Both the position numbers and the translations under genes were made by a program. Below are positions 1 through 64,000 of a DNA stretch of 64,000 nucleotides, piece by piece (the stretch's first letter is position 1; each line of letters begins with the position of its first letter). This DNA comes from Tubulanus polymorphus (taxonomy: Eukaryota; Nemertea; Palaeonemertea; Tubulaniformes; Tubulanidae): the NCBI RefSeq assembly GCF_964204645.1, contig NC_134032.1:684501-748500 (forward strand), in the 5' to 3' direction. The notes under the pieces are model-generated. The model saw only the letters and a list, made by a program, of their open reading frames with translations. It searched no databases and was not told the DNA's origin.

Positions 1-1233
1 TCAGCCTCTCTTCAAGTTGTTGTTCAGTACAGAACCGGTTCAGCCTCTCTTCAAGTTGTTGTTCAGTACAGAACCGGTTCTGCCTCTCTTCAAGTTGTTG
101 TTCAGTACAGAACCGGTTCTGCCTCTCTTCAACTATTTCTATAGTGTGTTTCAATTGACAGAATTGATTTTCTAGATTATCGTGAAACTGTCTGACATGT
201 TCTATAAAAGACCGATGTCGTTCATCAATGTCTGATCGAACTGTTCGGGTTTCACTGATCGACACACCTACTGAATTTACTTTATACAAATTATGTGCCT
301 GATTTGAAGCGATCACATGAAGCCCCGACACTAATGAATGCGGGGCTTGTTGAAGATGTGTTTTTAAGTTCCGCGCTGTTTCGTCGTCTGAGCATTTAAC
401 GATAAACACATGAATCGCTGGACAGTGATTAAACCCGATATGATGATTCGGTATCTCTACACCAGGGGGCGCTTCTCTCCATTCTAATTTCACCTGAAAT
501 TGAAAAATATAGTTATATTAAGGGTGAAACTTAAGGGGGGGGGGGGGGTTGCTGATACAATTTCATCGGAACTTATTGCAGCTCGAGCGCTGTAGGCATG
601 GACGGGCGAGGCGGAGGTCTAACCCCCAGAAAGTTTTTGGAATTTTGCTGCTTTTAAAAATTATTTCCTGCAATCTCGGAACAGTAACGGAACTCGGTTG
701 GCTTCATGTCGTAGTAAATAAGATAAAAGATACGATCAGGGTGGAATTTTTCCGGGGGGAGAGGGGTGCACCAACTGCACCTGCCCCCCCCCCACCTACG
801 GGCCTGAAATTGTTTGCTGTACGAGACTAGAATTGTTGGATTCTTGATATTCGTATTCTGCGAATCGGGGTCTGGGTTTGGTATATTATTCAACATTCAA
901 GTAAAGAAATCAGACATATATATTTCTATCGGGTCCGAACGATGTATTGTTTACCTCGTCAAACGGCATCATTTGTACATTTATAACTTGTTCCGTATAG
1001 ATCGCTTTCAGTTTTACTTCGATAATAGTCTCTAATTCTTCTGTCCACATCTGTATCGGTAGTTGTAATTGATTACCAGCAGTAGCGATCAGATCACATT
1101 CTAAATCGAACAACGGTTGAAAGTAATAATTCTGTATTGTTCTGTAGTCGTTGTCGTGATCCGACCAAACACCGATCTTGCGACCACGATAAGAAACTGC
1201 GAGCTCGAATCTGTACGTAGAATTAGACGCCAT
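1..1233 (-). CDS. Propeller-array gene copy 1 (left-truncated)
   Basis: Exon 1 is 955-1233 (93 codons from ATG, donor GAG|GTAAAC) and exon 2 begins at 493 after an AG acceptor, in phase 0. Exon 2 runs off the left edge, so only its N-terminal domain and the start of the coiled coil are visible, including at least three copies of the 39-bp coiled-coil repeat at 1-130. Exon 1 carries the ETIIEVKLKA version of the variable segment shared with copies 2 and 6. The propeller lies outside the window. The intron (494-954) contains a run of about 13 G near its 3' side in gene orientation and a C-rich run. Gene structure is inferred from the six complete neighbours, which agree at every splice site. 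Confidence 0.85.
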
Positions 1234-1312
1234 GTTGTTTTTGGGCGTTTTCTAACTGTAGATTGTGCAGGCGTGACCTCCTCACGCGCGCGGGTCTCAC
1301 GCGTCTTGCCAT
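1223..1312 (-). promoter_or_regulatory. Upstream ORF overlapping the main start codon (array copies 1, 3, 4, 5, 6)
   Basis: An ATG 79 nt upstream of the exon 1 start opens a 29-codon frame that ends in a TAA overlapping the main ATG region (ATGGCGTCTAA). The arrangement is the same in copies 1, 3, 4, 5 and 6. In copy 2 a single change gives an in-frame TGA after 12 codons, so there the upstream ORF stops before the main ATG. In copy 7 the upstream ATG is absent. If the transcript includes this region, initiation at the main ATG would be reduced. The transcription start is not known. Confidence 0.5.
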
Positions 1313-1405
1313 AAAGTTAAAACCACACGGCACTGATAACACGAAACAGCGATACAAATACAATACTCATCAAATGATGAATAGACATGCTTTGAGATCG
1401 CTTGT

Positions 1406-1449
1406 TCTGAACGGTGTCTCCTGGTGAGCAGGAGAACCTCTCTTCCAGT
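1406..1449. repeat. Single-copy relative of the 43-bp minisatellite upstream of array genes
   Basis: This stretch shares an 18-bp block (TCTGAACGGTGTCTCCTG) and a second block (CTCTTCCAGT) with the 43-bp minisatellite at 27,728-28,386, in the same order and spacing. Equivalent single copies precede array genes 2-6, for example near 5723 and 14540. Confidence 0.8.
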
Positions 1450-2215
1450 GTCGACGCGGTTCCTAACGTGATACCGGCAAGGCTACTGTGCGAAGCGAGG
1501 ATTCATTGATGATCCATAGGTGTCGCTAAGTGGTACGGGGTTTCCGCTATTCAATGTCCTCGCACATTTTTTTTATTCGAGTAGACTTTTACGATTATTA
1601 AATCAATTTTTAGTTAAATGAATACCATACCCTCCTGAACAAAATCTCAAGTAGAATACCCTGTAGTAAATTCGAGTCCGTTTGTCGTTTGGGCTGACTA
1701 TACCAGGAAATATATAGTGGACTTCGGAGCTTTCTCGGTAACTGATTGCTGTTAATGCTTGCTGTTGACTGAACTCACCTGACCAGTATATTTTAGATGT
1801 CACATATCCCAGGGACAATAACTGATTATAACTTATCCATGAGGCTTCTCTCGAGAATTGGCTGGTTAGACAAGTGAACCGATTAGGATACTTAGGTCGG
1901 GTTTAGGCTTTAAAACCGACACAGATTGGAACATCGTTACAGCAAACAGTACTCCGTATACCAAGTACGTTTTATCAAACGAGGTTAACGAAAATATAGA
2001 TATCTACTTATTTTATTATATTATTATTATCATTATTATTATTACGAGCTACAATTTTGCAATTGATTGGTGGTAACAATCTTCATTTTCTTAAATCAAT
2101 CATATCAATCCGGGTTTCTAATGTGATAAAGAAAAACCCATTAAAGCAGGTTTTTTGCGGCACGTTTTTTACTGCGAGGCCGCATGTTCGATGTACTTAA
2201 GGGTTAAACGAATAT

Positions 2216-2410
2216 GATACCTTGTTTCTCCGCAGCGGCCGGGTCATTTTTGTAAAATATGATAAAATTTATAACCAGCACATTCCTATAGCTGCCGGGT
2301 CTGTTACGGGTAAGATCGATCACGATTTCAAAAAAAAAAGTAATGTACAGGGTAGATAGGCGGCCAGCCGGGTCAACTTTACAGCTCAGCGGGGCGGAGA
2401 AACAAAGTAT
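2216..2410. mobile_element. MITE in spacer 1/2, right end deleted
   Basis: The left terminus GATACCTTGTTTCTCCGC is intact. The right terminus reads GCGGAGAAACAAAGTATAC, so the element is fused to sequence that lies about 76 bp further right in other spacers. The breakpoint falls in the short shared sequence ACAA-G-TAT. The same deletion occurs in the spacer between copies 3 and 4. Confidence 0.8.
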
Positions 2411-3180
2411 ACATTTCTAGCCTTAGTGAAAATATATTCTCTGTTGCGTCTTTTAATGTTAGTTTCATTAAAATCGATTGAAGTCAGTTTCGATACACTA
2501 GACCTGACCTAGTTGTCACTTAGTGGAAAAACTGGCGCGAATTTTTGGGCCGATCTTTCATCCTCGAGGGATCTATTAAAATAGTAAACATTTAAATCCC
2601 CCATAATCGATCTATCGCTCTTGAACTACTGTCGTTCTGATAAAGGACAGTTCCATAAAAAATTCACACTCGACCAAAATTGAGTCCAATTTAAACAATT
2701 TTCTCTAATTCAAGACGCTTAGGCGCTACATCCTAGCAGGCGCATAGCGCGCTTCGACAAAACGCAATCCGTGCATTTCGACTAAACTCTCTTTGAGACC
2801 GAACCGATATCGGATAACATAAAATTACAGGTCTGGTCTGGCGTTAGCGCAAGCGTCTGAAATTGGGCACCCTATATACCCTTAAAAATATGTATTTTAC
2901 TTTGAAAAATATAGATAAATAGCTGAAGCACTGAATCCGGTGAATATTGTGGGGTCTGATCCCTTAACGACCTCCCCTGACCCCCAGGGGTAAAAGTTTT
3001 GATAGTAGCAGGTTTTTTTTCTGAAAGCCCATCTCGTGTTACATGAACCCGAATTTGTTACCAATTTCTAACATTCGGCGCCTATAGAAGTATTTTTATG
3101 CGTTTTGCCGGCTGACTACGAGTAGCATTTCATTGTATACACGTCGTTCTCGAACCCTAGAATCGGTTTAGACTTCGGCT

Positions 3181-5550
3181 CTAAATCGGGGGAGTCAATA
3201 CAGTGTTTATATTGTAGAATCTCAGTGACTCCTGATCATCACTGATATCCCAGTGATGGATAACTACAGTGTTACTGTTTAACACGTGATGTATGTCACC
3301 TGTCCTACTGTCTGTAGAGTTCAGTATTATACGCGGGTGATCTATAAACCCCTCATCATTATATCTGATACTAATAACAGCACCTCTGTTAACATGTTGA
3401 CCACAGTATACCGATAGTAATACTTGATTATCATTAATGACACACGGGAATCCTGCATATGGACCAAATGTCAGTCCGCAATCGTTCATATAAATAAAAC
3501 TGATCAATTCTGCTTCTGGTGTTAGATACAATAATCTGTGTGTACGCAAACAGTAGATAAATATACGTCCCCGCGTGTCGAAATCGAAACTGTTGATAGA
3601 GTAAAATCCATCCGGGAGCTGATAGTTCTTCACTCGGCATCTATCAATCAATCTGTTTTCAGGGTTTTCTAATAAACGTAAAACATGAATTTCACTATCT
3701 CCTGTCTGTATAAAGATATTGTGATCACGGATTACGAAGGATCCACAGACTACAGACAGGAGATCAGTGATATTTTCTTCGAAGAGTTTTTCCATATTTT
3801 TATATTTTCTCAGGATGTATTCACTGTTTTTCCTCACGACCACAAACAGAAACCCGTTACCATCAGCAGCGAGTCCTTGTATCCAACCATCAATCTCTAT
3901 GTATCTCTGTATATTATCATCATTCACACTATATATATAACCAGTGGAGTTATGGCTCGCACATATAACACGTGACTGTTCACCCTCGTGTTCACCGGGT
4001 ATTGACGTCACCAGGCTGAGGAAGTCTGTATCTACCCGTTTATTGACCGTCAATGAATCGATTATTCCTACACGTAGCCGCGTGACGTCATCGATACATC
4101 CCTCCAGTTTATCAATTCTCCCTATGACGTCCTCAGTAGATCGTTCCGCTCTATCCATTCTCTCTATGACATCATCAACAGATCCCTCCACATTTCCAAT
4201 TCTCTCTTTGACGTCATCAGTAGATCTTTCCACTTTATAATTTCTCCGTATGACGTCATCATTTATATTAGTCAGTTTTGTCTCCAATGCTTTAAGTTGT
4301 TGTTCAGTACAGAACCGGTTCAGCCTCTCTTCAAGTTGTTGTTCAGTACAGAACCGGTTCTGCCTCTCTTCAAGTTGTTGTTCAGTACAGAACCGGTTCA
4401 GCCTCTCTTCAAGTTGTTGTTCAGTACAGAACCGGTTCAGCCTCTCTTCAACTGTTTCTATAGTGTGTTTCAATTGACAGAATTGATTTTCTAAATTATC
4501 GTGAAACTGTCTGACATGTTCTATAAAAGACCGATGTCGTTCATCAATGTCTGATCGAACTGTTCGGGTTTCACTGATCGACACACCTACTGAATTTACT
4601 TTATACAAATTATGTGCCTGATTTGAAGCGATCACATGAAGCCCCGACACTAATGAATGCGGGGCTTGTTGAAGATGTGTTTTTAAGTTCCGCGCTGTTT
4701 CGTCGTCTGAGCATTTAACGATAAACACATGAATCGCTGGACAGTGATTAAACCCGATATGATGATTCGGTATCTCTACACCAGGGGGCGCTTCTCTCCA
4801 TTCTAATTTCACCTGAAATTGAAAAATATAGTTATATTAAGGGTGAAACTTAAGGGGGGGGGGGGGTTGCTGATACAATTTCATCGGAACTTATTGCAGC
4901 TCGAGCGCTGTAGGCATGGACGGGCGAGGCGGAGGTCAAACCCCCAGAAAGTTTTTGGAATTTTGCTGCTTTTAAAAATTATTTCCTGCAATCTCGGAAC
5001 AGTAACGGAACTCGGTTGGCTTCATGTCGTAGTAAATAAGATAAAAGATACGATCAGGGTGGAATTTTTCCGGGGGGAGAGGGGTGCACCAACTGCACCT
5101 GCCCCCCCCCACCTACGGGCCTGAAATTGTTTGCTGTACGAGACTAGAATTGTTGGATTCTTGATATTCGTATTCTGCGAATCGGGGTCTGGGTTTGGTA
5201 TATTATTCAACATTCAAGTAAAGAAATCAGACATATATATTTCTATCGGGTCCGAACGATGTATTGTTTACCTCGTCAAACGGCATCATTTGTACATTTA
5301 TAACTTGTTCCGTATAGATCGCTTTCAGTTTTACTTCGATAATAGTCTCTAATTCTTCTGTCCACATCTGTATCGGTAGTTGTAATTGATCACCAGCAGT
5401 AGCGATCAGATCACATTCTAAATCGAACAACGGTTGAAAGTAATAATTCTGTATCGTTCTGTAGTCGTTGTCGTGATCCGACCAAACACCGATCTTGCGA
5501 CCACGATAAGAAACTGCGAGCTCGAATCTGTACGTAGAATTAGACGCCAT
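3181..5550 (-). CDS. Propeller-array gene copy 2
   Basis: Exon 1 is 5272-5550 and exon 2 is 3181-4812 (stop TAG); the join is phase 0 and gives about 636 residues. I do not recognise residues 1 to about 190 as a named family; the composition looks like a compact alpha/beta domain. A coiled coil follows, with four 13-residue repeats of the type EERLNRFCTEQQL and then 14-residue repeats centred on DDV. The last 270 or so residues contain repeated D-x-x-G-x-I/L-F-x-x-V strands, as in NHL-type six-bladed propellers. No RING, B-box, signal peptide or membrane segment is seen, so the product is probably cytosolic. The first propeller hotspot reads SHN. A TRIM-like sensor role is inferred from the layout only. 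Confidence 0.85.
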
Positions 5551-6531
5551 GTTGTTTTTGGGCGTTTTCTTACTGTAGATTGTGCAGGCGTCACCTCCTC
5601 ACGCGCGCGGGTCTCACGCGTCTTGCCATAAAGTTAAAACCACACGGCACTGATAACACGAAACAGCGATACAAATACAATACTTATCAAATGATGAATA
5701 GACATGCTTTGAGATCGCTTGTTCTGAACGGTGTCTCCTGGTGAGCAGGAGAACCTCTCTTCCAGTGTCGACGCGGTTCCTAACGTGATACCGGCAAGGC
5801 TACTGTGCGAAGCGAGGATTCATTGATGATCCATAGGTGTCGCTAAGTGGTACGGGGTTTCCGCTATTCAATGTCCTCCCACATTTTTTTTATTCGAGTA
5901 GACTTTTCCGATTTTTAAATCAATTTTTAGTTAAATGAATACCATACCCTCCTGAACAAAATCTCAAGTAGAATACCCTGTAGTAAATTCGAGTCCGTTT
6001 GTCGTTTGGGCTGACTATACCAGGAAATATATAGTGGACTTCCGGAGCTTTCTCGGTAACTGATTGCTGTTAATGCTTGCTGTTGACTGAACTAACCTGA
6101 CCAGTTTATTTTAGATGTCACATATCCCAGGGACAATAACTGATTATAACTTATCCATGAAGCTTCTCTCGAGAATTGGCTGGTTAGACAAGTGAACCGA
6201 TTAGGATACTTAGGTCGGGTTTAGGCTTTAAAACCGACACAGATTGGAACATCGTTACAGCAAAGAGTACTCCGTATACCAAGTACGTTTTATCAAACTA
6301 GGTTAACGAAAATATAGATATCTACTTATTTTATTATATTATTATTATAATAATTATTACGAGCTACAATTTTGCAATTGATTGGTGGTAACAATCTTCA
6401 TTTTCTTAAATCAATCATATCAATCTGGGTTTCTAATGTGATAAAGAAAAACCCATTAAAGCAGGTTTTTTTGCGGCACGTTTTTTACTGCGAGGCCGCA
6501 TGTTCGATGTACTTAAGGGTTAAACGAATAT

Positions 6532-6725
6532 GATACCTTGTTTCTCCGCACGGCCGGGTCATTTTTGTAAAATATGATAAAATTTATAACCAGCACATTC
6601 CTATAGCTGACGGGTCTGTTACGGGTAAGATCGATCACGATTTCAAAAGAAAAGTAATGTACAGGGTAGATAGGCGGCCAGCCGGGTCAACTTTACAGCT
6701 CAGCGGGGCGGAGAAACAAGGTATC
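6532..6725. mobile_element. MITE in spacer 2/3, intact
   Basis: This 194-bp element has perfect 18-bp terminal inverted repeats (GATACCTTGTTTCTCCGC and its complement). Weaker inverted similarity continues outward (TTAAGGGTTAAA on the left, TTTTTAGCCTAA on the right). There is no coding capacity. The same family occurs outside the array. Confidence 0.85.
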
Positions 6726-7579
6726 AATTTTCTTTTTAGCCTAACTTCAAATATTTTTTACAATTCTAGTTTATTTATAATTTCAATAAAGAATCATCTG
6801 ACAAAGGTATACATTTCTAGCCTTAGTGAAAATATATTCTCTTCTGCGTCTTTTAATGTTAGTTTCATTAAAATCGATTGAAGTCAGTTTCGATACACTA
6901 GACCTGACCTAGTTGTCACTTAGTGGAAAAACTGGCGCGAATTTTTGGGCCGATCTTTCATCCTCGAGGGATCTATTAAAATAATAAACATTTAAATCCC
7001 CCATAATCGATCTATCGCTCTTGAACTACTGTCGTTCTAATAAAGGACAGTTCCATAACAAATTCACACTCGACCAAAATTGAGTCCAATTTAAACAATT
7101 TTCTCTAATTCAAGACGCTTAGGCGCTACATCCTAGCAGGCGCATAGCGCGCTTCGACAAAACGCAATCCGTGCATTTCGACTAAACTCTCTTTGAGACC
7201 GAACCGATATCGGATAACATAAAATTACAGGTCTGGTCTGGCGTTAGCGCAAGCGTCTGAAATTGGGCACCCTATATACCCTTCAAAATATGTATTTTAC
7301 TTTGAAAAATATAGATAAAAAGCTGAAGCACTGAATCCAGTGAATATTGTGGGGTCTGATCCCTTAACGACCTCCCCTGACCCCCAGGGGTAAAAGTTTT
7401 GATAGTAACAGGTTTTTTTCTGAAAGCCCATCTCGTGTTACATGAACCCGAGTTTGTTACCAATTTCTAACATTCGGCGCCTATAGAAGTATTTTTATGC
7501 GTTTTGCCGGCTGACTACGAGTAGCATTTCATTGTATACACGTCGTTCTCGAACCCTAGAATCGGTTTAGAATTCGGTT

Positions 7580-9984
7580 CTAAATCGGGGGAGTCAATAC
7601 AGTGTTTATATTGTAAAATCTCAATGAGTGCTGTAGGCCTATATTACTGTAATCCCAGTGTCGGATAACTACAGCGTTACTGTTTAACACGTGATGTATG
7701 TCACGTGTCACACTGTCTGTAGAGTTCAGTATTATACGCGGGTGATCTATAAACCCCTCATCATTATATCTGATACTAATAACAGCACCTCCGTTAACAC
7801 GGTGATCAGAGTATACCGATAGCAATACTTGATTATCATTAATGACACACGGGGATCCTGCATATGGACCAAATGTCAGTCCGCAATCGTGCATATAAAT
7901 AAAACTGATCAGTTCTGCTTCTGGTGTTAGATACAATAATCTGTGTGTATGCGAACAGTAGATAAATATACGTCCCCGCGTGTCCACATCGAAACTGTTG
8001 ATATACTTGTAATATCCACCCGGGAGCTGATAGTTCTTCACTCGGCATCTATCAATCAATCTGTTTACAGGGTTTTCTCGTAAAGGTAAAACATGAATGT
8101 CACTATCTCTATCTCCTGTCTGTATATAGATATTGTGATCACGGACCACTAAGGATCCACAGACTCTAGCCAGGAGATCAGTGATATTTTCTTCGAAGAG
8201 TTTTCTCTGATTTTTATATTTTCTCAGGATGTATTCACTGTTTTTCCACACGACCACAAACAGAAACCCGTTATTATCAGTATCGAGTCCTTGTATCCTA
8301 CCATCAATCTCTATGTATCTCTGTATATTATCATCATTCACACTATATATATAACCAGTGGAGTCATAGCGCGCACATATAACACGTGACTGTTCACCCT
8401 CGTGTTCACCAGGTAGTGACGTCACCAGGTGGGGTCTGAAATCTGTATCTACCCGTTTATTGACCGTCAATGAATCGATTATTCCTACACGTAGCCGCGT
8501 GACGTCATCGATAAATCCCTCCAGTTTATCAATTCTCCCTATGACGTCCTCAGTAGATCGTTCCGCTCTATCCATTCTCTCTATGACATCATCAACAGAT
8601 CCCTCCATATTTCCAATTCTCTCTTTGACGTCATCAGTAGATCTTTCCACTTTATAATTTCTCCGTATGAAGTCATCATTGATATTAGTCATTTTTGTCT
8701 CCAATGCTTTAAGTTGTTGTTCAGTACAGAACCGGTTCAGCCTTTCTTCAAGTTGTTGTTCAGTACAGCATTGGTTCAGCCTCTCTTCAAGTTGTTGTTC
8801 AGTACAGAACCGGTTCAGCCTCTCTTCAAGTTGTTGTTCAGTACAGAACCGGTTCAGCCTCTCTTCAACTGTTTCTATATTGTGTTTCAATTGACAGAAT
8901 TGATTTTCTAAATTATCGTGAAACTGTCTGACATGTTCTATAAAAGAACTATGTCGTTCATCAATGTCTGATCGAACTGTTCGGGTTTCACTGATCGGCA
9001 CACCTACTGAATTTACTTTATACAAATTATGTGCAGATGTCTGGTTTGAAGCGATCACATGAAGCCCCGACACTAATGAATGCGGGGCTTGTTGAAGATG
9101 TGTTTTTAAGTTTCGCGCTGTTTCATCGTCTGAGCATTTAACGATAAACACATGAATCGCCGGACAGTGATTAAACCCGATATGATGATTCGGTATCTCT
9201 ACACCAGGGGGCGCTTCTCTCCATTCTAGTTTCACCTGGAATTGAAAAATATAGTTATATTAAGGGTGAAACTTAAGGGGGGGTTGCTGATACAATTTCA
9301 TCGGAACTTATTGCAGCTCGAGCGCTGTAGGCATGATCGGGGAGGCGGAGGTTTAACCCCCAGAAAGTTTTTAGAATTTTGCTGCTTTTAAAAATGATTT
9401 CCTGCAATCTCGGAACAGTAACGGAACTCGGTTGGCTTCATGCCGTAGTAAATAAGACATAAGATACGATCAGGGTGGAATTTTTCCGGGGGGAGAGGGG
9501 TGCACCAACTGCACCTGTCCCCCCCCCCCCCACCTACGGTACTGAAATTGTTTGCTGTACGAGACTAGAATTGTTGGATTCTTGATATTCGTATTCTGCG
9601 AATCGGGGTCTGGGTTTGGTATATTATCAACTCTAAATTTTTATTCAACATTCAAGTAAAGAAATCAGACATATTTCTATCGGGTCCGAACGATGTATTG
9701 TTTACCTCGTCAAACGGCATCATTTGTACATTTATAACTTGTTCCGTATAGATCGATTTCAGTTCACATTTTATGTGGTTCTCTAATTCTTCTGTCCACA
9801 TCTGTATCGGTAGTTGTAATTGATCACCAGCAGTAGCGATCAGATCACATTCTAAATCGAACAACGGTTGAAAGTAATAATTCTGTATTGTTCTGTAGTC
9901 GTTGTCGTGATCCGACCAAACACCGATCTTGCGACCACGATAAGAAACTGCGAGCTCGAATCTGTACGTAGAATTAGACGCCAT
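7580..9984 (-). CDS. Propeller-array gene copy 3
   Basis: Exon 1 is 9706-9984, exon 2 is 7580-9235, product about 644 residues. Exon 1 has the ENHIKCELKS version of the variable segment, as in copies 4, 5 and 7. Four 13-residue coil repeats are present, the third with the variant core LNQCC. Propeller hotspots differ from copy 2: RYD in place of SHN, SHTH in place of LRTH, SDHRVNG in place of CGQHVNR, and a two-residue longer turn near the C terminus (DYSNIGLQH). The terminal residues of the propeller (FYNINTVLTPPI) match every other complete copy. The reading frame is intact, with the same donor and acceptor as in the other copies. Confidence 0.85.
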
Positions 9985-10967
9985 GTTGTTTTTGGGCGTT
10001 TTCTAACTGTAGATTGTGCAGGCGTGACCTCCTCACGCGCGCGGGTCTCACGCGTCTTGCCATAAAGTTAAAACCACACGGCACTGATAACACGAAACAG
10101 CGATACAAATACAATACTTATCAAATGATGAATAGACATGCTTTGAGATCGCTTGTTCTGAACGGTGTCTCCTGGTGAGCAGGAGAACCTCTCTTCCACT
10201 GTCGACGCGGTTCCTAACGTGATACCGGCAAGGCTACTGTGCGAAGCGAGGATTCATTGATGATCCATAGGTGTCGCTAAGTGGTACGGGGTTTCCGCTA
10301 TTCAATGTCCTCGCACATTTTTTTTATTCGAGTAGACTTTTCCGATTATTAAATCAATTTTTAGTTAAATGAATACCATACCCTCCTGAACAAAATCTCA
10401 AGTAGAATACCCTGTAGTAAATTCGAGTCCGTTTGTCGTTTGGGCTGACTATACCAGGAAATATATAGTGGACTTCCGGAGCTTTCTCGGTAACTGATTG
10501 CTGTTAATGCTTGCTGTTGACTGAACTCACCTGACCAGTTTATTTTAGATGTCACATATCCCAGGAACAAAAACTGATTATAACTTATCCATGAGGCTTC
10601 TCTCGAGAATTGGCTGGTTAGACAAGTGAACCGATTAGGATACTTAGGTCGGGTTTAGGCTTTAAAACCGACACCGATTGGAACATCGTTACAGCAAACA
10701 GTACTCCGTATACAAAGTACGTTTTATCAAACGAGGTTAACGAAAATATAGATATCTACTTATTTTATTATATTATTATTATCATTATTATTATTACGAG
10801 CTACAATTTTGCAATTGATTGGTGGTAACAATCTTCATTTTCTTAAATCAATCATATCAATCCGGGTTTCTAATGTGATAAAGAAAAACCCATTAAAGCA
10901 GGTTTTTTGCGGCACGTTTTTTACTGCGAGGCCGCATGTTCGGTGAACTTTAGGGTTAAACGAATAT

Positions 10968-11166
10968 GATACCTTGTTTCTCCGCACGGCCGGGTCATTT
11001 TTGTAAAATATGATAACATTTATAACCAGCACATTCCTATAGCTGACGGGTCTGTTACGGGTAAGATCGATCACGATTTGAAAAAAAAAACGTATTAATG
11101 TATAAGGTAGATAGGCGGCCAGCCGGGTCAACTTTACAGCTCAGCGGGGCGGAGAAACAAAGTATA
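10968..11166. mobile_element. MITE in spacer 3/4, right end deleted
   Basis: Same family and same right-end deletion as the element at 2216. The left side of this copy has FTTTAGGGTTAAA-type sequence private to spacers 3/4 and 4/5 (CGGTGAACTTTAGGG in place of CGATGTACTTAAGGG). Confidence 0.8.
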
Positions 11167-11938
11167 CATTTCTAGCCTTAGTGAAAATATATTCTCTTCT
11201 GCGTCTTTTAATGTTAATTTCATTAAAATCGATTGAAGTCAGTTTCGATACACTAGACCTGACCTAGTTGTCACTTAGTGGAAAAACTGGCGCGAATTTT
11301 AGGGCCGATCTTTCATCCTCGAGGGATCTATTAAAATAATAAACATTTAAATCCCCCATAATCGATCTATCGCTCTTGAACTACTGTCGTTCTAATAAAG
11401 GACAGTTCCATAAAAAATTCACACTCGACCAAAATTGAGTCCAATTTAAACAATTTTCTCTAATTCAAGACGCTTAGGCGCTACATCCTAGCAGGCGCAT
11501 AGCGCGCTTCGACAAAACGCAATCCGTGCATTTCGACTAAACTCTCTTTGAGACCGAACCGATATCGGATAACATAAAATTACAGGTCTGGTCTGGCGTT
11601 AGCGCAAGCGTCTGAAATTGGGCACCCTATATACCGTTAAAAATATGTATTTTACTTTGAAAAATATAGATAAATAGCTGAAGCACTGAATCCGGTGAAT
11701 ATTGTGGGGTCTGATCCCTTAACGACCTCCCCTGACCCCCAGGGGTAAAAGTTTTGATAGTAGCAGGTTTTTTTTCCTGAAAGCCCATCTCGTGTTACAT
11801 GAACCCGAATTTGTTACCAATTTCTAACATTCGGCGCCTATAGAAGTATTTTATGATGCGTTTTGCCGGCTGACTACGAGTAGCATTTCATTGTATACAC
11901 GTCGTTCTCGAACCCTAGAATCGGTTTAGACTTCGGTT

Positions 11939-14369
11939 CTAAATCGGGGGAGTCAATACAGTGTTTATATTGTAGAATCTCACTGAGTTCTGATCATCAC
12001 TGTTATCACGGTGATGGATAACTACAGTGTCACTGTCAAACACGTGATGTATGTCATATGTCACACTGTCTGTAGAGTTCAGTATTATACGCGGGTGATC
12101 TATAAACCCCTCATCATTATATCTGATACGGATAACAGCACCTCCGTTAACACGGTAATCAGAGTATACCGATAGCAATACTTGATTATCATTAATAACA
12201 CACGGGAATCCTGCATATGGAACAAATGTCAGTCCGCAATCGTTCATATAAATAAAACTGATCAATTCTGCTTCTGGTGTTAGATACAATAATCTGCGTG
12301 TACGCATACAGTAGATAAACATACGTCCCCGCGTGTCGACATCTAAACTGTCGATATTTAAGTAATCTCCATCCGGGAGCTGATATTTCTTCACTCGGCA
12401 TCTATCAATCAATCTGTTTACAGGGTTTTCTCGTAAAGGTAAAACATGAATGTCACTATCTCTATCTCCTGTCTGTATATAGATATTGTGATCACGGACC
12501 ACTAAGGATCCACAGACTCCAGGCGGGAGATCAGTGATATTTTCTTCGAAGAGTTTTTCCATATTTTTATATTTTCTCAGGATGTATTCACTGTTTTTCC
12601 ACACGACCACAAACAGAAACCCGTTATTATCAGTATCGAGTCCTTGTATCCTACCATCAATATCTATGTATCTCTGTATATTATCATCATTCACACTATA
12701 TATATAATCAGTCGAGCACCACTCCGCACATATAACACGTGACTGTTCACCCTCGTGTTCACCGGGTATTGACGTCATCAGGTGGGGTCTGAAATCTGTA
12801 TCTACCCGTTTATTGACCGTCAATGAATCGATTATTCCTACACGTAGCCGCGTGACGTCATCGATAAATCCCTCCAGTTTATCAATTCTCCCTATGACGT
12901 CCTCAGTAGATCGTTCCGCTCTATCCATTCTCTCTATGACATCATCAACAGATCCCTCCACATTTCCAATTCTCTCTTTGACGTCATCAGTAGATCTTTC
13001 CACTTTATATTTTCTCCGTATGAAGTCATCATTGATATTAGTCAGTTTTGTCTCCAATGCTTTAAGTTGTTGTTCAGTACAGAACCGGTTCAGCCTTTCT
13101 TCAAGTTGTTGTTCAGTACAGCATTGGTTCAGCCTCTCTTCAAGTTGTTGTTCAGTACAGAACCGGTTCAGCCTCTCTTCAAGTTGTTGTTCAGTGCAGA
13201 ACCGGTTCTGCCTCTCTTCAAGTTGTTGCTCAGTACAGAACCGGTTCAGCCTCTCTTCAACTGTTTCTATATTGTGTTTCAATTGACAGAATTGATTTTC
13301 TAAATTATCGTGAAACTGTCTGACATGTTCTATAAAAGAACTATGTCGTTCATCAATGTCTGATCGAACTGTTCGGGTTTCACTGATTGGCACACCTACT
13401 GAATTTACTTTATACAAATTATGTGCAGATGTCTGGTTTGAAGCGATCACATGAAGCCCCGACACTAATGAATGCGGGGCTTGTTGAAGATGTGTTTTTA
13501 AGTTTCGCGCTGTTTCATCGTCTGAGCATTTAACGATAAACACATGAATCGCTGGACAGTGATTAAACCCGATATGATGATTCGGTATCTCTACACCAGG
13601 GGGCGCTTCTCTCCATTCTAGTTTCACCTGGAATTGAAAAATATAGTTATATTAAGGGTGAAACTTAAGGGGGGGTTGCTGATACAATTTCATCGGAACT
13701 TATTGCAGCTCGAGCGCAGCATGATCGGGGAGGCGGAGGTTTAACCCCCAGAAAGTTTTTAGAATTTTGCTGCTTTTAAAAATGATTTCCTGCAATCTCG
13801 GAACAGTAACGGAACTCGGTTGGCTTCATGCCGTAGTAAATAAGACACAAGATACGATCAGGGTGGAATTTTTCCGGGGGGAGAGGGGTGCACCAACTGC
13901 ACCTGCCCCCCCCCCCACCTACGGTACTGAAATTGTTTGCTGTACGAGACTAGAATTGTTGGATTCTTGATATTCGTATTCTGCGAATCGGGGTCTGGGT
14001 TTGGTATATTATCAACTCTAAATTTTTATTCAACATTCAAGTAAAGAAATCAGACATATTTCTATCGGGTCCGAACGATGTATTGTTTACCTCGTCAAAC
14101 GGCATCATTTGTACATTTATAACTTGTTCCGTATAGATCGATTTCAGTTCACATTTTATGTGGTTCTCTAATTCTTCTGTCCACATCTGTATCGGTAGTT
14201 GTAATTGATCACCAGCAGTAGCGATCAGATCACATTCTAAATCGAACAACGGTTGAAAGTAATAATTCTGTATTGTTCTGTAGTCGTTGTCGTGATCCGA
14301 CCAAACACCGATCTTGCGACCACGATAAGAAACTGCGAGCTCGAATCTGTACGTAGAATTAGACGCCAT
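11939..14369 (-). CDS. Propeller-array gene copy 4
   Basis: Exon 1 is 14091-14369, exon 2 is 11939-13627, product about 655 residues, the longest in the array because the coil has five 13-residue repeats. The first propeller hotspot is EWC with a following D (STDYIYS). Other variable sites read LPPGVCGS, GDYLNIDS, MRTRRL and TYDIHHVFDSD. The middle of the propeller (DRDSDIHVLPLRENPVNRL) matches copy 3 while other parts match copy 7, so this copy appears mosaic. Its spacer (13,628-14,090 intron; 10,000-11,938 downstream side) carries the same internal MITE deletion as the spacer between copies 1 and 2. Frame intact. Confidence 0.85.
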
Positions 14370-15349
14370 GTTGTTTTTGGGCGTTTTCTAACTGTAGATT
14401 GTGCAGGCGTGACCTCCTCACGCGCGCGGGTCTCACGCGTCTTGCCATAAAGTTAAAACCACACGGCACTGATAACACGAAACAGCGATACAAATACAAT
14501 ACTTATCAAATGATGAATAGACATGCTTTGAGATCGCTTGTTCTGAACGGTGTCTCCTGGTGAGCAGGAGAACCTCTCTTCCACTGTCGACGCGGTTCCT
14601 AACGTGATACCGGCAAGGCTACTGTGCGAAGCGAGGATTCATTGATGATCCATAGGTGTCGCTAAGTGGTACGGGGTTTCCGCTATTCAATGTCCTCCCA
14701 CATTTTTTTTATTCGAGTAGACTTTTACGATTATTAAATCAATTTTTAGTTAAATGAATACCATACCCTCCTGAACAAAATCTCAAGTAGAATACCCTGT
14801 AATAAATTCGAGTCCGTTTGTCGTTTGGGCTGACTATACCAGGAAATATAGTGGACTTCGGAGCTTTCTCGGTAACTGATTGCTGTTAATGCTTGCTGTT
14901 GACTGAACTCACCTGACCAGTTTATTTTAGATGTCACATATCCCAGGGACAATAACTGATTATAACTTATCCATGAAGCTTCTCTCGAGAATTGGTTGGT
15001 AAGACAAGTGAACCGATTAGGATACTTAGGTCGGGTTTAGGCTTTAAAACCGACACAGATTGGAACATCGTTACAGCAAACAGTACTCCTATACCAAGTA
15101 CGTTTTATCAAACTAGGTTAACGAAAATATAGATATCTACTTATTTTATTATATTATTATTATCATTATTATTATTACGAGCTACAATTTTGCAATTGAT
15201 TGGTGGTAACAATCTTCATTTTCTTAAATCAATCATATCAATCCGGGTTTCTAATGTGATAAAGAAAAACCCATTAAAGCAGGTTTTTTTGCGGCACGTT
15301 TTTTACTGCGAGGCCGCATGTTCGGTGAACTTTAGGGTTAAACGAATAT

Positions 15350-15543
15350 GATACCTTGTTTCTCCGCACGGCCGGGTCATTTTTGAAAAATATGATAACA
15401 TTTATAACCAGCACATTCCTATAGCTGACGGGTCTGTTACGGGTAAGATCGATCACGATTTCAAAAGAAAAGTAATGTACAGGGTAGATAGGCGGCCAGC
15501 AGGGTCAACTTTACAGCTCAGCGGGGCGGAGAAACAAGGTATC
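15350..15543. mobile_element. MITE in spacer 4/5, intact
   Basis: 194 bp with both 18-bp terminal inverted repeats. It shares the CGGTGAACTTTAGGG left flank with spacer 3/4 but lacks that spacer's deletion, so the two markers do not follow one simple duplication order. Confidence 0.85.
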
Positions 15544-16400
15544 AATTTTCTTTTTAGCCTAACTTCAAATATTTTTTACAATTCTAGTTTATTTATAATT
15601 TCAATAAAGAATCATCTGACAAAGGTATACATTTCTAGCCTTAGTGAAAATATATTCTCTTCTGCGTCTTTTAATGTTAGTTTCATTAAAATCGATTGAA
15701 GTCAGTTTCGATACACTAGACCTGATCTAGTTGTCACTTAGTGGAAAAACTGGCGCGAATTTTAGGGCCGATCTTTCATCCTCGAGGGATCTATTAAAAT
15801 AATAAACATTTAAATCCCCCATAATCGATCTATCGCTCTTGAACTACTGTCGTTCTAATAAAGGACAGTTCCATAAAAAATTCACACTCGACCAAAATTG
15901 AGTCCAATTTAAACAATTTTCTCTAATTCAAGACGCTTAGGCGCTACATCCTAGCAGGCGCATAGCGCGCTTCGACAAAACGCAATCCGTGCATTTCGAC
16001 TAAACTCTCTTTGAGACTGAACCGATATCGGATAACATAAAATTACAGGTCTGGTCTGGCGTTAGCGCAAGCGTCTGAAATTGGGCACCCTATATACCCT
16101 TAAAAATATGTATTTTACTTTGAAAAATATAGATAAAAAGCTGAAGCACTGAATCCGGTGAATATTGTGGGGTCTGATCCCTTAACGACCTCCCCTGACC
16201 CCCAGGGGTAAAAGTTTTGATAGTAACAGGTTTTTTTTCTGAAAGCCCATCTCGTGTTACATGAACCCGAATTTGTTACCAATTTCTAACATTCCGCGCC
16301 TATAGAAGTATTTTATGATGCGTTTTGCCGGCGGACTACGAGTAGCATTTCATTGTATACACGTCGTTCTCGAACTCTAGAATCGGTTTAGACTTCGGTT

Positions 16401-18745
16401 CTAAATCGGGGGAGTTAATACAGTGTTTATATTGTAGAATCTCAGTGAGTTCTGATCATCACTGTTATCACGGTGTCGGATAACTACAGTGTTACTATTT
16501 AACACGTGATGTATGCGATACGTCATACTGTCTGTAGAGTTCAGTATTATACGCGGGTGATCTATAAACCCCACATCATTATATCTGATACTGATAACAG
16601 CACCTCTGTTAACACTGTTATCAGAGTATACCGATAGCAATACTTGATTATCATTAATGACACACGGGGATCCTGCATATGGATCAAATGTCAGTCCGCA
16701 ATCGTGCATATAAATAAAACTGATCAGTTCTGCTTCTGCTGTTAGAAACAATAATCTGCGTGTACGCATACAGTAGATAAATATACGTCCCCGCGTGTCC
16801 ACATCGAAACTGTTGATATACTTGTAACCTCCACCCGGGAGCTGATATTTCTTCACTCGATTTCTATCAATCAATTTGTTTTCAGGATTTTCTCGTAAAC
16901 GTAAAACACGAATGACACTACCTGTCTGTATAAAGATATTGTGATCACGGACCACTAAGGATGCACAGACTCCAGACATGAGATCAGAGATATTTTCTTC
17001 GAAGAGTTTTCTCTGATTTTTATATTTTCTCAGGATGAATTCACTGTTTTTCCCCACGACCACAAACAGAAACCCGTTACTATCAGCAGCGAGTCCTTGT
17101 ATCCAACCATCAATCTCTATGTATCTCTGTATATTATCATCATTCACACTATATATATAATCAGTGGAGCCCCAGTCCGCACATATAACACGTGACTGTT
17201 CACCCTCGTGTTCACCGGGTATTGACGTCACCAGGCCGAGGAAGTCTGTATCTACCTGTTTATTGACCGTCAATGAATCGATTATTCCTACACGTAACCG
17301 CGTGACGTCATCGATACATCCCTCCAGTTTATCAATTCTCCCTATGACGTCCTCAGTAGATCGTTCCGCTCTATCCATTCTCTCTATGACATCATCAACA
17401 GATCCCTCCACATTTCCAATTCTCTCTTTGACGTCATCAGTAGATCTTTCCACTTTATAATTTCTCCGTATGACGTCATCATTGATATTAGTCAGTTTTG
17501 TCTCCAATGCTTTAAGTTGCTGTTCAGTACAGCATTGGTTCAGCCTCTCTTCAAGTTGTTGTTCAGTACAGAACCGGTTCAGCCTCTCTTCAAGTTGTTG
17601 TTCAGTACAGAACCGGTTCAGCCTCTCTTCAACTGTTTCTATATTGTGTTTCAATTGACAGAATTGATTTTCTAAATTATCGTGAAACTGTCTGACATGT
17701 TCTATAAAAGAACTATGTCGTTCATCAATGTCTGATCGAACTGTTCGGGTTTCACTGATCGGCACACCTACTGAATTTACTTTATACAAATTATGTGCAG
17801 ATGTCTGGTTTGAAGCGATCACATGAAGCCCCGACACTAATGAATGCGGGGCTTGTTGAAGATGTGTTTTTAAGTTTCGCGCTGTTTCATCGTCTGAGCA
17901 TTTAACGATAAACACATGAATCGCTGGACAGTGATTAAACCCGATATGATGATTCGGTATCTCTACACCAGGGGGCGCTTCTCTCCATTCTAGTTTCACC
18001 TGGAATTGAAAAATATAGTTATATTAAGGGTGAAACTTAAGGGGGGGTTGCTGATACAATTTCATCGGAACTTATTGCAGCTCGAGCGCTGTAGGCATGA
18101 TCGGGGAGGCGGAGGTTTAACCCCCAGAAAGTTTTTAGAATTTTGCTGCTTTTAAAAATGATTTCCTGCAATCTCGGAACAGTAACGGAACTCGGTTGGC
18201 TTCATGCCGTAGTAAATAAGACATAGATACGATCAGGGTGGAATTTTTCCGGGGGGAGAGGGGTGCACCAACTGCACCTGTCCCCCCCCCCCACCTACGG
18301 TACTGAAATTGTTTGCTGTACGAGACTAGAATTGTTGGATTCTTGATATTCGTATTCTGCGAATCGGGGTCTGGGTTTGGTATATTATCAACTCTAAATT
18401 TTTATTCAACATTCAAGTAAAGAAATCAGACATATTTCTATCGGGTCCGAACGATGTATTGTTTACCTCGTCAAACGGCATCATTTGTACATTTATAACT
18501 TGTTCCGTATAGATCGATTTCAGTTCACATTTTATGTGGTTCTCTAATTCTTCTGTCCACATCTGTATCGGTAGTTGTAATTGATCACCAGCAGTAGCGA
18601 TCAGATCACATTCTAAATCGAACAACGGTTGAAAGTAATAATTCTGTATTGTTCTGTAGTCGTTGTCGTGATCCGACCAAACACCGATCTTGCGACCACG
18701 ATAAGAAACTGCGAGCTCGAATCTGTACGTAGAATTAGACGCCAT
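16401..18745 (-). CDS. Propeller-array gene copy 5
   Basis: Exon 1 is 18467-18745, exon 2 is 16401-17999, product about 625 residues, the shortest complete copy because the coil has only three 13-residue repeats. The first propeller hotspot is DWG. Further private changes include LMSGVCAS, a shortened turn TGSVIRVLRL where copies 3 and 4 have an extra RDSD, SDNSVNRG, and SMTYRIHHV. The N-terminal domain and exon 1 are almost the same as in copies 3, 4 and 7. Nothing disrupts the frame. The gap to copy 6 carries a full-length MITE. Confidence 0.85.
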
Positions 18746-19728
18746 GTTGTTTTTGGGCGTTTTCTAACTGTAGATTGTGCAGGCGTGACCTCCTCACGCG
18801 CGCGGGTCTCACGCGTCTTGCCATAAAGTTAAAACCACACGGCACTGATAACACGAAACAGCGATACAAATACAATACTTATCAAATGATGAATAGACAT
18901 GCTTTGAGATCGCTTGTTCTGAACGGTGTCTCCTGGTGAGCAGGAGAACCTCTCTTCCAGTGTCGACGCGGTTCCTAACGTGATACCGGCAAGGCTACTG
19001 TGCGAAGCGAGGATTCATTGATGATCCATAGGTGTCGCTAAGTGGTACGGGGTTTCCGCTATTCAATGTCCTCGCACATTTTTTTTATTCGAGTAGACTT
19101 TTCCGATTATTAAAATCAATTTTTAGTTAAATGAATACCATACCCTCCTGAACAAAATCTCAAGTAGAATACCCTGTAATAAATTCGAGTCCGATTGTCG
19201 TTTGGGCTGACTATACCAGGAAATATATAGTGGACTTCCGGAGCTTTCTCGGTAACTGATTGCTGTTTATGCTCGCTGTTGACTGAACTCACCTGACCAG
19301 TTTATTTTAGATGTCACATATCCCAGGGACAATAACTGATTATAACTTATCCATGAGACTTCTCTCGAGAATTGGCTGCTTAGACAAGTGAACCGATTAG
19401 GATACTTAGGTCGGGTTTAGGCTTTAAAACCGACACAGATTGGAACATCGTTACAGCAAACAGTACTCCGTATACCAAGTACGTTTTATCAAACGAGGTT
19501 AACGAAAATATAGATATCTACTTATTTTATTATATTATTATTATCATTATTATTATTACGAGCTACAATTTTGCAATTGATTGGTGGTAACAATCTTCAT
19601 TTTCTTAAATCAATCATATCAATCCGGGTTTCTAATGTGATAAAGAAAAACCCATTGAAGCAGGTTTTTGCGGCACGTTTTTTACTGCGAGGCCGCATGT
19701 TCGATGTACTTAAGGGTTAAACGAATAT

Positions 19729-19922
19729 GATACCTTGTTTCTCCGCACGGCCGGGTCATTTTTGAAAAATATGATAAAATTTATAACCAGCACATTCCTA
19801 TAGCTGACGGGTCTGTTACGGGTAAGATCGATCACGATTTCAAAAGAAAAGTAATGTACAGGGTAGATAGGCGGCCAGCAGGGTCAACTTTACAGCTCAG
19901 CGGGGCGGAGAAACAAGGTATC
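19729..19922. mobile_element. MITE in spacer 5/6, intact
   Basis: 194 bp with both terminal inverted repeats; non-coding. Confidence 0.85.
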
Positions 19923-20779
19923 AATTTTCTTTTTAGCCTAACTTCAAATATTTTTTACAATTCTAGTTTATTTATAATTTCAATAAAGAATCATCTGACA
20001 AAGGTATACATTTCTAGCCTTAGTGAAAATATATTCTCTTCTGCGTCTTTTAATGTTAGTTTCATTAAAATCGATTGAAGTCAGTTTCGATACACTAGAC
20101 CTGACCTAGTTGTCACTTAGTGGAAAAACTGGCGCGAATTTTAGGGCCGATTTTTCATCCTCGAGGGATCTATTAAAATAATAAACATTTAAATCCCCCA
20201 TAATCGATCTATCGCTCTAGAACTACTGTCGTTCTAATAAAGGACAGTTCCATAAAAAATTCACACTCGACCAAAATTGAGTCCAATTTAAACAATTTTC
20301 TCTAATTCAAGACGCTTAGGCGCTACATCCTAGCAGGCGCATAGCGCGCTTCGACAAAACGCAATCCGTGCATTTCGACTAAACTCTCTTTGAGACTGAA
20401 CCGATATCGGATAACATAAAATTACAGGTCTGGTCTGGCGTTAGCGCAAGCGTCTGAAATTGGGCACCCTATATACCCTTCAAAATATGTATTTTACTTT
20501 GAAAAATATAGATAAATAGCTGAAGCACTGAATCCGGTGAATATTGTGGGGTCTGATCCCTTAACGACCTCCCCTGACCCCCAGGGGTAAAAGTTTTGAT
20601 AGTAACAGGTTTTTTTTCTGAAAGCCCATCTCGTGTTACATGAACCCGAGTTTGTTACCAATTTCTAACATTCGGCGCCTATAGAAGTATTTTATGATGC
20701 GTTTTGCCGGCGGACTACGAGTAGCATTTCATTGTATACACGTCGTTCTCGAACTCTAGAATCGGTTTAGACTTCGGCT

Positions 20780-23110
20780 CTAAATCGGGGGAGTTAATAC
20801 AGTGTTTATATTGTAGAATCTCAGTGACTTCTGATCATCACTGTTATCCCAGTGTCGGATAGCTACAGTGTTACTGTTTAACACGTGATGTATGTCACAT
20901 GTCACACAGTCTGTAGAGTTCAGTATTATACGCGGGTGATCTATAAACCCCTGATTATTATATCTGATACTGATAACAGCACCTCTGTTAACACAGGGAT
21001 CAGAGCATACCGATAGTAATATACGATCATCATTAATAACACACGGGTGTCCTGCACATGGATTAAATTCTAGTGCACAATCGTTCATATTGATAAAACT
21101 AATCTCGTTCGCATCTGCTGTTAGAAACAGTAATCTATGAGTCGTTTCACAGTAAAGAAACATCCGTCCCTTTGAATCGACATCGAAACAGTTGATATTA
21201 CCGTAACCTCCATCCGGGAGCTGATATTTCTTCACTCGATTTCTATTTATCAAACTGTTAACAGGGTTTTCTAATAAACGTAAAACATGAACGTCTCTTC
21301 CTAACTGTATATAGATATTGTAATCACGGATCACTAAGGATACACAGACTCCAGGCAGGAGATCATTGATATTTTCTTCAAACAGTTTTTGCTTATCTTT
21401 ATATTTTCTCAGGATGAATTTCCTATTTTTTTTTACGAGCGCAAACAGATCCCCGTTACTATCAGTAGCGAGTCCTTTTACACCACCGCCATCAATCTTT
21501 ATGTATCTATCAAATTCATCATCATCATAATCATAATCATCGTCATCATTCATGCAATATATATAATTAGTGGCGCTGAACTCGGCACATATAACACGTG
21601 ACTGTTCACCCGCATGTTCACCAGGTAGTGACGTCATCAGGTCGGGTGTGAAGTCTGTATCTATCAGTTTACTGATCATCAATGGCGCGCATTCTACACG
21701 TAGCCGCGTGACGTCATCAATATGTATCTCTAATTCATCAATTCTCCTTTTGACATCATCAGTAATTTTGGATAGTTTTGCCCCCATATCATCATTGATA
21801 TTGGTCAGTTTTTCCTCAAGTTGTTGTTCAGTACAGCACCGGTTCAGCCTGATCTCTTCAAGTTGCTGTTCAGTACAGAACCGGTTCAGCCTCTCTTCAA
21901 GTTGTTGCTCAGTGCAGAACCGGTTCAGCCTCTCTTCAAGTTGCTGTTCAGTACAGAACCGGTTCAGCCTCTCTTCAAGTTGTTGTTCAGTGCAGCACCG
22001 GTTCAGCTTCTCTTCAACTGTTTCTATATTGTGTTTCAATTGACAGAATTGATTTTCTAGATTATCGTGAAACTGTCTGACATGTTCTATAAAAGAACTA
22101 TGTCGTTCATCAATGTCTGATCGAACTGTTCGGGTTTCACTGATCGACACACCTACTGAATTTACTTTATACAAATTATGTGCAGATGCCTGGTTTGAAG
22201 CGATCACATGAAGCCCCGACACTAATGAATGCGGGGCTTGTTGAAGATGTGTTTTTAAGTTTTGCGCTGTTTCATCGTCTGAGCATTTAACGATAAACAC
22301 ATGAATCGCTGGACAGTGATTAAACCCGATATGATGATTCGGTATCTCTACACCAGGGGGCGCTTCTCTCCATTCTAGTTTCACCTGGAATTGAAAAATA
22401 TAGTTATATTAAGGGTGAAACTTAAGGGGGGGGTGCTGATACAATTTTCATCTGATTTATTGCAGCTCGAGCGCTGTAGGCATGATCGGGGAGGCGGAGG
22501 TTTAACCCCCAGAAAGTTTTTAGAATTTTGCTGCTTTTAAAAATGATTTCCTGCAATCTCGGAACAGTAACGGAACTCGGTTGGCTTCATGCCGTAGTAA
22601 ATAAGACATAAGATACGATCAGGGTGGAATTTTTCCGGGGGGAGAGGGGTGCACCAACTGCACCTGCCCCCCCCCCACCTACGGAACTGAAATTGTTTGC
22701 TGTACGAGACTAGAATTGTTGGATTCTTGATATTCGTATTCTGCGAATCGGTCTGGGTTTGGTATATTATTCAACATTCAAGTAAAGAAATCAGACATAT
22801 TTCTATCGGGTCCGAACGATGTATTGTTTACCTCGTCAAACGGCATCATTTGTACATTTATAACTTGTTCCGTATAGATCGCTTTCAGTTTTACTTCGAT
22901 AATAGTCTCTAATTCTTCTGTCCACATCTGTATCGGTAGTTGTAATTGATTACCAGCAGTAGCGATCAGATCACATTCTAAATCGAACAACGGTTGAAAG
23001 TAATAATTCTGTATTGTTCTGTAGTCGTTGTCGTGATCCGACCAAACACCGATCTTGCGACCACGATAAGAAACTGCGAGCTCGAATCTGTACGTAGAAT
23101 TAGACGCCAT
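20780..23110 (-). CDS. Propeller-array gene copy 6, the most divergent
   Basis: Exon 1 is 22832-23110, exon 2 is 20780-22384, product about 627 residues. The N-terminal domain matches the other copies, but exon 2 departs strongly from the coil onward. There are five 13-residue repeats, two with the variant LNRCC core and one with an extra Ile. The 14-residue DDV repeats present elsewhere are mostly missing. The propeller has many private substitutions and an acidic insertion (DDDDYDYDDDEF) encoded by a GAT/TAT-type triplet expansion at about 21,512-21,553. Exon 1 carries the ETIIEVKLKA version. The flanks are as similar to other units as theirs are to each other, so divergence is concentrated in the coding part. 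Confidence 0.85.
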
Positions 23111-24088
23111 GTTGTTTTTGGGCGTTTTCTAACTGTAGATTGTGCAGGCGTGACCTCCTCACGCGCGCGGGTCTCACGCGTCTTGCCATAAAGTTAAAAC
23201 CACACGGCACTGATAACACGAAACAGCGATACAAATACAATACTCATCAAATGATGAATAGACATGCTTTGAGATCGCTTGTTCTGAACGGTGTCTCCTG
23301 GTGAGCAGGAGAACCTCTCTTCCAGTGTCGACGCGGTTCCTAACGTGATACCGGCAAGGCTACTGTGCGAAGCGAGGATTCATTGATGATCCATAGGTGT
23401 CGCTAAGTGGTACGGGGTTTCCGCTATTCAATGTCCTCCCACATTTTTTTTATTCGAGTAGACTTTTACGATTATTAAATCAATTTTTAGTTAAATGAAT
23501 ACCATACCCTCCTGAACAAAATCTCAAGTAGAATACCCTGTAGTAAATTCGAGTCCGTTTGTCGTTTGGGCTGACTATACCAGGAAATATATAGTGGACT
23601 TCGGAGCTTTCTCGGTAACTGATTGCTGTTAATGCTTGCTGTTGACTGAACTAACCTGACCAGTTTATTTTAGATGTCACATATCCCAGGGACAATAACT
23701 GATTATAACTTATCCATGAAGCTTCTCTCGAGAATTGGCTGGTTAGACAAGTGAACCGATTAGGATACTTAGGTCGGGTTTAGGCTTTAAAACCGACACA
23801 GATTGGAACATCGTTACAGCAAACAGTACTCCGTATACCAAGTACGTTTTATCAAACGAGGTTAACGAAAATATAGATATCTACTTATTTTATTATATTA
23901 TTATTATAATAATTATTACGAGCTACAATTTTGCAATTGATTGGTGGTAACAATCTTCATTTTCTTAAATCAATCATATCAATCCGGGTTTCTAATGTGA
24001 TAAAGAAAAACCCATAAAAGCAGGTTTTTGCGGCACGTTTTTTACTGCGAGGCCGCATGTTCGATGTACTTAAGGGTTAAACGAATAT

Positions 24089-24283
24089 GATACCTTGTTT
24101 CTCCGCAGCGGCCGGGTCATTTTTGTAAAATATGATAAAATTTATAACCAGCACATTCCTATAGCTGACGGGTCTGTTACGGGTAAGATCGATCACGATT
24201 TCAAAAGAAAAGTAATGTACAGGGTAGATAGGCGGCCAGCCGGGTCAACTTTACAGCTCAGCGGGGCGGAGAAACAAGGTATC
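24089..24283. mobile_element. MITE in spacer 6/7, intact
   Basis: 195 bp with both terminal inverted repeats. One extra base next to the left repeat (CCGCAGCGGCC) is shared with the element at 2216. Confidence 0.85.
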
Positions 24284-25141
24284 AATTTTCTTTTTAGCCT
24301 AACTTCAAATATTTTTTACAATTCTAGTTTATTTATAATTTCAATAAAGAATCATCTGACAAAGGTATACATTTCTAGCCTTAGTGAAAATATATTCTCT
24401 TCTGCGTCTTTTAATGTTAGTTTCATTAAAATCGATTGAAGTCAGTTTCGATACACTAGACCTGACCTAGTTGTCACTTAGTGGAAAAACTGGCGCGAAT
24501 TTTTGGGCCGATCTTTCATCCTCGAGGGATCTATTAAAATAGTAAACATTTAAATCCCCCATAATCGATCTATCGCTCTTGAACTACTGTCGTTCTGATA
24601 AAGGACAGTTCCATAAAAAATTCACACTCGACCAAAATTGAGTCCAATTTAAACAATTTTCTCTAATTCAAGACGCTTAGGCGCTACATCCTAGCAGGCG
24701 CATAGCGCGCTTCGACAAAACGCAATCCGTGCATTTCGACTAAACTCTCTTTGAGACTGAACCGATATCGGATAACATAAAATTACAGGTCTGGTCTGGC
24801 GTTAGCGCAAGCGTCTGAAATTGGGCACCCTATATACCCTTCAAAATATGTATTTTACTTTGAAAAATATAGATAAAAAGCTGAAGCACTGAATCCAGTG
24901 AATATTGTGGGGTCTGATCCCTTAACGACCTCCCCTGACCCCCAGGGGTAAAAGTTTTGATAGTAGCAGGTTTTTTTTCCTGAAAGCCCATCTCGTGTTA
25001 CATGAACCCGAATTTGTTACCAATTTCTAACATTCCGCGCCTATAGAAGTATTTTATGATGCGTTTTGCCGGCGGACTACGAGTAGCATTTCATTGTATA
25101 CACGTCGTTCTGGAACCCTAGAATCGGTTTAGAATTCGGCT

Positions 25142-27570
25142 CTAAATCGGGGGAGTTAATACAGTGTTTATATTGTAGAATCTCAGTGAGTTCTGATCAT
25201 CACTGTTATCCCAGTGACGGATAGCTACAGTGTTACTGTTTAACACGTGATGTATGTCACATGTCACACTGTCTGTAGAGTTCAGTATTATACGCGGGTG
25301 ATCTATAAACCCCACATCATTATATCTGATACGGATAACAGCACCTCTGTTAACACGGTAATCAGAGCATACCGATAGCAATACTTGATTATCATTAATA
25401 ACACACGGGAATCCTGCATATGGAACAAATGTCAGTCCGCAATCGTTCATATAAATAAAACTGATCAATTCTGCTTCTGGTTTTAGATACAATAATCTGC
25501 GTGTACGCAAACAGTAGATAAATATACGTCCCCGCGTGTCGAAATCGAAACTGTTGATAGAGTAAAATCCATCCGGGAGCTGATATTTCTTCACTCGGCA
25601 TCTATCAATCAATCTGTTTTCAGGGTTTTCTAATAAACGTAAAACATGAATTTCACTATCTCCTGTCTGTATAAAGATATTGTGATCACGGATTACGAAG
25701 GATCCACAGACTACAGACAGGAGATCAGTGATATTTTCTTCGAAGAGTTTTTCCATATTTTTATATTTTCTCAGGATGTATTCACTGTTTTTCCTCACGA
25801 CCACAAACAGAAACCCGTTACCATCAGCAGCGAGTCCATGTATCCAACCATCAATCTCTATGTATCTCTGTATATTATCATCATTCACACTATATATATA
25901 ACCAGTGGAGTTATGGCTCGCACATATAACACGTGACTGTTCACCCTCGTGTTCACCGGGTATTGACGTCATCAGGTGGGGTCTGAAATCTGTATCTACC
26001 CGTTTATTGACCGTCAATGAATCGATTATTCCTACACGTAGCCGCGTGACGTCATCGATAAATCCCTCCAGTTTATCAATTCTCCCTATGACGTCCTCAG
26101 TAGATCGTTCCGCTCTATCCATTCTCTCTATGACATCATCAACAGATCCCTCCACATTTCCAATTCTCTCTTTGACGTCATCAGTAGATCTTTCCACTTT
26201 ATAATTTCTCCGTATGAAGTCATCATTGATATTAGTCATTTTTGTCTCCAATGCTTTAAGTTGTTGTTCAGTACAGAACCGGTTCAGCCTTTCTTCAAGT
26301 TGTTGTTCAGTACAGCATTGGTTCAGCCTCTCTTCAAGTTGTTGTTCAGTACAGAACCGGTTCAGCCTCTCTTCAAGTTGTTGTTCAGTGCAGAACCGGT
26401 TCTGCCTCTCTTCAAGTTGTTGCTCAGTACAGAACCGGTTCAGCCTCTCTTCAACTGTTTCTATATTGTGTTTCAATTGACAGAATTGATTTTCTAAATT
26501 ATCGTGAAACTGTCTGACATGTTCTATAAAAGAACTATGTCGTTCATCAATGTCTGATCGAACTGTTCGGGTTTCACTGATTGGCACACCTACTGAATTT
26601 ACTTTATACAAATTATGTGCAGATGTCTTGTTTGAAGCGATCACATGAAGCCCCGACACTAATGAATGCGGGGCTTGTTGAAGATGTGTTTTTAAGTTTC
26701 GCGCTGTTTCATCGTCTGAGCATTTAACGATAAACACATGAATCGCTGGACAGTGATTAAACCCGATATGATGATTCGGTATCTCTACACCAGGGGGCGC
26801 TTCTCTCCATTCTAGTTTCACCTGGAATTGAAAAATATAGTTATATTAAGGGTGAAACTTAAGGGGGGGTTGCTGATACAATTTCATCGGAACTTATTGC
26901 AGCTCGAGCGCAGCATGATCGGGGAGGCGGAGGTTTAACCCCCAGAAAGTTTTTAGAATTTTGCTGCTTTTAAAAATGATTTCCTGCAATCTCGGAACAG
27001 TAACGGAACTCGGTTGGCTTCATGCCGTAGTAAATAAGACACAAGATACGATCAGGGTGGAATTTTTCCGGGGGGAGAGGGGTGCACCAACTGCACCTGC
27101 CCCCCCCCCCCCCCCCCACCTACGGTACTGAAATTGTTTGCTGTACGAGACTAGAATTGTTGGATTCTTGATATTCGTATTCTGCGAATCGGGGTCTGGG
27201 TTTGGTATATTATCAACTCTAAATTTTTATTCAACATTCAAGTAAAGAAATCAGACATATTTCTATCGGGTCCGAACGATGTATTGTTTACCTCGTCAAA
27301 CGGCATCATTTGTACATTTATAACTTGTTCCGTATAGATCGATTTCAGTTCACATTTTATGTGGTTCTCTAATTCTTCTGTCCACATCTGTATCGGTAGT
27401 TGTAATTGATCACCAGCAGTAGCGATCAGATCACATTCTAAATCGAACAACGGTTGAAAGTAATAATTCTGTATTGTTCTGTAGTCGTTGTCGTGATCCG
27501 ACCAAACACCGATCTTGCGACCACGATAAGAAACTGCGAGCTCGAATCTGTACGTAGAGTTAGATGCCAT
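25142..27570 (-). CDS. Propeller-array gene copy 7, 5'-most copy
   Basis: Exon 1 is 27292-27570, exon 2 is 25142-26821, product about 652 residues with five coil repeats. The first part of the propeller, including hotspots SHN, LLSVVCGS and DGFYSIN, matches copy 2. The rest (SDYRVNRGAVIRIRYND, TCDIHHV, RHWDNSDDQ) resembles copies 4 and 6, a clear mosaic. The leader upstream of the ATG differs from other copies. It lacks the upstream AUG they share and instead stays open in frame back to an ATG at 27708, which would add 46 residues if transcribed. I chose 27570 because it matches all other copies. Confidence 0.83.
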
Positions 27571-27727
27571 GTTGTCGGTGGGCGGTTTTCTAATTGTAGA
27601 TGCGCATGCGTGATCTTGTGACCTCACGTGCGCGGGCAGATCTCTCACGCGTCTTGCTGTTAAAACCACACGGCACTGATTACACGAAACAGCGATAAGA
27701 GTAGACAAATGTATTTACGAGGACTAG

Positions 27728-28386
27728 GACGGGTGGGAGATCCACTCTTCCAGTCTGAACGGTGTCTCCTGACGGGTGTGAGACCCACTCTTCCAGTCTG
27801 AATGGTATCTCCTGACGGGTGGAAGACCCACTCTTCCAGTCTGAACGGTATCTCCTGACGGGTGGGAGATCCACTCTTCCAGTCTGAACGGTGTCTCCTG
27901 ACGGGTGGGAGACCCACTCTTCCAGTCTGAACGGTGTCTCCTGACGGGTAGGAGACCCACTCTTCCAGTCTGAACGGTGTCTCCTGACGGGTGGGAGACC
28001 CACTCTTCCAGTCTGAACGGTGTCTCCTGACGGGTGGGAGACCCACTCTTCCAGTCTGAACGGTGTCTCCTGACGGGTGGGAGATCCACTCTTCCAGTCT
28101 GAACGGTGTCTCCTGACGGGTGGGAGACCCACTCTTCCAGTCTGAACGGTGTCTCCTGACGGGTGGGAGACCCACTCTTCCAGTCTGAACGGTGTCTCCT
28201 GACGGGTGGGAGACCCACTCTTCCAGTCTGAACGGTGTCTCCTGACCGGTGGGAGACCAACTCTTCCAGTCTGAACGGTGTCTCCTGACGGGTGGGAGAC
28301 CCACTCTTCCAGTCTGAACGGTGTCTCCTGACGGGTGGGAGACCCACTCTTCCAGTCTGAACGGTGTCTCCTGACGGGTGGGAGAT
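27728..28386. repeat. 43-bp minisatellite, about 15 copies, at the 5' border of the gene array
   Basis: The unit contains CCACTCTTCCAGTCTGAACG and CTCCTGACGGGTGGGAGA and repeats every 43 bp with few changes. Because 43 is not a multiple of three, all frames of one strand stay open and produce long artificial ORFs of the SHPSGDTVQTGRVGLPP type. I do not regard these as genes. The array lies 158 bp upstream of the copy 7 start codon. Confidence 0.95.
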
Positions 28387-28819
28387 GACGGATTCTTTCT
28401 CACTCCGTTTTTTAGTTCATGCTTTCAAAAAGTTACTTTTGAGACAATATCGCTGGTTAAGAGAAGCTCAATTTTACCGTTTAAAATCACCGCGGGATGG
28501 AAGATTGTTTACATGAGACAGAACAGAAATCTACAACGAGTCTGTGAGATAATAACTAAGATAATGAGGGTTTTGTTTTGTTCTGTTGTCGGTTTAGTGA
28601 GCAAACATTGATATTCATGGATGGATCCAGGGCATATAAATTCTTGTAAAGCACACGTGACTTAGGTATATGATAGTAATTGCTGACATGAGAAATTTGA
28701 AAGTCGATTAAAGGCAGCGGGATCACAAACACTGACCAATCAGCTTCAAATCGGATTAACGAGGGATTACTGCAGTTGATTGTTCATCAGGGTAACATTG
28801 AAGCTTGACTGCCTTGAAA

Positions 28820-28895
28820 CTTCGCCGCGGCCACACACGTCTAAAACACGGTCCCGGCCGCGGCCGCACACGTCTTAAACACGGCCGCGGCCGCT
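28820..28895. repeat. GC-rich near-tandem repeat with GCGGCCGC sites
   Basis: CCGCGGCC-ACACACGTCT-AAACACGG occurs about two and a half times in about 75 bp. It is strikingly GC-rich in an AT-rich region and contains two GCGGCCGC octamers. Confidence 0.7.
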
Positions 28896-29504
28896 CTTTT
28901 ATTCATTTAAATGGTCAAATGAAAGAAAAAAGAGATTTTCTACTATCTATCAAAAGTCCAAATCTAGACTATTTCAACTTTGAACGGTTAAGCTTCGATC
29001 GACTCTGTCATTTTGGCCCAAACTGGATGCCTATCTATCCTTTTGCTTTGCGAGGAGCTATAATTAAATTTTGATAAAATAATACATTTAGTTAGCATGA
29101 GTTTTTTATGTATTGCTATAATATCATTGGGAAGGCAGGAATCAGGGCCCCGAAACCACCCCCTAAATCTGCCCCTGGAAAAAAGGTTTCATGGAGAATC
29201 AGATGACAATAGAAAAGAGGCTATATATTGACATAACATGCTAAACCTAAGATCCATAAACTTAAGATCCCTAAATAGGGCCTATATAGTTATTTTATCA
29301 TACTTGAATGAACCCTTAATATTACGTTTGCCAGACTGGCGGAGATGTTTTGACATCGACAGGAGCAGACAGCAGACATTGGACAGGAGCAAAAGATGCA
29401 AAAAAAAAAATAAAAAATCACTTTCGTAACAAGAGTAGAGAATTTTATTCGCAAAGATATGTCTGTTGTTTTTTTTTTTTGAAAATACAATATATCATAT
29501 CATG

Positions 29505-29544
<40 letters not shown>

Positions 29545-29595
29545 GTAATGCTAATAATAATAATAATAATAAAAATAATAATAATAATAATAACA
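29505..29595. repeat. AAT microsatellite
   Basis: An almost pure AAT run with a few interruptions. Confidence 0.95.
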
Positions 29596-30329
29596 TGCAA
29601 TATTTTAGAGAAACTTATAATTTTATTAATGAAATATAGATCGATCTTAATAAATAGTTATGGTTTTGATATATATATATTTATTTATTTTTAGAAGGAA
29701 ATCAGCACCACCAGAAATTAATACCATTAGAAATTTTAATATTTAATTAAGAAATCGATTAACATTTAATCACAATTCAACTTCTATTAGTTTTCAAAGT
29801 CACCGTTTCAGGTTATGTATAATTAGTAAGACAATAAATCTTCTATCGGCCCCAGCATCCATAGCTAGCGTTGTACCCGTGAAGTATAAAAGATGATCCA
29901 GTTTTTTTCAGAAAAAAAAAAATAAAAATCATATTTACAAGCAAAATACGGATGGACCTAATTAACTGTTAGCAAGGTAAACAAAAAAAAAATTATCATG
30001 AATTAAACAAGATGCAAATCAGCCGTTTTGGAACAAAATCGAATATTTCGATATCAACGATGATATAAATTTATTTTCGAACGGGTCCGGCGATTCAGTT
30101 TTTGACCGGGTCGCATCTAGGAAAATTGACAAGCGGGGTCGAAAATAACGGGAAGGGCCTCGCTCGCATAGAGCAGTAGCCTGCAATGAGGAAACTACCT
30201 CGATGTTAGATATTCGTGAAAAAAAAAAAAAAAAAACATCTGAAAAAAATGCAACTTTCCACCACACGGGATCAGTGTGAAATCTATTGCAGGGACTGTA
30301 GTTGCTCTGAGGTTATTCTGTAGTTGTAT

Positions 30330-30590
30330 AAACATGATGTGTGCCATTGTTTGAGGAAGGCACACGGCACACGGCACAAGAATCGAAATGCGGCAACTCC
30401 GCAAATATACCTGGTATCAACACAACGTGTGCCTTCCTCTGACTGAAAGAAGGCACACGACGTACACGAAGTCGAGATACAGCATCTTCGCAATATACCT
30501 TGTACAAACACGACGTGTGCTTCGCGCAGACTAAAGCCTATGGCGCGCACGACGCGGCTGTTCGCGTGCTACTCCTGAATAGCGAAAGGC
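30330..30590. repeat. Degenerate repeat of about 88 bp, nearly three copies
   Basis: GTGTGCCTTCC, TTCGCAATATACC and ACACGACGTGTGC-like blocks recur in order about 88 bp apart. ORFs across it on the minus strand have no domain-like features. Confidence 0.6.
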
Positions 30591-31056
30591 AGGAGTATCC
30601 CTCGAAGAGCAGATCGAAAAAATAAAACAACAGTACATTTCAAAAATCACGCATTAACAATGATAAAACTCTTTAGGTTGACTTAAGCTTCCTGGTGCGA
30701 TACCGGGGAGAAGACATGTTTTTGGTTGTTTTTTAGTCGGAACACAAATAACTCGAGTTAGATATAAAATTAAACATTTTCCTATATACATATATATATA
30801 TAATATCACCTTTCTCAAATATTACAACCGGGACAAAATGGCCGCCTCTGCATTCACCCTATGACATCATTTATACTTTCCTCGGTAAAGCGATTAATTC
30901 GATAGCTTCAACGCATGATCAGTAATTGACATCATAGGGGGCGTTTTGCGGAATCGGCAATCATTTCTAATAATGGGAGCGACCCGTAGACCTAGTTGCC
31001 AGCCCAGCCCAAAGCCATTACAACAATCAATAAAAATGAACGGTCTTAAAAAAATT

Positions 31057-31213
31057 GATACCTTGTTTCTCGTTTCTGCTGAGCTTAAAAACCGACCCGG
31101 CCGGTCGCCTATCTACCCTGTACATAACTTTAAAAAAAATCAAGCTGACAATAACAGTTATAGAAATGAACGGATTATCCAATTACCCGGCCGATTTGGA
31201 GAAACAAGGTATC
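31057..31213. mobile_element. MITE of the GATACC family (shorter, inverted relative to array copies)
   Basis: The left end GATACCTTGTTTCTCG and right end GGAGAAACAAGGTATC are inverted repeats. The interior (CCGACCCGGCCGG, CGCCTATCTACCCTGTACAT) matches the array MITEs on the opposite strand. Confidence 0.8.
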
Positions 31214-31383
31214 AGTTTATCATTTTTCAGCCTAACACTAGTACTCAACTTTTTATTATTACGTTAAGGAATTGCAATGCAGCTACGACCAACAAAAAGT
31301 TCAAAAGGCGTAGATATTGATTGAACTTAAGACTTTGTTTTTCCCGAAATAATCGTGACTTCGGCTGACTTTAAGATGCAGGG

Positions 31384-31966
31384 TCCCTACGGATCGGTCA
31401 TTCCTGGATATAAGGAGTTTCCAAGGAGTTTTAAAGGAGAAAATTTCTTCACTTTCATATCCTAATTACAATAGACTCCTCCTAAATCGGAATTGTTTAT
31501 CTTAGTAAACCATTAATTCAGTGGTTTTGTAAGCAAATTTCTATCCTATATACTTACTAAAGCCAGTTTCAACCAATTTAGGCTTAGTCTCTGTACAACT
31601 GCGAACTAGCTGATTGAGTCATAATTGACTGGACAGCTTCAAACTCTACAAACATCTCTAATTGCCATTTCTCAAAATTGAAAGCGTCTTTTAACAGGGT
31701 CTGATCTAAGCACTTGTCCGATTGTCCGGGACAAGTATATTCTCATCAGGGCAAGTAGGTTATCATTATCACTTGTCCCCCGGGCTAGTGCAATTTTATG
31801 TCTCAAATTTCAGATATGCTTGCCCCCCGGCAAGTGACTTTCATTCCTTAGATCGGACCCTGTTTAAGGAGTTTCGGACATTTTGCCCTAATTTCGGAGC
31901 GATTTCAAGCAGCATTTTCAGTTTAGAAGGTTTTTTTTAAAGAATCAAGTCAAGGAGTTGTAGGGA
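31384..31966. mobile_element. CCCTAC-ended element, copy A, with a nested insertion
   Basis: The left end TCCCTACGGATCGG and right end GGAGTTGTAGGGA are inverted. The interior (AAGGAGTTTTAAAGGAGAAA, AGACTCCTCCTAAATCGG, TTCAGTGGTTTTGTAAG) is shared with copies at 48,087 and 51,592. It lies just 3' of the Kelch gene stop codon, in its 3' flank or UTR. A second element sits inside it at 31,695-31,862. No coding capacity. Confidence 0.75.
31695..31862. mobile_element. Nested small element with TTTAA target duplication
   Basis: The termini CAGGGTCTGATCTAAG and CTTAGATCGGACCCTG are inverted repeats. TTTAA flanks it on both sides (31,690-31,694 and 31,863-31,867). The host element at 48,087 shows the uninterrupted site. 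A longer relative lies at 55,118-55,372. Confidence 0.8.
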
Positions 31967-32008
31967 CCGTGTTTTTAGAGCGAAACGTTTACAATCGGTC
32001 ATAATCGA

Positions 32009-35000
32009 TCAGACGACTGCGGAACCGCTACCAGCGCGGCTGATATTCATATTGCTGACGTATGTCCACGTGTCGCGAGTCGGGTCGTAAACCTCGGCCG
32101 TACGCAGCCGGTTGAATCCGTCGAAACCGCCCATGATGTAGACTTTACCGTCGAAGACGGCGGCGGCCGGCCACGCTCGCGGTGTGTTCATCGCGGCCAT
32201 CGTATCCCACTTCTCCGTTAACGTGTTGTATCTGAAGTAGGAAATAATGACGCAATTCAGAAATCGATTATTTATCGGAACTAGGAGTCAATATTCAACG
32301 CCCCCTGGTGACTCTGATGTATTAAAGACCCCTTTCCAAAGAATACCCCTAATACTAAGTTATTCTACTATTCAACGCCCCCTGGTGACCATATAGAATA
32401 ACTAATGTCCTTAAAACTCACCATAATCATAGATGATGTTATGAGCTTTCCAATTGATTGTGATAACACAATATGCTTAGGTATCAATATAATGTGGAAA
32501 AACTTTTTCCAACCTACGAATGAGTACTGCTGACACCAAGATGGCCGCCAATTGTGTCATAATTGGCTGATCAAAAATACCTGGTATAAAACATCCCTTT
32601 CCAAAGAATACCCATCACAAATTGTAATGAGAAATGGCAAACCAGTAGAAAGCTACAGGACTCAGAATTAGGGCCAAAATTGACATTTTTGGGCACTAAA
32701 GAGGTCATAGGACGGCCATCTTGAGTCCAATCGACTCAATTTTTCTTAAGGTGATGGGCCCTTGGGGAATTCACATATATCTTAAAAATCAAGGTATTTG
32801 ATCAAAGCGTCTTCAAAATTTCCCTCGAAAACTTGAAAAATGTGTAAAAAGTGCTGATTTAGGCGAACAACAATGGCTGCCAGTCGGCCATCTTGAATCT
32901 GAACGAGCCAGATTTCGGGCTGAAGATGCGTCTAGGGTAGATACATCTATAAACCAAATAAAGCCTGCTGGGACTCAAGAAAAAACAAATGACGATAGAA
33001 TCTGTTAAGAAAGGCTTCGGTTAATCTCGCCGTACTCTGACTCAATTGGGACCCGCCCGAAAAAGGCCAGTTTTCATTCAGCCAAAATCTTCATCCTTCG
33101 TACATACCGTTCGACAAGGTCTGAATATCTGTCGGTGTGTCGAAACCGTCCTCCGATCGCGAATATGAAATATTCGATCGCGACTAGCACGAGACCCGAG
33201 CGAGCTTTCGACATTTCAGCGGTGAACGTCCATTCCTGATGTTCGGGGTCGTAACATTCGACGCTCGCGCGGTCCGTATGAAACGTTTTATCGTAACCAC
33301 CTGAAAAAACAAATCAATAAATCTACAATTCGTCGATCTAAAAGTCTAAGCCCGAAACGGTTACGTTTGAATTGTTGTCCTTATTGAGAACATGGAGTCC
33401 TAACCGATAGCAATTACGCCAAAAATTTTAGTTAAACTTTTTCGTGAAACTGGGCACTAAATTTCACCAGAGATATTACTAATTGAAAATGAACTACTAA
33501 CACCGGACATTAGACATTTTATCAGCACACTTTCAAAAACTGATCGTCCACACTTCACATGTGTTCAGTGCTTCACCTGAGACATTTCTAATTGAAAATG
33601 AACTACAAACACCAGATATTAGACATTTTACCAGCACACTTTCATAAACTGATCGTCCACACTTCACATGTGTTCAGTGCTTCACTTGAGACATTTTCAA
33701 TTGAAAATGAACTACAAACACCAGATATTAGACATTTTATCAGCACACTTTCAAAAACTGATCGTCCACACTTCACATGTGTTCAGTGCTTCACCTGAGA
33801 CATTTTTAATTGAAAATGAACTACAAACACCAGATATTAGACATTTTATCAGCACACTTTCAAAAACTGATCGTCCACACTTCACATGTGTTCAGTGCTT
33901 CACCTGAGACATTTTCAATTGAAAATGAACTACAAACACCAGATATTAGACATTTTATCAGCACACTTTCAAAAACTGATCGTCCACACTTCACATGTGT
34001 TCAGTGCTTCACCTGAGACATTTTTAATTGAAAATGAACTACAAACACCGGACATTAGACATTTTATCAGCACACTTTCAAAAACTGATCGTCCACACTT
34101 CACATGTGTTCAGTGCTTCACCTGAGACATTATTAATTGAAAATGAACTACAAACACCAGACATTAGACATTTTATCAGCACACTTTCAAAAACTGATCG
34201 TCCACACTTCACATGTGTTCAGTGCTTCACCTGAGACATTATTAATTGAAAATGAACTACAAACACCAGACATTAGACATTTTATCAGCACACTTTCAAA
34301 AACTGATCGTCCACACTTCACATGTGTTCAGTGCTTCACCAGAGATATTTCTAATTGAAAATGAACTACAAACACCAGACATTAGACATTTTATCAGCAC
34401 ACTTTCAAAAACTGATCGTCCACACTTCACATGTGTTCAGTGCTTCACCTGAGACATTATTAATTGAAAATGAACTACAAACACCAGACATTAGACATTT
34501 TATCAGCACACTTTCAAAAACTGATCGTCCACACTTCACATGTGTTCAGTGCTTCACCTGAGACATTATTAATTGAAAATGAACTACAAACACCAGACAT
34601 TAGACATTTTATCAGCACACTTTCAAAAACTGATCGTCCACACTTCACATGTGTTCAGTGCTTCACCTGAGACATTTCTAATTGAAAATGAACTACAAAC
34701 ACCAGACATTGTTATATTCATAATACACAGTTAGATATACACGTATAAGCTAACTTACCAGCAACGTAAAGCCGACCTTCACAGACGGCTGCTCCGGCTC
34801 CCGCGCGCTTCTTCTTCATACTCGACACGTAGCACCAGGAATCCGTTTGAGGACAATAACGTTCTACTAAATCAAAACTACAATTACGATTCTCACCTCC
34901 TAAAAAAAAACAAAATCAAACAGTTAGTGCTCGGATACCAAATTAAACCCACACAACTGTGGAACTGGATCCGGAGTCAAATTAAACCCACACAACTGTG

Positions 35001-38000
35001 AAACTGGATTCAGAGTCAAATTAAACCCACATAACTTTGGAACTGGATCCAGAGTCAAATTAAACCTACACAACTGTGGAACTGGATTCTAAGTCAAATT
35101 AAACCCACACAACTGTGGAACTGGATCCTAAGTCAAATTAACCTCACACAACTGTGGAACTGGGTTCGGAGTCAAATTAAACCCACTCAACTGTGGAACT
35201 GGGTTCAGAGTCAAATTAAACCCACACAACTGTGGAACTCTAAATAAGCACACAAGAATGTGTAACTATCATCCACAGTGAAATAGACGAGATGAAATGG
35301 ATAATTGTAAGCTGATTGATATATATTAACCTATGGCGTATAGATATCCACCGAATGCGACTGTCGCGATGAAAGACCGCGGCATTTTCATATCGCACTT
35401 GTTCGTCCAATCTTTCAGTATCGGGTCGTAGCACTCGACGTTGTGCAGATAAAGCGTGTCTTCGTTCTCGCCGGGCACGGCGCGTTCCCCGCCGATCGTG
35501 TACATCAGCCCGCGCAGCGTCGCGGCCCCGACCGCCGTACGAGGGTGCTTCATACTACCCTGAAATATATACATCACTCGACGTTACTTATCAATAATAA
35601 TAATAATAATATTAATAATAATAATAATAATGATAATAATAATAATAATAAGGCTAAAAATAATTGATACCTTGTTTCTCCGCTCTGCTGAGCTTAAATG
35701 TTGACCCGGCCGGCCGCCTATCTACCCTATACATTACTTTTTTTAAAATCGTGATCAATTTCACCATAACAGACCCGGCCGCTATAGAAATGAACTGTTT
35801 ATAAATTTTATAATGATTTTACAAAAATGACCCGGCCGCTGCGGAGAAACAAGGTATCATTTTTGTTTAGCCTATTAATGTCTCTTTATTTTGTACAAAA
35901 ACAAACTACTGGATTCAAAGTTACGTGAGGGCTACACGACTTAGCAGATGCAGTAATGGTTGATTAGGTCTTTTGTCTCATTTTACGAATATATCCAATT
36001 AATGAGAGCTGGATATCCGGAACAATGGTTTGGAATAGACCGTAGAAAAATTCGTCAATTTCCCTTCCCTTCGATTTCCAGGATTTCTTTTCTTTTAGAT
36101 TCCCAGAATTTTCCGAAACTCTGTTTCCCTGGATTTCTTTTCTTTTAGATTCCCAGAATTTTCCGAAACTCTATTTTCCTGGATTTCTTTTTTTAGATTC
36201 CCAGAATTTTCCGAAACTCTGTTTTGCTCGATTTCTTTTTTTAGATTCCCAGAATTTTCCGAAACTCTGTTTCCCTGGATTTCTTTTCTTTTAGATTCCC
36301 AGAATTTTCCAAAACTCTGTTTTCCTGGATTTCTTTTTTTAGATTCTCAGAATTTTCCGAAACTCTGTTTTCCTGGATTTCTTTTTTTAGATTCCCAGAA
36401 TTTTCCGAAACTCTGTTTTGCTCGATTTCTTTTTTTAGATTCCGAGAATTTTCCGAAACTCTGTTTTGCTCGATTTCTTTTTTTAGACTCCCAGAATTTT
36501 CCGAAACTCTGTTTCCCTGGATTTCTTTTCTTTTAGATTATCAGAATTTTTCAAAACTCTGTTTCCCTGGATTTATTTTTCTTAGATTCCCAGAATTTTC
36601 CGAAACTGTAGCCGGCGATTTGTGAAATAATAAACAAACCATCGGTATCCACTGGTCGCGGACTACGTCGTAACGCTCCATGCTGCTCAACTGACTAGCG
36701 ACACTAGTCCGTCCGCCGACCACGAATATGCACTGCGGCTGCGCGCGCGGGCGGATCGTCGCCAACGCGTTGTTGTCCGTTTTGACGCGCATCGCCATGG
36801 CGATCACGTTCTGGCACTTCGAACACGCGCGAACGAAGTCGGCGCGAACGACCCGCTCTTCAAGGTAGTCCCTGTCGAGGTGCGCGAGTTTCACGTGCGG
36901 CAGAACGCGGCAGACGTTCGGCGCGCGGCGCAACGGGTCCCAATCGATCCACGACATCGCCGCCTCGAATATCTGCTCCTCGCGCTCGACCTGGATCGAC
37001 TCGCTCTTCAGCAACTCGACGAGCCGCGACTCGGGCAGCTGAAAGAACTCGTCGGAACGCACGACGTCGGCGAAGTGACGTTCGACGTAGTGTCGGGCAG
37101 CAGTTTCTAGTTCGACGCACGAGTAAACATCGGCGAACGATTGAATACCTGGAAATAACGACGACGGAATTAAGAATAATAATAGATTAAAGAATAACGA
37201 TAGATAAAGAATAATAATAATGAAGATCAGACAAGCTGAAATGTTTAATCGCAATAATTTTCACCAAAAATTAGAGTATTTTGACATTAAATATAGTAGT
37301 TCAATCGAAAAGGAACGAGAAGTTTCTGATTCAATGTTTTGATATCTTTGGTTGAATAGTTTGAGCTCTTGTAATGAGTTGAAACTATTGCGGAATAGTA
37401 GAGATTTACCCAGCTATTCTATGCACAAGGCGCGAAAGCTGGTAATTTCTAATGAAATCAGACCTGTTTACTTATTTACCCGAGCAAAAAGTTTAGGAAC
37501 TGCTAGGTTCAGTTTCACGCAAAAATTTAACTAAATTTTGTGATTTTTATTGCTTATTGTTTACTTCATGTTTTCGATGACACTTAAACGTTTAGTGAAA
37601 CAGGAACCAGGGCCCAGTTTCACAAAAACAATTGAGGCCTAAAACAATTTAAGATAAACTGAATTAACTAAGAAATTAAGAGTTAAACCTTTTCGCAAAA
37701 CTGGGCCCTGGGTCCAGTTTCACAAAAATGATTAAGGCCTAAATCGATTTAAGATAAACTGAATTAATGAAGAAATTAAATCGATTTTAGAGTTAAACCT
37801 TTTCGTGAAACTGGGCCCTGGGCTCCGGTGGGAGTTTAGGTGCTGATCTAGAGGTCGGTCTCGGGGCCCGGCACCTCGACCTTCCTATTGAGGCTGCCTA
37901 TTCTTCGTCAAGATAGAGATCATTGAACTAAAACCTGCTGTAAATTTGACAATTTCCTCAATAATATCTAAAACCGATGACCGAACTGTGAGGCTTTTGA

Positions 38001-38571
38001 CAAAGCTGCTTTATCCGAAAAATGCCTTTTCCTCTGGGCTACCAATTTTACCAGATCTGCCCCTGGGGTTGGTTCGGGACCAATAGGGCTAAGACCTAAG
38101 ATGAACGAATCTCTTAGTCTTACCTAAGCAGTTGGAAGCCTCGATTTGTGCTTGCAGGAACTGGCAGCAAACGTTCCTCAATCCGGACATGTTCAGCAAA
38201 CTGGCGCCTTGCAGCAACGCCTGCACGTTGCCGGTCGTGATCTCGACGACGCCGCAGTAAATAAAATCCAAAATCAGCCGCATCGTCGGCGACTCGATGC
38301 CGCGTATCGAGACGAGACTCTTCTCCGTTTCGAGCATTCCGTTCGTAAACATCGCGCGTAAATACGGGCTGCAGCCGGCGAGCACGATTTTATGCGCATT
38401 GAACCGGACGCCATCGACGCACAGCGTGATGTCGCAGAGTTCCTCGCGTTCACGCAGTTCGCGCATCACGTGGAACGCATTGTGCGTGTGATTGTCTAGA
38501 CTGACCAGCCGCGTCTCTTTCATGTTCCAAACTCTCTCGCGCGCCCCCGCGTCGTCTAATGTAGCACCATC
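32009..38571 (-). CDS. BTB-BACK-Kelch protein (KLHL family)
   Basis: Exons in gene order are 38124-38571, 36640-37148, 35331-35559, 34759-34899, 33108-33300 and 32009-32231. All have GT-AG borders and compatible phases. From the ATG at 38523 they encode 564 residues, a usual KLHL length. Exon 1 is a BTB domain (ELCDITLCVDGVRFNAHKIV; CLGI at its end), exon 2 a BACK domain plus Kelch 1, and the rest Kelch 2-6 with paired glycines (YTIGG, YAIGG, YVAGG, FAIGG, YIMGG) and W-containing strands. KLHL proteins are substrate adaptors of CUL3 ubiquitin ligases. I cannot assign the exact KLHL orthologue. Frame stays open upstream of the ATG to an AG acceptor, so another 5' exon is likely. Confidence 0.93.
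33340..33460. mobile_element. Inverted-repeat element ending in CCCAGTTTCAC, left end decayed
   Basis: Inside a Kelch-gene intron, AAGTCTAAGCCCGAAACGG to TTTCGTGAAACTGGGCACT matches the intact element at 52,779-52,909, with the outer left bases missing. Confidence 0.6.
33469..34711. repeat. 109-bp minisatellite, about 11 copies, in a Kelch-gene intron
   Basis: The unit contains AATTGAAAATGAACTACAAA, GACATTTTATCAGCACACTT and TGTGTTCAGTGCTTCACCTG, and repeats every 109 bp with very few differences. Each unit produces an artificial 68-79 codon plus-strand ORF. The array is antisense to, and within the intron of, the Kelch gene. Confidence 0.95.
34940..35240. repeat. 39-bp satellite (CCAGTTCCACAG family), about 7.5 copies
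   Basis: AATTAAACCCACACAACTGT followed by GGAACTGGATCC recurs every 39 bp in the Kelch-gene intron 34,900-35,330. The same satellite in reverse orientation occurs at 49,886-50,289. Confidence 0.9.
35594..35652. repeat. AAT microsatellite
   Basis: AAT/GATAAT run next to a MITE. Confidence 0.9.
35666..35858. mobile_element. MITE of the GATACC family in a Kelch-gene intron
   Basis: 193 bp with both 18-bp terminal repeats. The inverted match extends outward (AGGCTAAAAATAATT on the left, ATTTTTGTTTAGCCT on the right), which suggests the true element starts at TAGGCTAAA. Confidence 0.88.
36075..36608. repeat. 46-50-bp minisatellite, about 11 copies, in a Kelch-gene intron
   Basis: GGATTTCTTTTCTTTTAGAT and CCCAGAATTTTCCGAAACTC repeat with 46- or 50-bp spacing. 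The last copy stops about 30 bp from the donor of the BACK exon at 36,640. Confidence 0.93.
37608..37822. mobile_element. Two adjacent inverted-repeat elements ending in CCCAGTTTCAC
   Basis: GGGCCCAGTTTCACAAAAA opens and TTTCGCAAAACTGGGCCC closes the first. The second runs from GGGTCCAGTTTCACAAAAA to TTTCGTGAAACTGGGCCC. Interiors are related (TTTAAGATAAACTGAATTAA). Located in a Kelch-gene intron. Confidence 0.75.
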
Positions 38572-38574
38572 CTT

Positions 38575-38870
38575 AAAAAAAAATAGGAATAATAATATCT
38601 TTTATCAAAAGGAAGGACTTAGAGTCAAAAAAGGAATAATAATATCTTTTATCAAAAGGAAGGACTTAGAGTCAAAAAAGGAATAATAATTTCATCAAAA
38701 GGAAGGACTTAAAGTCAAAAAAGGAATAATAATATCTTTTATCAAAAGGAAGGACTTAGAGTCAAAAAAGGAATAATAATATCTTTTATCAAAAGGAAGG
38801 ACTTAGAGTCAAAAAAGGAATAATAATATCTTTTATCAAAAGGAAGGACTTAGAGTCAAAAAAGAAGGAC
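38575..38870. repeat. 47-bp minisatellite, about six copies
   Basis: GGAATAATAATATCTTTTAT and AAAAGGAAGGACTTAGAGTC repeat every 47 bp. It sits directly at the acceptor of the BTB exon. Confidence 0.92.
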
Positions 38871-41800
38871 AAAGATGATGTTTGTGTAAACTTTTTCCAA
38901 AAGAATTTCTGACCCAGAAGGAAGGATTTTTTGACTGAGAAAGAAGTAATTCCCAGTAAAATGAGGACCCATAAGGAAGCATTTGAGCGATGCCTTCACC
39001 GAGACAAAGTGTTTTTCACTTCCAAACAAACTGTCGAATTCGCGACAAAATTGGGACCAAAAATACATAAAAATTGAATTCAGAAGGATTTTTTCAGGAA
39101 GCAAGGAAAGACTTATAGTCAAAAAGAAGGACAAAGACGATGTTAGCCCGGACTTTTTCCAAAAGAAGGACTCGGAAGGAACGCTGGAAACCTGGATAGA
39201 TTTCGAATCCCAAATCATCTTCTTTTTTGACTGTAAGGGTTCCTACCTGATGGCAGAGGGATTCAAACCTGATGGCATTGCTACTATACACTCAGCCACG
39301 GCACGAACCCCTGCCACTAGTAATAAATACCTTCTAGAGTCATATTTTACATATTTTTCCGGATATTTCGTTTAAAAAAATTTTGACTTCAAATACGTCA
39401 TCTCGGTTAGCAATAAAATTTCATTGAATTTGATTGATCGACGATCTCATCTCGGTAAATATAAAGTTATTTCTCTACAAAAATATCCGACAAAATATGT
39501 AAAATATGACTCCAGCAGGCATTTACTAATGATATGATTTCAAGTGTTAAAATCGATAAGGAATAAATGAATATGTTAGATTTCATGTCATCTCGGTAAA
39601 TTACGTCATCTCGGTGATAAGGATGACCGCAATAATCTACGTGTACGAGCATGCGTTCGAAAGATCTAGGGTCAGGATTTAGGTGAGGATATATGTAAAT
39701 AAACTTTCATCAAATCCCTGAGCGTACTACAATTACATGGATGACAAAAATGTACAATGAATTTGAGGGTCAAGAATCCCGCAATATTTTAGTCTTTTAT
39801 TCAAAAAAAAATTGATCATGTACAAGTTTGATCAGGAAATGCGCTTGATTGAAAATGAGAAACTTTTGCATTTGGATAAGATAACAGCACTGGTGGCCTA
39901 AAAAACTTAAAAATAAATACCCCCTCCTCTAGTCTAGTACCTAGCCGTCGTTCCACAAACAACTCGTTGTAGCCAGGTAGCCCGTTCGTTAACAACGACT
40001 GGTAGGTATTCAGACTACCCCTGGCTAGATCCTCTCCAGCACCCACCACCACTAGTAAATAAGCAAAAAAATTACGAAATTCCGACAGATTTTCGCAACT
40101 TAATGTCCATGAAATGTGTAGAACGAGAAGAGTCGCTATTTGAATCTAAAACTCACCACGGTAATTACCATCAAAATAAACAAACAAATAAATAAACAAT
40201 TTTACTTCCGGGTTATCAATAAATTCTTCGCTTATTGAATTTTGATTGGTGAGAACTAAAACGCGAAGGCGGATTTTGGTAGTGATCGCTATAACGCGGC
40301 GCAGGTATTCGAACTTATATAAAATGTGGGAATTAAAGTCTTTATTAAGAAAAACTTTCGTGAGATAAAGCATTAATTATCGTTGATGGAATTAGCAATC
40401 ATATCTTTCACCCGCTACTGAGTAAAAGTAGAGTGTGTCGGATTTCGACTGTCTAGTGCTGCCCCTAAAAATAACGATAGCGGGAAAAACGTGAACTAAC
40501 ATGATACTCGCGTGCCAGACGCTTAGTACTGGACAAACTATTTTACCGATTCGCGGGCTAGACTGGTTACCAGACTTAAAATATGCTAGACTGAATTACA
40601 TATTGAACCAGGCCCGTGTGTCGAGCTTTTTTTGCGGGGCAGCTCTATTTCAAGAAAAAGGGCACTTTTCTTAATAAGAAAGGGCAGATCTTGAATATGA
40701 AGTGCGGCGGGTACCTGGCCGAATCATTGACTCTCTCCACGACTGAATAAATCATTTGAGAATGCATTTACTTTTACAAAAAAGCATGAAAATTGTATCC
40801 AAACTTCGAAAAATCTCGGCCCAAATTTTTTGACACTGATGAAGGGCACGACTTAGGGGGTTCGTTCGCTTCCCCCTAGAAATAAACTAGAAGAGAAGTT
40901 TCATCTGCAGAGACAAACATTTACTGGTTTTATTTCATAGAAAATATTATGCAAAAAATGACCATTAGGTATTCACATATATATATATATTCAGATAATA
41001 TGTTAAAGATATATCGGAACAAGAGAATTTTCAAATAAACCCACAACAATAAATAGAAGACAAAAGTTAAAATATTCCCTAAAATCCTGGACCGAGTTCC
41101 ACAGTTCTGAGTTAAGATTTGACTCGAGAGTTAAGTGAAAAATGAACTAACTTTAACCCAGAGTTAACTCTAACTCACGACTGTGGAACTGGGTCATTAT
41201 AGATATCTAAACAACATGTACAGCAACCTGACTGATATTCTGATAGGGGGATCGCAGCAGTGTGGGGGAGGGGGTTAAAGGGGGATATGGGGGGACAAAA
41301 GCAGCAGGGCGGCAACAACAGCAGTAACCGAGAACGAATGATTATCAGTCAGTCAGTTGGGGACGGATGTTGAAATACTTTCAACACGATATTCTAATGC
41401 AGTTTGGAGTTTTTGCCTGCGTATACAAGGCACATATTAAGTACATTAGAAAGATCAAATACATGTACAGAGTAAAACCTTACTATACATGAACTACACT
41501 TAAACTTTCGACTCACTTGGCGGGACACACAAATTTCCTCGCGCCCATTTACACAAAAAGATTAAACTTGAAATTTTGCTGTAAGCCTACTATTTAGATT
41601 ACAGCATGTTTTCAGCGAGGATGCCAATTCAAACCTAACCGATCTAAGTTCTAATGTCTATTTATTAATGGATGAGACCTGTTTTTCTTGGATATTTTGC
41701 TTACTTTTTGGGGTACATACCTCATTTATGTCTTAACAGAATGCCAAAAGTCGCGGACAACAACTGAATATCCGATATATTTCCAGTTCTGTACCAATTA

Positions 41801-41900
41801 GATGGATTGGCAAAAAGACTCCTTAAGTCCAGTTGAATGAGAAAATCCTCCATTTTGTGAAATTTCTTGAATTTTTACATTGTCACCATGTATTAGTGGG
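38871..41900. other. Non-coding stretch between the Kelch gene and the membrane-protein gene
   Basis: No supported coding exon is visible. Decayed copies related to the 47-bp repeat continue to about 39,230. A TCTCGGTAA-type motif recurs at 39,400-39,620. G-rich runs lie near 41,270-41,310. A 5' exon of the Kelch gene may be here. Confidence 0.5.
41090..41195. mobile_element. Short inverted-repeat element ending in CCAGTTCCACAG-like sequence
   Basis: GACCGAGTTCCACAGTTCTG on the left and CGACTGTGGAACTGGGTC on the right are inverted. GAGTTAA motifs inside pair as well. About 106 bp, non-coding. Confidence 0.75.
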
Positions 41901-41909
41901 ATAAACATA

Positions 41910-42280
41910 CCCTTTCAGTGCGTCTACACCAAGGTGCGGTGTATAGATTAGTGATGGAATACATCGTGGTGCGATGTGTTGATGTTTATAGAAATTGATT
42001 TATATCTCTATTGAAAGATGGCAGCACCTGTCTCAAACATAGTGCAATACAGTCGAATTTGCTTAGTTCGGATCATTTAGGACCAACAAAGCTCATCCGG
42101 TTTACGGTAAATCCGCATTGGAAGTAATTTCTTTTATCATAAATGAACAAACGGGCTGCGAATATCGTCCGGATCAGATCCGGATAAAGCAGGTTTAACT
42201 GTATTAGTAATCAACAATACATCGCACTGCGGTGTAGACGAACTATAGCAGTGTGCCCGATATACATCGCATCGGGGTGA
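41910..42280. mobile_element. CCCTTTCAGTGC-type element, right end missing
   Basis: It starts with CCCTTTCAGTGCGTCTACAC and contains the family-specific GGTGCGGTGTAT, GAAAGATGGCAGCACCTG and GCGGTGTAGACG. I cannot find the closing inverted end. Confidence 0.55.
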
Positions 42281-42418
42281 AATTTTTGAAAATTCCGTAA
42301 AAGGTGAAATTTTTTTTCCAAGCACCAGATCTCATTTCTAGTGAGATGAACGAAGTCAGACTGTTTTTTTTACGCGTGGTTCCAATTATTCCGACATCGG
42401 ATTCGACAAGAATTTTCA

Positions 42419-42746
42419 TCACATTTCCGTCGTGATGTTTCGTCCGTAAAGATCGGTGGCGTGCGGCGCGTACGATACCGGTATGTCCCCCTGGTGACCG
42501 TTTAGTTCATTATTATCGGGCGACGAGTACGGAGGGGGCGCCACGTGGCAGTCGTCGTCGCCGTCGTCTTCGAACGCGGCGTTGGCGAAATTCGTTGCGT
42601 TGTTTTCGTCGTCGCGATTTTTTGGGGATTTACGTTTTTTGTGTTTTCGCTGGCGTCGTTCGTAGTCTTCGACGTGCTCGATAGGTGGCAGCGTTTTTCG
42701 TCCGAGCGAATCAGGATTGTCGTTCATTTGCAGTTCGGCGAAGTCG
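42419..42746 (-). CDS. Alternative last exon B of the membrane-protein gene
   Basis: It starts after a strong acceptor (poly-T then GCAG) in phase 2, matching the donor of the exon ending at 46852. It encodes 109 codons of cytoplasmic tail with a basic patch (RRQRKHKKRKS), an acidic run, and a PPPY motif (APPPYSSPDNNELNGH), which is a known type of WW-domain ligand. It is used only if last exon A is skipped. Confidence 0.78.
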
Positions 42747-45700
42747 CTGCAAAAAAAAAACAAGAGCAGAAATGAACATGAGTTGAACGCTCATCGATTA
42801 GGCAGGGGTAGAATTTGACAAAATCAAAATTCTCAATTTCGCTAAGCAAAATTATAACTAGTCAATGATGACCTTCTCATTGTCAATGTCAACCAATCAG
42901 TAAAATTATAATTCATTGTTTGAGTGGACTTTCTCTTTCTTAATAATATCCATTGAGACAGTAAAATTATGATTAGTTACTAATCACCATGTTCTCATTG
43001 TCAATGACTTCAACCATTCAGTAAAATTGTTATTAGTCACTGATGATGACCTTCTCATTGTCAATGACTTCAACCATTAAGTAAAATTTGAATTAGTTAC
43101 TGATGATGAACTTCTCAATGTCAATGACTTCAATGATTCAGTACAATTATAATTACATGTAGTTACAAATGGCGAACTTCTCATTCTCAATGACTCTAAT
43201 GGTAAAATTATGATTATTTGTTTATGTAGATTTTTCAAAGACTTCAACTATTCAGTAAAATTATAATTAGTTGCCAATGTCAACTTACTGATTCTCAATG
43301 ATTTCAATGGCAACTTTTGGTAAAATTCTTTACAAACAAACAAGTATAAGATTTGCAAATAAACATTGGAAATTCGATATAAATGACAAATTTGGTAAAT
43401 TCATTGATAGATTAATGAGCAGAAACAAAGATGCAATTGTGTCTTTATTTGGGAATGAATTTGTTTTTTAAGCTCAATCGTCAAAATATGCGCAGCGCCC
43501 CCTAGTGGACCAATCACTGAACTAAGATAGCAATATTTTTCAGCCTGTTTCGAAAAGAAGACATTTAGAATTAAAAGAACAAGATTTTTGAAAGTTACAA
43601 ATACCTTTAAAAATAAAGAAACAGTAGTCAGTTCCACGGTTGTGAGTTAGAATCAACTTAGCCAAAATTAGTTCATTTCAAAATGATTAATTTTTGGGGT
43701 AAAAAGAGTCCATTATCAATCATTTTCAATGAGTTACTTTTCAGTTAGGAAGAGTTCATCTTTAATGAGTTAATTTTAAGGTAAAATGAATTCATTTTCA
43801 ACGAGGTAAAAAGAATTCATTTTCAATGAGCTAATTCGGTTAAAAAGAGTTCATTTTTGATGAGTTCTTTTTCAGTTAAAAACAATTCATTTTCAACTAG
43901 TTAATTTTGAGTTTAAAAACGTTCATTTTTCAATGAGTTAATTTCGCGTTAAAAAGAATTCACTTCCAATAGAGTTAAAACTGTGGGAAACACAACTGCG
44001 GAACTGGATACAGGTTGTCGAGAATTAGAAAGACAAAATACACTGCACATAAACACATTCAGTGAAATATGGAAGTTAAACCACAAAATAACAATTCAAC
44101 ACAATAATGAAGCCTTGAACACCGTCCTCACCTACACACACACCAACTGTCTAGAGTTCAGTAGTAGCTGCCGATTTCCTGCGAAAATAAGAAACGTGTC
44201 AAAAACGTGAAAAAAAGAATCTAGTGAAAATGAGCGTTTATCGATATTTGATCATGCGCGTGTAGCTTTATTCGAGTGAAAAGGTGAAAAGAGAAAAAAG
44301 AAAACAGCGGTTAATTGTTAACGAAACTCCATTAGAGAATATTGAGCATTTTGATAGATAAAGTCAAACTAGCTTAAGTCGTCACATTACTGAAGTCATC
44401 TCTATTTTTGAGTCTCTTTATTCATTTCTAATTCAATTCACTAAGTCTAAGCTTAAGTCATCATTTGGATAAGTCATCACAGTTGATTTGAGTCGCAATT
44501 TGTATTTCTAATTCAATTTACTAAGTGTAAGTCATCATTTGGATAAGTCGTCACTTTACTGAAGTCATCTGCATTCATATTTCTATTCAATCAACTAAAT
44601 CTAAGTCGTCATTTAGATAAGTCATCAACACAATCACAACTATGACAACGACTTAAGCGAGTTTCTCCGTCATGCGACATGCATATATGAAAGATAAGTC
44701 AAAGTCATGAGTATGATAGATGGTCCAGGTCGTGAATCAGTTGCACAAAATATCATTGCAGTCGATTGCAGCAATCTTAGCCCTCATTCGCGACTTAACC
44801 CTTTCAGTGCCGAAAGACAACATCGATACACCCTATTGCGGTGTACTAGTTAAGTTAAACGCCAGTTTATACATCACACTGTGGTGTACACGTATTGAAA
44901 GGTTTAATCCTAAAACTCTTTCAGTGCTGACTAATTAATACCCTAAAGTGCTGGAGATAATTTGAAGATTTTTTTAAAATTCCACCCCAAAACGGTGTAT
45001 ATTGGGTTTACTGCTATATTTCATCTACACCACAGTGCGGTGTATCATTAGTTACTAATAATTCACTTAAGTTTGACAGGTGCTGCCATCTTTCATTAGA
45101 GATTAAAACTGATAACTTATAATGCCAATACACATCAATGCAGTGTACTAGTGAAGTTAGACACATTTTTACATCGCACTGCGGTGAAAAGTTTAATCCT
45201 AAAACCCTTCAGTGCGGGGTACAGATCAGTGATGGACCCAGCTAGTACACCATATCACAATGTATTGTCATAATTTCAATCGAAAGATGGCAGCAACTAC
45301 TGTCAAACGTAGTGAAATATTAGTAACTAATGATACATCGCACCGCCATGTAGACGCACTGAAAGGGTCGTTCCCGCCACAAGGTGTGGATTGTATTTGG
45401 TGCAACCCGTCGTGAAGATAGTTTAGTTTTCATACCCGGCGCCCGATTCCGAGTTCAAGTAATTATCAGCTTCTGTTTCGACGATGCCGTTCATATCTAA
45501 TCCGCCGTTATCCGTCGAGTAGTCGGGCGGCGGCGGCGAGTCGGTCCGTTCCGCTCCGTCTGCCGTACCGACCACAACTATGCCGACGCCATCTACCGCG
45601 TCGACTTCAACGCCGTCTATACCGTTCGGTTGGTTCGTAGCGCCGGTCTCGTCGGGCTTATCGTCGGCGGTGAGCGCCATCTTATTGAACGACTCGCGAC

Positions 45701-48700
45701 TCGAAGAATTCCAACGACTAATTTTTCGAAAAAATAAATCGGTGATTTTTAATAAATCAAGTATACGTACGTAATGTTGAAAACTGGTGGAGGAGGGCGG
45801 CTCCAGTTCCGCAGAACTGGATCCACGGTTTAATAAATCTAAGCAATTCGGTGAACAAATCAAGACACAGTTTTTTAAGCGACATCGAAAACTATTGTTC
45901 TACATCATTCCACATCTACAGTAGAAACCACTTAGGCCAAAACAAATGAATACCTCGTTTCTCGTAATCGGTCGGTTCATTTTTGAAAACTGCTATAAAA
46001 TTCGCAATCAGTTTGTTTCTATAGCTGCCGGGTCTGTTATTGTTAGCTTGATCATAATTTCATAAAAAGTAATGTACAGGGTAAATAGGCGACTGGTCGG
46101 GGCAACTCAGCAGAGATGAGAAACAAGGTTTCAATTTTTTCTAGCCTAAGATCGGATCATTTTGGGAACAATGAAATTCGTCTGGTTTATCAGAAATCCG
46201 AAATAAACATCATCTCTTTCATATGTTTATGTATAGATGCATAATTATGAGTTAGAGTTAACTGTGAACTCAGGCACCAGTTCCACAGTTGTGTGTTCGA
46301 GTTAACTGTGAATTCAGGCTCCAGTTCCACAGTTGACAACTTAGGAGTTAACTGTGAATTCAGGCTCCAGTTCCACAGTTGACAACTTAGGAGTTAACTG
46401 TGAATTCAGGCTCCAGTTCCACAGTTGACAACTTAGGAGTTAACTGTGAATTCAGGCTCCAGTTCCACAGTTGACAACTTAGGAGTTAACTGTGAATTCA
46501 GGCTCCAGTTCCACAGTTGACAACTTAGGAGTTAACTGTGAATTCAGGCTCCAGTTCCACAGTTGACAACTTAAGAGTTAACTCTGAACTCAGGATCCAG
46601 TTCCACAGTTGTGTGTTAGAGTTAACTCTGAACTCAGGATCCAGTAGAAATCAGTTCATTTTCAATGAGTCAAATCCTAACTCAAAATTGCCGAATTGGA
46701 CCCGTTCTTTTTTCTGTATTCGGAATCCTGATAAACCTGATCTGAATTAGCGATTAACAAAGCCATGCATTAAAAAAATTGCGATGAAAAATTCGGCAAA
46801 CATTATTCATGCCTTCGGAAATTCGCTAGTTCTCCCCAAAAAAAAACTTACGCAGGTTTATCGGTCTCGTTTTCTAGGATATGATTAGGAGTCTCCTCGG
46901 GAGACGGTCCGACCTTCGTCTTGTTGTTCTTCGCCTGTGTTTCCAATTTGCGATCGTGTTGTTTTTGGATTCGTTGCTGGCGTTTTTCTTCCTTTTCTTT
47001 GCGTTTGCTGCAAACGGAAAATGAGAATTAGGTTTAAACATCAAAATGTGCCGTATTCCTGAAGTGTTTCATCAATGGTTATAATGAGGACAACATCAGT
47101 ATTCCTGAAGATGACTATTAGGATATAGTGGAAACGTTGAATAAACTACACTAGCTCAAGGAAACATTTCAGACTCTTTTTATTCTTAGTGTGCAGGGAT
47201 TTTATATTATCTTTACAACACGGACTCAGAGTGTTTCATCAATGGTTATAATGAGGACAACATGAGTATTCCTGAAGATGACTATTAGGATATAGTCGAA
47301 ACGTTGAAATAAACTACTATCTCGAAGTTTCATTTTCGGACTTTTTATTATCATTGTGGGATTCTCTCCTCATCGCGTCAACACGGATATTGTGTTCTAC
47401 CTATCGTGACCTGTTAGTAAAATCGCTTGTTAGGGGTTCAGCAACGGTCTGGTTCTCTTTGACAAATGCTATAAACACAACACGAGGAACTGCAGTCGCT
47501 CAATAGTTGGCTAAATAGTTGACCGGTTCGACAAACCCTTTCAGTGCTTCTACACCACAGTGCGGTGTATCGATCAGTGATGGAATTTGCTAGTACATCG
47601 CACTGTGGTGTATTGATGTTACCAGTAATTAGTTTTTATCTCTTTTGAAAGATGGCAGCACCTATCAAACACAGTGAAATATTAGTAAATAATGATTAAC
47701 GATACACCGGACTGTGGTGTAGATGCACTTTGGCGGTTTGTCTGTTATACACCGCACTGGGGTGGAATTTCTAAAGATTTTCCAATAATCTCCAGCACTT
47801 TCGTGTATCAATTAGTCAGCACTGAAAGGGGTCAAATAATCACTTATCAACCTGTTTACTTAAACCGACTTTTGAGCAACAGCAGCCTCTCATTTCTTCC
47901 GGGTAAACACATTGAATCAATGACAGTGACTTTGTTTCTTACTGATAAAATGACGTGAACTACTGAACAGCGTGAAGATCCATTTCGGTGACAATTTACT
48001 AAAGCAACTCGACTCGACTTAAACGCGTAACTGCTGAAGACAAATATAGTAACACGCGCCACAGAGCTGACAAAACTATGACAGTGTCCCTACGGATTGG
48101 TCTTTCCAGAATATAAGGAGTTTTAAAGGAGAACATTTCAAATTTTGAGGAAGCGTCTGCATCCCAATTACTGTAGACTCCTCCTAAATCGGTACTGTTT
48201 ATCTCAGTAAACCATTGATTCAGTGGTTTTGTAAGAAAATTGTCATCCTCTACACCAACTAAAATAGGTTTCTAATTCGGTAACCGCCTAATTGGGTAAA
48301 CATAATTTCCTGGTCCAAACTGGAACCGATTTAGTTGTTGTTTAATGTACAACTTCAAACTAGACAAAAACTTTCTAATCGCTTATTTCTCAAATTTGAA
48401 GGAATTCTTTCTTCGAAAAGGAGTTTCTGACATTTTGCTCAAATCAAAGGAGCTTCAAGCGCGTTTAAAAAGAACTGTCCGTTTTGAAGTAGTTTTTGAA
48501 GGATTTAAGGAGTCGTAGGGAGACCCGTAGTTACTGTCAGCCGCGCGCAGCGAGTTACCTCATTGTGACCTCCACGTGAACGAACAAATTGTGAAAGACA
48601 AAAAAGATGCAGTGACTCGACACAAGGTGGCAGCACCGTGCGTATTTACCGTTCCAATTTCAGCCTGCGTCTGCGTTTTTTTAATTCGTCTTTCTCAGTC

Positions 48701-51700
48701 GAGTGTCTACAGTACGCGTGAAGAAAATACATGTCTTCATTTGAACCCGGTTCATGGCTACAGTTTAACCCAGTTCTTTCGCTACATTCAAAACCGGAGT
48801 TTTTAGCTATATTCAATCCCATTTTTTATTTATACTTGACGCCCCTTTACGGCCTATTTTTACCCCAGAAATTTTTGAAGCAATTCAAAAGAAATTCAAT
48901 ATTTCTTAAATTCAAATCATTAAAACTATGCATAGGTCTCAGGTCAATTGTTCTTTTTTGATAAGTACCTGCTGGTATTTCAAACACCTTGGCCCGGTTT
49001 AATAGACTGGTATTATCTTTAGCCGGCGTGCTAACACTCAATTCATTTTCAATTAAGTTAGCCCGGTTAGGATAATGCCAGTCCATAAAACCGGGCCCTG
49101 AAACCTTTTCTCCGCCCTCTGCCCCGGGACGACTCTCTCCCGTACGACGTACCTGTAACATTCCAATCCGACCGTGATGCAAATTATAATCAACAACACG
49201 ACGAACGAAATCGGAATCATGACGACGTTCATTTGTCGATCGGGCGATTTGTAGTATTCGTCGAGTCCGATCTGCACGACGTCGAACCCTAAATCACGGT
49301 TAATATCCGGCCGCGAAGTGTTCATTATATCTGCAACGAAAAATATATATATATATATATGTAACGATTGCGAGACAGTGAAAATTACGCACGCGCTCAC
49401 CGGGGATCGGGGTAATGAAGAAGTAAAAATGGACCGCAAGGGGCATCGAGTATAAATAAAAAATGGGATTGAATATAGCTAAAAACTCCTAGTAGACGCT
49501 TAGTTGAATTTTAATTATTTTTGGGGCCGAAGTTGGCGCAAAAAACGTGAAACTTGGACTTAAAAATGGAGGTCGTCTGCATCCTCTGGTGTCGCTCACT
49601 GACCAGGGATTGAACCTGGGTCTCGTACGTAGAAAACAAATGTGTAATCCAGTAGACAAATAGAACTAGTCCATGTACTACGTCTATACAGCTTGTAGCG
49701 TAACATATGAAAGATCACTTTTTTACCAAATAAATGTTTACTTTGGGTCCTAAGTTACACAATATGTTGACGTATTAACTACTCTAAACCCTAACCCTTT
49801 AGCACGATATCTTTTTACTATATATACATATTTATTTCTCTTTAAACATTTATTTGGATAAAGTTCCACAGCAAACAAGATCTCTGGACCAGTTCCACAG
49901 TTGTGTGGGTTTAAGCAGGATGCAGTTCAAACAGTTGGTGTGGGTTTAATTTGACTCTGAATCCAGTTCCACAGTTGTGTGGGTTTAATTTGACTCTGAA
50001 TCCAGTTCCACAGTTGTGTGGGTTTAATTTAACTCAGGATCCAGTTCCACAGTTGTGTGGCTTTAATTTGACTCTGAATACAGTTCCACAGTTATGTGGG
50101 TTCAATTTGACTCTGGATCCAGTTCCACAGTTGTGTGGGTTTAATTTGACACTAGATCCAGTTCCACAGTTGTGTGGGTTTAATTTAACTCAGGATCCAG
50201 TTCAAACAGTTGTGTGGGTTTAATTTGACTCTGAATACAGTTCCACAGTTATGTGGGTTCAATTTGACACTAGATTCAGTTCCACATTACAATGCTATCC
50301 CATTATCACTAGGGCTTGTGTGGCCAGTTTGTTTATATCAGTTGACCAGCTGCAGCCAATCAGAAGCTAGGGTTAGGGTTAGTGGTCATGTGCTTGGGGC
50401 TATTTGCATATATCAGGTGACCAGCTCCAGCCAATCAGAAGCTAGGGTTAGGGTTAGTGACCATGTGCTTGGAGCTATTTGCATATATCAGGTGACCAGC
50501 TGCAGCCAATCAGAAGCTAGGGTTAGGGTTAGTGGTCATGTGCTCGGGGCTATTTGCATATATCAGGTGACCAGCTCAAGCCAATCACAAGCTAGGGTTA
50601 GGGTAAGTGGTCATGTGCTTGGGACTATTTGCATATATCAGGTGACCAGCTCCAGCCAATCAGAAGCAAGGGTTAGGGTTAGTGGTCATGTGCTTGGGGC
50701 TATTTGCATATATCAGGTGACCAGCTCCAGCCAATCAGAAGCTAGGGTTAGGGTTATAACTGTTTCTAGGTGGGAGGAGGTGTATGTTTACATACAGTGA
50801 GATCAGTTCATTGACAGCCGACTCATGATACATCCGACAACCAGAATAAATAGAAATCAACAAACTGAATTGAATATTCATAGGTGAAGTCAAATTTGTT
50901 TTGAAAATAACTCATAGTTTCTTTTGAATGTAATAGTCGACTGGATCATATTAATAACTAATTAGTCTCTTTGTTCTAGGTTGTTTAAATATATCTCATA
51001 ATTTCATTACAACATCAGTATTCCTGAAGATGACTATTAGGATATAGTCTAAACGTTGAATAAACTAAACTAGCTCAAGGAAACAGTTCAGACTCTTTTT
51101 ATTCTTAGTGTGCAGGGATTTTATATTATCTTTACAACACGGACTCAGAGTGTTTCATCAATGGTTATAATGAGGACAACATCAGTATTCCTGAAGATGA
51201 CTATTGGGATATAGTCTAAACGTTGAATAAACTAAACTAGCTCAAGGAATACAGTATTCCTGAAGATGACCATTATTAGGATAGGCCTATAGTGGAAACG
51301 TTGAATTAAGTACAAGCGTCAAGGAAACATTTCCGTTGTTTAACTATGTCTTACCCATCAGCGCGTTTTTATATAGCACAAATTGTGTAAGTTGCGGAGT
51401 GCTGAGACTACCGCCGGCCGGTAGAGTCACGTACAGGGAGATCACTAGATAATGTTTATTCTGCCTCGGAGCCGGAGAGAAGACGATGTCACTCGCTGAG
51501 AAATTCCTATCCGAGAAGAAAATAGAGAAAGTTACGCACTTTTATTGAAAAATCCTGACAGGTCAACATGGTAATTAGTCAACCCACAGGCTCCCTACAG
51601 GCCAGTGGATATTAGGAGTTTATAGGGAATTTTAAAGGAAGAAGTTTCAAGAAATTACTGTAGACTTCTCCTAAATCGGTACTGTTTAAATCAATCATTC

Positions 51701-53784
51701 CTGGATATACAGACCAGTCTCATTCTTGGATATAAGGATTTTCATGGATATAAGGATTTTCATGGAGGTTGACAGGAGAAAATTTCAAATTTCCGAGGAA
51801 GCGTCTGCATCCCTTTCATATCCCAATTACTCCCAATTGACTTCTCCTAAATCAGTACTGTTTATCTCAGTAAACTATTAATTCAGTGGTTTTGTATGCA
51901 AGTTTTACCCTTTTCACTACTTAACTCTGTTTCTAAATCGGTAACTACCTAATTGGGTAAAAACAATCCTGATCCCAACTGCACTGATTTAGGCGTCTAG
52001 TCTACTGTACAACTGTGCAAACATTTATAATTGCTTATTTCTCAAAATTGGAGCTTAAATGTCCAAGTTTTGGGCATTTTGCACAAATCAAAGAATTTTC
52101 AAGCAACCTTTTTCTTTTAGAAAGGGTTTTTAAGGAATCAAGGAGCAGTAGGGCTATCGTCCGGAATCTACCAGGCGTCACAAGTGTGGCATGTATGAGG
52201 ACATCATGCTAACTCAGTGGCTCCACCTGTAGACTGTATCCCATACTATCAAACGATACTTACTTATAGAGAGTTAGATTATTGTTGATTCCGCAAGCGG
52301 CCGGGTTGTTACGACAATAACCGTTTAAATCAATCAGCAAAATATCCTTGAATCTGCTGGTCAACGGGGTCCACTAGCAGAAGAAAAAGAAACATCAATA
52401 TTATACAATTCTGGGGCCAGTTTCACAGTCGTGACTTAAGTCCAAAAGTGGTCTTAAATCTTAAGACTGGCCTTAAGTTGTTAGATTGGCTGTAGAACTA
52501 AGTTGGTCTTAGACTGGTCTTAAGTCTAAGTCATGACTATGCAACCGGCCCCCTGGGGTGCAGTTGCGGAAAAGTTGGTTAAAGATAACCAGCTGATAAA
52601 TACCATAGTAGGCCTAACTATGAACTTGTAATTGTCACTGTGTCATCTATCCACTGGATAAATCTAACCAACTTTTGGACAATTGCAGCCCCAGATAAAT
52701 ACCATAGTAACAATGAACTTGTAACTGTCACTTCATCAACTATCCACAAACAAATTTGTGAGCAACTGCAGCCCCCAGGGCCCGGTTTCACGAAAAAGTT
52801 TAAGCCTAAAACGGTTAAGTTTGAACTGTTGTCCTCATTGAAGATATGAAGTAACCAATGGCAATTACACCAAAAATTTGAGTTTAACTTCTTCGTGAAA
52901 CTGGGCACTGGAGCCAGTTCCACAGTTGTGAGTTAAGAGTTAACTCTTCAGTTATTTGAGTCAAATCTTAACTCGCAGCTGTGGAACTGGATCCTGATCT
53001 TTATCTTGACAAAAAGAAACAATGTCAGCGAAAAGATTAAGACCTTGTAATTGTCACTACATCAACTATCCACTGGTTAACTGTTGGCCTAACCAACCTT
53101 AGAGCAACTGGCTCCTGATTGCTTCGGCACAATATACAGGGACAATGTCCAATATACTACAGGAACTTGCCCTAATGCAGGTACTCGCCCCAATACAAGG
53201 ACTTGCCCCGATGCACTTGCCCAAAATAGACTTATCCAATACAAGGCCTTACCAATGATAATGAAGTACAGAGACGTGCCTATTAATTAAGACTTGCCCA
53301 AAACAGAGGGACGCGCGACTTGCCCCAAGGCCCAATATTTGGCAATAATAAAATGCACTTAAGATTTTGTTAGATTTGATTATTATAGGCCGAAAGCAAG
53401 ATCCCGCCCTCAGTGAAAAATACAAATTCTTAATCTAAGACAAATTAGTAGCAGCTGTTTGAAAAATTTACAAATACAAGTAACAAGGGTCAGGGATGGC
53501 TTTTTCATTTATTCAGCAGTATCTTTAACTCACTTGTGCTGGAGTCATCTGATAAAATTGCGTGGTAATCGTGTTCTGTAATCGTTCACCTGAAATTCGA
53601 ATAACAGTTCAACTAATTAGGCCATTAATTAGACTCATTTTAGAATAGAACGATCGTCGATCGACGGGAGACCGAGTAGTATCTTCTCTTACAAATCCTT
53701 TTAAAATCGCGGCTTACTTTCTAAAGTGGCTGATGTCAGACAAACCAAACAGGCGCCGATTAAAATTAGCTTCATCGGAAACAT
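42419..53784 (-). CDS. Type I single-pass membrane protein with two alternative last exons
   Basis: Exons in order: 53718-53784, 53534-53589, 52264-52373, 51355-51491, 49153-49330 and 46852-47007, then either 45423-45717 (332 residues in all) or 42419-42746 (343 residues). All borders are GT-AG and phases agree. Residues 1-19 form a signal peptide (MFPMKLILIGACLVCLTSA). The extracellular part (about 20-157) has two cysteines (61, 68), sequons at N73 and N127, and alternating helices and strands. The helix at about 159-180 (MIPISFVVLLIIICITVGL) spans the membrane, followed by a Lys/Arg/Gln-rich juxtamembrane segment. I do not recognise the family; a SEA-like fold is possible. Expected at the cell surface. 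Confidence 0.85.
42846..43330. repeat. Degenerate repeat of about 60 bp, about eight copies
   Basis: AGTAAAATTATAATTAGTTA and CTTCTCATTGTCAATGACTT recur with drift in the intron between the two alternative last exons. Confidence 0.8.
43626..44010. repeat. Degenerate repeat of about 34 bp framed by CCACAGTT-like ends
   Basis: AAAAAGAGTTCATTTTCAATGAGTTAATTT-like units (shown here only as AGTTCATTTTCAATGAGTTA) recur about nine times. The block opens with GTTCCACGGTTGTGAGTTAG and closes with ACTGCGGAACTGGATAC, so it looks like an expanded inverted-repeat element. Confidence 0.65.
44360..44700. repeat. Degenerate repeat with TAAGTCATCATTTGGATAAG
   Basis: A unit of about 100 bp recurs about three times in the intron, with decay. 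Confidence 0.65.
44799..45367. mobile_element. Composite CCCTTTCAGTGC-type element next to TTAA
   Basis: It starts TTAA|CCCTTTCAGTGC and ends GCACTGAAAGGG. Interior copies of the terminus (CTCTTTCAGTGC at about 44,919; CCCTTCAGTGC at about 45,203) suggest two or three elements merged. ACACCGCACT/GCGGTGTA hairpins recur inside. The end sequence and the TTAA resemble piggyBac-type elements; no transposase is present. Confidence 0.6.
45423..45717 (-). CDS. Alternative last exon A of the membrane-protein gene
   Basis: It starts after AG in phase 2 and encodes 98 codons of cytoplasmic tail. The tail is acidic and Gly/Val-rich, ends in SGAGYEN, and contains PPPPDYSTDNGGLDMNG, which resembles the proline-tyrosine block of last exon B (APPPYSSPDNNELNGH). 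The two exons probably arose by duplication. Confidence 0.78.
45948..46132. mobile_element. Diverged MITE of the GATACC family
   Basis: GAATACCTCGTTTCTCG and GATGAGAAACAAGGTTTC ends with matching interior (GGGTCTGTTA, TAATGTACAGGGTAAATAGG). Confidence 0.75.
46246..46648. repeat. 46-bp satellite (CCAGTTCCACAG family), about eight copies
   Basis: CCAGTTCCACAGTTGACAAC and GGAGTTAACTGTGAATTCAG repeat every 46 bp. The opening and closing units carry GTTGTGTGTT instead of GTTGACAACT. Confidence 0.9.
47100..47143 (+). ncRNA. Hammerhead ribozyme motif 1
   Basis: Core CTGAAGA (47,105-47,111) and GAAA (47,131-47,134) flank a stem II hairpin. TATTC before and GAATA after the core can form stem I. The stem III side is only ACGTT. 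Stem II closure is weakened by GTG in place of GTC. Confidence 0.6.
47267..47311 (+). ncRNA. Hammerhead ribozyme motif 2, best preserved
   Basis: Core CTGAAGA (47,272-47,278), stem II GACTAT/ATAGTC with loop TAGGAT, and GAAA (47,298-47,301). Stem I is TTC/GAA with one extra A on the 3' strand. It lies 167 bp downstream of motif 1, with matching sequence between, so the two form a tandem 167-bp repeat. The layout fits type I hammerheads with minimal stem III known from Penelope-like elements and animal retrozymes. Confidence 0.68.
47536..47830. mobile_element. CCCTTTCAGTGC-type element, both ends present
   Basis: 295 bp from CCCTTTCAGTGC to GCACTGAAAGGG. Interior hairpins CACCACAGTGCGGTGTA and GAAAGATGGCAGCACCTATC match the other family members. 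Non-coding. Confidence 0.75.
48087..48521. mobile_element. CCCTAC-ended element, copy B
   Basis: TCCCTACGGATTGG at left and GGAGTCGTAGGGA at right; interior as in copy A but without the nested insertion. Located in an intron of the membrane-protein gene. Confidence 0.78.
48990..49100. mobile_element. Inverted-repeat element ending in GGCCCGGTTT
   Basis: GGCCCGGTTTAATAGACTGG and CCAGTCCATAAAACCGGGCC are inverted. A related element is at 59,045-59,160. Confidence 0.7.
49590..49690 (-). mobile_element. tRNA-like SINE head or tRNA relic
   Basis: On the minus strand GGTTCAATCC (a canonical B box) sits in a perfect T-arm, CCAGG-GTTCAATC-CCTGG (49,603-49,619). Upstream bases suggest an A box and a degraded anticodon arm. 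No full cloverleaf could be drawn. Confidence 0.5.
49886..50289. repeat. 39-bp satellite, about ten copies, reverse orientation of 34,940-35,240
   Basis: CCAGTTCCACAGTTGTGTGG and GTTTAATTTGACTCTGAAT repeat every 39 bp. The plus-strand frame stays open (CGFNLTLDPVPQL), a by-product of the 39-bp length. Confidence 0.9.
50326..50757. repeat. 75-bp satellite with octamer, CCAAT and TTAGGG motifs
   Basis: Each unit has TATTTGCATATATCAGGTGA (octamer ATTTGCAT and E-box-like CAGGTG), CCAATCAGAAGC (CCAAT box) and AGGGTTAGGGTTA. About 5.5 copies, in the intron between exons 4 and 5 of the membrane-protein gene. Confidence 0.92.
51019..51062 (+). ncRNA. Hammerhead motif 3, probably inactive
   Basis: CTGAAGA and stem II as in motif 2, but the second core reads TAAA instead of GAAA (T at 51,050). 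Confidence 0.55.
51186..51229 (+). ncRNA. Hammerhead motif 4, probably inactive
   Basis: Exactly 167 bp after motif 3, with the same G-to-T core change (51,216), so both derive from one tandem unit. Stem I TATTC/GAATA is intact. Confidence 0.55.
51255..51307 (+). ncRNA. Hammerhead motif 5, longer stem II
   Basis: CTGAAGA (51,260-51,266) and GAAA (51,295-51,298) are intact. Stem II is CCATTAT/ATAGTGG with a longer loop. The CCA/TGG pair replaces ACT/AGT of motif 2, a compensatory change. Confidence 0.62.
51592..52153. mobile_element. CCCTAC-ended element, copy C
   Basis: TCCCTACAGG left and AAGGAGCAGTAGGG right. The left part is partly triplicated (CTGGATATA-AGGATTTTCATGG). Confidence 0.72.
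52413..52553. mobile_element. Inverted-repeat element with GGGGCCAGTTTCACAGTCGT end
   Basis: The left end pairs with GACTATGCAACCGGCCCC. The interior TCTTAAGACTGGCCTTAAG is itself palindromic. It shares its core with 62,035-62,175 and with the 47-bp repeat at 59,560-59,950. Confidence 0.72.
52779..52909. mobile_element. Inverted-repeat element with CCCGGTTTCACGAAAAAGTT end
   Basis: The left end pairs with AACTTCTTCGTGAAACTGGG. The interior TTTGAACTGTTGTCCTCATT matches elements at 33,340 and 54,281. Confidence 0.78.
52911..52993. mobile_element. Short hairpin element CCAGTTCCACAG...CTGTGGAACTGG
   Basis: GAGCCAGTTCCACAGTTGTG and CGCAGCTGTGGAACTGGATC flank TTAAGAGTTAACTCTT. It directly abuts the preceding element. 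Confidence 0.75.
53115..53340. repeat. Degenerate ACTTGCCC repeat
   Basis: ACTTGCCC with CAATACAAGG-like spacers recurs irregularly about eight times. Confidence 0.5.
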
Positions 53785-54280
53785 TTCCAGGCCGATTAAA
53801 TGCAGTTGTGATGGTTAAATGGAATGTTTAAATCGATTTGTTATCCTCCAGTAGCGGTTTCTGTTTACTTTCTCATTTGACAGCTGTCGCATAGGCGGCA
53901 GCACTGTACGGTGTTTATGCGGTTAAATCCTATTAGCGGGTTTAAGCTCAGCCGACACAGTTTCTAATCTTTATCAAATAATCTTAAGCCTTATTAGTCA
54001 ATCGAACTGATCCGGGCACTGATCTCATTCTGAAGGGTGAGTTAGTGCTGACGTATCCATTCCGACGACGTGTCGGTAAAGCATTTTACTTTTGAAATCT
54101 GAGGACGTTCTCGGGACACAGTCCGCGATGAGCGCCAACTACAACCAAAACTATACGATGAAACGATGGCCAAATTTAATGGGTCCAAGATACCCCAAAA
54201 CGCAATTCTAAAGATTGCAATGAAACCAAGCCTCAAACTTTTGGGTGAAGCTATGTGAAACATGCCCAAAAAATTGAGGA

Positions 54281-54378
54281 CAGGGCCCAGTTTCACAAAA
54301 AAGTGAACTCAAATTTTTGGTGTAATTGCCAGTCTTTAATGAGGACAACAATTCAAACTTAACCGGTGACACTGGGCC
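54281..54378. mobile_element. Inverted-repeat element GGGCCCAGTTTCAC...CACTGGGCCC
   Basis: Perfect GGGCCCAGT termini. It lies 3' of PDCL3 and is a relative of 52,779-52,909 in reverse orientation. Confidence 0.75.
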
Positions 54379-54635
54379 CAGATCAAAATCCGAAATCATC
54401 GCAAAGGAACGAACACAAAATCAAACCGTTCTTATTTTCATCAAATAAAAAAACACATTTTTTATTCATATATAAAAGTATTTCATACATAAATAGCACC
54501 AAAATTCAAAGAACTGCCACGAAACTTCGACGCGCGATCTTCAGAGCCTCACCTGCCGCAGATGGTGTCTCCCTTAACGAACCGAACCAACCCATTCGTA
54601 TATTGAAAGTTCATATTTCTTAACAATAGAAACTG

Positions 54636-54641
54636 TTTATT
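54636..54641 (-). terminator. PDCL3 polyadenylation signal AATAAA
   Basis: AATAAA on the minus strand begins about 14 nt past the stop codon. A second AATAAA lies near 54,461. Either could serve. Confidence 0.5.
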
Positions 54642-54654
54642 AAAATAAGAAAAA

Positions 54655-57488
54655 CTACCAATCGTTTTCGTCGTCGGATGATTCAGTTTTCGAGTGAAAT
54701 ATCGAAGCAGACGACATGACGTCGCGAACTTGTTTACGCGGGTTCTCTTCGAGCGTCGTCTCGACGGCGCCCGTCTCCGATAGCAACCACTCCAACTCTA
54801 CAAAACAATCAACCATTTACACTTTAGAAACATCTCTTAATCTACTTGAATGTTTTATCTTCAGGGTCCAGTTCCACGGTTCTGAGTTAGGATTTGACTC
54901 ATTGAGTTAACTCATTGAAAATGAACAAACTTTAACTCTAACTGACAACTGCGGATTTGGGTTCTGTTTTACAATAACTTTATGATTATGAATCTTGTCT
55001 TAAAACTTTTTAATGAATATTTTCATCAGGAATTTCAATGTATTTTTTTCAGTTTACGGTAAACCTAAGTGAGACGCAGTTTAGTGCCGTCTACAAATAT
55101 TCACTACCCTATTAACACAGGGTGTGATCTAAGCACTTGTCCGATTGTTCGGGACAAGTATATTCTCATCAGGGCAAGTAGGTTATCATTATCACTTGTC
55201 CCCCGGGCTAGTGCAATTTTATGTCACAAAGCTTTTTCCCACTCGATGCAACGGATGATAGCGCCACCAATCGGACTGTCTGTGTAGGGCAAGTATTTTT
55301 AGGAAGGCAAGCGAAATTTCAGATATGCTTGCCACCCGGGCAATTGGCTTTCATTCCTTAGATCGGACTCTGCAGAGTCCTAGATTCAACATATGTAGTG
55401 CCGTCTATAAATACTTATTATTTTTATTCCTTATTGTTATTCATTATCATTATTATTATTCTTATTTTGCCCGAGGGATTGAAGCGATAAAATACGAACC
55501 GTCGACAGTTAGTTTCGTTGTTCCGATCGACAGCGGTCCGATGAACTGTTTCTTCATCTCGTTGTCGCGGTAAACGAAAATCGTCGGCAGATTTTTATCC
55601 GGATAATTCTGAATACAAACGTCCGCTTTGCCCTTCAGGAATTTCGTCGACGCGAACTTCTGAGCTAACTTCGATAGATGATTGTTCACTAATCTACACA
55701 GGGGTATCCTAGAAATAAAGAGAAATATCCTAGAAATACTAACATATCCTAGAAATGAGAGAAATATCCTAGAAATAATGAAATATCCTAGAAATACAGA
55801 AATATCCTAGAAAAAGATGAATTTTCTAGAAATAGATGAATTTTCTAGACATAGAGAAATATCCTAGAAATAGATGAATTTTCTTGAAATACAGACACAT
55901 CCTAGAAGAGATGAATATCCTAGAACTAGAAGTATCCCAGTAAAATTACAGACTATTTTTAGAAATACGGAACTAATTTAAATCTCTGTTCCTTCATCGG
56001 TCCAAACTTACGCGTCACTGTAGACATGGACGACGACCCAGATTCCATCTCCGGCTTTATTGACCTCGGTGACCCAGTCGGACTTTGAGATTTCCCGCAC
56101 GTCTCCGAATCGGCATTGATTCAACTTCTCCTTCATTTCTAGAATCCTCTGACGTCTGCCGAGAAAAAATAAATTATGCAAATTAATACAACAATCGAAA
56201 ATATGAAAATAATGGAGACCGTTTCAGAAATGGGTGTTGTTTTAGTGAATGGTTCTCTGAATTGGGAGTTTTTAAGACAATTTCGAAGGTCTAATCCTCG
56301 GAATGAAAACAAACATGTTTGATCTCGGGAACCATGTTTCATGTTTCACATAAAAACACACGACTGTACATGGAAACGCTCGGAAACATGTTTCTGTGTT
56401 TCCCTGCATCGTGTGCATCGGGATTAACAAACTTGTGAGGGACTGCTCCGACGCTCCTGAATGACATCTAGCTAGATACCAACCTGTATTCCTCGAACAT
56501 CCTTTCATCTTCATCGGAAATATCATCTTCATTTTCATTCAATTCGTTGAGATTCATTTCGCCGTAGTCTTTACCTGAAATCACCATCGATTAAACTGTT
56601 TAAAAACAAGGTAAAGGCCACGCACAATAGATGGCGCCATAATACACATAGGCCCTAGTGAAAATTGGTTCATTTTTGATGGAATATTGACGTAGTTGGT
56701 CTACTAAAAGGGGAGACATGGACTACACCAGAAAACGCAGCAGTCTACTCGAAAACATGGACACGGACTGCTTAAAAATACGGGCGCGGACTGCTTGAAA
56801 AGTTGGACATGGACTGATTAAAAACTTGGACAATGGTTTAATAAAAAGAAGAAAATGGACGCGGATACGGACAACTTGAAAACACGGATACGGACTGGTT
56901 TACACTGTAAATACCTGTAGTTTTATCTTGTATTGTCTGTTCGACCATTTTAACGACATCATCCTCGGTTATTTCCGGTTGTTCTTTATCAGGGATGATT
57001 CCTTTAGCTCGTAGTACGTCGTTCCACTGCGTGTCAGCGTTCGGGTCCTAAAATAAAATACACATCACCAGTCAATTTAAATATAATAATAGATGAATAA
57101 ACGTTTTCATGGGTTTGGGATAAATTGGGACTCGATATTCATTCAAATTTTTCAGTTTACTGAAAAGGTATCGTAAATAGAGGTGTAATAAATATTGATT
57201 GAATTGAACTTGAATTTCTAGTTCGATTCCTCAAGTTTTAATCAGAAATCATGACACTAAAGATTTTCATAGGTTAAAGACTGGTTGAGGCATTATTTAG
57301 ACCGAGCTATCAGTAATCAACCAACAACTTCAAAAGTGCCCTAATTTTGTCTAAATAAAATGATTGAATTGAACTTGAATGAGCCGGTTCGATTTATTCT
57401 TCGACTTTTTCTGTCATTTTCTAAAAAAATATCCGACTAAAACAAAGTGGAATTGAGGTGGATTATCGAATTCTTTGTTTACCTGCAT
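54655..57488 (-). CDS. PDCL3: Phosducin-like protein 3
   Basis: Exons in order: 57483-57488 (Met-Gln only), 56915-57047, 56484-56574, 56012-56155, 55500-55708 and 54655-54797. All borders are GT-AG and phases agree. The sum is 726 nt, 241 residues, close to the known length of PDCL3. [19 protein letters not shown] opens the helical N-terminal part. A thioredoxin-like domain covers about residues 80-200 ([29 protein letters not shown]). An acidic Ser/Asp tail ending DDENDW follows. PDCL3 is a cytosolic co-chaperone of the CCT/TRiC chaperonin. The start is fixed by the conserved MQDPNAD join. Confidence 0.96.
54865..54962. mobile_element. Short inverted-repeat element of the CCAGTTCCAC family
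   Basis: GGGTCCAGTTCCACGGTTCT left; ACAACTGCGGATTTGGGTTC right (decayed). In the last intron of PDCL3. Confidence 0.65.
55118..55372. mobile_element. Longer relative of the nested element at 31,695
   Basis: It shares TGATCTAAGCACTTGTCCGA and TTCATTCCTTAGATCGGAC with the nested copy but keeps about 80 bp more in the middle (CTCGATGCAACGGATGATAG). In a PDCL3 intron; no clear target duplication. Confidence 0.72.
55702..55940. repeat. TATCCTAGAAAT repeat adjoining the PDCL3 exon 5 acceptor
   Basis: Units of about 17-23 bp built on ATCCTAGAAATA, about eleven copies. In gene orientation each unit reads ATTTCTAGGAT, which is the same as the functional acceptor. Confidence 0.88.
56700..56890. repeat. 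Degenerate GGACTGCTTGAAAA repeat
   Basis: Variants of ACGGACTGCTTGAAAACATG recur about seven times in a PDCL3 intron. Confidence 0.6.
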
Positions 57489-57667
57489 TTTCAGTCGATT
57501 TCAACCGGTTTTGAGCGAGTAATCCTGATTAATTCGTCTAACTTCGAGAACGTCGGTGACTAATTGACTTACTTCCGGGATGCGTAATTGTGATTGCGCA
57601 TTGGATATAAAATGGCCGCTCGGAATCGACGCGATTTTCGTCGATTGTCGTCGGATTATTCGCTCTA
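57489..57667. promoter_or_regulatory. Head-to-head promoter between PDCL3 and the PHF20-like gene
   Basis: The two genes diverge here. ACTTCCGG (57,571-57,578, an ETS-type site), ATTGG (inverted CCAAT), TATAAA and AAAATGGCCGC (YY1-like) fall within about 50 bp. A 5' UTR exon of the plus-strand gene probably ends at the donor GAG|GTAAGA at 57,677. Confidence 0.6.
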
Positions 57668-57922
57668 ATGACCGAGGTAAGAATCGCCGAAGCGGTCAGC
57701 GGTTCGATTCGACCGGATCGGATCGCTTGGCTCGGGATTCGAACCCGCTCGTCGATCCGGGGAACCCCTGCAACTGGGAAATCCCTTCTTTTTCACACTG
57801 GGCAATCCCTGCTGCCGTTTTCAATTACGTCATTGCCGATTAATTACGTCATTATTGTAAACAAAAACAAAGAAGCACGTGTTTTCATCTAATTCGGTTT
57901 AAATCGTCTGTTTGTTTTTAGG

Positions 57923-60900
57923 ATGTGGAGATTGTTTGGATATAAAATGTCTGAAAACACACCGATCCCCGATGACCCGACGACAATAACGACGACCGCG
58001 GAAACCTCCGCCGCAGACGACGCCAACAATGCGCCGAAACGAGTTACCGCGGCGAGAAGATCGTCCAGTAATTCGGACGCGATGCCGCCCCCGTGCTCCA
58101 CCTCGGCGGTCGCGTACGCGAAGAAGAATTTGCCGATACGTCCCGGAATCGTTTGGGCGATCGGGGCGCGACTCGAGATCATGGACGAATACGGAAAATG
58201 GTAAACACTCCCCGCAACCCTTTACCTAATAAAACGCTTCAGCGCAGCTTCACTTCAGTGCGGTGTATCAATCAGCAATAGAATCTGCTAGTACACTTTA
58301 TCGCTGTGTATTGATTAGACTAATATCTACTGAAAGATGGCAGCACCTGTCAAACACATCTACTACGCCACAGTGCGGTGTATAAAGCAGTGTTAGATTT
58401 GGCTAGTACACCGCACCACTGTGTATTGATGTCATTAGTTACTAGTCTTAAAGCTATTGAAACATGGCTGTAATGTCATTAGTTACTAGTCTTAAAGCTA
58501 TTGAAACATGGCAGCATCTTTAGAACACAGGTTCTACGCCGCAGTGCGGTGTACCAATCAGCAATAGACTTTGCTAGTACACCGCATCGCTGTGTATTAT
58601 TGATGTTTTTAGTAACTAGTCTTATAGCTTTTGAAAGATGGCAGCTATTGAAAGATGTTTCAAACAAACACGTCTACTACACCACAGTGCGGGGTATCAA
58701 TCGGTGATGCACTTTGATAGTACATCGCATAACGATGTGTTGATGTTATTAGCGACCAGCTTTTAATTCTATTGTAAGATGGCAGCACCTGCCTGTCATA
58801 CGTGAAATATATAGGCCCTATTAGTGACTAATGATACATCGCATCATAGCGTAGATGCCCTATAGCCGTATTCCAGTTAAACAACGCACTGGGGTGAAAT
58901 TTTTGAAGACTTTGAAGGCTAAGCACCGAAAGCTTAGCCGGTCATCATAATTTATACCTAATATATATGTTATATCTTTACCATTATCATTATGATCTTT
59001 ACCCTTATCATTATACACACCCTAATCATTATCATCATGATCAGTGGCCAGTTTTATAGACTGGTATCAACTTAAACCAGGGGGCTAACTTAATTCATTT
59101 TTCAATCGAGTTAACCCCTGGCTTGAAGTTAATACCAGTCTATAAACTGATCCCTGGCCTATAAAAGATCATCTGTACCATATTTCAACTTTTACTACTT
59201 TATCCTTATTCCTCACTTTGTCGTCCGTTAAATCTTTACCTCCCTTCAACAGGGCCCAGGGAACTAGGTCCTTAATTCCAGAGGATCGGTTGCATTTTAT
59301 TGTGTGAAACTTATATGGCGAATTTTGTTAAAATCTATCGCAGGTATTCGGGTAGAATCGCTGAAATGGACGAACGTAAGAAGCTAGTTCTAGTTCATTA
59401 CGACGGTTGGAACGTCAGATACAACGAGTGGTTAGAGATGGAAACAGAAATGATTCGACCTTTAATTCGACATTCGGATCGCAACGACGAGAAACAGGCG
59501 AAACAAATGGTGAGCGATTGATTTGAAACCAACAGGGGCAGTTTCGCAGTTGTGGCTTAGATATAAGATCAGTCTAAGCTCATTTTGTTTCTATAACCAA
59601 TCTAACAACTTAAGACCAGTCTAAGCTCATTTTGTTTCTATAACCAACCTAACAACTTAAGACCAGTCTAAGCTCATTTTGTTTCTATAACCAACCTAAC
59701 AACTTAAGACCAGTCTAAGCTCATTTTGGTTCTATAACCAATCTAACAACTTAAGACCAGTCTAAGAGCAACTTAGTTCTATAACCAATCTAACAACTAA
59801 AGACCAGTCTAAGACCAACTTAGTTCTATAACCAATCTAACAACTAAAGACCAGTCTAAGACCAACTTAGTTCTATAACCAATCTAACAACTAAAGACCA
59901 GTCTAAGCTCATTTTGGTTCTATGGCCAATCTAACAGCTTAAGACCAGTCTTTATATTTCACACCGCTCATTGAGCTGAAGTCACAAATACAAATGATAT
60001 GATCTATTTTTGTGCAGATTTTCAAAGTGGATGATGAAGTTTTGGGTAAATGGACCGACGGTAGATTCTACTCCGCTAAAATCATCGCTCTTCTCATGAA
60101 AGACGGTAAGAAGCTTATGACAATTTTTCTAATAGTCTGGATCCAGTCACACAGTTGTGAATAAGAGTTAACTCTGATTTCTGGACCCAGTTTCACGGTT
60201 GTGAGTTGAAGTTAAAGCCCTCGACTTGAAATTAGTTTATTTTCAATGAGTTAAATCTAGATTCACTTGGTCCGTATTTTCGAAATTGAAATTAAGATTT
60301 TTTCACAAAATTTTTTCAGAATTGTATGAAGTGCTGTTTGACGATGGGTTCACCAGAAAACTGTCTCCGACACAAGTGAAAGCCGCCGTTCCAACTTCTA
60401 AGAAGGTAAAATCTTAAGTTATAAAAGAAAATGAAATTTCAGTTTTATACAAATTGAGATCGTAAATTAGCAAATCTTTCGGGAAAGCGATAACGTTTCA
60501 ATGCGAATCAAGTTCATGATTTCCAAATCTTTTACATTTTCTGGTTTACGCAAACAATCTTCATAAATTTGCTTATCTTTCGGGAAAAGAACCATTTCTC
60601 TTTATATGCAAACGTTATGCAAATTATATGAATAAATTTGCATATATTTCAGAAAATCGTGTTCATAAATTTGCGTTTGTTTCAAATAAGTGATTTCTGT
60701 TTTATGCAAATTATATTCATAAATTTGCATACCTTTAAAAAAATAACTATCTCTCTTTTTATGCAAACCCTATGCAAATTATATGAATAAATTTGCATAT
60801 ATTTCAGAGAGTCGATTCGTCGGAGGCGAAAGAAAGCGATTATTTCGAAGGTTTAGATAAATCGGCAACCGTCACGAAGTCCGGACGAAAAGCGACGTTA

Positions 60901-63838
60901 ATAACGACGGCGTTGATGAAAGAACGTCGTCGGAGTTCGAATTCGAACGTCGGAGATAAACGCGAGCGTTCGCTGTCAACCGGATCGCAGCAGTCCGGCC
61001 GGTCACGTTCGCTGTCGAGGAGCTCCCTGCGGGAACGATGCGTATCGGGCGGTTCGGACGCGGTTGAACCGGCGCCATCTAGTGGCGGACTCGCGGATAT
61101 CGTCGACGGGAAAGCTTCGCTCGAGCGGGCGGAATGCAACGCGTCGAGTCCTTTAACCGAATCGGCGAACGAGATAAAGAAAGAGCAGACGGATGAGAGT
61201 ACGTCTGCCGAGAAGGTCACCACCGTGTCTCCGAAGAGCAAAAAGGTCAAGAAGAAACACAAAGACGGCCTGGATTTCGGAAAGAGCAAATCGTCGAAAA
61301 AGGCGACGAGCAACGACGAGGGCGGCTCCGGAGAGAAGAAGAAGAGATCGTCGGACGCGGGATCGAGCGAGAAAAAGAAGAAGAAAGAGCGACGATCGAG
61401 CGAAAAGAAAGAGAGACGACGCAAGTCGGGCGATCGACACCACAGTACGAAAGAAAAAATGTCACCCGTGAAAAGCGGCGTAAAAACGGCGTTGAAGTTC
61501 GAAACGGGTGATTCTGGTAGCGACGCGACGCCCCCTGGTGGTGATTTGATGAACGATGCTTCGCCATCTCCCCCGCCGCCGCAGCCCGAGAAGAAAAAGG
61601 TGATCATGACCGCGGCGTTTCGCCGGGAGATGGAACGTCGCGAGAAATTAGGGGAGAGCGTCGACGTGGAGCAGGTTCTGAAGAGTGAAACACCGGCGCC
61701 CTCTAACCAGCAGACGACGGTAACACCGGCGCCCTCTCACCAGCCGATCGAACCACCTGTGCCCTCGAATGCACAGACAGGACCGGCGTCCCCTAACCAG
61801 CAGAAGACCGAACTATTAGCACTCTCTAACCAGCAGACAGAGATAGGACCACCGGCGCCCCCTGACCAGCAGACGGACGTTCGAACAACAGTCGGCCAAT
61901 CAAAACAGATCGATGAAGAGAAAGGTTTGTAGGGATTCTTTAGAATTGTCTTTTATAGAAATGAAGAGCCCTTTTAGCCTAAAAAGTTTCGCTTGAACCC
62001 AGTATCAACTCAATTACCTTTTGATGCAGTAAAACATCCGGTGTCAGTTCCATAGTTGAGGTTTAATACCTGAAGGGGTCTTAAATCTTAATACTGGTCT
62101 TAAAATGTTAGATTGGATATGGAACTTAGTTGGTCTTAGCCCGGTCTTAAGTCTTGAGCCCTGACTATAGACCCAGCCCCAGGGGTCATGGCTTAGACTG
62201 AATACCAGTCTGAGACCAACTTAGTTCTATAACCAATCTCAGCTTTAAAGACCAGTCTTAGCTGTTCTGTAGCCTGTCTAACGATTTAAATCAGTCATAA
62301 GATTGAAGATGACTTTAGGGCTTAAGTCATGACTATGCATCTGGGCCAGGGCCTATCTCCATCTATAAATCAAGGCCTAGGATTATAAAGCCTCTATTGA
62401 TGATGATCTGTTTTTCAGCCGTCTGCTCGATAGCGTCTGCCGCTGTTGTAAAGGAAGCACCGACTGAAATTAAACTCGAACCGAATGAAGAACCCGACAA
62501 TCGACTCAACGTTAAAGCGAGAGAGAAGGTATGCATTAAAAATACGGCGCAAGATTTTCAGATTATGCCAAATTAAAAAAATAGTTTTTGATATAGGGCT
62601 AAAAGATGATACCTTGTTTTTCCTAATCAGTCGGGTCACTTTTGTAAACCGCAATAGAATTTGTAATCAGTTTATTTCTATAACTGCCGGGTCTGTTATT
62701 GCTTAGAGCCTGATCATGATTTTTAAAAAAGTTATGTAAAACGTAGATATTAAGCTCAGAGAAATCAATGCGAAAGAAGGTATCCATTTTTGGTCGCGAA
62801 GTCAGTGAATGGTTTGGGAAAAAAAAGCTAAAAAGCAGGGACATTTATTGAGATCGCGCATAAATTAAATAGCTAGATCACGCATAAATTAAATAGCTAG
62901 ATCACGCATAAATTAAATAGCTAGATCACGCATAAATTAAATAGCTAGATCATGCATAAATTAAATAGCTAGATCACGCATAAATTAAATAGCTAGATCG
63001 CGCATAAATTAAATAGCTAGATCGCACATGAATTAAATAGCTAGATCACACATAAATTAGATAGCTAGATCGTGCATAAATTAAATAGCTAGATCACGCA
63101 TAAATTAAATAGCTAGATCGCGCATGAATTAAATAGCTAGATCACGCATAAATTAAATAGCTAGATCGCACATGAATTAAATAGCTAGATCACGAATAAA
63201 ATCAAACAGTTTCCGTCCATGTCTTAAGTATTTGACTGCGTTAATTGATTGGATTCTTAGCAGATCAAGTCAGGGAAATAAAAGTGGCCACCCTGAAAAA
63301 AACTTTTCCAAAAATGTTCCTTCGCGTGAAATCCTAAATGTCTTCACGATTTATTTTCAGCCGTCGTTTGACGATATTTTGCCGCCGCCGTTTAAAAAAC
63401 AGCGTTTAGATTCGTCGGTTAGTGAACCGACGACAGCACCAGTCGCGGAAGCGCCACCTACGATACAAGACTCGCCGATGGAAGTATCGGAGACGTCGCC
63501 GTCGCCGAGTAGGAAGAAATACCCGCGTCGAGACAGGCGCGGAAAAACTGGCGCGAAACCGTTGAATTCTACGCCAGCTGCCGATCCGGGCGCGGGCGGC
63601 GACTCGGCAGCCGCCGGACTAGCACCGGTGGCGCCACCGGTGGTCGCGCCGCCGTCGTGCAGTAAGGCGTTCGTCATCGAGGAGGACCACAACCCGTTCA
63701 AATGTCCGTACGACGACTGCAACAAGAGTTTCCGTAAAGATCGTCTGCTCGAGTACCACATCAAATATTACCACGACGACGACAACAACAGTAAACCGGT
63801 GCTGCCACCTAGGAAACGACGCAAAACTACGAGCATCT
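57923..63838 (+). CDS. PHF20/PHF20L1-like chromatin protein (right-truncated)
   Basis: Coding exons are 57923-58200, 59344-59509, 60018-60105, 60320-60405, 60808-61924, 62419-62528 and 63361-63838; all are GT-AG with agreeing phases. The last ends in a donor, so the gene continues off the window. About 774 residues are visible. [26 protein letters not shown] (shown here split as [13 protein letters not shown]) starts the first Tudor-type domain, residues 72-130; [20 protein letters not shown] starts the second, 149-206. A long Lys/Ser/Arg-rich stretch follows, then one C2H2 finger ([16 protein letters not shown]..., about 728-755). This order matches PHF20, PHF20L1 and fly MBD-R2, readers of methylated lysine in the NSL acetyltransferase complex. 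The PHD finger expected later is not in view. Confidence 0.92.
58240..58935. mobile_element. Cluster of decayed CCCTTTCAGTGC-family copies
   Basis: CACAGTGCGGTGTA, GTACACCGCA and GAAAGATGGCAGC recur about four times at spacings of about 130-150 bp in the first coding intron of the PHF20-like gene. Confidence 0.65.
59045..59160. mobile_element. Inverted-repeat element CCAGTTTTATAGACTGGTAT
   Basis: It pairs with ATACCAGTCTATAAACTG. The interior GGGGGCTAACTT/GTTAACCCC also pairs. Confidence 0.75.
59560..59950. repeat. 47-bp repeat, about eight copies, in a PHF20-like intron
   Basis: TAAGACCAGTCTAAGCTCAT and CTATAACCAATCTAACAACT repeat every 47 bp. The unit is a fragment of the inverted-repeat family at 52,413. 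Confidence 0.9.
60530..60807. repeat. Octamer-palindrome repeat ending at a splice acceptor
   Basis: ATGCAAATTATATGAATAAATTTGCAT (a palindrome built from ATGCAAAT) recurs with variants about five times. Two copies end in ATATATTTCAG (60,642-60,652 and 60,797-60,807); the second is the real acceptor of exon 5. Confidence 0.85.
62035..62330. mobile_element. Decayed inverted-repeat elements related to 52,413
   Basis: GTGTCAGTTCCATAGTTGAG to CTGACTATAGACCCAGCCCC, followed by TTAGTTCTATAACCAATCTC-type sequence. Confidence 0.6.
62608..62784. mobile_element. Diverged MITE of the GATACC family in a PHF20-like intron
   Basis: GATACCTTGTTTTTCC and GCGAAAGAAGGTATC ends; interior TTTCTATAACTGCCGGGTCT as in array copies. 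Confidence 0.75.
62855..63195. repeat. 24-bp repeat, about 14 copies
   Basis: TAGCTAGATCACGCATAAAT plus TAAA every 24 bp, with CAC/CGC/CGT variation at one site. Confidence 0.95.
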
Positions 63839-64000
63839 GTGAGTTTCTGTGATTCTGCTAAAACGGGATGGGGGCGCCACTTACCTGGAATCAGGGAAAT
63901 TAGTTGAGATCACCAAGCCCTACTTAAGCGCCTGAGACCCCCTAAAATTACTGGGTGACCCATTTATGTCATAATTAGACCCTCCTAAAATCTCACTTAA

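Follow-up and report, generated by a model that had tools for sequence, protein, structure and literature searches.

Invertebrates lack antibodies, and the basis of their specific recognition is an open question. Does the tandem array of coiled-coil/propeller genes in this window (the whole stretch of 64,000 nucleotides from Tubulanus polymorphus) encode a recognition system of that kind, as proposed in the initial annotation? The six comparable copies on which this proposal was based are complete and all lie on the minus strand between 3181 and 27570. Exon 2 and exon 1 occupy, respectively, 3181..4812 and 5272..5550 in c5 (together RefSeq LOC141909790, P0001), 7580..9235 and 9706..9984 in c6, 11939..13627 and 14091..14369 in c7, 16401..17999 and 18467..18745 in c8, 20780..22384 and 22832..23110 in c9, and 25142..26821 and 27292..27570 in c10; the propeller parts of exon 2 are, in the same order, 3181-4035, 7580-8452, 11939-12805, 16401-17255, 20780-21664, and 25142-25999. 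The array totals ten copies (C8:670322-712070), four of them to the left of these six; one of the four, c4, is cut by the window edge and retains exon 1 (955..1233, minus strand) and the start of exon 2 (1..493, minus strand), the remainder lying left of the window. In every one of the ten copies exon 1 is open, encodes 93 amino acids and ends at a phase-0 donor (GAG|GTA), exon 2 is also open, and the reading frame is intact across 626-656 codons. The coiled-coil stalk includes a 39-bp in-frame repeat on the minus strand, with a 13-amino-acid unit, at 4290..4451 (c5), 8707-8868, 13060-13260, 17510-17632, 21816-22017, and 26254-26454 (c6-c10), the copies differing in unit number. A divergent subtype is formed by c9 and c3, in which the second coil part is shorter and an Asp/Tyr-rich insert is present.

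Sequence change is concentrated in the propeller. Pairwise nucleotide differences among c6, c7, c8, and c10 amount to 0-0.6% in introns, 0.2-0.9% in the N-terminal domain, 0.4-1.6% in the coil, and 6.3-8.4% in the propeller, while the spacers of c6-c8 differ by 1.2-1.8% (the set lacks a c10 spacer) and those of the ten-copy comparison (n=9) by 0.3-1.9%; across all ten copies intron differences are at most 7.5%, with the maximum in pairs that include c1 or c3. The near-identity claimed outside the propeller holds for introns and N-terminal domain of c6, c7, c8, and c10 and for the spacers of c6-c8, but exon 1 has a variable residue 54 and six residues within 69-77 that occur as two main versions. 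The short variable sites described in the propeller (after VICA, before VCGS, after QLP, after IYC, after LSV, and before IHHV) are all present in the alignment, and propeller tracts are shared between copies. Spacer divergence, which the initial annotation had set as a check, is far below that of the propeller. This contrast between coding and non-coding DNA, read there as the mark of diversifying selection, is real but on its own no proof of it, because propeller dS (0.028-0.075 among c6, c7, c8, and c10) also exceeds intron and spacer divergence. Such a raised dS would fit an alternative without selection for diversity: a propeller under relaxed constraint or subject to clustered mutation, gene conversion homogenising the remainder of the gene, and both the contrast and omega values above 1 as artefacts. 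The claim of diversifying selection rests on site models together with the face test.

Site models (M2a) were applied to 11 of the 21 C8 propellers that were usable (L029, L030, and nine copies of the array) and to nine of the ten such C12 propellers, sets that are separate by place rather than by proven independence. Variability was scored in 19 of the 21 C8 propellers, leaving out c4 (same as c2) and R760; L036, which has one stop, was included there with an X at the stop and stood outside the selected-site test. L031 and L043, in which the start of the propeller was not located, and L047, near-identical to L046, were left out of the propeller set. Omega exceeds 1 at the hot sites, another check fixed beforehand, and is near 0 at 37-41% of propeller sites. 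The LRT statistic for the propeller is 170, from codon models that presuppose trees in a region that recombines, a problem that segment trees lessen without abolishing. The same codon test gives 20.8 (p 3e-5) in the coil control and a marginal 6.8 (p 0.033) in the N-terminal domain; since both controls are positive, part of the propeller's 170 probably reflects clustered change. Tree-free counts give omega 0.93 (p 0.73) for all ten copies and 1.47 (p 0.061) for four.

Where the selected sites lie depends on the fold, which is predicted to be a six-bladed propeller with four-stranded blades and an N-terminal strand that closes blade six, as in NHL domains. A fold search with the propeller model matches NHL propellers, including those of Brat, Lin41, and Mei-P26. 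For exon 1 of c10 and exon 2 of c9 and c10, Pfam shows no NHL repeat signature (PF01436) with E values as high as 1, and further searches that included relatives show none up to 0.5. Faces were assigned by strand order in the predicted model, not by 3D distances, in a register that gives strand 342-355 to blade six as its closing strand and completes 23 DSSP strands with one placed by hand at 478-488 (low confidence). A first register, with blade 1 lacking its fourth strand, showed no difference between top and bottom for C8 (p 0.29) and favoured the top for C12 (p 0.001). It was replaced, after its result had been seen, because the closing strand 342-355 fills six four-stranded blades and because the NHL fold matches align from model residue ~341-349, which corresponds to the closing strand of the Mei-P26 NHL domain (PMC9070667, PMC9634614). 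With the register used, 22 of 27 selected sites (C8) and 16 of 16 (C12) are on the top half; from residue 403 on, where both registers agree, the counts are 17/22 (p 0.013) and 12/12 (p 4e-4). The variable sites are not scattered in the propeller core, the third outcome checked, but lie mainly on one face of the predicted structure.

When only single-nucleotide steps are counted, top-half omega is above 1 in four of four sets and significantly so in two. The excess falls short of significance for the 11 array-type sequences (omega 1.38, p 0.051) and for C12 (omega 1.33, p 0.12); among the five caspase-linked propellers, the bottom half shows an omega of 1.66 (p 0.086) as well. That multi-nucleotide steps account for 29 of the 211 in the top half of the 11 array-type sequences, that the coil control is positive, and that the ten-copy tree-free omega falls below 1 would all be in line with mutation and relaxation alone. 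Against this stand the ten open frames, the large fraction of sites with omega near 0, the persistence of the top-half excess with single-nucleotide steps, and a mainly one-face placement, repeated in C12, that is unexpected under relaxed constraint. We consider the absence of selection for diversity very improbable.

Diversification of one propeller face has a precedent in HET-D/HET-E of Podospora anserina, NACHT-WD40 (NWD) proteins whose propeller is likewise the recognition domain, and in which positive selection acts on the loop that joins strand d to the following strand a and on the b-c turn, that is, on the top face, while propeller sequence is exchanged within and between family members (PMC1805685). 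Positive selection on top-face d-a and b-c loops is found here too. The fungal propellers are, however, of the WD40 type, with near-identical units exchanged one by one and NACHT and HET domains attached, whereas this animal family has an NHL-type propeller and, as its linked effector, a caspase in sister genes; in c9 and c10, Pfam matches exon 2 to neither NACHT nor WD40, the domains expected of a HET-D/HET-E member, and NNH2 (NACHT N-terminal helical) reaches only E 0.37 and 10.9 bits in c9, far below the cut-off of 27. The likeness raises the question whether the surface is read within the species, in allorecognition or in sperm-egg or other self/non-self recognition, as with HET-D/HET-E, where the same loops are under selection and cell death is the output; one-face diversification with exchange among family members is the pattern published for these proteins (PMC1805685), and the top-face bias appears in both the C8 and the C12 set. 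Recognition at the cell surface is made less likely in that inspection by eye shows neither a signal peptide nor a membrane segment. Nemerteans, moreover, are not known to undergo fungal-style cell fusion, and we regard a within-species role as unlikely.

The TRIM-NHL proteins known so far are mostly conserved regulators. Like the array proteins, members such as Brat, Mei-P26, and TRIM2/3/71 combine a coiled coil with a six-bladed propeller closed by an N-terminal strand at blade six, and their top face binds the ligand (PMC9070667, PMC9634614); unlike them, the present genes form a hypervariable tandem repertoire with no Pfam NHL match and with neither RING nor B-box found. NHL top faces can bind RNA (Brat, Lin41), and the Mei-P26 NHL domain binds single-stranded RNA (PMC9070667, PMC9634614), so the targets might be internal genetic parasites, transposon or virus RNA or proteins being read in an arms race with mobile elements. 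The fold matches to these same three proteins favour such a role, but the missing Pfam NHL repeat, hot residues whose charge, judged by eye, is mixed, with many acidic or aromatic ones and no constant positive patch, and a caspase output ill-suited to silencing speak against it, and we judge it somewhat less probable still than reading within the species. Teleost finTRIM and primate TRIM5alpha likewise have a coiled coil ahead of a C-terminal ligand domain with positively selected loops, and expanded by duplication (PMC2657112); their ligand domain is B30.2/PRYSPRY, and they carry RING and B-boxes. The TRIM-like plan noticed in the initial annotation accordingly stands for the coiled coil, to which predicted long helices at 187-220 and 295-337 (low confidence) and the 13-amino-acid repeats conform, and for the NHL-type propeller, but not for RING or B-box: for neither did Pfam give a match in c9 or c10 exon 2, c10 exon 1, ten relatives, or ten of the 41 listed frames of one of the nine spacers, although a RING could still lie on a distant exon upstream. 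Galaxin_repeat and DUF445 matches in P0005 and P0006 fall in coil repeats and were taken as composition matches. The N-terminal domain, described from the outset as belonging to no recognised family, has no Pfam family above cut-off and no confident PDB fold match, and so far appears in Tubulanus polymorphus alone.

The nature of the output is suggested by sister genes elsewhere in the genome, in which this propeller is joined to caspase domains: a caspase lies downstream of seven of about 47 near-complete propellers, and of none in the ten array genes. A C-terminal C14 caspase preceded by a recruitment or sensor region at the N-terminus is also the plan of metazoan initiator caspases and of amphioxus caspases of new architecture, whose described prodomains are death-folds (CARD, DED, DD; PMC3196919); here the propeller takes the place of the prodomain. 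Because of these fusions, ligand binding would most probably lead to caspase clustering and activation, with cell death or cleavage as the result, and the same fusions strengthen the case for immunity, a role that we infer. The explanation that we find best overall, and fairly probable as a whole, is that the array is a germline-encoded set of recognition proteins that act inside the cell. The genes join a near-fixed N-terminal domain and a stalk of 13-residue repeats to a predicted NHL-type propeller, whose top face, with the BC and DA loops and the ends of the strands next to them, would form a variable reading surface where known NHL domains bind their ligands. Copies would arise by tandem duplication, gene conversion would homogenise the remainder of the gene and shuffle propeller tracts, and selection would retain new top-face variants; the proteins may be cytosolic, oligomerise, and recognise parasite or microbe ligands in defence, acting through N-terminal domain and coil as sensors, partners, or decoys. 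The candidate recognition system is supported in that none of the three checks spoke against it, and the genes look like a family of inherited recognition proteins that is so far undescribed. We give roughly even odds to the more specific view that this is an animal counterpart of NLR-like or HET-E-like repertoires built without NACHT, LRR, Ig, or death-fold domains, from an NHL-like propeller with a hypervariable top face, coupled directly to a caspase in some genes, and an N-terminal domain that belongs to no known family.

An animal propeller here follows the evolutionary logic of fungal HET-D/E, in the loops that vary and in the exchange between copies, with a caspase in sister genes. If the explanation is right, this would be a convergent solution to a shared problem in which residues, genes, and output are all named and testable, and the N-terminal domain would be a new signalling part. 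Named matches in protein searches for relatives come from Tubulanus polymorphus only, and distant relatives may have been missed, since one search limited its scoring to the 7998 candidates with the most words in common; among the titles listed in the literature search, which is weak evidence of absence, none concerned this family or an NHL-caspase link.

A predicted C14 catalytic domain with both His and Cys motifs, which we take to be SHG and QACRG, is found in the sister genes only. The caspase match reaches 3.1e-67 in P0012, with SHG and QACRG, and 5.9e-67 in P0015, with SHV and QACRG, while the gene model of P0013 is without SHG and P0019 as annotated without QACRG. The frame is broken in two of the seven fusions (2306588 and 3231431), and some of these genes look damaged.

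The initial annotation had reported six complete gene copies; all six are present and, once the 60 kb left of the window, which itself spans C8:684501-748500, are also taken in, they form the right-hand part of a tandem array of ten copies (c1-c10, left to right; contig C8, i.e., NC_134032.1, 670322-712070), all on the minus strand, with a period of about 4.4 kb, in the 268-Mb, 77-contig genome of the palaeonemertean ribbon worm Tubulanus polymorphus. Each gene has two exons: exon 1, which supplies the first 93 residues and has a phase-0 splice boundary at GAG/GTA, and exon 2 (532-562 codons plus stop), which encodes the rest of the protein. In all ten copies the reading frame runs uninterrupted from the ATG to the stop codon (626-656 codons, stop included), with splicing deduced from the DNA and matching RefSeq models such as P0001 (LOC141909790, copy c5). 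Copies c2 and c4 do not differ in either their coding sequence or their intron; a divergent subtype, made up of c3 and c9, has an acidic insert and a shorter coil. The stalk is encoded by a minisatellite with a 39-bp unit (window positions 4290-4451 in c5; same stretch in other copies). The number of units ranges between about 3, in c8, and more than 20, counted by eye, in the RefSeq protein P0005, so that stalk length is itself variable.

Divergence is concentrated in the propeller. Between c6, c7, c8, and c10, nucleotide differences are 0-0.6% in introns, 0.2-0.9% in the N-domain, 0.4-1.6% in the coil, and 6.3-8.4% in the propeller, and c6-c8 spacers differ by 1.2-1.8%; the maxima among all ten copies are 7.5% for introns and 19.2% for propellers. 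Pooled over 45 pairs, Nei-Gojobori omega is 0.44 for exon 1, 0.17 for the start of exon 2, 0.48 for the coil, and 0.93 for the propeller. Propeller omega is 1.19-2.71 for pairs of the closer copies (c2, c5, c6, c7, c8, c10) and 0.64-0.92 for pairs involving c1, c3, or c9, except c3-c9 (1.02). Tree-free column counts give 125 nonsynonymous versus 26 synonymous propeller steps in the six closer copies (omega 1.53, P = 0.027), with omega values of 1.47 for four copies (P = 0.061) and 0.93 for all ten (P = 0.73). Because dS in the propeller (0.028-0.087 between the six closer copies) exceeds the intron and spacer divergence of these copies in most pairs, propeller lineages appear to be older than, or imported into, otherwise homogenized genes.

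Variable sites were assigned to propeller faces by strand order in the predicted fold. DSSP gave 23 strands of at least three residues in the propeller region, and one more was placed by hand at 478-488 with low confidence. A first strand register, under which C8 propellers showed no top-bottom difference, was replaced by one in which strand 342-355 closes blade six and all 24 strands together fill six four-stranded blades; in Mei-P26 the N-terminal strand likewise closes blade six (PMC9070667/PMC9634614). Under the adopted register, the top half has 26 and the bottom half 4 of the 30 C8 sites with the highest variability (background 145/275 top; P = 4e-5). The set from another contig, C12, also has 26/30 on the top half, and mean entropies (top/bottom) are 0.566/0.356 and 0.318/0.097, respectively. 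Removing residues 475-496 leaves 26/30 in both sets, and from residue 403 onward, where the two registers agree, the top half holds 24/30 for C8 (P = 0.0013) and 25/30 for C12 (P = 0.0003). The two sets have 14 of their hottest 30 sites in common versus 3.2 expected. Clear exceptions are 433-434 and 580, hot yet in the bottom half.

Site selection was examined with our own implementation of codon models M1a and M2a, using three segment trees. For array11 (nine array copies plus two other C8 loci), lnL was -3680.8 versus -3595.9 (2dlnL 169.8; omega 7.3 at 13.7% of sites), and nine C12 propellers gave 2dlnL 66.4 (omega 6.3 at 13.7% of sites); eight null simulations of the array set reached at most 2.86. 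The control regions also gave positive results (N-domain 6.8, P = 0.033; coil 20.8, P = 3e-5), and the test is therefore sensitive to clustered change too. Sites with posterior >0.9 fall on the top half in 22/27 cases (array11) and 16/16 (C12). With multinucleotide steps removed, top-half omega is 1.38 in array11 (P = 0.051), 1.88 in array8 (P = 0.007), 2.12 in five caspase-linked propellers (P = 0.0045), and 1.33 in C12 (P = 0.12), and bottom-half values are 0.77, 0.97, 1.66, and 0.44, respectively. On the predicted fold, selection acts mainly on one face in both sets.

By the PHI test, the propeller has recombined (P = 0.001, the minimum possible with 1,000 shuffles), and the N-domain, with 20 informative sites, gives no such signal (P = 0.16). 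In a Sawyer-type test of 18 C8 propellers, 12 of 153 pairs shared a globally significant tract, including c8-L035 and c1-L035, which each pair an array gene with a caspase-fused gene; uneven conservation along the propeller may contribute to some of these pairs. Exon 1 residues 69-77 occur in two main versions, of the ENHIKCELKS and ETIIEVKLKA types (c1 has one extra change), and c5 and c10 have propeller tracts in common and different exon 1 versions; this incomplete tracking of propeller groups is a further sign of mosaic genes.

With c10 exon 2 as query, the genome yielded at least 113 matches, among them at least 47 near-complete propellers (match start at query position 325 or before, end at 552 or beyond): 23 on C8, 11 on C12, and 13 on C2, C3, C6, C7, C11, and C40 together; five of the 47 contain an internal stop. 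The N-domain's second half and a coil also occur in divergent family members, 29-36% identical, on C2 and C7 (three members, two of them also matched there in the genome search and the third identified by eye), so the N-domain, coil, and propeller probably represent the older plan. One of the C2 loci (4703500-4708000) has a 1345-codon frame that appears to link the latter half of the N-domain, as judged by eye, to a repetitive coil of great length and to a divergent propeller with 29% identity. Right of the window, one exon, L010 (C8:759532-762735), encodes two family propellers within a single 1068-codon frame, and a long series of DVIGRVDKVEKST-type coil repeats lies between them. On C12, the stretches 6188369-6194503 and 6334157-6340286, about 146 kb apart, both contain family genes and are almost identical to each other, owing either to a large duplication of recent date or to duplication in the assembly. 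Protein searches found no relatives outside T. polymorphus, although distant ones may be missed.

In three RefSeq proteins (P0012, P0013, and P0015), a caspase domain follows the propeller C-terminally, and precomputed domains place one behind the propeller of P0019; P0012 has SHG and QACRG, and P0015 has SH and QACRG. At C8:930567-929380, propeller and caspase start form a single open frame of 396 codons. A genome census gave 44 caspase exon matches, 14 of which start at model position 5 or before; seven of these lie directly behind a family propeller (C8 929431, 2266594, 2306588, 3084224, 3231431, and 3717439, and C11 13881410). At five of the seven, a single open frame runs through the propeller and the caspase start, with equal frame length in both searches; at C8 2306588 and 3231431, it is interrupted between the two domains or inside them. 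At least five additional caspase loci match only from later model positions. Two caspase exons (L007 and L006, C8:644384-646960), one of them with an intact SHGEKGD motif, lie some 23 kb to the left of the array with no family propeller nearby.

The analysis thus shows the gene anatomy, a predicted propeller fold, selection mainly on one face in two sets, the sharing of tracts, and the caspase fusion. Caspases are activated by proximity. The propeller top face probably reads variable targets, whose binding would cluster propeller-caspases and lead to death or cleavage; the array proteins, with their coil and N-domain, would act as partner-recruiting sensors or as decoys. Top faces of NHL propellers bind ligands (PMC9070667, PMC9634614). 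Podospora HET-D/E resemble the present genes in the pattern of d-a and b-c loops and in exchange between family members (PMC1805685), and finTRIM genes show the same kind of selection in another ligand domain (PMC2657112). Receptor families that arose by duplication and have a diversified ligand face are a known kind; the present one is new in using an NHL-type propeller, in its direct fusion to caspases, in its N-terminal domain, and in the animal group that carries it. Among the papers listed in literature searches, none dealt with this family or with an NHL-caspase link, which does not prove absence.

A 43-bp minisatellite with long repetitive frames (27728-28385 of the window; 15.3 copies, 96%) directly precedes c10, the outermost copy, on its upstream side, and a 109-bp satellite occupies 33463-34710 (11.4 copies, 97%). 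Minisatellites are abundant in the window's right half (36075-36607, 46255-46645, 49882-50286, 59564-59951, and 62851-63200).
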